Assembly: GCA_037176845.1 (NCBI GenBank)
Contig: JAYKXP010000059.1
Span: 273,020 to 337,019, forward strand
Length of the DNA: 64,000 bases
Reading direction: 5' to 3'
DNA from: Paramarasmius palmivorus
Lineage: Eukaryota; Basidiomycota; Agaricomycetes; Agaricales; Marasmiaceae
Below are positions 1-64,000 of the stretch, piece after piece. Each line of letters opens with the position of its first letter. The first letter of the stretch is position 1. The notes under the pieces were generated by a model. The model was given only the letters and a program-made list of their open reading frames with translations. It did no database searches and was not told the DNA's origin. The translations under genes and the position numbers were made by a program.

Positions 1-126
1 AACCCATCATTCCCCACTTTCATTCCATCCACACTCCATCTTACTTGCTGGCAGTCGCCCTTTTCGTTCGGGAGCTTCCACTGTCCAGTACATCTCCGCT
101 CTTCCTCGTCATTGCTGGACCCGACC

Positions 127-3100
127 ATGTCCGATACGCCAGCAAACTTCGGTAACACTCTCTCCGACGGAATTCAGGATATCTCCGCCCTTCTTCCCCT
201 TCTTGGAACCGAACAAGTCGAGGGTCACGTCGGTTCCGCTCTTGAGAAAGGATACCTTTACGCCGCCGCCTCCAACCTTTCACTGTTCGGTAGTCTCGGA
301 GCTGCCAAAGCAGCTTTTGCAACGTTAATGGGAACCATCACACATCGCCGGTTCTATGGAGGCAAGTGGCTAGATGATGCAGGGTTTGGTACTGCCGGGT
401 CTGTCACGTCAATGGTGACGGTAGATAAGGATACCGGGCTGTATGGGGCAGAGGTGAAGCTCAGGAAGTTGCTGGAGGAGCAACACGTTGACGATCCAAA
501 CTTGGTTTCGGGGTTTGAATGGTCAGGATGGAGACGTGCAAAGGGTGGATACGATGCAGGTGCAGCTATAGAGCAATGGAATCGGCGAGGCTTGAGAGAC
601 GGAGGGTATACTATCTCGGTATGTTATATCAGTGCTGGTCTAGCGAGGACGTGAACAAATCTCATGCTTAAATAGTGGTATCTGAGCTGCATATTCAACG
701 ATATCCTATTCTGTGACGTTTCCGAGCTCCGTTCAGATATGAAAGGGCTATACAGTCGAACGGGATTCCAAATACGTTGCGCATACAAGGTCGCTCTCGA
801 GGTACGTCAATACTTCTATGCGAACATGAACTAAGTCTGATACTTAGCATGTCAGCCCTTAATTTCCTGGAACGGACTGCTTATATCGACATCCATGCTA
901 TGCGCAATCCTTGGCATCACCCCCTACATCTATCTTGCTAGTGGGGATTGGAGTCGCCCCTTATCATGGACATATCCCGCGCTTCGCTCTTTTGGCTCGT
1001 TTATATGTGCTGTATGTACCCAATTAGCGTTGCAGCTTCGAATACACCGCATAACGAACACGAGTCTGGAATGGATGAAAGCCAACCACAAGGATGGTGT
1101 CATTGAAGGAACACACGGGCGGAAAGTTGAACCACTGGAGCGGCGTATCCGTGAATATCTCTCCCCTCTGAGTGTGGAAGACGCCCAGGAAAAACTGCCA
1201 GTGGATGTGCGCAAAAGGCTTGAAAGCCTCTTGGCCATTGACCGAACACTCGTCATCTACCAGCTTTTGATAGCTGCTGGCATGATGATGATCGTCGTTG
1301 GCTATGTTGGCTGCTTCAGCATCGTCAAGAACAGCGATGCTCAAGCCGGCCCTTACGTGTGGTTTGCGATGGAAGCTTTCCTCTCATTGCTCCGCATGGT
1401 TCTGTGGGGGTTGAATCCGGCATGGGACGAGAGTACGGGGCTAACCATGACACTCAAACTTCATGAGTCAAATGATCCCTATTATCCTCTCATTACGTCG
1501 CCATATGACAGTACGGAGCTTGGCTTTGCAGAGAAGTCTTCTTCTCCGAAGCCTTTCACTGTTTTCAGCGAAGGTGAATTCTTTGCAGCAGCAACGTCGT
1601 GGATTGGGCCAATTCAGCGACTAGGCGCAAACACGGTTACTTTGTATTATGCACTGCTTCCCTTTGCTCACCCTGACGAGGTGGCGGCTGAATTTCGCTA
1701 TGGTCATATTGCAGCTATGCGTAAAGATCTCTGCATCACCGCTCTCTTGACGGACTCGAGTTCGTTCACATTTCTTTGCGCTGGAAGCACGGATCCCGTT
1801 GCTGTCTTCTCGTCGAAACTCGAAATGATTCCTGGCCCTCCTGCGTACTGCCAGGTTTCACTCCAAGATCAAATCAAACAAGAGAATGCTGGGTTCTTAC
1901 AGAGCCAGCTGTTCCGTGAAGTCCAGGTCCATGCACAGGAACTACGTAGCCGGCTCTTTCGAACCGAAGAGAAGCAGAACGATCTGCTTCTCGTTTGGAA
2001 CCTTTCCGTCACTCCTCGCAATCAGGAGCCTCGTGCTTCTACTAGTCTTATTCTGGCTAGTCCTGAGTTGTCAGATCATGACAACAAATACCTCAATCTG
2101 GCGCGATTGTGGAATTCAGTGCCTCAATACCTCGAGAGCCAGCAATGCGCGCGCAGGAACACCGTCGCAGAAGCAACAAATGGGACTTTGGGATTGCGCG
2201 GCGCGGACCCAATAGTCTTGGAGACTGAAATAATCAATATCATCGAATGTGCGATTCTCGAGGTGTACCTATGGGAGAGGGAATCCACGTTTGTCGATCG
2301 CAGAAGGTCAAAAGATGATAAGCTTGCATCGCAGCTTCGCCCCGAGTGCTTGCGAGCAATGAATACACGGATTATAGCCCAAAAGGACAAAGCCGTTTTG
2401 CGATACGAGGAGCACGGATGGAAGGAGGCCAATGAGTCCGAATCAAAGTTGTTGATAACAGAGTTGATAAAGGCCTGGGATCACCTGCACGATGTGTTAC
2501 GATCGTTGAGGTCCTACGTTAATATCGACGATCTTGGTCGAAGAATCCAGACAATATGTGCATCAATAGCGCAAATTGGAATGGAGTCTGCTGGAACCCC
2601 AAGTTCAACAACACCAATTCCAAATCGTTTTATGGAACTCGTACCCAGGACAGTATCTGTCGTCTTTGATGCCGAGGCCCATTGGGGTGGCGACGAACCT
2701 CGGGGAGAAAGGCTATCGCATTTATGGCTGTTGCTCGCAGTGACGACTGTGGAGCCACTGATGCCTTGTAATAGGTGGTCACCGTACATTTCTTTTGCTC
2801 AGGACAGCACTATTTCTTCTTTGGCTCTCACCTACACCCCCGACATCCAAAACGTCTGTGCGCTTCAGGTGGAAGGAGATGCTTTACAAAGGCAATATTT
2901 GCAACGGGCACCACACACACAACAGAACAGCAGTCAACAAACACAACTGACAACCCTCATCTTCGATAGTTACCCCGGCTCATCCTCCATCGAAACAGCT
3001 CTCACCAACCACATTTCCAAACACCCAAACATCCTATGCCTCGCTGGAATGTGGTGTCATCGACCAGGAGAAGTCTGCGAAATGCCGTACTGCAAGGCAA

Positions 3101-3744
3101 TCTTCGCAAATCAGGAGATGTGGAAGAACAGTATGGGAGTGGGGTCCGATTTTGCGTATCGCGTGGGATTTGAGGCTCATGGTATGGTTATTGCAGCTAG
3201 AGGGGATTATATTCTGTTGGCAGGAACAGGAAGATCCTTGGTGTTTTTTTATGCCCCGAGTCTGGGAGAGCTCACTGTCACACTCACTGTCACGCTATCC
3301 GGTGTGCCTAACAGATACCCCGGTCGAATTGAGCTTAAGGGAACTCTGAATTCAGATTCAGGCGGAACACGAGTCACAAGAACACAGGCTTTCCCCGCAT
3401 TCAAAGATGGGGGCGAGCCGGAGAGTGTTGTCTTTGCGTTCCCAGATGTGCAGAAAGGATCTGGGGAGATTGTGATTCAAGAGTCCACTGCGGAAAATGT
3501 CTGGCAGATTCATGGGCTTGTAGGAGTGCAATGGAAGAGTATGCATAAGGTGGGACATTGGGAAGGGAGTGACAGAGAGTGTGCAGATGCGTCGGAAGGT
3601 AATGCCACTGAAGGGTTTGTAGAAGTAGGGCATGTGATACAGCATGGTGGCACTGAAACGGAGACTCGGGCTGCGGTAGAGGCAGGGAGCAGACAGAGTG
3701 AACGTGGTAGTGTCGAGGCGTTGAACGTTGAACAGACAGAGTAA
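127..3744 (+). CDS. Large predicted multi-pass membrane protein, unknown function
   Basis: Three exons, 127-618, 676-801 and 856-3744, join in one frame after removal of two GT-AG introns of 57 and 54 bp, giving about 1,168 residues. The ATG at 127 is used because the upstream in-frame codons are only TTG and CTG. Hydrophobic stretches that could span the membrane lie near residues 43-68, 213-234, 251-267, 337-362 and 371-392. The remaining C-terminal part of about 770 residues looks soluble and has no motif I recognise. Large proteins of this shape (hydrophobic N-terminal half, long soluble tail) are common in mushroom genomes and mostly uncharacterised; that is a general impression, not a match. 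It lies just outside the left end of the 20.7-kb element and is intact. The gene call is firm, the function unknown, and the exact membrane topology is a guess. Confidence 0.8.
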
Positions 3745-4106
3745 TATGATATTTTTATTGTAAATCGACGACATATACGAGATACACGAGATGTCATTGG
3801 CTTCATTCCTGCTCATGTGAGAACCCCCCCTGTACTGGTTCATCAGGGTCTCGTATGTAGAGAGGATTTGTAGCACATACGGAATAGTACCCAAAATCTC
3901 AATCCCAAGTTCCAACCATGATGCATGATGGTGGTTAACGAGCAGAATAGTCAACTCGGTGCCGACGCGTCTCTTTGTGATTTTACTACCATGCCCCACT
4001 CGACATTCTCCACATTGCCCTTGCTCTGTCCACATTCCCGCCTCGTCCAGTTAATGGACGAGCAATAATGGGTATGGTTCATTTGGTGCTACGAATATTT
4101 CGGATA
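3745..4106. other. Intergenic region with a possible minus-strand coding remnant
   Basis: This is the 3' flank of the membrane-protein gene. On the minus strand an open frame from about 4035 to 3780 has a hydrophobic, protein-like stretch (ASWLELGIEILGTIPYVLQ) and could be the remnant of another membrane protein. It runs on into the antisense of the upstream gene, so its 3' part is not real coding. No start or partner exon was identified. Confidence 0.25.
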
Positions 4107-4114
4107 GGCGGCTG
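4107..4114 (+). repeat. Left 8-bp target-site duplication GGCGGCTG
   Basis: GGCGGCTG occurs here and again at 24789-24796, in the same orientation, immediately outside the two ends of the large element. An extra A precedes both copies. An 8-bp duplication is consistent with KDZ/Zisupton-type transposition. Confidence 0.65.
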
Positions 4115-4144
4115 TGACAAAAACAGCTAACTTCCCCACGCCTG

Positions 4145-4165
4145 TCATAAATCAGATACCGCGCC
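4145..4165 (+). repeat. Left terminal inverted block
   Basis: Starts TCATAAATCAGATACCG and matches the reverse complement of 24736-24756 at 20 of 21 bases. The 30 bp outside it (4115-4144) match the other end only weakly, sharing a TG start and an AAAAC run. Confidence 0.65.
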
Positions 4166-4210
4166 TGGCATGTATCTCGGACCGGTAATATCAATGATGC
4201 CAACCTTTGT

Positions 4211-5226
4211 CTCAGCGCTCAGCGCTCAGCGTTCACACACCGAGACACAATGTAGGTAAACTCGCTCAGTTCAAGACTCAGTGTGTTCTCGCTGTCATCC
4301 CTCATCCAGAACTCAGCATCTCTTCGCTCAGATACACCACCCCAGGCAACACAGCGTCTCCTCGCTGTCATTCTCCACTCTGCCAACCCCGTGTCTCATC
4401 GCCCACATATTTTACCTCTTCCAGAACTCAGCGTATCATCGCTGACACCTCCAACATACCTCACCTTTATGGCCCTCAGCGTCTCTTCGCCGAGCTCTTA
4501 CACCTTCTATACCTCAGCGACTCAACGCTGAGATATCTCACCTCTACTCACTCAGCGTATCATCGCTGGGATGTATCACCTCTCGAAACACAGCGTCCCA
4601 TCGCTGGGATATTCGACCGTCCATATCTCAGCGATTCAACGCCGAGTCGTCATACCTTCCATATCTCAGCGTATCATCGCTGAGATGTCTCACCTCTCGA
4701 AACTCAGCGTATCCTTGCTGGGATATTCGACCTTTGACATCCCAGCGTGTCTTCGCCGAGTCGTCATACTTTCCATATCTCAGCGATTCAACGCTGGGAT
4801 GTATCACCTCTCTGGGATATTAGACCTTCCATTTCTCAGCGTATCATCGCTGAGATGTCTCACCTCTACCAACTCAGCGTCCCATCGCTAGGATATTCGA
4901 CCTTCCATATCTCAGCGATTCAACGCTGAGATATCATTCCATCCATATCTCAGCGTATCATCGCTGAGATGTCTCAGCTCTCGAAACTCAGCGTCGTATC
5001 GCTGGGATATTCGACCTTCCATTTCTCAGCGTATCATCGCTGAGATGTATCACCTCTACCAACTCAGCGTATCCTCGCTGGGATATTCGACCTTTGACAT
5101 CTCAGCGTCTCTTCGCCAAGCTGTTATACCTTCCCTATCTCAGCTTCCACTCGCTGAGATCTGCCTCAGTGTCCTAACGCTGACATCTGTACCTCTACTA
5201 TGCACTTAGCGTACACACACTGAGAT
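4211..5226. repeat. Array 1 of 38-bp palindromic (hairpin) units
   Basis: About 25 units of 38 bp. Each is a 20-bp block, CTCAGCG plus six bases plus CGCTGAG, followed by an 18-bp spacer that is pyrimidine-rich on the plus strand. The six-base loop varies (TATCAT, ATTCAA, TCCCAT, TATCCT, TCTCTT, TGTCTT, TCGTAT), while the arms change little; CGCCGAG is the commonest arm variant. The first 200 bp are irregular and start with three overlapping CAGCGCT copies. It ends about 150 bp upstream of the F-box-like gene at 5377. A related array lies at 23245-24636. Open frames in this stretch are repeat translation, not genes. Confidence 0.95.
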
Positions 5227-5376
5227 GCTCAGTTTGTCTGTGTTGATCTAGATCGTTCGAAAATTTTCTTTGAGCTCATCCATCGTCTTCCCCCGACACA
5301 TATTCCCCCAGGCAAGTCCGTATATCCTCCCATTCATACCAGACTTTCCGAATAACACCTTCCCCAGATCCAACAC

Positions 5377-6480
5377 ATGACCGAAATATCACGGCTCACT
5401 ACCATGGACACGTTCCCCGCTGAATTGATCGCCGAGATAATTCAACATGCCCTTCCATCTACGCCTATATCGCTCGACACCTCGACACATCGACGCATAC
5501 TCCATCATCTTACTAGCATTTGTCGGAAGTTCCATACAACTACACTACATATTGCTCCGCTCGACCAAATTGCCATATACATCGACACATGCCCTCATAA
5601 CCACAATGCTCTCAATTTCCTCGCCTTTCTTGTTGAGCACGCTCGAGCACCTCTCAAAGTCTCCATACGTTTCAACCCCCTCACTCTCAACCCCTTCCCG
5701 CCATGTCCATGCATTGCTCTCCTCCTCACCAGGCCTTGGAACACACTCACAGTCCAGGGTACTAACTGTAACCCTGAGACAGCTGCACGCGTCATTGACG
5801 CCTTCATTCCCAACGACGCTCTGGTTTCGGTGTCCCACGTTAAGATTCAAGCAGAGGCACATACCACAGACCTCCATATAGAGCACCTTTTTATCATTCT
5901 CTCCCAAAAGCGAGCCCATGGTAACCTTACCTTGGATCTGTGGCCTTGGCGCAGTACCAATCTCCAGCACCATCGTTTTCCTCACCCCCTTCCCCAAGTG
6001 ACAACGCTTCACTTGACCACCAGTTGGCGGAACATTCTTCCCATTCTCTATCTCCTTCCCAACCTACACTCGGCGACACTGACAATTGAACGCCCAGATG
6101 CCCATGCCGGTGACCTGTATCGATATACTGGACCACGTATACGACTTCCCCTCCTCGAAAATCTCACCATCGTTATCAAGCAATCCCTGCAAACCACGTC
6201 CGCCAAGATTGCAGACACCGTGCATGGATCTGATTGTTTCTCGAAACTAATCTCCCCCGTCCTCCGTTCCCTTACCCTGTGGTGGAATGCACACCCCGGA
6301 CCATCCCACTGCCAATACCTACAGCCAGCCCTGGACACGTTCCTCACCCAACACAGAGACACACTGTGTCTGTTTTTCTTTCACGATTACGCCAATGACG
6401 AAAAGGGAATGACCAGCTTGTTACGCAGTAGCTGTATTCACCAGAGTATTTTTCGGTATCAGGCACATTTCTCTCCGTAG
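5377..6480 (+). CDS. F-box-like protein 1
   Basis: Single exon, 367 residues, starting at ATG 5377; a second ATG at residue 10 (just before DTFPAE) is also possible. Residues 12-60 resemble the fungal F-box-like motif: FPAELIAEIIQHAL, then a helix pair leading to a cell of Leu, Ile, Cys and Phe residues. Such motifs bind Skp1 and recruit targets to SCF ubiquitin ligases. The remainder is a leucine- and histidine-rich tail of the kind seen in mushroom F-box/LRR-like families, with repeated LxxLTL-type segments that could be degenerate leucine-rich repeats. It is related in layout to the minus-strand genes ending at 19461 and 21523. The 38-bp palindrome array ends about 150 bp upstream, so promoter and 5' leader probably lie in or next to the array. 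No lesions are seen. Substrate unknown. Confidence 0.8.
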   Translation: MTEISRLTTMDTFPAELIAEIIQHALPSTPISLDTSTHRRILHHLTSICRKFHTTTLHIAPLDQIAIYIDTCPHNHNALNFLAFLVEHARAPLKVSIRFNPLTLNPFPPCPCIALLLTRPWNTLTVQGTNCNPETAARVIDAFIPNDALVSVSHVKIQAEAHTTDLHIEHLFIILSQKRAHGNLTLDLWPWRSTNLQHHRFPHPLPQVTTLHLTTSWRNILPILYLLPNLHSATLTIERPDAHAGDLYRYTGPRIRLPLLENLTIVIKQSLQTTSAKIADTVHGSDCFSKLISPVLRSLTLWWNAHPGPSHCQYLQPALDTFLTQHRDTLCLFFFHDYANDEKGMTSLLRSSCIHQSIFRYQAHFSP

Positions 6481-6655
6481 ATTTTCGCGTTGTAATATTG
6501 TAATATATAAGCCTGTAATGATACTCTATCCCGCTGCTCTTTCACCCTTTTACCGATACTTTATTCAACGAACACAAATTGGCCACGTGATCCTATTGAG
6601 CTTATCTTAGAATCTACCATCGATCCAACAACCAAGCTCTCTCACCCTGCACCTC

Positions 6656-8287
6656 ATGGCCTCTCCCAGTCCCGGTCCAATCCCCACATCCAAGCAAAAG
6701 GCCCAGTTCAAAGAATTATGGCCCAAGCGCGACGTCCAACATGCAGCTAAGTGGCTCCAAAAGAATGCCTCGAAGGTAAATCGCACACAATCCTCGCAGA
6801 GCAACTACAACGACCTACGATATAGCTGTGTCGAGCCTGCAAGGCCAGTGGTACGAAATGTACCATGCCTGAAGGTGGTACCGCAACACGTTGTGTTCAA
6901 TGTGGCACCTCCAAACGCACGCCTTGTTCCAAAACAACCCTCGAGCAGAAGTCTCGCATCATGGCAGCAATGGGCCTCACACATTCCGAATATGACACCC
7001 TCGACCAATGGTATAATGAAACCGTCTTGACCCCCCGAGCTGAAGCCAGAAAAGAGCAAAAACGCGCCGAAAAAGTGAGCACCATTAAACGATATCATTC
7101 ACCCACTCATCAGCACCCCAGGAACCATCGGCCTCTCATGTTCACAAGAATGATAAGAACTCAGTCAGTATCCATAACCACTCATTATTCCTTTAGATCT
7201 GATCTCCTCAATGTATAGCGTCCGGCGTCAGAACCCAGTCCATCCCCTTCCATCGACGTCAAGCACAAAAGGCCATCCAGTCCTGTCAACGTCAGTATTA
7301 CCCCCACACATGCCATATTTGCTATCGTCCTTATTTACGCCGTACACAGAGCCCTGAGCGCCATGCGAAGAGAATCAAGACCGTCGACCCGGCATCCGAA
7401 TCCGAGGAAGAGATTGTAACTCGCAGGAGACCGAAAAAACAAGTTGTTGTACAGGTGAGTTATCATACATTACCACTCCTCCACCTTGACAGCCGGTTCA
7501 CCTGTACCTAGGTCCCAATTACCACCAAAAGCAAAAAACCTCGCGAACACTCAGACCACGACCAAGCTTCCGACCACGAAACCGACCCAGAAGATTCAGA
7601 CCAAGATTCCAATGTCAACGACACACCACCGGCTGCAGAACGTAGTGCCACAACCCCCGCTTTCGCTCATGAACACCTTCGTGTACGTTGTCTCCAACTC
7701 AGTGCTCATAATGGAAAGCTGACCCGGCTTAGTCGTGCAAACCTGTAAAACAGCCACGCAAGATCAGTGCGAAACAGCCATCACCATCCACCAGGTCAGA
7801 ATCCATCGCTCGCCGGACCAGTATCCCGCCCCAGTCACCTCTGCAACGTAGACCTCCCCAGCAGTCAGCGCGGCGTTCCCCTTCGAATCAACGGGTGACT
7901 TCTCCCCCGGCTTCCCTCGAATCTATAACCAAAGACCCAGAGCAATCCAAGACTGACACAGGCGTAGCAAGCCCACCCCAGTCAATCCCCGCTGTTCCTC
8001 AAACCAGCATTAGTCGATGCTTCCCTCTCAGGTAATCCCATCACCCTATGCCAACTCACCAGACCACTACTTACCGTCCTTTCAATAGTGCTCCTGTTGG
8101 CTCTACCATTCCATCTTCCGAGGAATTTCGGCGAATGATCCATGAACTACGACGCGTCAAACGCGCCCTTGAAGATGTCTCCAGTGATCTCCGTTTCGAC
8201 CGACGACCGACGGGTCAATGCCTGGGGGATTTGAATGGGGCTATCGACCGATTTCACACGGTTCTCTCACCCCACGATGGCATTTGA
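6656..8287 (+). CDS. Zn2Cys6-like cluster protein with disordered middle and coiled C-terminus
   Basis: Seven exons, 6656-6775, 6826-7074, 7219-7290, 7350-7454, 7512-7682, 7733-8031 and 8089-8287, join in frame to about 404 residues; every intron is GT-AG and 50-145 bp. Six cysteines at residues 42, 45, 52, 63, 66 and 74 give C-x2-C-x6-C-x10-C-x2-C-x7-C, the spacing of a fungal binuclear zinc cluster, which binds DNA. Lys and Arg are fewer between the first cysteines than in classical members, so DNA binding is inferred, not certain. Residues about 125-340 are low-complexity (Ser, Pro, Asp, Gln rich) and probably disordered. The last 60 residues (EEFRRMIHELRRVKRALED onward) look coiled-coil. 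It lies inside the giant element, pointing at the transposase gene, and could regulate or assist it. It could also be an unrelated regulator. Confidence 0.7.
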
Positions 8288-8825
8288 CTCTCGTTGCTGC
8301 ACTCGTACCTCGTTTCCGCGTCTCGTTGATTGTACCAGTGTTTCATTCCTCTTGCTTTTGACCTCATCTTGTGTATTGCGATTCAGGACACATCTTTATG
8401 TATATTGTACGCATCGTCTATCGCCCACTCCACAATACAATGTACCTTGGATTGAAACATTGCGGCCATTACAGCTCCGCGCACGTGATAAGTTTGTTGA
8501 TCATTACGCTAGCGGCTTAGTCACTTCTTGCACCTCTCCCTTTTCCACTCGGCATCTGGTCGCTGAGGTTGAGTGTCAGCGACCAGATGCTGAGTCCCCC
8601 ACCACCGACCACGACCGACATAGTACAAGGTAGTCTCACTTCTGTATCAATGATTTTGGACTGTTCACTGATCAACCCAAGGCCTATTGTCACCCGACAA
8701 CCCAAGGCCTGTTGTCACCAACATCCGACTCGCTCCTTCAACCAAGGCAACTCCTGCCACTCCGCCACCATCAAATTATTATTCGGACTACTTCACATCG
8801 GACTACTATGCATCGCAGACGTCCA
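8288..8825. other. Convergent intergenic region with a perfect 15-bp hairpin
   Basis: Lies between the 3' ends of the zinc-cluster gene (+) and the KDZ transposase (-). It holds the inverted repeat described separately at 8552-8590. A Pro/Ser/Thr-rich plus-strand frame around 8589-8850 can be read with one intron, but it has no recognisable content and I do not call it a gene. Confidence 0.5.
8552..8590. repeat. Perfect inverted repeat, 15-bp arms and 9-base loop
   Basis: Arms 8552-8566 (GCATCTGGTCGCTGA) and 8576-8590 (TCAGCGACCAGATGC) are exact reverse complements with a 9-base loop. The inner part contains the same TCAGCG word as the terminal arrays. It sits between two convergent genes, where it could act in transcript termination, or it could be a transposase site. 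Confidence 0.85.
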
Positions 8826-11800
8826 CTACTTCCTCGCTCGAGCCTTGAGCATCTGCCGGATGCGAATACGGTTCCAAATACACAGGTAATGTTTCGTGTA
8901 TAAGATAGCTCGATTCTGACGCATGTAACTCACAGATTTCCTGATTCTCCCAATCCCGCTGTTTCCACATTCTGCCGCACTCGAATTAAGTCTTCCTGCT
9001 TCATCATCGACTTCCGCGTACGTTCCCAATGAAGCAGCCGAAGAACATTTTGAATGACCCTTGGCATGAAATTTGTCTACTAGAAACTGGGTTTTCGAAA
9101 AAAATTCCGGCTCTCTGTTCCAACAATATGGACCCAAAGCACACGCGAAGTTGTATATAACCCGACGAGGTGCCTTTGGCCATCTGGTCACCATTGCGGA
9201 GAACACGTCATTCCGCCCCTCTCCTTTGGGAATGCAATGGAACCCATAGCATATGCTATGCGTGCACCAGGCACACATTATACCCCCCGTGAGTCTCTTC
9301 TCTCCATATGTTGAGTAATACTTAGAACATTTCCCCCTTGTTTTGACATCCTTCTCAGGTTCCCCATCTCCCGGAATACCAGGGTATATGGGCCGTTTAC
9401 GGATTTGCGGCAACCCATAGCAACATCCCGTCTGAGGATTGACCCAGTCAGAGGAGCATGTCCACCATTAACAGCACACGCACCTCTCTCCAGTCCGGCG
9501 ACTCTTCAACGTCACAGATATCTTCCAGTCGTCGCTCCGACTCGTCACCCCCGATCAGATTCCACACCACGGTCGCCCGCTGCACCATCCACGCACACAA
9601 AGCCAACAGTGAGTCCCAATGAACATTCCTGTTATCGAGGCTTGACTCTAGCGTTAGCATCAGCGCCGGAATTCCTACCAGGACTGTTGCACTCTCTCTG
9701 GACGGCGCTTGAACAAATCTCTTGAGATATTGCAAAGCTTCTCTGTTCACCATTTGTATTGCTGAGTCGTCTGACGATAGCTGTTTTGTGGGTCAATATT
9801 TTGACGCTGCCCGATCTCCCTGCTCACCTGTTCCAACAGTATTCGATATCTACGTTTCGCCCTCTCTGCCATCTCCATACTACCTCGTCCAAACACATCG
9901 ACCAGCAGACTTGCCACGGAATGGTACCCCCCACTCTTCAGGGCATCCACAATAGCGTCCAATTCCAACCATTTTTCCTCCCCTTCCACGTAATTCTCGT
10001 CCTCACTGGAGTCGCCTGATACCCCGACTTTGTTATCTTTGTTATCTGACAATCCGGTCAGTACCTTTGGGTACCATGGCAGTCAAAGAAAAACACACCA
10101 CCAATGGCACCTGGTTTCGTCCTACCCCATCTTTTCATCCACTTCAACAAGCGGCGTCTCACTTTACTACGGCCTTCGTCCGGTATGACGATCCACTGCT
10201 GCTCTAGCACTCTCTTGCGCCGTCGACGAGGCGCGTCGGGAGCCTTTTCCGTTGGAGGTCGTAGGCTGCTGCGGATATGTTTTCTTCCAAACGCTAGCGT
10301 CACACCGTCCCAAATCACACTTTCAGGATAGGTTCCGCAATCAGGACACCACATATCATTTTGCAATTCCTGGAGTGACGCGTATGCAAACCACGCCGAG
10401 CGAAACAGGTCCTCCCCTATGAACTTCATTCCACGCGATTTGTATAATCGAGAAATGCACAGAACAAAGGCAACAAAAGGTGTCTCGCTCGTGGTGTACC
10501 GGTTCGTGTATTCGTCCAGCAGTTCATGCGTAAATAACGCTGAGTTGTTGAAGTTGAATAGGCCACTTTCTCGTGCATCTGGGCCAATCCAACACTGTCG
10601 GTGGGGAGCACACGAAGGACACTCCTGTAGTTCTATCTTCCGGGGGAGGCGTTCCGACAATGTGTACACGTGGCAAGATTTTTGCACTACTGCCTTGTCT
10701 GGCTGCCAGTAATGCATTCCACACGCACTGCGGCTGTTCTGGCCGATACGTATGACTTCCTCGATTTCGCGGCAGGGATCCGGTTGTGAGTAGAGTATTG
10801 TGTCGGTCGGTAATGCAGCCCACTCGGGGCAAAGAATTGGAAGGTAAGAGACGGCTCTCTCTCTCGACTCTCCCACATTCATATCGTCCACTTACAGAAA
10901 TCAGCTGATGAGAAAAGTTCACCGATAAAAAACGTTGCACGCACCCATATACATTCCTTCGAACGAGCCGGCTGTATCTATATCTCCTTCCCATTGCAGG
11001 TCCCTCACCATCAGTGCCAGCGCTTTTCGCTTGTGACTACAGTTGACATGAGCATCTTTATGGCAAGACCAACGTCCCTCTCCGCCGGGGTTTCCCTTGT
11101 ACATGATGACTGCTCGGCTTCGAGCGTCTTCTGTCCCCGAATCGCCCTCTACCGAAAAACACAGTCGTATTCTCTCCTCTTCTGCTCCTATGACTCTGCG
11201 AGAAAAAAGCACCACTTGTGGATCTCCAATAGTGGACTGGCAATTCAACGGTTAGCCAATAACTTGTCAGCATTACAACGAATGCTTACGACCTCTCCAG
11301 CCAGTACATCCCCAAATCGACTTTCCTGGTACTCCTTGTAGAACCGTTTGTGCAAGCAATGCTGATTTCCGCGTGGACACAAGCACGTCAGTTGCACGTC
11401 TGTGCCCCGCGGTCTAGCCTGAAAATGATACCAAGCGTCCTGTACTTTGATTGTCAGTCACATTGTCCTTTACGCGATACGTCACTGACCGTGCCCTCCT
11501 TCCTGTTCAGGTCAAACCCTTGCACCATGAATAGGGACCGCGATATCCTAACAAACCCTACATAACCTTCGCCAACCAAGCTGATGAACCACTGGTAGGT
11601 GTCATCAGCGTCTATCTCCACCTCCTCCACCGCCAACATTGGCTCGTCTTCAAGGATCCCGGACCATTCTTCGCAGCCTCCCGCACAAATTTCCGCCTCA
11701 CCGCCATGCACTACCTCGGTTACAGGTTCATGGGTAGAAGACGGTTTTTTCGATCCTTGAGCTGGCGTTCTCCGTTTGTTTGGGGCACGAGTGCGACGTC

Positions 11801-11963
11801 CTTTTGGATTGACCTTGGAAGGGCTTCGATTGAAAGTCTGAGTATGTCCAGGAAATCGCACTGAAGAACGCCCTGTGTCCCCAATCGGTTCCAGAACAAA
11901 TGCGCGTTTTCGTTGTGGTGCAGGCTCTAGAGCAGGCATTGTAGGCTGATTACTAAGCGCCAT
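8826..11963 (-). CDS. KDZ-family transposase with cysteine clusters (element 1)
   Basis: Multi-exon minus-strand gene. The N-terminal exon begins at 11963 (ATG of MALSNQ); an upstream ATG at 12026 is possible. Next comes a cysteine/histidine patch near 11410-11340 (CLCPRGNQHCLHKRF), then CHKDAHVNCSH near 11060. A large exon at about 10880-10058 holds CPSC, and CPDCGTYPESVIWDGV followed by SLRPPT, typical of the CxC5-type clusters that accompany KDZ transposases. The last exon, 9413-8826, has the KDZ signature: KCSKYYSTYGEKRLTGGIM, then CAWCTHSICYGFHC, GRNDVFSAM, DKFHAKGHSKCS, AAECGNSGIGRIRKSVSYM and IWNR. This is a DDE-type enzyme that cuts and rejoins transposon ends. The family position usually read as YDxAC is YNFAC here (codon 9150-9152), so a catalytic Asp may be lost. 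The frame is otherwise open through conserved blocks. Exon joins between 9413 and 10058 and around 11000 were not fully resolved. Confidence 0.75.
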
Positions 11964-12024
11964 TGCCCGATAAATATCACGCGTTTTGGTTTGTTTAATC
12001 CTCTCAACCCCCATTTCTGACGCC

Positions 12025-13448
12025 ATGACCACCAGTCCCAAACGCTCCTCCAATCGACGCGTCTCTCCGACCAAGAAACTTCAAGATAACAGCTCTCGCT
12101 CCATAACTCCCAAGATACGATACTGCCGTAAATGCAAAGACACCGAAAAGCATGAACAACGACTGTGCCCCAATTACAAGCGTCGGGTGCGAAAGCAGGT
12201 GAGCTTACATCTTTACTTATAGCCATGCTATCTCTAACTTTTGCTCCAATATTTTCAGGGCGTGTCACCACTCAACCCGGTGAACGCTGTTCCTCCTCTC
12301 CCGACCCCCACACACGGTAGTTTGACAGCTATGCCCAGCCTGTCTCCGTTGGCAGTACGTTACATGTTGGTATTGGTCTGCCTGTCTTGACTGAGTATCT
12401 CAATTTTTAGCCCACATCCGGCTCGACCAGCATACCCGACTCTGATGAAACACCCGACTCTGATGAAACTGTGAGTGCATCGTTCTCTCGCCGATATGAT
12501 AAATCTCAGTAACGTATATTCCATATACTACAGAGCGTGGTGGTAATACCCATAGATCCCGTTTTACTGCGGTCACCACCGCCTCCACAGCCAACCACGC
12601 TACCCGCCCTTGCCAGTGGATCACCGTTTGGCCATGCATCACCACAATCAGCACCGAGTGATAATCCCTTCATAACCTCTGGTTCCTCTTCATCTTTCAA
12701 TGTTCCAACTCACATGATGACACCTCCGCGCGCCTCTTCTGACACTCCCTCTCGTTCTTCATCACCGTCCACTCCGTCCCGCTCGTCACCCATTGCCTCT
12801 GCCATTGGCCGTCGTGGCTCTGTCTCCCCCAGTCACTCTCGCTCTTCTTCGAAGCGTATACGTGCCACCGTCAGGAATCCGGTTTTTGGGACCATAGTCG
12901 GTGCCTACCGAGGCACCAGAGTCATGAGTGGGTCTTCTGGCTATTCAATGTTGGTGCCAATCTCAATCACACTGCAGGTGTTGCCCGGTCACGTCCACTT
13001 GGCGATGTCAAGACGACCAAGGTCGCGAAGCATTTTCAAGAGCGCTTACACGCCTTACTCACCCGAGTAAGTACCGCTTTCTCTTTATATCCGATTGGTT
13101 TTGAAATCATTCCTCCAGTGCGAAGACTTGGCTCATGAAACCGGTTGTTGGCTATATCTCTCCGCCCAACTACCCACAGCCAACGTACCATTCACGCATT
13201 TCACGTCAGAGCGACTGCGGGCGGAAGGAGGAGCTATAATGGATGAAATACATGACGCCTCGGATCGTCTATATGATTCTCTGATGTCCGCTCGCCGTCG
13301 AGACAATGCTCAGCTCGCTTCTGAGATAATTAAGGCGAATCGGGATCGCGAGGCGGCTCGCCAGGGAGAGGCTGCAGCGCTAGACCGACTGTCCCAAATG
13401 GAAGCAGCCTTGTTAGCGGCTGGAGTACCTATTCCTAGTACAGAATAA
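12025..13448 (+). CDS. CCHC zinc-knuckle-like and coiled-coil protein
   Basis: Exons 12025-12198, 12259-12354, 12411-12470, 12534 to about 12856, about 12916-13066 and 13119-13448. The junction between the fourth and fifth exons is uncertain. Residues 34-48 have C-x2-C-x5-H-x4-C, close to a CCHC zinc knuckle, set in a Lys/Arg-rich region (RRVSPTKK, KRRVRKQ), so nucleic-acid binding is plausible. A long Ser/Pro-rich, probably disordered middle follows. The last exon encodes a helical, charged segment (ERLRAEGGAIMDEIHDASD onward) ending in an Ala/Leu-rich coiled coil. It starts divergently from the KDZ transposase; the two alternative start codons share one CATG at 12024-12027, so the genes may share a promoter. 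Likely an element-encoded accessory protein; its role is unknown. Confidence 0.6.
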
Positions 13449-13674
13449 TGTCATACAAAACTCTAATAATAATACAATGAATTCAAATAGCGTGATTTCA
13501 TGATACACAGTGGACAGCGACAGTATGAGCAATACATGCGAAAACTGGGGACAGGGTGGGGCTTGAGGAGAGCAGGTTGATGCCAGAGTATTGCAGGCCG
13601 GTGAATATTACGAGCAGGTGTGGTAACAGTTGGCGGTTGCCCGGAGGGTAAGACATAGTTGGACTGGCTTCTAA
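13449..13674. other. Short intergenic stretch
   Basis: 3' flanks of two convergent genes. No gene or repeat seen. Confidence 0.4.
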
Positions 13675-14078
13675 TCAGGGGTGAGCTTGGTCTACAACGT
13701 AGTCAAGTCGAACGTACTGTGTGCCATCACCGTCAGCCAACCGGTCTGCAATCTTCGGTCTGTATCGTGGCGGACGACGGTCTACCACTGCAGAACCTCG
13801 CCTTCCTTCCGCTGGTCCTGCACCTTCGTATGAAACCAAACTTAATGGACCGTTTTTTTTTGAGCGTGTTAGACAAACAAGTTGCAAGGAAAACTCACGT
13901 CTGTGGCCTGTTGGTCGAACGATGTCTCCTCATTCGTTCTCGAGCCTGCTGGCGTGTAAGGTCCAAATTTCTGTGAGATAGTCAGAACACTGTAAATCGA
14001 TTTTTTAAACGGCCTCAACCTTCGCCTGTAATTGGCAGAACCTGTGCGGTTAGCTTCTCGTTTCTCGACGGTCACCAT
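13675..14078 (-). CDS. Small hypothetical protein
   Basis: ATG at 14078; exon 14078-13899 encodes a basic, Arg/Lys-rich 60-residue segment (VEKREANRTGSANYRRRLR) and ends in a clean GTGAGT donor. An acceptor at 13841 leads into a second exon. The frame that reads on longest to 13675 (Arg/Asp-rich, ending VVDQAHP) is not the frame reached by that splice, so either a different junction is used or the gene ends earlier. No family recognised. Its position inside the giant element, convergent with the CCHC gene, is the only context. Confidence 0.35.
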
Positions 14079-15102
14079 GGCAGAGAAGTGCAACGAACGA
14101 TGTCACACCCATGTCACGAGTCACAGGGCTTCTCCGCATGGTGAGTCCTGGTCAGTCCTCATCCAAGCATCCCCCACAACCACTGGTTTACAATAAACAT
14201 TCCATTCAAACGCTCGGAAGAAAACTCCGGATGTCTGATCTCATTGGCTAACAAAAGGGACAACCTTCTGTGTGTCAATAGAATTTACGTGGTGAGTCCG
14301 TGGACACTGTGATCGTGTTTAAGGGTGTTCGATATTGTCTAAGGTACTTAGCGTCTTATTGCTGGTTCTATAATCAACAGTGTCGCCACTAGAGTAGCAT
14401 TACATTCCCAGCTCCTCGCCAAGCCCGAAGTGACTACTGGGCTGTGAACCTTCCATCCGACCGAGGACAACCTAGCAAACGTGTAGTATGGACTCTGTAG
14501 TTTGAATGATTGTGAGTGAGTACGAATAGTGTCGCATGTAGGTCCAGCCAGTTCGGTGGCGAGCGGGGCCTAATCTTATGTTTCATTGGAGTTGTAGGAC
14601 CTCCATGGGGGTGAAACAACATTCCAACTGGCGCATTCAAGCCAGCAAGGGGAATAGCGATGGTTGGTTTCATGTGGTGAGTCCGCAGGTTTGTGGTGAG
14701 TCCGCAGGCAGGAGACGATAGGAGGTTTCGCGTCGGATGGATTAGCTACGCCAGAATGTCAGACATTAATACATATCCTCACATTACACAACACCACCAC
14801 CTACCGCTTTCGTAGCTCCTCAAGCCTGTCAGTGATACAAAGCATGGTGAGTCCCAACCAAAGGGCCGTATACCTTGTTGACCGTCCTTCAGATCCAGGC
14901 TTGCCAGTGGCGCGTTGGTGTATCTGAAATCTCACTATCACAACTGAAGGTGATCATTCATTCGAAGGAGACACGCCAATCTAACCTATGGGACGAATAG
15001 GGAGGCCTTCAAGTGTAGCGGACATCCCGATTAGGAAGTGCTGACGGCAGAGCGACTTTGCCGCTTTTTGCCCTCAGCGTCTGCACCACACACGAACCAC
15101 AC
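14079..15102. other. Non-coding stretch with repeated GGTGAGTCC words
   Basis: No convincing gene in about 1 kb. The word GGTGAGTCC occurs five times, near 14136, 14289, 14674, 14694 and 14845, each after ATG or GTG. It has the form of a strong splice donor, so this may be the multi-exon leader of the gene starting at 15103, or a decayed small repeat. Confidence 0.4.
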
Positions 15103-16073
15103 ATGGCCCGGATTCCATCCCCAGGAGAACACTCAGGGTACAGCTCTGACGATGGTAGTCTCGACGAATTCATCCAGAGTGTTCTGGACGAACCGTGCTC
15201 CGACGTTGAATCCACTGCGACCCGAGAACCACCTCTACACCCCGACTATTATGCCTCTGACGAAGATGACATTCTCGATGCTTTTGTTCGACAAAGTGTA
15301 CAACATCCCTCCCCTGATTCTCCTTCTCCACTACCGAGAGTGGGTATGTGATTTGCTCTTCACCTCATTTACCGCGTGTCGTTTATCGTCGTTCCCAGCT
15401 TATATGACCGAGAAGCATCGCCTGTGCCAGGACAACACACGGTCAAAGATACTACGATCAACCACCGCCACTGAGAGGGCCATTGGAGCCAAAGCTCAGT
15501 CTCGCCCCATCCGAGACGCACTTGTGGGACCATACCGAACTTCGTTGGACTCAATAGAGGCTCAGCCGGGCAAAACGAGTGGTGTAAAACATATTGTCAG
15601 GGAAGTCAGCAAGGAAGGCAAGGAAGGCGCACGTCGCCTGCGTCCTCTGATCATGCCGTGCTTGGTAGACAACGCTCGAGTGCTCAAACGTTCGAGGACG
15701 AATGACACTATAGGCACGTAGAGGGCCCCTAGTCGCTTGATTGGTACTCATGACCCCGTATGCAGAGACACAAGGACCGGACCATGATCGAACACGCATC
15801 AATGTCGAGATGGCAGGGAGTGATGGAGTGGATGCATTGGAGCAACGACGACAAAGGGAGCGGGAGCGAAAACGACGGTAAAATTTCTTGTATTGTGGGA
15901 CGGCTACGTTTCTGTTCCTGACAAAGTCACCGACACAGGGATAGGAAGGCGAATCCTGAATTGCACCGAGCCAGGCAGAGAGTCTATTCCGCTCGCTATA
16001 GGAAAGGCCGGGAGGCTCAACTAGCGGAAGCCGAAAGATTACGCCGGCGGAAGAAAAAGGGGGACGATCGATG
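15103..16073 (+). CDS. Acidic/basic hypothetical protein, element cargo
   Basis: Exon 1, 15103-15343, starts at ATG 15103 and encodes an acidic Ser/Asp-rich segment (DEFIQSVLDEPCSDVES). Exon 2 starts at 15399 in the matching phase and encodes a Lys/Arg-rich, probably flexible segment up to about 15715. A third exon about 15776-15878 and a last exon from 15940 to the TGA at 16073 encode a very basic helix (RRQRERERKRRDRKANPELH, later RARQRVYSARYRKGR) like basic nucleic-acid-binding tails. The joint between exons 2 and 3 is unresolved: no GT donor gives the right phase, so a GC donor, a lesion or two genes are possible. No known family. It may be a DNA- or RNA-binding accessory of the element. 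Confidence 0.5.
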
Positions 16074-16506
16074 AAGCATGTGGCAATGATAACAATGGCG
16101 TGATATCGTTATCACGGTTGCGATGGATCGTCCTATGGCAGCTTGGCACCTGTTCGTAATATAGCCACCTTGATAGATGTAATGTGTGTAGAGCGCAACA
16201 TAGGCCCCAAAAAATCCAAAGAAAAAAAAAGGTCTGCGCTCCAGAATACTAGTAAGCGTCTGTCGCAAAGGGCGAGATAGACGGAAGGAGAGGAGGTTGG
16301 CGCCAGGGGTGTACGAGTAAACCAAGGCCAGATGATTTTGAAATGCGTGCAGTTGTTGCACTCGGGGGAAAAACCACCTTTCTTTCCTACCAGCACGTCG
16401 CAGTGTCAACCTGCCCCGACAACTCAGCAATGGAAACTTGTACGGGTCCGAAAAAAAAACTTACTGAATGCCTACTAATTTTTCTTCCACCATAGCGTGT
16501 ACCAGC

Positions 16507-19177
16507 ATGATGCAGCAGTGTCGCAACGGTAAGTGGTATCGTTCCTGCGGCATGTTCCAAATAACTAATGAACCGACCCAGAGTTGTCCGACGCCAAAGA
16601 AAAGCTCATAGCGTTGGAGAAGGCTCAGGAGACCGCTATCAACCAACTGCGCAGTGCGAAGGGGAGAGTAACGCAAGCGACGAATAAGCTGAAGGCTGGG
16701 CGTGCACTCCCTGCCCGGCCAGGTAAGGAAAGGGAAAAAGAAATTAGGATAACCCAATCGGAAGAGCGTTCGGCCCAGGCAGTGGAGGCCAGGGACGCGA
16801 AGCAGTCTGAGTTGGAGAGAGTGGCGGCTGAGGTCGAGCAAGGAAAAAAAAGGGTGTCAGCGCTACTAGCCAAACTGCAAGGTATTTCTGCCCGTTTACC
16901 TGGCTAACAAAACTGTGACTGATTCTTCTCGATAGAATTGGAGGCAATAGAGGCCGAGCTTGTTCTCCAACCGGAGAGGCAGTCGCACGAAGAGCACCCA
17001 AGGAGTGTACCAGGTAGGCTGGTCCAACCTTTTTATGAGGAAGGAGTTGATAGACCATTGTCGTAGTGTCTCCACCGCTGCGAGAGGGAGAGAAGTCGCC
17101 CATGCAGGAGATCAGTGAGTACCCTGGCATTTGTTGCAAGTCTCATCCTGAACACCTGCCAGATACGTCGGGGGAGAAGGTCTCAATACCGACAGATGTG
17201 CCGGTACCAGTTCACGACCATCACCGCCCAACCACTACGGAAGAACGGAGGCCAGAACCGATCGGTGAGGAGCGTCCGTCAGGCGTCGCTCACGGAATGA
17301 ATACTCCGATGATCGTTGATATTCCTTCGCAATCGGGATCCAATGCCGACCCAGCAATAGTCGTGGACACGGCTCAATCGAAAGGCGAAGGTGGTTCGTC
17401 TTCAAGCAGTCAACCATCACATTCTCTCGCAGTCGCACAGGCTGCGACCTCAGGGGCGGGTAACAGGCCCAACGCTGCCGCTTCTGCGTCTTCCTCGTCT
17501 GCTGTAGATCCAGTAGATGTCGACGTGGTGATTAGAGATGGTATGGTGTTAGATGAGGAGGACCTGGTTGCCGTTTCAGCACAACCGAAGCGCAGAGGCA
17601 GCGATAACATGCCGGAGAGTGGAGGGACTCCAAAAAGAGTTCGTCGTGGATCGGATACGATGGATGTGGAGGAATCGCAAAACCAGGTATGTTCTCCTGG
17701 TGACTCGATGTTACTTAGAAGATTGATTGGGCGAGTTGTAGAGGGATAATGTCAGTGAGATATTGGAGAGCAGGGACGAATGCGGAAGAGCAGCAAGTCT
17801 TGTGGAGGGTGAACCAAAGGCAAATGACGCCGGTGAGGTGAGTATGTGTTTTGTGCGTGGTGTGTAACAGAGCCCTGAACTGCGACTGTGCAGGCCGTGA
17901 CCGGTGTGGTCGGAAAGCAGACGGACAAAGGCAAAGGGAAGGCGAAGCAGAAAGGCGAGGGCAAGAAAAAGGGGAATATAGGTCCTGCTTCGCGTGTCAA
18001 GCAGGTTGGAACGGTGGAACTTTCTGAAGACGAAGCTCGCCCCGTGGCAGACCTTCTCGACGATCGTGTGTGCATCAGTTCACCTTTCGATGCAAAAGAC
18101 TTTTCCCTGGGTGAGTCTTGGCATAGGTCTTCTGAGAGGAAAGAAACTCACCAGGTGTTAGACATGGAAGAGAAAATCAGGGATTGGCTGAAGCTCGTCC
18201 TGAATGATCCTGCCAAACTAAAGGAGGTGCCCCCGCCAACTGGGACGTATACCTATATCATGTCTGATGCACGTCTGGCTCCAGAGGTGGCCTATACCGC
18301 TCAGGAGATTGCGGAAAAACTGTTTGTATCGCAAAACTCTGCATTCAAATGTGTCTGCCATTCTCGAGGAGACAAGCAGACGCAGAGTTGGGATCACCCT
18401 GACGAGTTTTTCGGAATCCCTTGGGAACCGTTCCCGACCACCTTGAAAAAGATGATGGGTCAACATATGTCGCCTCCGGTCAAGCGGGATGCGCCGGCGC
18501 CAAAGACTTTGTTCGCAGCAAGGTATGCACCGGATGTCGTCGAGCGACTGGCAGACATGAACCAGAAGAGGTTGGCGTACAACGTGAAGAAGAAGCAGAC
18601 GTTGGAGTTGAGGGTAGAGCCAGAACATAGCTTTGGTGGTCCTAGCTCCGTCGGGCAGGATGTCGAGCGAGACTCGTTTGGGAGAGACATTCGGTGCATG
18701 GATTGTGGGTGCCTGGTGAGACATGCGCTGATGTACTTGGCGTTGTGGAAGATGGGGAGGATAGGGTCTGTAACACATCCGGGGTTCTTCATGCGGGGGA
18801 ATGATTCGTATCTGGCGTCTCGAGATCGACAGTTCTACCTGGAAGATTTGGAACGGTTGGGAAAAGTGAGATTGGAAGATCTGTATACACACGTACTGGT
18901 GACGGATCCAAACGACCCTCGGAAGCAGATCTTCCAGAGGAAGAACCCTATGCAGGCTCTATGTAACCAAGCGAGTCGTCTCTTCCAGGACATGCATTTG
19001 TTGGCAGCAAAGGGATTTTCAGTTCCGAAGGAATACGAGCAGTTGGGTGATTTCCTGGGTATTGCAACGAAGCAGGTTAAGCGGGCGGAGGAGAAAGAGG
19101 AGGAGCCGATGTCGCTATTAGACAAGAACAGCAAGGAGTACCTAGAACAGGTTGCACTGCGTGTTCAACGTAAGTAG
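16507..19177 (+). CDS. Unknown 783-residue protein: coiled coil, acidic linker, conserved-looking C-terminal domain
   Basis: Seven exons, 16507-16528, 16582-16881, 16936-17013, 17067-17114, 17163-17686, 17742-17837 and 17894-19177, join exactly in phase (783 residues). Residues about 8-110 form a strong coiled coil rich in Lys, Glu, Gln and Ala. Residues 150-360 are Ser/Ala/Asp-rich and look disordered, with nuclear-type basic patches (PKRRGSD, PKRVRRGS). The last 350 residues are compact and contain Cys pairs (FKCVCHSRGD and RCMDCGCLVRH), a long helix-rich segment (RQFYLEDLERLGKVRLED) and a Trp-rich core (DHPDEFFGIPWEPFP). This C-terminal domain does not match a family I know. It is the largest intact non-transposase gene in the element and a prime candidate for a cargo-specific function. 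A minus-strand reading of part of it is antisense only. Confidence 0.75.
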
Positions 19178-19460
19178 ATTGTATTGTACCTTTCGACTGT
19201 GTCAACGGAGGCACGTGCCTTTACCCGTCTCTTCGATGTTGAGCGATAGTGGCCTAAGACCATTGTGTGTTGTATGATGCGCAACGGGTGGGTGATTCAA
19301 ACAGTCTACTGGTGACTGAGGAATGTGATTGACGCCAAGGAAATCAGCAACTCAAGATTATTGGATATTCAAGATGAGCTAGATACAATGTACGATTCAA
19401 TACACATGCTGCAACGTACAAACTAAACAGTAGTCCTCTGGTATGAGCTTCGACGAGAAA
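19178..19460. other. Convergent intergenic region
   Basis: Lies between the stop of the 783-residue gene and the 3' end of F-box-like gene 2. Contains CACGTG at about 19212. No gene or repeat seen. Confidence 0.5.
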
Positions 19461-20781
19461 TTACACAATGATTTGGTCCGTGGTCCACTTGTAGGAGAAC
19501 GGGGTGTTGGTTTGGATTCGGTCCTGCATACGTTGCGTGAAGAGCGAAAGCTTCATCGGCCCGGTTTCATGCAAGAGCACTATTGATTCCCATGGTCCTC
19601 GCTCAACAAATTTGAAGGTGCAGAGCGAGTCGTAGGAATCGGCAACGGTGAGGAAATCTTCGAGGGCATCGCCGAACCGCTGGGACATGATGTGTGTGTC
19701 GTGAACCCAATGCAGGGACATCGACTTGAGATTGATCGCTACGATTTGCTGCAGGAGAACACACAATGAATCGGAGGGTGTGCCTTGCACAACGAGTGTG
19801 AAGGATTTTAGTTGTTCGAGATGGATCTTCTGGGTCGGGAATCGAAGCGGGTGTAGTGGTGATATCGTGTCGTGGAGGTCGAGTGTTTGCACGTGCGAGA
19901 ATGGACGAAGAGAGTGATAAAAACCTTGAGGACACCCCGTGAGGCTGAGACTCTGCACCAGAGGAAGGGATGCCTTCAGAAATGTTGGACCGTGAGGAAT
20001 CCAGTGTCCCAGCCTAAGACTGACATGGCACGACAATCGACGAGTCGCCAGCGCATCCAAGAGCCGCATGGCATCCCAACCTTTGATGCGTTCGTCAACC
20101 TCAATCTCGATGTATGTGAGTGAGGGTTGGGAGAACATGGCCTTGTTGAATGTAAGGTTGGTGACAATGAAGTTGGTGATCGTGGGGTATTGTGACGCCG
20201 TGATTGTAAGCGACCCGAGGGAACGTTCCATGACGTTATCCAGGCATGAGCAGAGAGTGTCACGGACGTGAGGAATGGGCAAATCATACGAATTGTCTGG
20301 TGATGACAATAGTTGGATGGTGAGGTTAAGGGGATGTCTACGTGCGAGACTGAGGATAAAAGAGAGGAAGCGAATTTGTCGATTGGAGTGAGAGTAACAT
20401 TCTTGGGGTCTTTTGAGAGTAATGGTGCAGAAGTTGCCAGGATTTGACAGAGTGGCCTGTCGAAATCGCTGGGAGATATGTGCGATTCCAAGGGTTCGTT
20501 TGTTGTCGCCTCGCCAGTAGGTGGGGGTGCTGTCGAAAGTGAATCCGGTGACCATGGCATGCGACACTATCTCGCGTATGATCTCGGCAGGGAAAATCGC
20601 GAAATCTCCGTCGATCTGACTGGTGAAGAGGGTTAGCGGACACGTTTGGGGATGTCTCAGATGGGTAAACGTACGCGTTAGTGGGTGTGGGTGACCGTTC
20701 TGCATCATTGACGTCTTCAGGAGGACTGGGTGACTTTTGGGCTGCTGTCGCTGATATAAATCTGAATGGAGGCTTGATCAA
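19461..20781 (-). CDS. F-box-like protein 2
   Basis: Two exons: 20781-20675 and 20619-19461, joined across a 55-bp GT-AG intron in exact phase. The true start is not fixed. The first exon is open from a TTG at 20781, and another exon with an ATG near 20869 may precede it. The F-box-like motif is at the start of the second exon (DFAIFPAEIIREIVSHAM), followed by a helix pair and a tail of regularly spaced leucines (LDLHDTISPLHPLRFP, LEQLKSFTLVV) like degenerate leucine-rich repeats. By family such proteins act in SCF ubiquitin ligases as target receptors. It is a divergent relative of the genes at 5377 and 22779 and faces the opposite way to gene 1. One copy of the palindrome lies upstream at 21321. 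No lesion in the long exon. Confidence 0.75.
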
Positions 20782-21522
20782 CTTGGGTTTAGTGCTGTTA
20801 TGATGAAAAGACCATACTCAATGGAGGGGCTTCGAGTGATGAGTCGGCTTGTGACAATGCGGGATTGCATGGTAGTGATACGCTGGAAAATCGAACTTTA
20901 GATTGGAAGGGTTTCTTGTACTCGGTGCGACTCACTGAGCAAGAGGCAGAGAAATAGAGATACAGAGAAGCTGTTGGTTACGCAAGTGAAGCTTTACAGG
21001 TGTGCTGTCGGGCCTGTGGGAGTTATAGAACAACGCGATGGGCAAAGTGCCTGTGTTGAACGTAGTAGCTGTGGAGAGGTGAATGGGAGAAAAAAAAGAG
21101 TAGAATGTCTGAGTCAGCCAATGTCTGGATTTGTTCCGACGAATTGCGGGAAATTGCGGGTGTGACGTGATGTGATTGGACTCGTAGAACGAGAATGGAA
21201 TTTCAGAGGACTTATTGGGCTGGACATAGGAAGGATGAAAACAGATATGGACTGGGAGAATAGCGAGCGCAGGCTGAGAACCGTTGTGGCTGGTGGCAAG
21301 GAAGGCAGTCGGATCAAACCCAGCGTATCACCGCTGAGTCACAAATGTCCCAATTTGGCAGGTTTTATCAGAGATAAGAGGATGAACTGGATCAATAAAT
21401 TGTACGAGTAGTTACAGGGATTGGTTGTGCTGTTAGATATCTATAAGTACAGAATGGTAATAAACGAAGAGAAGAATATTTGAGGTGTCGCTCCTTATTC
21501 ACTGCCCGACCACATACTGAAG
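20782..21522. other. Upstream region of F-box-like gene 2
   Basis: Contains possible 5' exon sequence of the minus-strand gene near 20830-20870 and one isolated palindrome at 21321-21336. No other gene seen. Confidence 0.45.
21321..21336. repeat. Isolated copy of the terminal-array palindrome
   Basis: CAGCGTATCACCGCTG, the array palindrome with loop TATCAC, stands alone upstream of F-box-like gene 2 and downstream of F-box-like gene 3. Confidence 0.7.
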
Positions 21523-22779
21523 TTAGCCAGATCCGCTGGGTGCGGGCTGGTCAAAACTGTCTGTGGACCCCCAGGTTGGTATAGGTCCCCAGTTCCCGTC
21601 GGAAGGAGTGTCTTCATCGTACCACAGGTCAAACCCACGATAATGGTATTGAAAGCCGGAAAGAGCAAATTGACAGCTGATAAGCATGTCAGCGAATTCC
21701 TCGCCGTTGTAATTGCTCTTGGTTTGGAGGTTATGGAAGGTGAAGTTGCGGAGGGATGTAGAGGTACGACGAATTAGGGCGCGGATACCGTCAAAAAAAA
21801 ATTTACTGGTTGTAGGACTCTCGGGAGCGGACCATTCAATCGACAATGAGCGAAGGCCAGGCACCACGAGATATTGAAGAATGTCGTGGAAATGATGTGT
21901 GGGCTCAGTGGTAATGATAAATTCCAGGTATTGGAGGTGAGGAAGGCAAACATCACCCCTTGACCACCGCCATTCAGGTCGAAGAGTCCAATCACCAAAG
22001 GATAAGTTGAGTTGGACGGACTGAAGGCTCGGCAAACGCGCTACAACCGGAAGAACGGCTATAGTGCTGGAATAGAGTGTAAGGGTGGTAATGAAGGGGA
22101 GGCGGGGCTGAATGTCGACGTGTTGAGGTAGGGGATACCACCCCCATGTCGCGGTGGACAGGGTGCCTCGAAGCTGACGTAGAGCGAGGATGTTGAGAAG
22201 CCGGGGAAAATGGTCGCCCCCATCGCCGTTCGAGACGCCAGTTTCGAATCGGGTGAGACTGTGGATGTGTCCGGGAGGAATTTCTTTGTCGAGTAAATCA
22301 CAAATCCGATCAAAGCCCCAGCAGGTGGTGATCTTCAGTTCGCCCCATTGACGGTGAAGGAGAATATCGAGGCAAAGACATGGGACTGCTGGGTCGTCGT
22401 GCTGTGTTGGGCTCAAGCTGCGTCCTTCGTCACTCTCGGTGTCACTCTCGGTGTGGCTTGGTGAGAGGTCGATGTCGAGTTCGAGGGGATGTTTGGCATT
22501 TTCAATTAGAAAGATGAGGAAGGATGTGGAGGCGGGATCGTGATGACAGCGTTCATCGTCGTCTGCTCGCCAGCAGTTAAGGGATATACGATGGAAGGGT
22601 GCATTGAGAATGACGATAGCGTGGATGCGTTTACTGGTGAGCAAAAGGGAGAGCAGATCACGACGGCTGAGGAGATCGCAGTCAGGGAAAAAATCCAGAG
22701 CTTGGCAAACAATCTGCGCCAGAAGCTCGTTAGGGAGTGATTGCACTGGTGATTTGTCGGTGGTGTGAGGAGACTGCAT
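21523..22779 (-). CDS. F-box-like protein 3
   Basis: Single exon, 418 residues, ATG at 22779. The F-box-like motif lies at residues 14-60 (SLPNELLAQIVCQAL, then LLSLLLTSKRIHAIV). The tail holds repeated leucine-rich strands (PFITTLTLYSSTIAVLP, then a run beginning LPSLQSVQLNL and one with HLQYLEFIIT), suggesting an LRR-like fold that would present a target to an SCF ubiquitin ligase. It is intact and intronless like gene 1. Its 5' side faces array 2, which begins about 470 bp upstream. The spacers of that array are pyrimidine-rich when read in the sense of this gene, as are those of array 1 relative to gene 1. The two gene-plus-array pairs are therefore near mirror images at the two ends of the element. 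Confidence 0.8.
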   Translation of the reverse strand: MQSPHTTDKSPVQSLPNELLAQIVCQALDFFPDCDLLSRRDLLSLLLTSKRIHAIVILNAPFHRISLNCWRADDDERCHHDPASTSFLIFLIENAKHPLELDIDLSPSHTESDTESDEGRSLSPTQHDDPAVPCLCLDILLHRQWGELKITTCWGFDRICDLLDKEIPPGHIHSLTRFETGVSNGDGGDHFPRLLNILALRQLRGTLSTATWGWYPLPQHVDIQPRLPFITTLTLYSSTIAVLPVVARLPSLQSVQLNLSFGDWTLRPEWRWSRGDVCLPHLQYLEFIITTEPTHHFHDILQYLVVPGLRSLSIEWSAPESPTTSKFFFDGIRALIRRTSTSLRNFTFHNLQTKSNYNGEEFADMLISCQFALSGFQYHYRGFDLWYDEDTPSDGNWGPIPTWGSTDSFDQPAPSGSG

Positions 22780-23244
22780 AGTGCGAGGGGTATTGTATAG
22801 GGTGAGGCGGAGGTGTGCAGGAAAATTGGTGGTGGTGGTGGTGGTGGTGCAATTGTGCGATGTCGTGCAAGAAATTTTGGGGAATGTAAAGGATTGACAT
22901 TTGGCTGGGCACTCAATGCTTCATAGGTACAGATACTAATCATAATAGGGATATATAGCAAATAAAGCAGCAAGTCCGTCATTACCAGACTAGGAACTGC
23001 GCTGGTGTGGACAGTAGACTCTCAGAGAGACGTGAAATGGTGGAGATTTACTAGTGATAGATAACATGTACGAGTGGCTCTGCGAGCTTGGTGTTGTGGG
23101 AACGTGCCAACATGGCGAGAGTGCCAGTGGTGAATACGAGAAAAGTGAGGCGGTTTGGGTTTGGTGGCTAGTGAGCGGTATTGGGAGTGAGGATGGCATG
23201 TGCCTCGGCGATTACACGCTGTGCAGCAGCAAGGGACACAGGAT
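22780..23244. promoter_or_regulatory. 5' region of F-box-like gene 3
   Basis: Non-coding. A (GGT)n-type tract (GGTGGTGGTGGTGGTGGTG) lies near 22830-22850. No clear TATA box was found. It leads into array 2. Confidence 0.35.
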
Positions 23245-24636
23245 GTCAGCGTTGCAACGCCGAGTCTGAACGTGTGGAACTGGGCGACGAGACGCTGGGA
23301 TAATTGGTGGTCTCAGCGATTCTACGACGAGTCTGAGAAAGGAATAGAAGTGGGCGAGTGGTCGCTGAGATTACTGGGCAGTTGGAGACCCAGCGACACA
23401 ACACTGAGTGAGTGGAAGTGGTGACAGTGAGCGATGGGTCGCTGAGATAAATGCAGGAGGCGGACTGAGCGAGGAGACGCTGTGATAAATGCTGGTGGTG
23501 GAGCCAGCGATGGAGCGCTGGGTTAAATAGCCCAATACGTATAACTCTTATAAGCACGTGCACACTGGAAAAGAGATTTAGTCGTGATACAATATGGTAT
23601 GGGTGTGTAGACATACCTGGCGGAGCCAATGGTCATTCGGTGTGTGAGACCCTGTGCAAAACTAGTGGACATGTGCGAGGAACAACGGAGGCTGAGATGG
23701 ATGATGGTGTACTCAGCGATTCAACGCCGAGTCCGTGGAAGGAGTGAAGCTGAGGGATTGGTCGCTGAGATAAATATGGTGGTAAAACTCAGCGATTCAA
23801 CGCCGAGTGTAGGGGAAGAGTGGAACTGGGCGAAGAGACGCTGAGATTGATGATGTTGGTGTACTCAGCGATTCAACACCGAGTTCGTGGAAGGAGTGAA
23901 GCTGAGGGATTGGTCACTGAGATACATATGGTGGTAAACCCCAGCGATTCAACGCCGAGTTCGTGGAAGGAGTGAAGCTGAGGGATTGGTCGCTGAGATA
24001 GGTATGGTGGTAAAACTCAGCGATTCAACGCCGAGTGTAGGGGAAGAGTGGAACTGGGCGAAGAGACGCTGAGATTGATGATGTTGGTGTACTCAGCGAT
24101 TCAACGCCGAGTTCGTGGAAGGAGTGAAACTGAGGGATTGGTCGCTGAGATACATATGGTGGTAAAACCCAGCGATTCAACGCCGAGTATGGGAATTCGA
24201 AGTGAACTGAGGGATTGATCGCTGAGATAAATATGGTGGTAAAACTCAGCGATTCAACGCCGAGTGTGGGGGAAGAGTGGAACTGGGCAAAGAGACGCTG
24301 ACATGAATACCAGTGGTGTAGTCAGCGATGCATCGCTGAGCCGTGAAGGAAAGATTGTGAAGGCTAGACATATATACAGCATTGAGTGAGATGTAAAACA
24401 GACGTGACTGAACTGACCGATGGTCGGACCCACTGGTCAAAGCAACCGTTAACACCTGAGCGTGGCATCGCCGAGACCCGTGAAAGGGAACGATCCCAGT
24501 GAGGACTCGCCGAGTCTTTGGAAATGGTGGTAGATGCTCATGCTCAGCGCATGGACGCTGGAATGGGTAATGGTACAGAGTGGGCGTGTAGTCGCCGAGA
24601 TTTATGAAGATACAGAGTGAGCGTGTGTTCGCCGAG
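23245..24636. repeat. Array 2 of 38-bp palindromic (hairpin) units
   Basis: Roughly 30 units of 38 bp, most regular at 23715-24345. The 20-bp block is as in array 1, often alternating CTCAGCG-ATTCAA-CGCCGAG with CTGGGCG-AAGAGA-CGCTGAG or CTGAGGG-ATTGGT-CGCTGAG, so a 76-bp double unit is visible. The 18-bp spacers are purine-rich on the plus strand, the opposite of array 1. A gap of about 160 bp without palindromes lies at 23530-23700. Loop orientation does not give a single polarity for the array. Confidence 0.95.
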
Positions 24637-24735
24637 AGTTATGAGGGTTATGGCCTATTCTTGTCTACTTTACATCTTTGGATATTTATTCCCACAATGT
24701 TCACTTTTCGTGGGCACTGTATCCCGACGCCGCCC

Positions 24736-24756
24736 GGCGCGGTATCTGAATTATGA
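24736..24756 (-). repeat. Right terminal inverted block
   Basis: Reverse complement matches 4145-4165 at 20 of 21 bases. It lies 32 bp inside the right end. Confidence 0.65.
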
Positions 24757-24788
24757 TGGGCCCTGTTACCTTATCTGTCGTTTTCCCA

Positions 24789-24796
24789 GGCGGCTG
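24789..24796 (+). repeat. Right 8-bp target-site duplication GGCGGCTG
   Basis: Direct copy of 4107-4114. Confidence 0.65.
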
Positions 24797-27220
24797 CCCC
24801 GAATATTTGATGTTGATACGATTCTGATTTGCTTTCTGCAGGCTATGACATTTGAAATTTGATGTCTTGTCCTTCCATCTTGATTCCAGCCAAGCTACAT
24901 TCGACGCCTTCGAACTCTTATAATTATACACACCTCCGAGTCCACCCTCATTGTCCAGACGTCCGAGCTCCAATAATCCCTCGAAATTCGAGCTTCGCAC
25001 GCAAGACGCCGCAGACGTCAACAACACTTTCATCCAGTCATGCTCCGCTTCACCCTTGGCCCAGTTTCATGCAACGTGTAGAAGCCTCGAATCGATGTCT
25101 CCGCTTGTTCGTCCTTGTCCGCACGTCCAGGACACATACAGAACTTGGCATCCTTACTATGATCATATTGGAGCTGTCGTGATTGGGGAAAAGAGCCAGA
25201 GAAGAGGAGAGTTGTGAAAATAGCTGAGAGTCGGAAACAGGGCACACGTCAAGCTTAACCTTCCCATCGAAACTGCAGTGCTCTCCCTTGTCCGCTGCAT
25301 GCTCTACAAAGAGCTACTCCGAGTCCCGTTACCCGCTCTTGAACACCGACGCCTCCGCCTCTCTCCGCTCCTAAAACAATTACCAAGAGCCAATAAGTCG
25401 CGGAGGCGAGTAGGCGTTGTGTTCGCTCTTCGTCAACCTTCATGTCCATTGAAGAACGAAGCAACATAAACCACAATGGGTATCGCGCATTGGTGAGATC
25501 ACCCTTCAGTTTTCGGTTGACTTTTATCACTCATAATCTATATACAGCATTGACGTGGTCAGCTTGGATAAAAGCCTTTCCAATGAAGCTAGGGCAGGTA
25601 AGTTATTTGCTCACTTCTCTCCTCATTACTGACGTGACGGTACGTCTCTCTAGTCTGCAGTGGTTGGCAGCAGTACAAGTAACAATGAACTCGAAAATGC
25701 AAGTAGCTTTCGTCTTCTCATCTCGTTCTTTGCTCATCCTCCATTAGGTCTAAATGCAGCTAGTTTAGGATTATGCATAATACCAGTTCAATGGGAATGA
25801 CTCACTAGCACGGATGAGAGCTTCTCGAGGGACTTCGCGAAGGCTAGAGCTGCCATTGGTGAGACCGGCAATCTTGAGATATCACCCTCATGCTACCGGA
25901 ATGCCGCCAAGAGTCCGATAAGGGATATATCGTTGCTAGTCTACGGAAACGTCCTAACTGACGACAAAAGGGAATGTTGAATATTGGATGGTACGTCGCA
26001 GATTCATCCCGTTCCTACCCATGAATCTTATTTCACGGTAGACGGAGAACTCGCAATATACACGTGGGTGCTGATGAAGAAACTGGCGGCTGGTAGACTC
26101 GGATGTACTAGTACTGGGTCTCGAGTTCTGGGTAACAAGAGGCTTTTCCTCATGATAGTCGGATGCTCACCTGGAATCTTTAGGGATCCGTCACTATGTG
26201 TATTTCAGTCGACGAATATAAGATTATGTCAGAGAAACTCGCCTGATACTGATCGCGCAGGCGCACGAGTATATTGCCCGGCCCATTCTCTCTGAAGCCC
26301 TCGCTGAGACCCTGAACCAAGGCGTAACCCTGCATGATGCTATCGTTTTGGTAGACCCCCGTCTTGACTATAATAGGACTTCGGAGATCTTTACTGCTTT
26401 GGTGCGTGACCTGGTTCTATCGTCGTCGATGGTCGGCTAAAGGCGTGTAGGTGGAGCATTGGCATTTGCCCAAATGCTTATCACGGCTCATTCTTCAAGG
26501 GGACAGAATCATCCCTGCTGTTTTCGAGGTTCATACATTCTGATAAATGAGTGTTCAAGATACCTGTCAATCAATGCGGTCTATATTGTTAAGTATCCGA
26601 AGGTGAGCCAATGCGGAATTCCGGCTATCAAGGTGAGGTCTCATGATGGCCGCAGCCAGGAAACGGTGTCTAATAAGTGTTTAATAGTCTTCCAAGATCC
26701 GGTCATTTGATGGTTCCGGATGGCACAACCGCGAGGTGATGTTTGCAGTCAGGCCTTTCCACATTCGGTCCTCATGGTAACGCCGAAAACAGGTCATCCG
26801 TCGCACATATTCAATCTTGAAGTCTAACAGTGCGCCTCTAAAAGTACTGGTGGTAATGAGTAACCCTCACTGATTGGGGGAGTGTAAACTATCTGGCGAT
26901 GCATCTGTCTGCGCCAGGACGTATTCCGACGGGATTCACGTACGATTCAGGAAAAGCACGGCTCTCAAACCCCCAAGGTGATGAAACTCGGTCGTGTTCG
27001 CCAGACCTCGACTCTGAATAAGCCCTCTTGGCATCTCAACCAGTCATTGCAGGATCTCTAGTCCTCAAGATGTTCCCAGCGCTTTTTCGGGCCTGAAATT
27101 TCTCCGTGAGTTCCCACGTATTCCATGCAAGATGTCCGCTAAATATTGACAGTCTAGTCAAACCAATGTCGGCTAGTACCGCGGTTTTCATTCAGAGACC
27201 AGCAAATTCATTCCCTCTGG
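24797..27220. other. Chromosomal stretch with decayed coding fragments
   Basis: No intact gene identified in 2.4 kb. A plus-strand frame at 24951-25217 (CRSLESMSPLVRPCPHVQD) looks protein-like but has no start or partners. Between about 26255 and 26740 several plus-strand pieces in different frames look coding (ILSEALAETLNQGVTLHDAI; NAYHGSFFKGTES; SFDGSGWHNREVMFAVRPF) and are separated by stops, so an old pseudogene of unknown family is likely. The sequence before 25980 shows nothing clear. Confidence 0.35.
26255..26740 (+). pseudogene. Decayed gene of unknown family
   Basis: Three protein-like segments in shifting frames, with stops between them. The first (LVDPRLDYNRTSEIFTALV) has a normal residue mix and no low complexity. 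I do not recognise the family. Unusual introns could also explain the breaks. Confidence 0.3.
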
Positions 27221-27229
27221 TATATAAGG
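27221..27229 (+). promoter_or_regulatory. TATA box of the lectin gene
   Basis: TATATAAGG lies 92 bp upstream of the ATG at 27321, a normal fungal spacing for a start site about 30 bp downstream. The leader contains CT-rich sequence. Confidence 0.6.
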
Positions 27230-27320
27230 CGTGCGTACAAGCCAGATACCATAGGCCAATACACCCAGTTACACCTACTTGCCTTCTAGCTTCTTCTCTT
27301 TCGAACAAATCGCGTCACAA

Positions 27321-28459
27321 ATGTCTCTCTCGTCGATGATACTGGATTTGTCGCCTGTCAAGGTGCCGTCGGAAACCGAAACATCCAAGTCTCAGGAAGA
27401 CGCTGTTTACATTCCGCCAGAGGGTGTTTACTTCCGCCTCCTCGGCTATGTCAGTCAGCATGTCCTCTTCTCGAGAACATTCCGTACCGACCCCGCCGTC
27501 GGTCACAACCCCATGGCTGACGAGCATGACGACCAATACTTTACGCTCATCCACGGAACCGGCAGTCGTAAAGGCACTTACGCGATCAAGAGCAAGGTTA
27601 CTGGATATGTTTTGTATTCGCGCACATTCAGAAATCCACATGTAGGCCATACTCCAGGTGATGGTGAATTTGGTGACAAGTACGTCGTTTTCCTGAATTT
27701 TGCACGCTGGACTGATGAGCGCAACGTTTTATTGAAAGTTGGTTCGAGATTGAAATGGGCACTGGTAAACGTGCTGGGCGTTTTCGTCTCGTTACGCCAG
27801 AGGTTGGCGTTGCGCTCTTCTCTCGTACTTTTAGGAAGCCGTATATTGGTAATAACCCAGCGCACGAAGTCTATGACGATCAATACTTTAGCTTCCTCTT
27901 TGAGGACATGAAAGTCGACAAGGTCGAGTATGATCTTAAAGAAGGCAAGATCATCTCAACGACTCCGATGGTTCTCACCAACCAGACACTCGAGAACAAG
28001 TCGGACCACGAACAGGAGATGTCGTTTGCGCTCAACAAGACCGTGACACATACCAGTAGCTTCCAGTACACAACCGGTTTCACAATCACGATTGGCAGCA
28101 CGTTCTCAGGTATGTAGTGTTATTCATGCTTTGCTTTTCCCATCAATGACTCAATAATCTGCTCTTTTGTTATAGCTGGTATCCCTGGTGTAGGAGAGAT
28201 CGGGTTAACACTTGACAGGTCCTTTAGCAATGAATGGACATGGGGCAAGGAGGATTCGGTTGCCAAGTCGTACACGGCGACGTTCCCAGTCAAAGCTGGC
28301 CCAAAACAGACCGTCCGCGCCGTCTCGACTGTCAACAAATGTGATCTCGACGTTCCGTATACGATTTACATGAGTTCCAAGAGCACTGGTACAAAGGTGG
28401 AGACGAAGGGAATTTGGCGCGGTGTGACCACTTGGAACCTCCGTCATAAGATCGAGTAA
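27321..28459 (+). CDS. Beta-trefoil lectin with aerolysin-type pore-forming module
   Basis: Three exons, 27321-27679, 27739-28109 and 28176-28459, in exact phase, giving 337 residues, close to the usual length of hemolytic mushroom lectins of the Laetiporus LSL type (about 315). Residues about 27-170 hold three repeats centred on FSRTF-like motifs, each followed by a G(H/N)xP step, the three lobes of a beta-trefoil that binds galactose-type sugars. The C-terminal half is Thr/Ser-rich, with alternating polar and apolar strands around residues 230-275, where this family has its membrane-inserting hairpin. No signal peptide is present, as is usual for these cytosolic proteins. By family the protein binds glycans on target cells, forms oligomers and opens pores; the probable role is defence against animals that feed on the fungus. 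The frame is intact. It has its own TATA box. Confidence 0.85.
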
Positions 28460-31363
28460 TGGTGGTCTTATGGTAGTAAAAAGTATACAGACGATCTTGC
28501 CCGGCTTGGCAAATGGCGAGGTCGATGCTAATGTACATCGTCGTATCGACGATTCTATCGAATATACACAACAGCATTTGCATTTACGCGTGTATCCCTT
28601 GTGCTTCAAATCGCCTCGGACTATGCTCGACCGATGGCCGTTGGTTCATCTTGCTAGCCGCCCAGAGTCAGCGCCATGAAACGAGAGATTGTGGAGCAAC
28701 GTACCAGCCACGTCTGCCTGGTTCGTCGTATACCCTTTCACCGGAATGCATTCCGTTCGCATGCCTTCGAGCGACAGCGTGGATCTTGAGTGTTTATTGA
28801 CTAGCCCTGGTTCCTGTAGAGTAACACGGTGAGCGATCGTTGACCAACCGAGACGAAAACAGGCCAGGATACCTTCAACTATCTAAACCGTGGCGGCGAG
28901 GACATCCAGGTCAACCGTAGCTATGCCGAGCTCTAGTTGCGAGCTTTTGATTAACAAGAAACTGGGGAGGTGACGAAGCCCGAACGTGATGGTTCTGGTA
29001 GCTTGAATCTCTGGGTCGACGCCTATAACTTTGAAGCTTTAGAAGATGAAGGTGAAGGGTGAAATGAGGGCATACCGAGATTACAGTTCGAACAGTTCGG
29101 ATGTCGTTCGGCACCGATCGGATTAGCTGTACATCGGCTACCGAGCGAATGCAGATACACCCACCCACGACCGTGTTTAGAGCCAAGCCCAACACTAGTC
29201 TTCTACTAGTAGTAGTACACGCCCTAAAAGAATCGTCAATCTTGATAGCCATGACGAAACGAAGATAGCCTACCGAATAATAATGGGATCCAGCATGTCG
29301 AGTCTCGTGTCGCTTGCGATTACTTTGCTGGTGAAGATATACACGGACAACGGGCGTATACGACAGGGAGAGGCGAGGTTGATTTTTATGGTTCATGTAG
29401 AAGGTGTCGTCGTGGATCTGGAATTGAGTTTAGGCAGTGTACAAGAAAAAGAGAAAGAGAAAACTCACTTTGAGGTATCCGTTCTTGCCCTAGACTCCTG
29501 TCCGAACTATCCATAGCTCTGGCTAGTCGATAGCATGCACCCAAAGACTATCCACTCCAGTGCTTGTAAATCTGGATGTTGAGCTTTAGCGGTGCCATGC
29601 TGGGGAGAAGGAGCATACGCGCAGAAAAGTACACTTATGTTCCAGAGCCCGCCAGCTCGATGCAACGCGTCTGTATGCTTGGAAGGACAGCTTCTGTTTG
29701 AAAATGCGAAGGGAGGATGCGGCAGAGTGTCAAAAAGGTACGGGAATGGAGTGGAAGGAGGAGGAGGAGGCGGACAGAGCGCGAGTGCCCATGTCAGGTA
29801 CCTAACGTTGCGGAGCGCGCTGCGTTAGGTTTTATTTGTGGATGATGTGGGTGGAAGCAACGTTGGAATATCCAGAAAGGTAGCTAGCCGCCCAGCAAGT
29901 CTCCCTCGCGGATGCTTCAAGGTGACTGTGTTGCGTAGGCTCGCCGACAAGGGAGCGGACAACAGAGAAGGCGTGTTGATAATGTCGATGATGATGATGT
30001 GGGCGCGATGCTATAGTCTTGAGGGGCTCCAAAAGCTGGGTATAGGATGAAGTTGTCGTCGTATGAGCTTGGTAGTTCGGAGGGGACAAGGTGGGCGGTG
30101 GATGCAGCGTTGTGGGATTGAGGAAGGACATTCTCGATCTTTGTGGAGGTTCTAAGTGACGGTACTGCGAGTTTTTGTTTTTCAGCTTATCTAGGATGAT
30201 AATGTGGGTTAACAGGACGTGAAGGATATTACCTACGAATGGGACGTGTGGTTGGTGTTGTGTGATCTTGCGTATGACTCTGGAGAGGGAAGTCGGCAAA
30301 TGTGGAACCATACGATTGTATGTTGACTTGAGAGGCTTGAGAGATTGGAAGGGGAATATCGACGTTCAAGTCTGGCCGCGTTGTGGTCCAAAAAAAAATC
30401 CTGCAGAAAGAAATGAAGTGGCGGTGTCACTTCTATCGGCGATACTCAGATAAAGAAGACTTACCCATTATTAATATCTGATCTCTCCTTCGACGACTGT
30501 ATAGGTCTTTGGACCAAGAAAGCTTGCTGGAAGAAGTGGTGAAAGTGGTAGATGGTGGTCAGTCAACAGGAGCACGTCGTGCACCTTGGTCCGGAACCAC
30601 CATCATCCGGCTGCTCTGACACGATATGTCTATTGCTCCTCGATGGCTCCCCACGTTCTCGATGAATGGCAGCGAAGATACCGTCAGAAGAATTTCGGGT
30701 AGGAAAGATCATTCGTGCTGGATATTGGCTATCTAGAGCCAGGTGAGTCTGCAGGCTATCCTTAGAGGTTATGCGCTCACGCTATGGCAGGAATTAGTCT
30801 CTCAGAGGTCTCATAACCGTCACGTATGGTAACCCTCTATCTTTACCAGAAACAAAACGCGCTACGTCGTAGAATACCTCCAAGAAACCACATTGCGCAT
30901 TCTCCATTGTCATTCAACTTTGCTATTCAATACCAGAGGCATATCTATTCCTTCGGCCTACTCACTCTCTCCCAGACCAGGATACGACCAAGAAGCTCCA
31001 ATATTCTTATAGCTTCGACTCCCAACACAAACAACTTCGCGGGTACGTTCACTTCCAGTTCTATCTGCATTTCTCGTACTGAGAATCGGTGTAGTGTGTC
31101 AGTGAATAGTCTTTTGGATCTGGCCGTCAGATGGTAAGTTCTCCATTGACTCTATTCGTCTGCCATATCCACTGACATATGCCTCTAGACCAAATCGACA
31201 TCGAAAGTTGGAAGTTGACTATTCTAGAGTGGATATGCGGTGGCGCTTCATACTCGATAGCATCATCACATTGCAATTGTGGAACACTGTACATGGCACC
31301 CTCAACGTCGACGTCTACATGTACAGTACACGAACCCTCGTTCTCGCTTCCTCCTTGACGGTT
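28460..31363. other. Region without recognisable genes
   Basis: Many short frames on both strands but none with a family, a codon pattern or a clean splice series. A His/Pro-rich minus-strand frame at 29832-30311 and a plus-strand frame at 31208-31534 are the longest; the latter overlaps the 3' end of the minus-strand gene at 31364 and is probably antisense. Nothing else seen. Confidence 0.4.
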
Positions 31364-32376
31364 TTAGCCCTTTGGGTGACTCGTGGCGGATACGAACACA
31401 TGAAGAGCAAGGAAGATGAAATCTCGGTTCTTTCTTCCTTTGCGTTCGGAATGCCGTTGGCCGAGAGCGAGATTGAGGGTTCCGGGATAGCGAGGATTTA
31501 CAAAAGACGTGTACTTGGATCCTGTAGAGCATAACTATCATTAGCGATTGGCATACCCAGGCGAAAAGCTTACCTCGATGCTCTTCCTGACGCATACATC
31601 CATTCATCGTGTGTTCGACCACCTGCTCTGGGCTTTCAGGTTGACGCTTTGGACGTGGGTACCTGAGAAGAAGTAGAAGTCAGAACGAAAATGAAGCATA
31701 ACGAGGTGACAAAAACATACTCTAGAGACCAAAACCGGAAAGCCTTCGTTGTCGAGCCAGAACCGACAATGCTCGCTGGACACCTGGAACCGAGCGGTGG
31801 TTGTTAGAGGCAAAACTACCAGGTTCACATCGTTGGTTCTTGAATGAAAGATATGATAACTAAGGTCCCCGTTAGGACCGAACACCGCGAACTTGAAGAA
31901 CCAGAAGTCGAGACTAACCTTTGACCAAACGGATTGCATCGCCAGCTGGCGAAGGTAGAGACTATAGGAAACGCGAGTGTTCAGGTCCAAGCCGACGTCG
32001 AACAGTAGTCCCATGCGCAATGTGATCCAGGTATCCAACTGTCACCCCTTGCTGCTCTTCCCATCCTGTTTTGCGGAGGTACCGCGCTCGAAGACAAGGG
32101 CGGGTGAAATACGGTGTAGATCTTAAGTCTATAGAGCATGAAAGGATGAGCGAGGGATGAAATGATAAGGAGGTGAAAAGTACTCGCATTCGTGAGCCCA
32201 GCGAAGTTCGTGCTACCGTTGACTGTTGACAGTAATTTTTGAGTAACTGTGGAGAGGAGAGATGACTGGGGAACGTACCTTGCTGAGGGATCTATTCGTC
32301 CAGATGCTGCCCATCCTAGTTGACGGTATCGGCTGCTGGCGCTGTCTTGAGTGCACTGCGTACGCATCCTCGGCAT
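31364..32376 (-). CDS. Hypothetical multi-exon protein
   Basis: The 3' half is clear. An exon from about 32040 to 31723 is open through TLRMGLLFDVGLDLNTRV and FAVFGPNGDLSYHIFHSRT and ends in GTATGT. Next comes an exon 31658-31574 (YPRPKRQPESPEQVVEHTM) and a last exon from about 31521 to the TAA at 31364, joined in phase. The 5' part, from an ATG at 32376, has two or more small exons with good donors, but I could not join them in one frame; the start is therefore provisional. The protein has no motif I know; the Gly/Phe/His-rich middle may be a beta-sheet domain. It lies alone between the lectin and the hAT-like MITE. Confidence 0.5.
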
Positions 32377-32888
32377 TCTCAGAGAGAACTTGTCGTCGAT
32401 GCTGAGTATTCGGTGGTTATGAGCGATCCAGGTTAACGAGAAAATCGAAGGCCAAGATTTCCTCTTGTAGATCTTGCACTTGAGTCGTCGAAAGAGCAGG
32501 AGGAGGACACGGACGGGAATCGAATGTTAATGGGCGGGAGAAGGCGGAGCAAGTGACGCGTCTCCTCGCGTCTCTCATCTCTTGACCACAATCATCCCCA
32601 GTCAGCCTTTTCACCTCCATCATTCATGTTAAGCCTATCATTGTGAATTGGGCAGGATTTGAAGCTTGAAGGTGAGTCCCGAATTTTTAATTTGTTTTTT
32701 ACCAACGTTGAATCCCAATGGTGTTTCAGGGTGGTACATTAATGATTACTCAGTCGATGCTCAGATTTAATTCCCCAACGCCCCCAAAAGCATCGTAATG
32801 GGACAAGTCCATCCCGAGTGGTCTAAATCTAAATATTCGTTGCCGCTATCCGAGTTCAGAGTTCTATCGGTACAGCACTACTCCAACC

Positions 32889-33561
32889 TAGGGCTGTTCA
32901 CCGTATCCGTAGACGGTTACGACCGTACACTTTACGGTAATTTTACGGATACGGCTTTGCACCATCCGTACCGTACACCCGGAGTTATCAAGTCTCTCGG
33001 GGACGGCTACGGTTTGTACGGCCGTACTGTACGGGTTCAGCAAGCGCTCACTAGACGCCCAGTAATAATATGGGTGCGAAGGCATGATATGTGAGTGTGG
33101 AGGCATGTCCGCGTCGGCAACCTAACCTAAGGTGAGGAAAATCAACCACTTAAAACTTTTCCCTTATTGAAGTTGCATTGACTCACCTTTGACCTGTCCG
33201 AACAACTTTGGAGCATACTATACCTGTTCGAAGAGCGCATATAACTATTGAAAGGTGAGTAGACGCGAGAACCTTGACTTTTCACTTCGTGTTGGGCTAT
33301 CTGGGATTTGCCGAACAGTTACGGGTTTCACCGAGGAGCTGCACAGTTGAGTTTTTCCGACTTTCTGGCTTGATTCGGACTTGAGTTTCGGCCAAATTCA
33401 CATCTTCCGTACAAACCGTACAAACAGACCGTAAAGACGGACTTAGTCCGTACCGTCTACCGTACCGTACAACTCAAAGGAATCTACTCGCCGGTACGGA
33501 TACGGTAGCCGTACAGCTGTATCTGTTGCCACCGTCTATACGGAGACGGCGTGCAGTCCTA
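32889..33561. mobile_element. hAT-like MITE, 673 bp
   Basis: Flanked by a perfect 8-bp duplication CTCCAACC at 32881-32888 and 33562-33569. The ends are TAGGGCTG and CAGTCCTA, inverted with one mismatch, and similarity continues inward (CCGT, then CCGTAGACGG against CCGTATAGACGG). Both ends are dense in CCGTAC/TACGG words, as expected of subterminal repeats. No coding capacity. Confidence 0.8.
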
Positions 33562-33569
33562 CTCCAACC

Positions 33570-34154
33570 AGCCTTAGTAACCTGCATCGAAGCCGGGACT
33601 AATGTTGTTCCCCTGGCATAACTGAATTTTTCTCGGAGCGTGTTACAAAGATTACAGTAAACGTACGGAGACTTTGCAGCATGATAAGGATAGGCTCAGC
33701 CTTCTGGCTAGGTATGACCTTCCTTGAACCTTGCACTGCTCGTAGTTGAAAGTGATTCTGACAGGCTATCAAGCACGAGGGACACTGTCGCGCCCAATAA
33801 GTAAATATCTCTTGACGGCAATTGGTACGAACTCGATACGAGACCAGACGGCCAGCCGGAGTATCGTGCCAACACCCACAGCCGATGCTTCTCTTCTCAA
33901 TCTTCTCAATGAATGGCAACCAGGAAACTCGGGCATACGTCCGACGCACTCTGGGCTACACTAATTCAGATTGAAGTCAGAAAGCAAAGCATTCTCAGTC
34001 GCTTCACACCTCAGTAAGTCTTTCTTCTTCTAGTTAGTAAGATGTTGATGTCATTGAAATTGCAGGATGGCCGTATATAAGCCAGTACCAGAGCCCTCAA
34101 GCTCTACCAACCGCCTATATCACTAGAAAGCAATGCACACTAGTACCAATTGCA
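33570..34154. promoter_or_regulatory. 5' region of the NRPS-like gene, with TATA box
   Basis: TATATAA at 34074-34080 lies 75 bp before the ATG at 34155. Upstream of it nothing else is recognised. Confidence 0.55.
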
Positions 34155-37100
34155 ATGTCAACTCACCCAAATCTCGACATGCACTACCACCTTCCCGACC
34201 TCATCCGCTTTCACTGGGAGCACAATCCCTCTGGACAGATCTATGCATTCCCAGCTGGATCTACCCTCCAGGCAGACACTACCGCACCTAGCGTTAGGCC
34301 TCTCCCAGAATCTTTCTCCCAAGTCACCTATCTAGAATTTGGCCAAGCCATTCATCGCGCTGCACACCTCATGCGTCCTTCTCCATCATCAGATGGTCAG
34401 GACAACGAAGTAGTCGCCATGCTCGCACACTCTGACACGCTCGTCTACCTTGCAACCGTTATCAGTCTCATGACCGCTGGTTTCGTCCCACTGCTCATCT
34501 CTCTGCGCAATTCCCCCGTCGCTATCGTCAATTTGTTGAAGACCACAGGCTGTCATCAGATCCTTGCCACAAAAGAAACAATGAAAAAGTTGCTCGCTTC
34601 TGTCAGCGACTATATCTCTTCGTCGGCACCTGACTACTGTCTTGCCGTCGACGAAATCCCATCCCTTCAACAACTCTATCCATACCTTGGCCATGAGTTG
34701 GCCGAGCATCCATTTAGGCCGTACCCCGAATTGTCAAAGGCTTCTTTTGAGGACACAGCTCTCTACATTCACTCCTCAGGCTCCACTGGCTTTCCCAAGC
34801 CCATTCCTATCACACACCGCAGCGTATGGGGATACACCGCTACATGTCTTCTTCGTGAGCTGAAGGATCATCCTAGTCCCATTCGGATGGGAGCCATGGC
34901 TATTCCAGCCTTCCATACTCTCGGTTTCGTTCTGCAGATTGTCTATCCATTGTTCGGTTGTATCACCTGTACACTGTTCATGCCAGCAGTTCTAGATGTG
35001 GAAAACGATGTGCTGGTTATGCCTACACCAACGAACACGTTAGATGTGATGGAGAGGACTGGGACTACGATGACGATTATTTTCCCAACCTTCTTGCAGA
35101 TATGGAGCCAAGAAGAGGAGAGTATGAGGAGGTTGAAGAGTTTTGACTATGTAGCATCTGCTGGGGGTCCTTTAGACCAGAAGAGCGGTATGTTTTGGTC
35201 TTTAGATCTTTGATTTACTCACCTACTGAATCTTTTTCATTCATTTAGGTGACACACTCCTAGCCAACTCTGTCAACCTTCGTACGAGCTATGGTGCAAC
35301 TGAGTTTGACATGGTCACGCATCTACGACTGCACCCTGGCGACGAAGTTGACTGGATGTGATAGAATTCGATACCTCACGCATGGCATTGCGATGGGTTG
35401 AAGCTGAAGAAGGTAGAGGCGAGGTTGTATTCTTGTATTCGGAGACTCATGTTCCGGCTGTCTCAAACTTGTCCGACGATGTCTTGAAGATGTTAGAGGC
35501 AGGTTCGCAAGATAACAAGGTTCAGGACTGGGACTATGGGAATGCGGTGCTAAGAAGGAATTTAGACACGGGTATGGTGATGGGTTATGCGACAAAGGAT
35601 ATCTGTGAGAGGGATCCTACTAAGCCGTACGTGTTGAATTACTGTATATTGCTTCTCATGACCTAACCTTTGCTTTCACAGGCATCTTTACCGCCTCGTA
35701 GGTCACGTAGACGATGTTCTTATCCACTCGTCTGGTGAAAAGACGGTTCCAGCACCTATGGAAAGTATCATGCTCAGAAACCAACACATCAAGAGCCTGG
35801 TCGTCTTTGGACATGGAAAAGCTCAGCCGGGTCTTCTTGTGGAGCCTCATGAACATGGCCACAGTATCGAAGAATTCAGAAATCTTGTATGGTACGTTGT
35901 CTAGGGATTCAATTAGTTTTCGGCAAACTCATATTTTTGTGATCAGGCCTGCAGTCGAGGCTGCAAACGCCATTGCTCCTGCATTTTCCTGGATTTACAA
36001 AGAAATGATTATTACTACTTCGCTTGACCGGCCTCTTCCACGAACGGCGAAGTATACGCTTATCAGGAAGCAGGCGCTGAAGATGTACGAGAAGGATATC
36101 AATGAGTTGTGCATTCTGTTTCTTAGTTCTGCAGCAGCCTACTCACGTGTTTACAGGTACAAAACCATTGAATCCTATGCCAATGGTTCCTCTGGTGCAA
36201 CTATAACACCACCTTCCTTGTGGTCCTCGTCTGCCCTATCTGAGTGGCTTATTGCCCAAACTCAGGATATCACCTCGAGGTCGGAGCCTAGCCTTAGCTA
36301 TCAAACGAACCTATTCGACTGGGGTATCGACTCGCTTGCTGCAACTATTCTGAGGCTCAGACTGGTCTCGGTGTTGTGTGGGGTCACTGATGGAGAGAAA
36401 GCACTCGCAAAGGTCAATCAAAACACGGTCTATAGATACCCTATGCCTGGAGCATTAGCAGAGTTTATTGTCGGGTGTCTACATGGAGAAGGGCAAGATA
36501 ATGACGAGAAATTGGTGGTGGAAGAGCATGTGAAGGAGATAGAAGAGATGGTGGTCAAGTACTCGGTCAAGCCCACATCATCAGCAGCTACAAGATGTAT
36601 ACCTGGAAAGCACACTGTGCTCGTCACTGGTACCACCGGTCAATTGGGTGCGCAGCTGTTATTCGACCTTCTCACCGACCCTCATGTGACTACCGTGTAC
36701 GCTCTCAACCGCAGGTCTACGGGAGATATTATAACGAGACAGAAGGCCAAGTTTGACGAGAAGGGACTGGATACTAGTATCCTCGATGAAGCTTTGACAC
36801 TCCCCAAGAATGTAGTAAACAATATCGACGGCTCCTGTGTCAAGCAGCGAGCTCGTTTAGTATTCCTTGAAGGCACATCTCCTGATGACTCCGACGAAGA
36901 AACACGAGGAATCTTGCGTTCTGAGATGATGATCCTGATCCATAATGCCTAGAGGTTGGACTTCATCCTCCTGCTTCAAGGATTCAAAAGTTCCATCTCG
37001 GACTTTAGCAAGTTCGTGTCGTTCATTCAAGGTACCAACGCCAGAATACTCTTCACGTCCTCGATTGGCTCTGCACAGGGTTGGATGAAAGAAGGTCGTG

Positions 37101-37919
37101 TTGAGCCGTTCCCAGAAGAATGTCAAGATGCCAAGTACGCAGTTGGAGCTAGATATGGGGAGTCAAAGTATGTCTGTGAAAGGGTATGTCACTCATTCTT
37201 CCTTTTTCGCAGATGCTTACCCTTGGTACTCACCTACTAGATCCTTAAAAACGCGGGAGTAGACGGTACATCCTTCCGAATTGGCCAGATTTCTGGTTGC
37301 TCCATCTCACCAGCCTGGTCGTTGACAGACTGGGTTCCTATCATCGTCAAGAGCAGTATCAGCATGGGTATGGTACCCAATGCTGTTGGTGTTGTCTCGT
37401 GGATACCTGGGACGGTCGTATCACAGGCAATCTTGGACGTTGGTTTCAGCGATATTGCACCATTCGCCATCAATGTTGTCCATCCTCGGCCAACGAAGTG
37501 GAGTATTGTGATAAAGCAGCTTGTCGATAGCTTGGTCGAGCATGGAAGAGTAGAGCCTGGCAAGGTGGAGATTGTTCCATGGAGGGATTGGGTGAAGGAA
37601 TTGGAGAGACTAGCTGACAATCTGGGTGATGTGAAGGCCTTTGAGAATATCGTGAGTGGTTGATTTTCGAGCGAGTCTACACTGGTACTGAGATGTCTAA
37701 TTATAGCCTGCCATCAAGCTCATGTCCTTTTATCGTGGTATGGCCGATGCGGATGGTGCTCATCGACAGGTAGATGGGTACGAAGGCGAGGCTGTTGACC
37801 TGCCGCCGTTGTCAATTGAGAATGTGAAGAAGTTTTCCAAGGGATTCTGCGAGGCAGGTGCTTTAGAGAAGAAAGATATCGAAGCGTGGGTGAGGTGGTG
37901 GATTGGTGCAGGGCTGTGA
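34155..37919 (+). pseudogene. NRPS-like adenylation-thiolation-reductase enzyme, broken
   Basis: Exons with good GT-AG introns (for example near 35189-35250, 35682 and 35894-35946) spell a single-module NRPS-like enzyme of about 1,200 residues. The adenylation domain has the core motif HSSGSTGFPKPIPITHRS, and SYGATEF and SDDVL follow. The thiolation domain has FDWGIDSLAATIL with its phosphopantetheine Ser. The reductase domain has the NAD(P)-binding VTGTTGQLGAQLL and then LFTSSIGSAQGW. By family such enzymes activate a carboxylic or amino acid, load it on the carrier and release it reductively as an aldehyde. Two lesions break the frame. Near 35357-35362 the adenylation domain runs into stops and continues one frame over (EFDTSRMALRWVEAEEG). 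At 36950-36952 a TAG stands where the family has Trp in the NAWRLDF motif. Everything else is well preserved, so the loss looks recent; a sequencing or assembly error at the first site cannot be excluded. Confidence 0.85.
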
Positions 37920-40364
37920 AAGTAATAGTTGCGAGATCAGTAGAATTTAGATGCCAGAGTTTGGAGAATAGAGTGTTTAGATCTCAACTTTAAGTACTCC
38001 AGCATTGCCAAGTCACTGAAAAATCCTTCGAGCAGTGGTACTTTGGAAGGAATTGGCATTCAACTGTATTGTGGTGATTATGGAGTGTACAGTGAAATGT
38101 AACATGTCTCCGCTGTGAGGGTACCAGAACGAAATCACTGAAAAACAGTCAGTTGTGTTCAGAATCGCACTAGTACATCCTACTAAGTACTATATGGACT
38201 TGGTATCACTGCTAGGAACCTAGTAGTGCGCATATGACGAAGAATAAGATAGGCATGCACTGCATAGTGAATACTAGCTGCGCGTGCATAGACGTTGATG
38301 TCGTCGTTAGCCCTATATGATTGCGCTAGGATACGCATCGGAACCTGTAGACCGTATCTATACTCTATTATCAGGCTGGAACCTTACGAGGACATGCTAC
38401 TGTACGTGGTAGACTTCCTAGTAGGTCATATGGCTACACTATACTCGCGCTATGGGACATATGAGATGGGATAGTGAACGAGGACCAACTACCACAGCGT
38501 AGAAGGACCCTAGGGGACGAATCAGAGCTATATACCAAATATGGTAGAAGCTGGAGGTGCGAGTCACCTTCAAGAGCAGAGTTACCTGGATTAGAAATGT
38601 CCGAGTAACCGGGTCATCGATACGAGGACCATATGGGAGCTTAACAGCTTTCCATATCGATCGGAATATCCCTCAAGCTTCGAGTTGGGATTCCTACTGC
38701 TAGTACAGACACTAGTGAGGGACATATAGTCCTATAACAAGGGAACAGATAGGATTCTGTTCCAGGACTGTCCTAGGACATAGAAAATATAATATAGAAC
38801 TACAAGGGCATAGAGCCTACCTTCCTCAGATATGAATCCGAAGTGTTTCGGTCGAGATTGGACTCCTAGCAAGTTCCGAGCGGAATAACTATGTCCTAGC
38901 ACCGATATCCAAAACGTACCATGCAGAACAGCACCTCCGCGTGCCACTTCCTAGCAACCAAAAAGTAATATGACTCGCAGTCCTGCAAAATAATGTCGAA
39001 TTCCGACCAATATATACCCAAACCTTCCTTTTCTGGTAGATACTTACTTCATATGGACAGAATCCTCTCCTTGTTCTCATTTCTTGCATAGTTACTATTA
39101 CTTTATCGTGTCCACTTTCACTTATATGTAAAATATGTACGCTCGTGGGTATATAAGCAGCAGGGTTTCCCCTAGGAAGCTCTCAAGCAATTACCCCGCT
39201 ATATACATAGCCCTAGTGCACCAATAGCAGAGTTCTTGTCTTCTATTGTTGATCATAGAGGCGACGTGTGCTTAGAAAATAACTTAGAAAATAAAACCTT
39301 GAAAAGCCCTTCTCTATATTGAACTAGAGTCGTGAAATTAGAACTTTGAGATACCCATAGGACAGAGCTAGTTCATCTAGACTCTTTGGATAGGATTGAT
39401 TGTTTCAGGACTAGTGTGGAGCCCCACTAGATCCCTTTTCACTTGGTGTGGAGCCCCACCAGTGATCGTTAAAGTTTAGTGTGGAGCCCCACTAGCTTAT
39501 AGGTGGCCTGGTTGTCATGCTAGTTCGACTAGTGTAACCAGTGCCTTTCATAGGAACAATAGGTCTTTACCCTCATTGGGTTCGATAGGTTATTTTGCGT
39601 CATAGGAACGTATAGGAATAGTTATAGATAGGTTTATAGGTTGGCTCATGTTGTCTTGATTATATCGAGACCATATTATCATATTACATTGTTTCATTCA
39701 TCGCTCGTACACTTCCCTTGTGTCCTAGTGATTTGTAGACGTTCAACTAGCGTGCTAGTTGATTTCTTGTGTCGATTGTACGGATCCTTTGACAATGTCG
39801 AACCCCGCTCGCACAACTTGGCATATATATTTCGCTCATTCACAAGCGTTTTATAAGCCTCACACCGCTCAAGTCAAATGTTGTAGAATCCTTCTCCTGT
39901 CACTGATGATCAACACGCAGTGAGCTACCAGATCCATGAGCCTATCAAGTCTTGCTGAATCAACTGTAAGCTTATTATATACATTAGGGTCGTCACCTGG
40001 TCGTTTAATCAAAGCAGAACTCACTTCCTCCAATGTAAACGATGTCCCTTTGAAGTCCCTCACACGCACGATTGTTCAGTTTCATCATTTCACCATTTGG
40101 CTTTTCGAAGGCCCAAAATATACGCTAAATCATGTAGAATAGACTGGGGGATATCCTTGACTTTGAAGGCTAGCGACTGAAGATGAACCTCATTCCAAGG
40201 TTCTTCGAGTTAATGTCCGATATTGTGATTGCTTGTCTATATGTAGGGTACGCGTTCTTTCATGCCATGCTATGCCAACTTGCTGACCCCGTCAGTTCTT
40301 GAGATGGTCTGTTGAATCCATGGTTACTGGAGGTTGTATACTGCAGGCAGTAGACAATCCAAAG
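37920..40364. other. Gene-free region, LTR-like in part
   Basis: No gene seen in 2.4 kb. The word GTGTGGAGCCCCAC(C/T)AG occurs three times within 39413-39495. A TATATAAG box near 39150 followed by a transcript-leader-like stretch suggests a solo LTR or retrotransposon remnant at about 38.2-39.9 kb, but I found no paired copy and no TG...CA ends that I trust. Confidence 0.35.
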
Positions 40365-40372
40365 ATCGAGTA
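40365..40372 (+). repeat. Left target-site duplication of the hAT element
   Basis: ATCGAGTA; the right copy at 58162-58169 is ATTGAGTA, differing by one C-to-T change at a CpG. Confidence 0.7.
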
Positions 40373-40625
40373 TAGTGCTGTTAGGGCTCGGGCTCGGCCT
40401 GAAAACCATGGCTAGGGCTTGGCCTGAGGAGGCTCAGGCTCAACAAAATTGCAAGCCAGGCCTTAGGCCAAAATGAAGGCCCAGCTCAGGTTTAGCTCAG
40501 GCTCAGGCCAGGGCTTATTACTATATATAGTAATTCAGTAGCAAGCAAGAAATACAGGCTGTTTGGCAACACATTAAGTACTATATTGTAGAAGTAAACA
40601 TATAACACTTGATAGTATAGGATAT

Positions 40626-41110
40626 AGGGATGCCAACGGATCGGGTTGGGTCAGGTACAGGTCCAAACCTAAACCCAACCCGGAACCTGCGGGTTTGACC
40701 TGGTATTTTTTATTTTATTTTTGACACTTTTATCGTACTTTATTGTATTATAGAAACACTTTACAGAGCACATAGGAATATTTACAGCTAAATACTATCG
40801 TTTCCGGTGCTGAATTGGTTGTTGAGAGGGTAGTGATTGGGCCCAATCAGATGACATCATATTTAGGTGCCCGTTGGACCGGGCTAAGAAATAGTAAGAA
40901 ACTCATCAAAATCATACATTCAACATGTATTCCAATTCAACCTACACAGAAAAGTATAGTATGTATCTGTATCTACTAATTTGAATGCAATATATGTTAA
41001 GATCTTTGAAAATAAAAATTTGTATAGGAGCCGCCGGCTTAGCAGGTCTAGCCGTGACCCGATACAACCTGCTAAGCTGACGGGTCAACCCGACCTGTTG
41101 GCACCCCTAA
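40626..41110. mobile_element. Nested hAT-like MITE, 485 bp
   Basis: Flanked by a perfect 8-bp duplication TAGGATAT at 40618-40625 and 41111-41118. The ends are inverted: AGGGATGCCAACGGATCGGG at the left and, read from the right, AGGGGTGCCAACAGGTCGGG. No coding capacity. It inserted into the 3' flank of the hAT transposase gene. Confidence 0.85.
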
Positions 41111-41125
41111 TAGGATATGAAGACA

Positions 41126-44100
41126 CTAAGCCTCACCAAGGTCTATAAGGAGTGAATCCCAAGAAGGCTCATCTATAATCTCAACATCTTTGTCGAAAGT
41201 TGCTGACTCTTCCTCCTGTGCAATCTTCTCCTCTGCCAACTCCAAAATTGAGCACGGTGGTGGTTTTCGATACATAGTATCCTTGCATATACTACACTTG
41301 AGAAACTGTAATGGCTCGACAATGTCTGCACCAAGACAGTTGTGTTGCTTGCTGATAGTGATGCCTGCCGAAGAAAATGCACGTTCAGATGACACTGAAG
41401 AAGCCATGATCGCAAGGTAGTCATGGGCAAGAGATGCCCATGTTGGGTAGTGGTGCATGTTAATCGGTGACTGGAAGTGCATGAGCTAAATTTATCTTTG
41501 CCAGAAAGGTTCATAAAACTTACTCCCCACCATTCAATAGCAGACATTCCCTCAGGGACATTCTCAGTAGTAGTGAGATAAAGTTCAAACTCATGCAAAG
41601 CATTTACTGAATCATCAGTCCTGGGATTCGAATCTTCGTCGTCAGACTCCAATTCTTGCTCACAAAGAAGTGCCGTAGTCTTGGTAGGCTTCTTTGGTTG
41701 TACCAGAATGGTCAAAGACCCATGTAGTTCAACAAAGTGCACCTTAAACTTCCTCACATGTGAGCTTTGATTGGTTTAACATGGGAAAATAATAACTCAC
41801 TATCTCTTCGGCAGTCTGTAGTACTTGCTTCTGAAGGTCTGCATCCCAATGCTTCTTGAAGTGCGACATTTTCTTATCTGGGTTGAGGACTGGCCAATGA
41901 TGAGTGGTATATAATCCAAAGAAAGTGTAAATGGCACACGCATAGCCAAAATATATGCAGGTGAGTCTCCAGTCTTGTCATAATAGTCACTTATCTTCTT
42001 GGTGCCTGCATTCAACGACTCAGCAAAAGCTGAATACTTGACCTTTTCTGCATGCGTAGACCATGCTTTGTGAAGTGAATTGAGCGCTGGAATACCCCAG
42101 TGAAGAGTTGCACCAGAGTCTGATGAAAATGCATGTCAAGCATTATCTGCATGCTGCGAAAAGAGCAAGTTGTACGTCATCAAATATCAACTACTGACGT
42201 ACAGCAAGCAAGTCAAGAAAGAGTTTAACACGTTCCCACTTGTCTTTCTGGAGTTGAAGATCGTACAGCTTCCTCCACTTTTCAGGGTCTGCCTCAGATG
42301 CACCTAGGTCAGTGATAAACAGGTCTACATACTGAAAGAGGATGAGCATTGTGTTAATATTGAATGACATATACAACATACCTCTTTCAAATTCTCTGCA
42401 CGGTCAAGCATGACATACATTGAGGACCAACGAACAGGCATATCAAGCAGTAACTGGAGTGAAGTCCTCCTTTTGGCACAAGCCTGGATATCTTTGAACA
42501 TCTGCTTCCACTTTGCAGATGACTGAGCCTGCCAATCAATGCTAAATCATCAATTGACAGGTCGACAACAGTTAATAGAATGCTTACTTTCACAACAATT
42601 GACCATACTAATGCTACCTCATCTCGCCTGATGGCATATAGACTAGGTTCATGTTCTTCTGGTTTCTTGGAATCCTAATGTTTGTCTTTAGAATATGTAG
42701 ATATGACTGCTTGAGTTGAGAGATTGATAATGTGTGCAAGACACTTGTGATAATGATTAGTACCCAGCAAAGTTTTGCAAATTGAAGCCTACCTAATCCG
42801 TTGGATGACTGGATCCCACTTCTTAAGCCCAACGCAGCTCGAGGAAGCATTGAGGCGATCAGTGAATGCTCTCAGCATAGTAGTATTGTTTGATGCATTA
42901 TCACATGTCACCCATCTGACCTATGTTTATTTGTTAACAACAGAATTGGAACTATGGGACATCACAATACCTTATGCTCAATTCCGACACGTTGTACCAC
43001 CTTGAAAAGTGCCTTGCCGAGTCGGTCTCCATTGTGAGCTGAATTGAGTTGAACGAAACCAATTAAGGCATCATTCATCTTCCATCCACCATGACCTTCT
43101 TCGATCCAATGCGCAGTGACGGCAAAGTATGCATCGGTATTGGATGCCTGCCAAGCATCACACATCAGACTGATCTTGCCTTTCACGGTGTTACTCTGAA
43201 GAATATGTGAGTATTCAGTAAAACAAAGATCAGTTTGATATACATACATTAAGGACCTTCTTCAAATGAAGTAACTGCCGTTTGAACATCTCAATAATTT
43301 CGTAATGGGTAGCTGCACGCCCTGGAATTGCTATGCCATGCTTTGCTCGAGATGCCACTTCAATCATGAATCTGAACTTGGGATGCTCTAAGGCACTAAG
43401 AGGCTGAATTGGGGCTCAGAAATCAAATTTATGAGGTGGAATGTAACTCGAACCTGATCAGTTGCTATCAGCCATTCAATCGCAGCTTGTATGAACAACT
43501 TGTCAGAATATGGTACAACAGTAACTTGAGGCATCTCCACCAGGTGTGGATCAAGCGTGGACTGTTGTTTCTTCTCTTTCTCTGCACGTTCAATTTCCTT
43601 CTGTTGGGCAACATCCATGGGAAGCATAGACTGGAAGTCGTTCTCGTTACACCATTTAAGGTAATCAGCCTAAATATTGTTCATTAGTTCAATTCTATTT
43701 CAATAATGGGATGTTACCTTGTGCACAGATTGCATGTGTTGGCGACAAGTGGACGTGTCAGAGACTAAAAGCTTGACTTGGTTGTAGCTAGTACTAAATT
43801 TGGATGAACTGATTGTTGTTGTATGAGACAGTGACCACCTACGAGCATAACAGGCACTTTCTCTTCTGTGTCTTTGACCCTGGATCAGCTATAGGCTTGG
43901 AGAAGAAAGTATCAAGATCACGACTATGATCTTTCCAGCTATGAAACAGCATTGTGTCAGAGATCTGGACTTCAGCTTCTGGCACCATGTTTGCAGTTGT
44001 TGGCCTTGGAGGTTCAGTATGTTGAGGTTTGGGGTGGGGTTCAGCATGAGCTGAAAAATGGAATCAGGACAATAGTTGAGCAAAAGGATACCTGACGAAC

Positions 44101-44677
44101 CTTTCTTTGGTGGTGGTTCAGGCACGTCGTCCACAACACTTGTGTTGTTGTTTTTTTTTCGTTTTTTAGCAGTTGTCACTTGAGGCAATGGTGTTGAAGT
44201 GGCCTTTTCTTTCCCCTTCAGATTTGATGGTGTTTCTGGTGGTTTAGAAGTCGAAGTGTGGACTTGAACTTGTCGGTGTGATGCTACTTCCTGGATGGCC
44301 ATGTTATTTTGGTCTCTGAGTTTTTCCGAAGGGGCTGGATTATGTTGTGAATGTCTCCCTACATCACACATATGAGCGTGAGGAAAAAGAAATAGTATCT
44401 GTACTCACTGTGTTCCTCAGATGTAGGTGGACGCGGTGGTGCTGGGTCAAATGCTTGTGGTACCAGTATTGGATCATCTGGATCATATACAAACTGCACA
44501 TGATGTGTTGGCATCAAGTTCCCATCTTCATCTAAGACCTCTTGTGACTATGATTCGTTGGCTAAGAATAAGGTTTGAGCATAAGCTATATACGAGAGCT
44601 ATAACTGACTTACTACCCCCAAGGAATCTCACTTGTACCTCCAAATGAGACAAAGGTCCTAACTCAAGCTGTTGCAT
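41126..44677 (-). pseudogene. hAT transposase, probably degenerate
   Basis: Reads from about 44677 to 41126 over many short exons. In order: a Pro/Lys-rich leader; a BED zinc-finger remnant (STCRQHMQSVHK near 43740); the catalytic N-terminal region; a block with LMCDAWQASNTDAYFAVTAHW (43150) and VTCDNASNNTTML (42900); AHIINLSTQAVIS (42740); and the C-terminal dimerisation motif (SSVSSERAFSSAGITISKQH at 41360) ending at 41126. By family this is the cut-and-paste enzyme of hAT elements. An in-frame TAG at 42675-42677 follows SKDKH in the otherwise open exon, and the join just upstream is also not clean, so the enzyme is probably inactive. An unusual intron is the alternative. Confidence 0.75.
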
Positions 44678-44767
44678 TGTTTCACAGCTGAGCAGTGCCG
44701 CAAATCTACCAGGCTTGTATAATGAAAGTAAACCACTGTTTTCGCCTGACAGTGCCAGGATTAGGCC

Positions 44768-45500
44768 TCACATATGGAGTTCTGCGGCAATGTCATGGAC
44801 TGTAGTATGTTTTGAAACAGCTAGGATATCGACAGTGAGAACGAGAATAAGACAAGTGAACTGAATACATACTGAGGGCAACAGAGTTGTGGTTGAGACC
44901 ACGTATGAAGACTGTGAATGTCTGCTGGGAGATAAGGCAGCGGAGTCGATCGGGACACATGTGAGATACATGTGTCCTCCGATATCAGATTTTCAGCCTT
45001 GGAAAAAGACCAACAAGGGAGCGGACTTGTGAAGAAAAGTAGTAACCTGTAGACTTCATAAAAAAAAATCAACTTTAAATACAAATCAATATACCTGCGA
45101 GGAATACCAAGATCATGGTGTACCCATATAGAGCGGTAAGAGCGGCGGGCAGACCTTTGGCTTGTGAAGGGTTGAGACCGAATATCCAGATGAGGTTGAA
45201 TCCTTGCGACAGCTGAGAAACAAAAAGAAACGCGGCCGGAGTGAGTAGCGATGAAAGCATGGAAGCAAACCATCCTATCGCACGGTGAGCAACGGAGTGC
45301 TGGCTTGTTGGGAGCAGCATTCCATGTGCTGATTGATGCTTTTAATTCATAATCTTGAATCCTATGGGGAACAATGAGTAGACCTTTGACAGAGACAAAT
45401 TAACACGCACTCTCAAGCTTGACAACCATGTCGCCCATGATGGACACCTGTAAGGAAACGAGAAGTAATGAGGATGTTTTCCAAATGTGAGAGAGGCTTA
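44768..45500 (-). pseudogene. Fragment of a multi-pass membrane protein
   Basis: Minus-strand exon pieces: MGDMVVKLE near 45430, then a segment from about 45290 to 45080 with three hydrophobic helices (MLSSLLTPAAFLFVSQL; GFNLIWIFGLNPS; LYGYTMILVFLAGILI). It looks like part of a transporter (amino-acid permease type is one possibility), but I cannot name the family. It sits inside the hAT element between the transposase and the nested KDZ element and has no complete reading frame, so it may be a captured host fragment. Confidence 0.35.
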
Positions 45501-45807
45501 TAAGGTGACAAGTGGTATTGCCAATCCCAATCCATGCTCCAAAGACGCAATATGGGCTATATGGTTGTGAAACGCAGAGCAGAACGTCAGGTTCATCATT
45601 TGCGTATCCTGTCAGGCCTTAAAGTGCATCATTCTTGGGCTTGGTCAGTATTTCTCAATGAATGTCTTCACGCATCATATTGAAGTAGAAGAACAATATA
45701 TTGCTGCAGGTATCTAGAAGAGATTCTACTGTAGATTCTAATCCAAATGTGAGGACATGGACAGAAAACTGAGAACAACGGTGACTCACCTCCCTCATAT
45801 CTCTCAT

Positions 45808-45815
45808 CTCTAACA
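45808..45815 (+). repeat. Left target-site duplication of KDZ element 2
   Basis: CTCTAACA, repeated exactly at 57691-57698. Confidence 0.75.
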
Positions 45816-45832
45816 TGAATCTAAATTAGGGG

Positions 45833-46120
45833 AACTTAAGTCATGGCAAAAAACTTAAGCCCAACTTAAGTTGCATTCGAGAACAGGTTCTTGAAGCCTC
45901 TGCTGGTGAGAACTTAAGTTCGAAGGAAACTTAAGTTCTCCTGCGACTTAAGTCTGCACAAGACTTAAGTCCGCTGTTCATGATTAAATGATCCACCACG
46001 CACTTAAGTCGAGGCTGGGTACAGTTAACAAATCTATCATTAAATACTTACATATATACATTAACTTAAGTCCCTTTGTACTTAATGTAGTTTAGTGGTG
46101 ACTTGAGTTGGCAACTTAAG
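45833..46120. repeat. Left ACTTAAGT palindrome cluster
   Basis: About ten copies of ACTTAAG(T) within 290 bp, irregularly spaced. The palindrome is the subterminal repeat of KDZ element 2. Confidence 0.9.
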
Positions 46121-46175
46121 TCTTCCTGATTTACTTCATGTAAGATCATCTGTCACAGTTAAAGATTAACACTTA

Positions 46176-48663
46176 CTAGGCCCCACAACGTCTCTTTCGT
46201 TTATTGCCAGTTGTTGAATCACCGGCCAAGTTATCCGTGTCTGTGTCGTGACGCTGCTTCAGCATCTTCTCTTGTCGCCTCTTCTCAGGCAAATCTTGAT
46301 TATTCAGTTGGTCGTGGCGTTTCTGAGAGATTTTCGCAACTCGTGGTGCACGTGGAGTCCGAGGAGGTGGAGGTGCACGCTTACGAGTCACTGGACCTGC
46401 TGGGGTAGTTCCATCGCCTGCAGGAGAAGTAGTAGCCGGCATCATGGGCAACTTGTTGACAGGTTCTCCCTCACTACTGTTTGCGTCATCGATACCATCC
46501 GCTCCTTCGCCGTCATGCCCTTGGCTCCTGTCATGACCACCAGTACTCGATTGACAATTACCACCCTCCACCTCTGTCTCATGGTTGGCAGAAGAAGCGG
46601 GGGCACCAGCATTGGCATCCCCAGGTCTGTCCTCGAACAACGCATTGTCATCTTGCTGCATATCTGCACGAGTCGAGGATGAGGAAGAGGGACCAAGGTT
46701 TGCTTCATTCTTGTCCTGTGTACCATGATCCACGTCTGGGTCCAAACCAGCAGGTGTTGGTGAGGGTTGTGGATTGGAATAGTCATCGCTAGTGTTGTCT
46801 GCAGTTGGCACCGCATTTGCATCCGAGGATTTAGGATCAGCATCATGACCGGCTGGATCCTCAGCTGGCGCCTCATTTGCACCCTGGCCGGCATGATTTA
46901 GTGGAGTGGGAGAAGATGAAATCTCATCCATTTGCTGGTCCTCGCCATCGCATGCCGGAACGCCAGTGGGTAGTGAAGGGGGAGTATGAGCATCGGCATC
47001 ATCCTGGCCTACCAGAGCATCAGATATAGTGCCCTTCAAAGCTTCCTGAGGCAGAGAGGCCTTATCGCCACCAACATTTGACTGCGGTTTCGTCGTAGTA
47101 GTAGCACTAGTTGACGATGATTTGTCTTGAAGTTCTTTGAGACGTGTCACAATCTCATCATGAGTTTGAAGGTAGAAGGGATGGGAGGTGTTGTCGCCAG
47201 AGGTCTCCGTAAAGTAGCGTATCACCAGTAGGATGTCGTGGGACTTGTCATTTGGATCACGGAAGGTAGGTGGGTGAAACGTTATATTGTCATAAAAAGC
47301 ATCGGGATATTCGTTCATTAACGCGTATGGCAATGGACCGTCATATCCAGAAGCACCTGTGGCATTGAATGAAACCAATGAAGTAATGAACACTGATGAT
47401 GGTGACGTACAGCGTAGAGCCTCAAAAAAATCCTTCACCAATTCCTGTAACCCTGCCGGTGTTGTATTTTCAGTATCTACCGCAGGGAACCTTGGTCTGC
47501 CATTCTCGTCCTTCTTGATGAGGGAATCCTGGTTTAGATCGCACACTTACGAAGACTATCAGTGTGACGACGCAAGAACATATGGAGCCAGACATATCTG
47601 GTACATGTCGGCTAGCGTAGTCGAAGAACAAGGTTTCCAGCTGCTGATATTCCTCCGGAAGCTCATCGCACATGTCAGGTAGCATTGGATCCCATTTGAC
47701 ATTGAGTCTACGATGGGTCATAGTCAGCTTGCAGCTCATGAAAACTTCAATATGAGCAACTAACACTCCATGTTGGCGGCCACCTGTGCCATCGGGAAAC
47801 ATGTACAATAGCATCATAGCCGCTTTCCCTAGGTGTCCGTACTGAGCACAAGCATTGAGCATATCATGTGCACCGAGAATGAATTCGTGCTGGTTCCTTT
47901 AAAAAGATGAGATTTTCTGGTGAAAATGAAGAATGAAGGTACGTACTTTCCCAGGTCTTGCATCCTCATTGCTGCCTCCACATACTGCTGCTTATCAGAC
48001 TCGTCCTCCCACAGTTGATCTGCCACATCATCAAAGGCAGTTCCTTTGTCAACTTGTTCTTGGATCTCCTTCTCCTTTAAGATCTTGAACGCAGACTTGC
48101 CATCGACGACCTCGGAAGCAAATTTCTAGAATGCCTTAACGGCCAACCTCATGGTGTTCCGAGAGGTTGTAGGCAGAGGGGCTGGATCAGCAGTTGAAGT
48201 ACCTTCCCCAGCACCCTTGCCTTGTTTCCTCTTCTTTGCATCCCGAGCGTTGGTGAAAAAGTTGACGATGCGCTTTATATCCAATGAATCAGGCCAACGA
48301 TCGATACGAGCACAGTTAGGACTCACCTTTTGCCAGACATCCTCTGTATCCGTCTCGTTAATGACGAGCTTTCCTGCGAAGGCATCATCCTCCAGGATCC
48401 TACTCATAGTACACTTCAACCACTTGTTCATCGCTTTGTTGTCGGGCCAGAGGGGAAGATATTCACGGTCCTTGAGGTTGTCGAGAGTTTTGACCTGCTC
48501 AAGGCTGAACTTGGTGGGTGCTCCCTTGTGCTTACCTGTCGTCTTGGGTCGCGACTTCTTTGGTACGTGTTCGGTTTTGGCATTGTCGACGGGTTCTTTA
48601 GAGGGCAGTGTTGGGGTTGCTGCTCCTGGCATAGATGGAAGGTTGGGATCAGCGTTGGAAGCC
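46176..48663 (-). pseudogene. Element-2 cargo gene with a premature stop
   Basis: Starts at ATG 48663 (MASNADPNLPS). The first exon carries a Lys-rich segment and a compact region (FSLEQVKTLDNLKDREYLPL and KRIVNFFTNARDAKKRK). At 48126-48128 a TAG interrupts a frame that then runs on without a break through KFASEVVDGKSAFKILKEKE and MRMQDLGK. Later exons give HDMLNACAQYGHLGKAAMML, then LQELVKDFFEALRC, and end in a long acidic, Ser/Asp/Gly-rich, basic-tipped tail at 46176. The stop is explained by CAG-to-TAG. I know no named domain; genes of this shape accompany KDZ transposases in mushroom genomes (family impression). Some exon borders are provisional. Confidence 0.6.
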
Positions 48664-48901
48664 ATTGGTAGAGGCGTAAGTTGTGGGGCAAACAGAGACG
48701 GTAAAAGAGCAACCCAATTCAGTTCATGTTCTCTTTTTACACAAAATGGCGTGGCCGTGGCACAAGGACGGTGAGAATCAAAAAAACGAATCACATTGAG
48801 CATAGCATAGTACAATCACATTGTTTACATTGTCCTCTAAAAAGTTAAGGTCAGCTTGTGGCATCCAATGACGCGATGTCACTTACATCGTCTTCGTGCC
48901 A

Positions 48902-49718
48902 CTACAAGGCATCAAGGAAAGGTGCTACATCCTTGTTCCAGTCATTCGGCAGTGGATCGTTGGTGGCATGGAAATACAACGGAGTATCTCCCACAGGAAG
49001 GTCAAAGTATTCTTTCCAGCCAATGTGACCCCACGAGTACGATGCTCCGTCGATCGAAAGGAATCCCAGCTGAGGTTGTTCCATGATTCCGAACCTAGCC
49101 AAAGCATCCGCCAAGTCTGACAGCTGGATGCGCACCGACACTCCAGATACCGCGAGATATTGACGGCGACCATTCTGTAATTTGAGTTAGTGTCTGTCAA
49201 ATGCACATGTGAATTGATACCGACCTTTAGATAAAAACAGAACTTGACACAATGTCCTCTCGGTGATTCTTCTCATACTGGTTTGGGGACCGACGCAAAG
49301 TAATCGGTGATCTTCCTTTCGAATGGAGTGTGGAGAGGCATGTCCTGATTGTATACAGTCAGTCAAGGAACGAATATAGGCATGGTAACTGATAACACAC
49401 CTCAGTTATATAGCACATACACCAACTATACCACTTTTGCTATTGTTCATGTCCATTATTTCATGTTCCCCTCTGGCAGCATCAATCAACACCAATCAGG
49501 GTAGCCAAGTAGATACCACGTACCTTGACTTCCCCAAAATACGTTGCTTGTCGTCGAGAAAACCTTTGCGCAGGATAGTAAGGTGTCTGAGTCAGATTCG
49601 ATAGAAATGTAGCTGAATGGCTCACGTCCATATCAACTACGTAGTCAGGACCTCGGCGTAGCTCTGATAATCCTAGCATACGGTCCAAGCCCGCGTACTC
49701 AGTGACAGAGGAAAGCAA
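48902..49718 (-). pseudogene. Small element-2 cargo gene with a premature stop
   Basis: The last exon, about 49180-48902, is clear (SVRIQLSDLADALARFGI, then SWGHIGWKEYFDLPV). A preceding exon starts with ATG at 49341 (MPLHTPFERKITDYFASVPK) and has TGA at 49273-49275 before EESPRGHCVKFCFYLK continues in the same frame to a donor at about 49220. CGA-to-TGA explains the stop. An exon further upstream (LGLSELRRGPDYVVDMDV, from about 49718) may belong to the same gene. No family recognised. Confidence 0.5.
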
Positions 49719-50242
49719 GAGAGAGTCTCGGTGTGAACCCCGAGTAGCCGGAAGTATTTGGCATGTTCCTCAAGACCAAACAACGCTTGGTAAGCATTCC
49801 TTCCATCTCATTGATTCCTTCCCAATCTTGTCCCAATCCCAACGTTCAGCAACCCAAAGCCCAAGTCAAATGCCAACGTTTTTCTCAACAACTGCAAGAT
49901 CAAAGTTACTGGTATTTGAGGACTTGGCGGGCCTGTACCATCACGACAGTAACTCGAAGTCAATTTGATTACACCGACACTTGGCTTGATACGAGGTCGG
50001 TATTCTTCTATCTCACCCAACACGGTCTGCTCCGTCCGCCAACGTCAGCACACACACGCGCCAATTCACCTTTGGATTACACCTTCCGTCCTTCCCGTGG
50101 TCAGGACTCGTAGGACTGGGATTGGGTTTAGGTTAACACCGGAATTGGGACTGGGTTTGGTTAACGAGGGAGTGTTGCGGAGGATTAGGAAGAAGTGTTA
50201 ATTTTGGAGACCACCCCTCCTGCTACAGCCTGTCCAAGCCCA

Positions 50243-53200
50243 ATGTCTGCCCCTTTGTCCCCATTATCCTTCATGGACGTACTCAATAACCCGCATCTTC
50301 TCGAAAAGCCGTTCACCTCCCCCATTCGTTCATTTGAAGGCCTCATGGGCAACATAATCCAGGATGTGGTTGTCACTTCACCGAATACATATGCCCTTTT
50401 TCGCCCACCCATCAATCTGTGCAGCACGCGGATGCGCCAGTCGTTCAATTTCGGACCCAATGATCCCTTACTATACCCTCAGCCATTCAACTCGCTCATT
50501 CCTCATCTCGCAGTCATACGCCTGAAGATTCACCCGGCCAATACCACAGCTGAAAGGGAGATCATGTGGGCTAAACCAACATCAGATCTTTTCATCGAAG
50601 ACAGCAGCATTGCGACAGGGCTTGGGAAGCTTCGGGAAGCCGTACTGAGGAAGACGAAACGGCTATGCCAGGATTTGATAGTGACCTCTGCCGACTTCGC
50701 CCACGATCCAATAATCCTGGACAATGTCGGTCATCTGCAGAGATACGCCGATCAATTAGACCTTGCTGCACCATGCGAGGAAACACTTTTCCGTTTTTCA
50801 TGCATCCAAAGGCTATATAGGGAGTTGCAGGCTCGTCACGACTGGCTTGCTTGGTTCCTTCCCCGAACATCCGTTGCAGAGTCCCACATCCCTCACCTTC
50901 CTGACGCTCCAATCATGGGAGCCTTCACAGAGAGTTTGGACGACGTTGATATGCTTTTCCGTGGTGGTATTCCAGTGTGGCTTATACGCCCCTTTGCACA
51001 GTTTGGTAGCATTCGGATCAACAAAGTGGTTGACTTTTGTGATATTGGAGATTCCAATTTATCTACTCGGGACGGCGATTCAGTGGACATCGCTGATTCT
51101 GTACCATCACGCCCAGTCATCTACAGTCATCTAGCGAGCCAGCCTGAGCGTTATGTAGCTATGGCTAACTACATCCGCGGCCTTTTTTTCCTATCCTACG
51201 TTCCTTGGCTCGTCTCAACCTCGAAGTAACACTTCCATGAAAAAGAGTGCCCTTCCCGTCACACCGGCATCACAACTTCGCCAAGGAACACCGTCATCCG
51301 CCTGAGTTACACGTTGTTCTGTTCCATGTAAGTGTCAGTTTTAATCATCCACTAATGCTTTACTAACTGGTTTCTCAGATACCAAACCACCACCATTAGC
51401 GAAACAAGGACACAATATGTTCCTTGATCCAGACAGTCCTCTCATGTCACCATCAATACCTTCCTGGAAACAGGCCATGGCTGAATTGGCTAGTTATAAC
51501 CAGTCACTCGAAGCACCAGATACTCTTGGTTGCGGCTTCGTCGTTCCCCCTCCGCGTGCTCTGATCATACCACAGTCTGAGGCCAAACGTGCAAAGTACT
51601 TTGCAGGATGGCTCAAACTTCGTGAAGTGTTCATCTATTGACTCTCCGTGCCGGGCGTGGAAGGACTCTCTAATAAGCAGTGGCGCACCCTTCTCGACAT
51701 TAGCCATGGGTCAGAGAAGGAATACAATACTCAGAGCTGGTCGGGTAGACATCACTCGGACATGCAAGCTCTACTCAAGGAGGTCCTCAATGGCAGTAGA
51801 TTGTCTCTGAAATGGGAAGGTCTGACGAGTGCTGTGGTCACTTGGAAAGGTCGAGAATTGGATTCAGAGTCGGTACCACAGAACGCGGTCGCTCTCGAGA
51901 TCATATGGGAGTTGCATGAACTGAACTTTCGGCACGAACTTATACTTCTTGATTCACTCCTTGACCGAAGTCAAATGTCAAGGATTGAACGAATGGAAAA
52001 GCTGAACGCTTGCTGGAATGGTTCTGCAGATCAGGTTTCGATCATGGATTGGAAGAAAGGTTTGGGAGGGCCAACACTGGAGGATCGGTTACCATACTTG
52101 TGTGGTATGCATAAGTTGATCTCGACTTGGGATGTGGTGAAGCCGAAGGAATTGCTGGATCTGTTTCCGTGGGATGGATTTGACGGTCAAGGGAAAGAAC
52201 GGAAGAAGCCAGCCATGGAGTCTCCAAGTATGCATCAGACTATGGCAATTACCAGTTGAGTGTGATACATCAGGGATGGCAATTACCAGTGTCTGTATAT
52301 GGCAAGTCCACTTAAATAATTCATGTTAAAATACATAAACACTTAAGAGGATTGAACATCTGACCTTAGGTTGATCAAGTCAAGTTACAGCTTTATTCAG
52401 ATGTGATATCCAACTGGGCCATAGTGCTGTTATATAGACAGCAATAACACAGATATATAGCCTCAATATTTGAGTCTTATATGATATAAAAGCTATTTAT
52501 AACAGCATTGGGGGATGCTGGAGGGCTATAAAAATCACATTGTGGGGGGAATATGTTCTAATATGCTTTAAAAGAATGCCCCTGCAATTGGGAGACAGGA
52601 GAATGCAAAAAAAGCAGTTCAAATATAGTAATTCAGGAAAATAGGATATTGGATCTTGGACTACAGGGCAGATATTGACATGGGGTAAGTTGGAGGACCT
52701 AGATACATTAAATACAAGCCTGGGAATACCAAATGGTACAAAGATTGGTGGGATAATGGTGCTTAAATATCTAAAATACTGAAAATCTCTGAAATTAGAG
52801 GAATAAAAATACAGGATGGGATGTGGTGCAGCTGGGGCTTAGATATTGTGAATGACAGATAGTATATATGTCCCCTAGATGGGTTTACAGTCCTGAAGGG
52901 CTGCCTATTTTTCCAGATTTATTACTGCCCAATCTGCTTTTTTTGGATTTTAGGTTTTTTTTTTATACTGGAGCATGGGGATTGCTTCTAAAATCACCAT
53001 AATTTGCCTCTATGAATCCCATGACAGGAATTCTTATGCCAGATGCATTAATCCTTGCACAATTACAGAAAACATGTAATATGAATGTAGTATTACAAGG
53101 AGTGATCTATAAACTTTGGGAACCTCAAAATTGAATTCAGAGTGAAAAACCACTTAAGAAACAATTCAGGTTTGAAAGGAATCCAATTACTGTAGCTTGA

Positions 53201-53993
53201 GATATGTCAAAGTTAAGTTTATAGGCTTATGTGTAAAATACTTGCAATCAATCTTTGACTTGAATTGTCTGACCTTTTCATTAAGCATTCTGAGACCAAC
53301 TAGACACCAAATAGTATTATATACATCATATTCCAATGTCATAGAGTTGGTATTACTAGTTCTAGAGTGGTCTAATGGTCTGGAAGACCTAAATGAAAAG
53401 GTCAGACAATTCAAGTCAAAGATTGATTGCAAGTACTTTATACACATGCCTATAACCTCAACTTTGACATATCTCAAGGTACAGTAAATGGATTCCTTTC
53501 AGCTCTGAATTGCTTTTGAACTATTCTTTCATCCTGAATTCAATTTTGAGGTTCCCCAAGCCCCCAGATCAATTCTGTTATAAATAGCTTTTATATCATA
53601 TAAGACTCAAATATTGAGGCTATATATCTGTGTTATTGCTGTCTATATAACAGCACTATGGCCCAGTTGGATATCACATCTGAATAAAGCTGTAACTTGA
53701 CTTGATCAACCTAAGGTCAGATGTTCAATCCTCTTAAGTGTTTATGTATTTTAACATGAATTATTTAAGTGGACTTGCCATATACAGACACTGGTAATTG
53801 CCATCCCTGATGTATCACACTCAACTGGTAATTGCCATGTCTTGATGTATCAGGCAAGACCCCACAGGTGAAGAAGCGCCCCCATAACTTCGACATGCTT
53901 GTCAGCAATATTGAACTCGAAATCGCTATTCTCTACACCACTACATTCCTGACCCATTTTGGACAAGCACCAGTCATACCTCACATGTTATGA
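50243..53993 (+). pseudogene. Element-2 cargo gene, interrupted by a foldback element and carrying stops
   Basis: Starts at ATG 50243. Exon 1 is open to 51229, with MLFRGGIPVWLIRPFAQFG typical of a large mushroom gene family that travels with KDZ elements. At a run of seven T at 51183-51189 the frame shifts: the Ser/Thr/Pro-rich continuation (SSQPRSNTSMKKSALPV) is one base over. TGA at 51303-51305 and TGA at 51639-51641 interrupt frames that read on in the family pattern, and CGA-to-TGA explains both. A perfect intron lies at about 51329-51379. Coding runs to 52238 and resumes after the foldback element at about 53854 with NFDMLVSNIELEIAILYTTT and THFGQAPVIPHML, the usual end of this family, though in a shifted frame. 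At least four lesions make it a clear pseudogene. Its normal function is unknown. Confidence 0.75.
52239..53844. mobile_element. Foldback (palindromic) element, 1.6 kb
   Basis: Arms of about 265 bp, 52241-52506 and 53571-53840, are near-perfect reverse complements. Inside is a second inverted pair of about 185 bp (53117-53300 against 53377-53565) around a 75-bp centre. Near-identical 9-bp words, ATGCATCAG at 52230-52238 and ATGTATCAG at 53845-53853, flank it as a likely duplication. Mirror-image open frames on both strands at 53187-53487 are a by-product of the palindrome. No transposase. AT-rich compared with its surroundings. Confidence 0.85.
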
Positions 53994-54128
53994 TCTTGAA
54001 CACTTACGGCGGTGTACTCTATCTTCCTTGGCCTGTGTATCAGGTGTATGTGATATTCCATTTGAAGTATATACAATGAATACGAATAATTGATTTGCTT
54101 TGGATACAGATAAACAGAAAGAACAACT

Positions 54129-54938
54129 CTACTCGACAATTTCAACTTTGTCATCATCGTCATCTGCTTCACACTTTGCCTGAGTCGCCTTCAGCTCGCC
54201 AAGGAACTCTACATCACTGTCTTCCTCCTCATTTTGATTCGACTGGCTGGTGCTGGCCTTAGGTGTGGGCGGCGGCAGAGGGAAAGGTGCAGGTGCTCGA
54301 CGCTGCATAGCAAAGGTGGTGTTACTTGGGTTCTTCGCAGCCTTGGAAGACTTGGAAGACTTGGAAGGCGTGAGAGGCTCAACAGCTCGACGTTTCCCGA
54401 GAGCTGTTGAAGATGGTATCGCCATTTCTGGAGGAGAGGATGGTGGAGGGGAGAGCATGTAGCTGTGAGTGGAGGTAGCTGGGGCTGATGGTGGTGGCAG
54501 GACACAGATCAAGAGCATGTCGAGAACGTTGAGCTTATCTGCCTCTGTGGCCAGCTGACCAGCTTGGCTGTTGAATTGAGCACCGGTCAGCTTGTAGACA
54601 GCTCGTAAGTCTCGGAAACGTTGGCGATCTTCTGGGCTTGGATAACCCGGGTTGTGTGTTGCATACTTGTGTGTGTGACGGGGGTTGACACACTACAATT
54701 GTTGTAAGTGCCAATCACTTCTTTTGGTGGTGGATGGACTGACCTGGACGTAGATGCGCCCGATGTTGGCAAAATCTGTTTCACCATAGTTAATGCTGGA
54801 CTCCATGACACAGCCATTGTTGTCCGTGTACCTTGCTGGAAGCGGCCCTGCTACTTCCTCTGCTAACCTCCTCATGGCCAATTTGAGTTGGGTGCGGAAG
54901 TTGTTGACGCTCTGTTTGAACTCGGGTGTGGTCTTCAT
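54129..54938 (-). CDS. Element-2 accessory protein, 252 residues
   Basis: Two exons, 54938-54744 and 54692-54129, joined in phase across a 51-bp intron. The N-terminal 100 residues look folded (FRTQLKLAMRRLAEEVAGPL, then SSINYGETDFANIGRIYVQ, then YPSPEDRQRFRDLRAVYKL). The rest is Pro/Ser-rich with a basic patch (GKRRAVEPLTPSKSSKSSK) and ends in an acidic tail (DDDDDKVEIVE). No stop or frameshift was found, unlike its neighbours. It is divergent from the KDZ transposase gene, 159 bp apart, so the two may share a promoter. I do not recognise the family; a DNA-associated helper protein is a guess from the charge pattern. Confidence 0.65.
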
Positions 54939-55097
54939 AGTGGCGAATAGGTGAGTGATTTTGAGCTCACACTGTACTTATACTGACGATGCCACAAGAA
55001 TAATAGGGCCTCTCAACAATGGCTCGCGGTGTCGTGACTGTGGCACGGTGCACTAAGCCTTTTGGTGTTCGTCTAGACTTTACCCACCACCAACCCA

Positions 55098-57431
55098 ATG
55101 AAGCGCTCCCGTCCACTCGACACCTCCAACCATCCAGCGTTCAAAACACGGAAACTCACCGGTGGCACTCAGTCAATAAGTCAAACGGTCAAGAGTGATG
55201 GAACCATTGTCAAAAGGATTATCAACTTCCCGCGGAAATCCAGAGTCGCACTTCTACCATCAACAACACAGGAACAGCCCACAAGCACGTCACCATATGC
55301 ACCGCTCTTCCTGAGCGATTTGCCTTTGCTATCATTACCATCGGAGAAAGAGAATGTGGACCCCACGAACCATATGGAAGAGAGACCAGAGGAGGAAGAG
55401 AGTCGAGAGAAACAGGACAAGCAGAAGCCTGATTCACAGGTATGTTTGCGGTTATATAAGGTGCATGATACAAACTAATCCACACATAGTCAACACAGTG
55501 ACTAAAGGAATTCATGGAACACATACCTCTCCTTTCCGAATGGCTACTCGCTCAGGAGTACAACATTGCTATCAACTCTCCATGCACTTGTGGGCGAGGA
55601 CTCCGAACTACCCAATGTCAAGATTGTCATAATCACGAGTTGGTGTGCTCCGAGTGCTTCATCGACGGTCATCGAACATCTCCTCTTCATTGGGCTTGTG
55701 TATGGTGGAATGAAGGAGGGTTCTTCCGGCGTCATGACATCAGCACACTGCGGCAGGAAGGAGTTTCCATTCACCTTGGACATGCAGGCGGCTTGTGTCG
55801 CAACCCAACTGAACCTCGAAGCTTTATCATAACTTGCTCCAATGGAGTACATGCCACACTAGTTTCATTCTGCCGATGTTTCCGGTCTGCAGGGAAGAGC
55901 CATGTACAGCAACTCATGGAATCAGGCCTATTTCCCGGATCAATCAAAGAGCCAAAATCAGCTTTTTCGTTTTCACTGTTGAAGCAATACGACCTTCACA
56001 GTCTCCAGGCAAAAACAAGTGACTATGATTTCTACATGGCTTTGCGTCGTTTAACAGATAATGTGTTTACTTCTGGAGTGAATGTGAGTTGTCGATCATT
56101 TAATAGTATCGCAAAACTAACATACCTCAGGATCAATATCAAGCATTTATGATCGTGACACGCATCTGAAGGTACATGATCACACGTATTCGAGTTGGTC
56201 AAGAGAATGACATCGACGACTATTTCCCGCATCGACCATCGGGTACTGTGATGCTCTACTGCCCGGCATGTCCGGATCCTGGTGTCAACATGGAAGGTAG
56301 CTGTTGGCTGACGCCAGCATTTCTTCGGTGCATATGAACAGGATGCAAATATTCATTTACTAACCAGCCTCACAGGCATCTAATTCAGAGGCGCAAAACC
56401 ATTGATGGCAACAGCCAGATCAACCAATTTTGGAAAAACTTTGATGGTTCAGACTTTAGAACTTCAAGGATCAAGATGCGAAAACTCGTTCAGAAAAAGA
56501 AGTGGCCAACGCGTTCAGTCGACGAGATCGACTCATCATTCGCTATAATCATGCAAGGCAAGCACTGATCAACTTAGGTCTTGTTGACCCTAAAGACACG
56601 AACAGTCCTTACCCACACATGAGACCAGCAGACACCCATAGGCTGCGTGTCAACATTCGGAGACAGGCCGGAGATTCGCGTCGGAGTGATGGTATGCTCT
56701 GGCGTTTGGGAGCAGCTTCAGAATTCCTCCTTGGTGTCAAACATGATGAGACTCTTCCTATTGGGTTTGGTGAGGCGTACCGCTTCGCCAAACATCCATC
56801 AATGACCCAAGTCACTCAACGTGAGTCAGCTCCAACTGGACCAAGACCGAGGAAGAACGGAACAGAAGAAGAAAAGTTGAGCCAGGGGTCTGTGACAGAG
56901 GAGCCGGATGTCGAGGACAATGGTGCCATGGTTACTACGGCCAATGGGAAGAAGGAGGACGGATGGATCTGGAAGAAGAATGCTCGGACAACATTAAATG
57001 AACAGGAGATGAAGGAGTGGGAAGAAGAAGGTGATCGGGTCCAATGGATGTGTGCGGAGGCTGAAATGTACCGATGGATGGAACAGCTCAAGATCAAACA
57101 TGTGGAATTTGAGCGTACAATTGCACACTTCAAGAAGATGGAGGAAGTATGGGTTTTGATGGCAGTATGGGGTGCTACCCCTGGTTACTCAGCACACGCG
57201 TTTCGCCAAGGCACCTTTTTCCGCAACCTTGCTACGCAAGCATTGTCAAGATACCATTCTGTCTGTCATCCTGCCTTCGCACATCAAGACAAGGACATGA
57301 TTTTGGCGGACAAGGTACAGGAGTGGAGGAATGAGCAATTGAAGTGGATGGATGACATGGGTATCCACAGGGCGTACCTGGATGCTAAGAAGGTAGTACG
57401 ACGTCTCAAACATCAGCGCGTCAGCACTTAA
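55098..57431 (+). pseudogene. KDZ transposase with CxC2 cluster, catalytic core deleted (element 2)
   Basis: Exons 55098-55439, 55508-56083, 56131-56327 and 56376-57431. After a Ser/Thr/Pro leader, the CxC2-type cluster of KDZ transposases is plain: CTCGRGLRTTQCQDCHNHEL, then CSECFIDGHRTSPLHW, GGFFRRHDISTLRQEG and CPACPDPGVNME. The family pattern continues to TIDGNSQINQFWKNFDGSD at 56396-56451 and then jumps, with a frame change, to the normal C-terminal part (RQALINLGL, RRSDGMLWRLGA, then WEEEGDRVQWMCAEAEMYRW). The several-hundred-residue catalytic region that belongs between them is absent, so an internal deletion near 56455 has removed the active site. TGA at 56167-56169 also stands where the family has Trp. 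The stop codon at the end lies inside an ACTTAAGT word. Confidence 0.8.
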
Positions 57432-57680
57432 GTTGTATTTAATCAAAGTCTATTGCATACTAATTGTTGCGACTTAAGTTATAACTTAAATTATCTAGAT
57501 TATTGTAGGTTTTAGATTTTAGATTACAACTTAATTGAAACACCACTTAATCCGTGACAGACTTAAGTTGCAACTTAAGTCAAAGCTGTTGGTAGGGGTG
57601 CGAACGTGGAGGTGAATGGGTATTGCTGATACAATTTAAGTCCGACTTAATTTCTTGGCCGTGACTTAAGTTATCCTAAT
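57425..57680. repeat. Right ACTTAAGT palindrome cluster
   Basis: About ten full or one-base-off copies of ACTTAAGT in 250 bp, the partner of the left cluster. Confidence 0.9.
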
Positions 57681-57690
57681 ATAGTTACGG

Positions 57691-57698
57691 CTCTAACA
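57691..57698 (+). repeat. Right target-site duplication of KDZ element 2
   Basis: CTCTAACA, identical to 45808-45815. Confidence 0.75.
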
Positions 57699-58169
57699 AC
57701 TTTGCAAAGGTTCTAAAAGCATCTTCACACCTGATAACCTACACCGTTTAACCTAGCAACGAATGTACCTTGTCTAGTCAGTATGGGGCAAGTGCATGGG
57801 GGTAATTGAATGAAACCCTCACAATCTTAGCCAAAAGATGAGCAGGTTTGCAGTCTATCCTGTCTGGAAATGCGTTGTTATCAGAGCCTAGGCAATGATT
57901 GATAGCGTCATCATTGTCATTGGTGAAGAGAAAGGACACGTCATCAGCCATGAGAAAACATTCTCACCTACTGAGAATGAAATCAACATGCTGATCTTAC
58001 CGAAACCTCCAAAAAATCTGGGCTCAGGCAGGCTCAGGCCTTGGGCTTGGGCTTCAAAAAACTTCAAGCCAGGCCCTAGGCCATAATAACCCTTTGGCAA
58101 GGCCTGGCTTGGGCCAGCTTGGCTTGGCCTAAGGCTTGGAGCCCAAGCCATGACAGCACTAATTGAGTA

Positions 58170-61100
58170 CATCAGATACAGATGATGTCATGCTAGAGTA
58201 CGATGGCATATACCACCTTGAAAGCTAACACCCGACGATTAGCTCGAACAGATAGCCTTCATCGTTGAGCACCTCTGGACCGGTGTTCCTTGTGCCTGAA
58301 GACGTAGATCATGAGTATCCTGATAAAAGTCGTATCAAAATAAAACCTACCAATATGCAAACTAGCTGCTTGTCAGCCTCCTGTGTAGACCTGCATCAAT
58401 ATGCTACACTGGCCAAGATCAGAGTAAGCAATACTTGAGATGTTCATGCATCAGCCAAGGTTTGGTATGGTGCATCTTCTGAGCTAATTGTCCAAGGGCA
58501 CCCGGATTGAGCAGCAACATCTGAAAGAGCAGGGATTTCAGCATACAAGATGAATCATTTGATGGGCAAAAAATGTGCTTATGATAATATCCATTGAGCT
58601 GGATGTTCTGGTGGTAGCAAGGTTGAAAGTGGTGTCGTGGAATGCAAATGGAGAATAAGATGCTCAGTGATGACCTTTCTATAGATCTCCTTAGTCTTTC
58701 ATGAACTAACGAGTGAGCACTGGCCCTAGGATGAAGTTACAAGATCGAGAACGTACCTTTCTCATTGTTATTAGCACAGCCAGACCTATAGCTCCTTTAT
58801 ACCTCCGCTTCTAATACACCTGGGAGCTAGTACGAGTACAACGCATCAGTAATGTCTTTGAACGAGTTGTTGCAATACAGCTTACTCTGCCAGTTTACGA
58901 CGTATATATCCTTGAGAGGCTGAGAACTATGCATTTCTGAGCAGTCGCTGAGTGCCTTGGTGTATTCGCACCAGCCAGCGTATTAACATGTTGCTAGGAT
59001 TTTATCTGGGTCAACAATGTCAAAAGCTGAACAAAGGTGGAAGACATACTGGACGTGTTCTATTCTCAACGCTCTGCCAGGTCAGAAAATCCAAGGCATA
59101 CATTGGTTGAAAGGCAGCTCTAGTGTTCCGGTGAGCATGAACCCTTATAAAAATGTACTAGACACTCACCAGTTCAATATCGACCTCCTGACACCAATTT
59201 CCTTTTCTAGATCCCATAGAATGTGACTAATTTTCATTTCAAGCCTTCATCAGTGCCTTGTGAAGGACCTATTTGTTGTACAGCGGTGATACGCCTGACT
59301 TTAATCACTTCTTTTTCGAACGCAAATACGCTAGTTTTGCACTTTATTATTGTTGCATAAACACATAATGGTTATAGAAGGACTAGTATGAGCCCTGAAT
59401 AGCTAGTCATTGGACGGAAGGTGTTTTAGGTGGTTATATTAGTGGATCCTGGTACATGGTACGCCCCACATGGGTATCTGGCCACCACTTTTACTTCTAC
59501 CAGTGGTTGTCGAAGTACAATAACCTCCTGAAAAACTGTAGGGAGAAGGTCCTTAAGTGAATTCACTATGGACTACACCTCTAGATCACCTTACCGGACG
59601 CACCAAAGGGATCTTACAAGTTAATTTACCCCTTCATACACCAGAAGAGTTATACTGGCTCGGGCATCACTCGGGAACTGATGGCAGAGGGGGAAACTGA
59701 TCGGAAATCACCGATGCCGGATACGGCAAGGGTCTAGTGACCTGTCGGCCGAATGTGGAACCTATTGATCGGAGCGGAGGCAAAGCTGTTCAAACCGTTG
59801 TCACGGTGGCGGAAGCGGATTCCCTCTGATATAACCTTATTGGAACACGTCCACATGGAGTGGATAAGAAAATTTAGAGGCGGCATTATGTGGAGGAACG
59901 GTGTTGAGCGATGAGGAGCTCGGGAGGACCCTGCCAGGCCTCCGATTGGTGGAAAAGCGCTTGGCGCAATGGAAAAGAAAATGTTTATAAAGGCTAAACG
60001 CCTAACCGTCGGCCAGGATTCAACTCTGTACCTTAAAACAGAGTGTTACTACTTGCTTGTCACGCTATTTGCGCCATATATGGACGTTGTGACCTATAGA
60101 TTTCCCTGATATGTATTTTTCTCGTTGTAATCTCTCTCCCGACTCTGTTTCATCTCTTTTCCGTCTCGTTCCGCAGTTTATTCCGACTCAGATTACCTAT
60201 TTATTCAGTTTATTCACCTTGGACAGTATAATGAAAAGGACACCAATGTAGGGGACCGCAGAGGATTCTGCCCCCACTTGCACGTTACGCGTTGTATGTG
60301 GATTTATCGTACGAATAGATTGCTATTGTCCGATCAGAACTCTACCCAAGTCAGGCCCTAGCCTTATTGTCGAAGACTAGTTGAGATCTTACTGCAGACA
60401 AGAACTTGAGAGGTCGCGATAAAGACCAAGTTGTTGGCTTTGTGTATTGCTCTACACTTCTCCTATTAAGTGAAACTTTATACTAGTTCGTCTTGGTGGC
60501 GTTTCTGGAAGTGTTTTTAACCAGTTGGTTACACTTTAGCATCGGTAGAGAAGGCCTCGGTTTTGGTGGCTGAGGCTTCCTTGCTTGCGTGCTTTATATA
60601 AGACAGTTTTGTGGCTTTTCCGGCAGTTGTGCTGTAGTTTATGTTCTTAAACCTTAGGAGAGAGTCAGATCACTCGAGGGCAGTCTAGTCGAACCAAGAT
60701 CAGCTTCATATAGCCCTTGGCGCCTTATTTCCTAGCTTATAGAAGCAAGGACGACCTATTACGCATCTATACAGGTGTTACTTTCTAGAACTTGTCGACG
60801 AATAGATGTGATTTTTACCCCTCTTGAGACCGCTCAAGATGTGTTGAGTAGATATCTCAAGCGCGCAACTCTGATCACGCCGAACCACACTTGCACAGAT
60901 CAACTACGCCACAGTAGAGTGCTTTTGATTACACTGAGAGCAGTCATAGTAATAGGTGATTTCACCGAAACTAAGTGGTATTATCTGGAGCCCACCGCGA
61001 GGGGTGGTTCTAGAGTATTTACTTGACTCAATCGAGAGGAATATCCTTCAACAAGCCTTAGCTGTGAAGAATTTACAGCTATTCCATCTTTTATAAGTGA

Positions 61101-61839
61101 ACCTTGACGAGGTACACTAACACCAATTGTTTAGGCCGGATAAGTGATTGCGTAGTCAAAGCAAGTTTCTCTGTTCAAGAACCCACGGCTAGTGAATCAA
61201 AATTAGTCGCGGTTGTAATAAAAAGCGTCTTGCGCAGAGTAGACCGAAGCGTTTTCAAAAGTACCAGGTGCTTTTTCCCACTGCATCACCTGAAGCGAGT
61301 GAATCTACTTACTACACGCACTCAGTCGAGTTACTTTACCGACGACAAGCAAAAGCTACAGGTTCTCAACCTATTAGCAGCCAATGTTTCGATAGGAAAA
61401 GGTTTTTCCGATCCTAGACTCGTCACCTTCCGCGTCTCGTCAAGTAGACTATGGAAGTAGACAAAGCGCATATACACCCCGGATTTTCGTTTGGAAGAGT
61501 CGATTACGTTTTAGAGATCCATCTCCGGGGGAACCATTAGTTACTAGACCTACCAGTCCAAGCGCGAACTAGTGTTTAACCTATCTTACCTGCGAATTCC
61601 ACCTCTACTCCAGATCCTTTGGAGTTAGATGAACACTTATCTGACGGACGTACTACGCCGCGACCAGAACCCAAAGAGCGAGAATTATATCTCCACTCAC
61701 TGATATTGAATCAGAACATGAACCTATATTACCCCCAATAAATACCAACGATATGGTACAACCTGTGTTTACACTTAGAGAGTCCTGGCAGACAGCTATC
61801 AGAGGAAAAGCGGCTAGTCATAATCCGTAACAACCAGAC
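58170..61839. other. Decayed repetitive region, LTR-like
   Basis: No intact gene in 3.7 kb. Around 59.5-60.3 kb the sequence resembles an LTR with leader (TTTATAAAGG near 59985, a TC-rich stretch near 60120-60190, then AATGTAGGGGACCGCAG), but no second LTR is in the window. Short frames at 60775-61026 and 61104-61460 have no family resemblance. Confidence 0.35.
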
Positions 61840-63060
61840 TGTTAAGATATTCAAGGACGTGAAGAAGAATTCGATGATTCGGATTCTGGCATGTGTTGGA
61901 CTGGTTGGAAGACCTTGAAACTGCGTTCGGGAGCAGCTATGTCACGGAAGAGACGGCGAAGATTTATTCTCTGGCAGTGTATAAATGCAAGAGGGACTAT
62001 CGAAGGCAGATAGCACGTAGACCTGAGGTGTTGGGACACTCTATAAAAGGTTTGTCGCGAGATGATGTACGAAGATTTTCTGGAAGCGCAAACTCATGGA
62101 CGAAGGTTCCATGAGCAAGCTAAAGAAGGTCGTAGCAGGAAATATAACAATTACTTGAATGGGATGTAGAGAATTTCGAAGGCCTATATTAGAGCGTTTC
62201 AAGTTGATATAGGACAAGTCATGGGAAGAGGGCTCTGCTGTCTTGTAACAATCAATCATGCTGTACTATGTTACTTGAGTGGCTTGAGGACTGTTGGGAT
62301 GGCGAGAGCGAAAAAATGTAACAAGTAGATGGGTGTGATAATCACCAGTGAAGAGGCAAAGAAAAATAGAGGCAAGCCTTGAAGAGAGCAACGCGCTTTG
62401 ACGCATCCTTGGGATTTGAATGTTGTAATGCAAGAGATGGAAGTTTCTTGATGGCACGCTGGTGATGGTAGCGTGTACATGAAAATACCGAGGCTTTTAT
62501 TGGCTTCTGATCATTGCTTAAAAGACAGGTTTCAAGAGTAAACCCTGCTCATCTCACAAGTAAAAATCACCTGGGATTTCCTCATTAGGTTGTCCGTCTT
62601 ACCAAAAAAGAAGTCAAAGAAGTGAGATCAAGGAAGAGCAGCGAATGTTGAGTTGTATGACCGACGTTCAGTGAAGAAGAAGAGTTGCATCAGTTGAAGT
62701 TGCTGGTCTAGTAGATGCGCAAACAGACAAGTTGCACTCTGGTGGTCCTAGTGATCAAGAGATCAATCGTTTCTTGCGTACATGGTAGGATTTCGATCAT
62801 GACCTTGAGTGGAGACAGTGATTTCATCTTAAGAAAACCTTGGTATGACTCTTGACCTTACGCGAGGTTTGCAATCGGCTTACAGACAATACGTAGGTCT
62901 AGCACCACCAATGGGTAATCGGACTTTCAAAAAACAACGGCCTTTATTATACCAGAGGAGCAGTATGATCGGTAGCGCTTGTTTCTTCTGCAAAGAACCT
63001 TCGCATAGATTAAGGGGGACTGTCCACACAAGAAAACGTTTGTGGACAAAGGTTTAATCG
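61840..63060 (+). pseudogene. Remnant of an LTR-retrotransposon gag gene
   Basis: A capsid-like segment at 61893-62040 (WLEDLETAFGSSYVTEETAK) is followed, after stops and frame changes, by a CCHC zinc-knuckle remnant at about 62975-63030: CFFCKEPSHR in one frame and GDCPHKKTFVDKGL one frame over, as if one base had been lost. This is the order of capsid and nucleocapsid in retrotransposon gag proteins. It is heavily decayed; the assignment to Gypsy or Copia is not possible here. Confidence 0.45.
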
Positions 63061-64000
63061 CGTGGATACCAGGTCTGCTCGAACCATGATGTTGAAAAGG
63101 GATGGTAGCAGATTTCCTCACTGAATACCTCGGTAACTGGTTTTGTATCAACATACAAAGACTCAGTAAATGAATACATTAATGCTGAAAAGGCTTGGGA
63201 TAGGAATGCGATAGTTTGTATGTTCCAGAGCGATGATGATCTATTGAGGAATTACTATCGAGAGCTTAGTGGCAGCAATGCTAGGAGTTTTACTGTGAAT
63301 TGGCTTTGAAGCGTTGTAATCTAGGTGATAGATCAATATGTAACTAGATCTGGCGGAGAGTCAAAAAACTGAAAGCCAGTGATGGGGCTCGTCAATCAGA
63401 CCAGATGCGGACGAATGCAAAGGCCCTGAGGGTAACAAACCTAAAAGGGACCATTTCCACAGATAGAACTACCGAGTTGAGGTAGAGTCCGGAGAAAGCT
63501 AAGATATATAGATCCTACTATAGAGGGTGTGTGAAAAAATACCCATGAAAAAATCAAAGCCACAGGAATTAAAATGACGAGTGAGAACCAGTTACGAGAC
63601 TGGCAAGATAGAGAGAGGCTAATAAAAAAACGTTCACTTCGAAATTGAATCTTGAGTCATGTCAGGACCATTTGATGATGTTGTGAAAACCACTAGATCT
63701 CGTTTGATCCACCTATCCTAAGGAAAATGTAGTGGAGAAGTAGGGGATGGCACATCGTCAGGATCCAAGTGGCAGAGTCGGCAAAAGCCCGAAGTTAAGC
63801 GTGGCGCAGGTTGTGGTAATAAAATAATTGGGCCAAAGTAACAATAATTCAAAGAGCGAGGAGACAACATTCCGAGCTTGGTAAGCGGCTGTATTGGGTA
63901 AAAGATACCTACTTACTAGGAGATACTTTACCCTTTGGGGGAGCTGTTAATCACACTAGCTCATCAGTAACTCCAGTAAAATTGTATTCTGGCTCATCGT
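63061..64000. other. Decayed repetitive sequence to the window edge
   Basis: Probable continuation of the retrotransposon remnant. A piece at about 63130-63200 looks protein-like (VSTYKDSVNEYINAEKAWD); no frame can be followed. Confidence 0.3.

Follow-up and report, generated by a model that had tools for sequence, protein, structure and literature searches.

KDZ is said to have been defined by Iyer in 2014. The closest described systems include Zisupton/Dileera and the Cryptococcus elements KDZ1-KDZ3, which are large, encode a KDZ transposase with a cysteine cluster and produce 8-bp duplications (PMC12730594, PMC12810828). Cryptococcus KDZ1-3 measure about 9-11 kb and have TIRs of 139-241 bp and CxC1 (PMC12730594, PMC12810828). 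The Kyakuja families are described with 7-bp duplications and CA..TG termini, without TIRs, and it has been proposed that the extra host-like gene of TET/JBP-carrying fungal DNA transposons aids in escaping silencing (PMC12730594). Proteins that fuse an F-box to CxC7 have been found in fishes, and a platyfish Zisupton isoform contains an F-box (Bohne 2012, as cited in PMC12062965). The study cited last, from 2025, dealt with transposable elements and F-box genes; its authors state that they found no sign of transposons having captured F-box domains (PMC12062965).

The stretch of DNA analyzed here (the window, 64,000 nucleotides) comes from the mushroom-forming fungus Paramarasmius palmivorus, and harbors a young KDZ DNA transposon in which gene E and the F-box-like genes, beside the transposase, most likely form a resident core. 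We assign a probability of about 0.82 to the reading that the element is one mobile unit with the F-box-like genes as residents, a figure that leaves their degradation target aside. The likeness to Zisupton/Dileera and Cryptococcus KDZ1-KDZ3 lies in the KDZ transposase, the cysteine cluster, the 8-bp duplication and the large size. Unlike Cryptococcus KDZ1-3, the window element is 20.7 kb long, has CxC4 and only a short imperfect inverted block, and contains gene E, F-box-like genes and arrays of palindromes. Kyakuja shares the KDZ superfamily and an Agaricomycete host; membership was considered and discarded, as the window element has an 8-bp duplication and termini C[AG]GATAG...GCTGCCCC instead of 7 bp and CA..TG. 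The TET/JBP-carrying transposons are similar in having an extra host-like gene aboard, here represented by the F-box-like genes; no TET/JBP Pfam match was found among the element pieces and models scanned. The fish fusions and platyfish Zisupton likewise combine an F-box with KDZ-type parts. In the fusions, however, the domains reside in one protein, whereas the window element carries separate F-box-like genes within a delimited element.

Extent of the element and target-site duplication

The real target-site duplication is GAATATTT, an 8-bp sequence present at 4093..4100 and 24801..24808, and the element therefore spans 4101..24800 (20,700 bp, with the termini given above). An earlier note on this DNA had proposed a different 8-mer, GGCGGCTG, as the duplication, with element ends that were off by 6 and 4 bp. 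This candidate was rejected because other copies have GGCGGCTG inside their ends, too, and all three homologous sites that lack the element are also devoid of GGCGGCTG. In the window, GGCGGCTG has five plus-strand occurrences, including those near the left end (4107..4114) and the right end (24789..24796), both part of the element. It is present at both ends of copy C87 and at the single end seen in each of C37, C46 and C57; C167 shows one mismatch, and C19 has no exact GGCGGCTG.

Perfect duplications of 8 bp, as in Zisupton/Dileera, flank the same termini in four elements, and all four are different: GAATATTT in the window, CGAAACTC in C37/C46 (probably two halves of one copy), AAAACAAT in C87 and GGGATTCC in C19. 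An allele-like empty site was detected on contig C60, with 6 bp missing at the junction; intact GAATATTT was found in none of the three empty homologous sites. The proposal that the whole interval moves as one unit is supported by the 8-bp duplications at the same termini of other elements and by the empty site. KDZ copies with ends well inside the interval, an outcome that would contradict the proposal, were not seen among the copies with ends examined. The assignment to KDZ-type transposons is supported as well.

Inverted block and palindrome arrays

The outermost bases of the two element ends match each other poorly as inverted repeats. An inverted block with a 20/21 match is located 44 bp from each end (left arm, 4145..4165, plus strand; right arm, 24736..24756, minus strand); wider inverted arms of 76 nt show 71% identity. 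Two palindrome arrays lie further inside. The left array (4200..5250) contains 25 units TCAGCG-N6-CGCTGA with two mismatches at most, mostly arranged in 38-bp steps, and the right array (23200..24660) contains 26 units under the same tolerance. Both the block and the paired arrays had been described in the earlier note and were found again. The arrays account for 51 of the 57 such sites in the window, compared with a mean of 1.8 sites per shuffle in 20 whole-window mononucleotide shuffles. Genome-wide, the palindrome occurs 65 times, and its reversed control once. Separately, we observed that the GC skew changes sign at the element centre, irrespective of gene strand.

Transposase and genes B, D and E

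The CxC4-KDZ transposase is encoded on the minus strand at 8826..11939, in an 8-exon model of 900 aa whose start is uncertain. The earlier note had seen it in the middle of the element; the actual position, 8.8-12 kb, is left of the middle. The CxC4 domain (PF18717) scores 141 bits on the minus strand and 138.8 bits on the gene model. The KDZ domain (PF18758) scores 28.5 bits on one exon, above the cut-off of 26.6, and 24.7 bits on the whole spliced model, slightly below it. The PF18758 profile match starts only at position 75 of 217, and does not place the first catalytic residue. KDZ-related loci are recurrent across the genome. Judging from the KDZ superfamily, the transposase would move the element by cut-and-paste.

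The Zn2Cys6-like and CCHC genes noticed previously are also present, as pattern motifs at 6829 and 12124. Gene B (6826..7215, plus strand) is an ORF with a Zn2Cys6 pattern, CX2CX6CX10CX2CX7C, and its gene model is uncertain; the motif is present in C87 too, and was looked for and not found in C19 and C183. Gene D (12124..13448, plus strand; model 12714-13448) is a CCHC/coiled-coil gene with a conserved C-terminal region; uncertainty affects its 5' portion and whether the motif belongs to the same model.

Gene E (15103..19177, plus strand) encodes a conserved, unknown protein of 766 aa (NCBI VNI00_012600), and its C-terminal part, 17879-19174, is the best-supported portion. Its relatives in public proteins are few: among the best 8,000 or so candidates, one metagenome protein shows 42% identity and the rest belong to the same species. 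The gene E alignment profile found no match among solved-structure sequences, and the structure model is poor (pLDDT 36.6).

F-box-like genes and their association with the KDZ lineage

Three F-box-like paralogues are found in the element: gene A (5377..6480, plus strand), gene F (19461..20705, minus strand) and gene H (21523..22779, minus strand). Gene F corresponds to NCBI VNI00_012601 with a different 5' exon. Public-protein relatives of these genes are few, and come from the same species. In a tree of nine rows, A, F and H of C19 pair with A, F and H of the window, with supports of 83/86, 91/90 and 99/99.

To describe their association with the window's KDZ lineage, loci were counted after scoring 51 of 212 candidates in the KDZ-lineage search. 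With the window included, a KDZ of the lineage is no more than 20 kb away at 13 of 20 F loci (one F-box-like family) and at 16 of 22 E loci. E and KDZ are on opposite strands in 16/16 cases, 5.9-10.1 kb apart, and F and KDZ are on the same strand in 12/13, 8.2-11.5 kb apart. The remaining loci (7/20 for F and 6/22 for E) have no lineage KDZ within 20 kb, and several of them are at contig ends. Canonical F-box genes, represented in the genome by at least 148 PF12937 matches, behave differently: among the matches listed, only 1/148 is found near the lineage, within 22 kb (Fisher p 1.2e-13).

The diverged C19 element carries A, KDZ, D, E, F and H collinear with the window, at 27-88% identity. In the distant C183 element, neither A nor H nor the palindrome arrays are present, and its ends and duplication were looked for and not found. 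Purifying selection acts on six element gene models (dN/dS 0.11-0.38, z 3.9-10.3).

Because of the locus linkage, the order kept in C19 and the low dN/dS, the F-box-like genes look like a resident core. The earlier note regarded them as cargo, and they are indeed inside the element; however, the term undersells them, as they and E are found again next to this KDZ lineage at many loci, with order and spacing preserved. This pattern suggests that they belong to the transposon's own toolkit and are not stray passengers.

Possible roles of the F-box-like genes

The F-box-like genes likely encode adaptors of the cell's protein-destruction machinery: the A, F and H proteins would link the host SCF ubiquitin ligase, via Skp1, to chosen proteins. 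The earlier note suggested that they could change the turnover of host proteins or shield proteins of the element. We favor, tentatively and at somewhat less than even odds, a host silencing or repair factor as their target. A second-ranked and more doubtful option is copy-number control, in which the putative F-box proteins would degrade the element's own transposase or the E protein, thus limiting or timing transposition. At 12/20 F loci, F and E lie side by side in convergent orientation, as would be fitting for a regulator and the protein it controls, but adjacency does not show interaction, and the 21-28% identity between the A, F and H groups fits better with several or changing targets.

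Another explanation is that A, F and H are LRR-like proteins and not functional F-box proteins. Only two of nine members of the family match PF12937 at E <=1. A and F, scanned singly against Pfam, gave no F-box match, and H scores 20 bits (E 6e-4), below the cut-off of 24.3. The profile of the family alignment found no match among solved-structure sequences, and an NCBIfam scan of the alignment gave no match. Against this view, an N-terminal P.E(I/L/V) block is common to the family, UniRef labels three of the proteins, F included, as F-box domain-containing, and one member matches the F-box-associated LRR model (E 0.0056). In addition, the three top Foldseek matches of the gene F structure model, itself poor (pLDDT 43.6), are F-box/LRR ubiquitin-ligase chains, none of them at E <=0.001. 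We consider the LRR-like explanation improbable; the identification of A, F and H as F-box proteins, which draws on the sub-cutoff Pfam match of H and the UniRef label, is of moderate strength.

The weakest alternative, that these genes are passengers captured from a host genome rich in F-box genes, as fungal genomes are, and play no role for the element, is very unlikely given the purifying selection, the paralogue groups that predate the C19 split, the same order kept in C19 at 27-44% identity, and the contrast between F loci and canonical F-box matches in their proximity to the KDZ lineage.

Returning to the resident-gene reading, element proteins (the CxC4 domain, D or E) would bind the palindromes of the two subterminal arrays and bring the element ends together. 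A further and unlikely scenario for the KDZ lineage is that SCF adaptors have become core components, in fixed order with the transposase and E, and serve to counter host silencing by targeted protein degradation, while a strand-asymmetric DNA intermediate leaves the central flip in GC skew. If A, F and H are true F-box proteins, this element, together with the related ones in a single genome, would be evidence of F-box capture by transposons, in the form of separate F-box-like genes within a delimited young transposon, with their order kept in diverged copies. Should they act via SCF, they would parallel, at the level of protein degradation, the TET/JBP genes of other fungal KDZ elements, and ubiquitination-based counter-silencing by transposons would become directly testable.

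Sequence variation among copies

The second copy was compared with the window: its left 7,410 bp (the C37 half) differ by 24 substitutions and 5 gaps, and the C46 end shows many short indels, which give the impression that the sequence was left unpolished where the contig stops. RIP was considered as the cause of the differences between C46 and the window, and is not supported by the indel-rich C46 end nor by the few changes in the C37 half. In the C87 copy, gene H contains in-frame stops.

Termini and target-site duplication of the element

Paramarasmius palmivorus is a mushroom of the family Marasmiaceae; its genome assembly comprises 68.3 Mb in 393 contigs, and the window lies at positions 273020-337019 of contig C59. 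Public proteins VNI00_012600 and VNI00_012601 of this species match genes of the element interval. An earlier note had taken the 8-mer GGCGGCTG (at 4107 and 24789) for the target-site duplication, a view that our analysis does not bear out. The same 8-mer is found at both ends of the copy on contig C87 and at the single visible end of each of those on C37, C46 and C57, as well as, with one mismatch, at the C167 end (C57 and C167 carry one element end each), and it is absent from three homologous sites devoid of the element. Therefore, GGCGGCTG is part of the element itself. In the C19 element, exact GGCGGCTG was not found.

Directly outside the termini, perfect 8-bp repeats were detected whose sequence varies by element: GAATATTT in the window (4093-4100 and 24801-24808), AAAACAAT in C87, GGGATTCC in C19, and CGAAACTC at the C37 and C46 ends alike. 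The length of the duplication is exactly 8 bp because the adjoining bases differ in C37/C46 and C19; in the window and C87, it is extended by 1-4 bases through chance matches. The elements have the termini C[AG]GATAG and GCTGCCCC in common, which places the window element at 4101-24800.

As contigs C37 and C46 both end inside the element and carry one identical duplication, they are probably the two halves of a second copy. Twenty-four substitutions separate the left 7,410 bp of this copy from the window element, thus indicating recent movement; its right end, indel-rich and located at a contig end, was left out of the dating. That end (C46:421037-426038) contains many indels of 1-2 bp and is probably unpolished assembly.

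Nested insertions were also observed. The C167 remnant is split by a 3.3-kb insertion (C167:25048-28335) at the window equivalent of 6808-6813, and window segments 38114-39867 and 59283-60985 match this insertion as pieces of another repeat family. Another nested insertion, roughly 7.7 kb long and with a G+C content of about 0.36-0.43, interrupts the C87 element (C87:170147-177852; window equivalent 8287-8304).

Element-free sites

The window flanks, joined at a single copy of the duplication, were searched against the host genome. At C60:10901-12500, all 74 bases beside the site match the left flank and are followed directly by the right flank (459 aligned bases, 86%), with no element between them. 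Paralogues of the insertion site at C59:270491-271067 and C60:4861-5398 (74%) are likewise uninterrupted. None of the three homologues has an intact GAATATTT; an unoccupied form of the exact target was thus not observed. The C60 junction lacks 6 bp (TACGAA), a loss that could be a scar of excision or reflect an unrelated deletion. The spacing between the two site matches is about 6.3 kb on C59 and C60 alike, pointing to C60 as an allelic or duplicated region.

C60 also contains an insertion of about 645 bp (L056:449-1093) with inverted ends TAGACCTGTAACCGG...CCGGTTACAGGCCTA and the 10-bp direct repeat CCCTTGCTCT on either side; it looks like a small non-autonomous transposon.

Conservation of gene content and palindrome arrays

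Within its own 8-bp duplication, the C19 element carries the F-box-like gene A, the KDZ transposase, the CCHC-pattern gene D, the conserved gene E, and the A paralogues F and H, matching the window element in gene order and orientation, with identities from 27% (A) to 88% (KDZ core). Both palindrome arrays are present as well. Genome-wide, TCAGCG-N6-CGCTGA occurs at 65 sites, compared with 1 for the reversed control; among 50 of these sites that were listed, 46 belong to elements of this family, on C19, C37, C44, C46, C57, C59 and C87. Such palindromes are probably binding sites of an element protein.

A nine-protein tree places each of the C19 proteins A, F and H with its window counterpart (supports 83/86, 91/90 and 99/99); only 3 of the 6 inner branches reached the strict support level. 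Because of this pairing, the triplication of A, F and H looks older than the C19-window split.

Match lists were reduced to loci (E, 29 rows to 22 loci; F, 25 to 20; KDZ, 75 to 39), with the window included in the E and F counts. Relatives of the window transposase were found within 20 kb of 16 of the 22 E loci, always on the opposite strand (16/16) and at 5.9-10.1 kb. For F, 13 of the 20 loci had such a neighbor, which in 12 cases shares the strand and lies at a distance of 8.2-11.5 kb; the remaining one, on C44, has an inverted KDZ gene at 2.6 kb. E was found within 5 kb of 12 of the 20 F loci, convergent or opposite in all 12. In the control set, a single one of the 148 canonical F-box matches lay within 22 kb of this KDZ lineage (best 150 of 880 candidates scored). 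Three of the seven partnerless F loci are near contig ends (C46, C57, C249), and the others are on C73, C79, C85 and C177; a missing partner is not proof of absence, as the best 51 of 212 KDZ candidates were scored. Owing to common ancestry, the E, F and KDZ loci do not represent independent events. Judged from these sequence comparisons, E and the F-box-like genes look like part of the element's core rather than stray cargo.

In a distant element on C183, we detected KDZ, D and F together with an E match; A, H and palindromes of the TCAGCG-N6-CGCTGA type were not found there. Hence, E and F may constitute the older core.

Among the papers listed in searches of open-licence literature, none described a fungal KDZ element that carries F-box genes, which falls short of proving novelty; passages of PMC8290104, PMC7641404, PMC6416283 and PMC8955403 make no mention of one.

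Gene models and selection

Gene models were built with a small splice-aware script, and coding frames were weighed using the diverged C87 copy (DNA identity 75-85% across long matches). Six of the 11 models in the region scored above 20. Comparison with C87 yielded dN/dS values of 0.137/0.401 (0.34) for A, 0.046/0.345 (0.13) for KDZ, 0.040/0.379 (0.11) for D, 0.071/0.291 (0.25) for E, 0.071/0.186 (0.38) for F and 0.099/0.428 (0.23) for H, with z between 3.9 and 10.3; these ratios lean low because the models were partly picked by their conservation with C87. Gap codons (5 in H, 1 in E) and codons with a stop in C87 (2 in H, 1 in D) had been removed, and H of C87 contains in-frame stops. For E, the model is uncertain in its N-terminal exons (the NCBI model has 766 aa), and the 5' exon of F in the NCBI model differs from ours. 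The Zn2Cys6-pattern ORF, B, is supported only by a motif and a weak frame (model score 7.3).

Probable F-box identity of A, F and H

The three proteins A, F and H are paralogues that share an N-terminal block. H matches PF12937 with an E-value of 6e-4 and 20 bits (cut-off 24.3). At E-values up to 1, this model matched two of nine members of the family, and an F-box-associated LRR model matched one of the nine (E 0.0056). Three F proteins bear the UniRef name "F-box domain-containing". Structure prediction for F was poor. We consider it very likely (a probability of roughly 0.85) that the family is of the F-box type.

GC skew along the element

Plus-strand GC skew goes from about -0.3 on the left side of the element to about +0.3 on the right side, with a sign flip at the center of 4101-24800; in the flanks it is about 0.03. 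At fourfold sites, the skew tracks position and not gene strand: A(+) -0.44, KDZ(-) -0.29 and D(+) -0.34 on the left; E(+) +0.26, F(-) +0.25 and H(-) +0.57 on the right. C19 presents the same pattern gene by gene, and C87 along its length. In 250-bp windows, 37/41 were negative in the left half of the window element and 36/41 positive in the right half, compared with 33/42 and 31/42 in C19 and with 19/41 and 28/41 in a host control stretch, whose right half also leans positive. Strand-asymmetric replication and end resection are candidate causes of the central flip.

Additional observations

PF18758 (KDZ) has at least 178 matches genome-wide (best 150 of 365 candidates scored). The left flank contains a frame of 967 codons without stops (841-3741). 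C134:110622-115957 and C302:3930-9265 show KDZ and F-box matches with equal scores in mirror orientation, and these contigs are probably duplicates or haplotypes.
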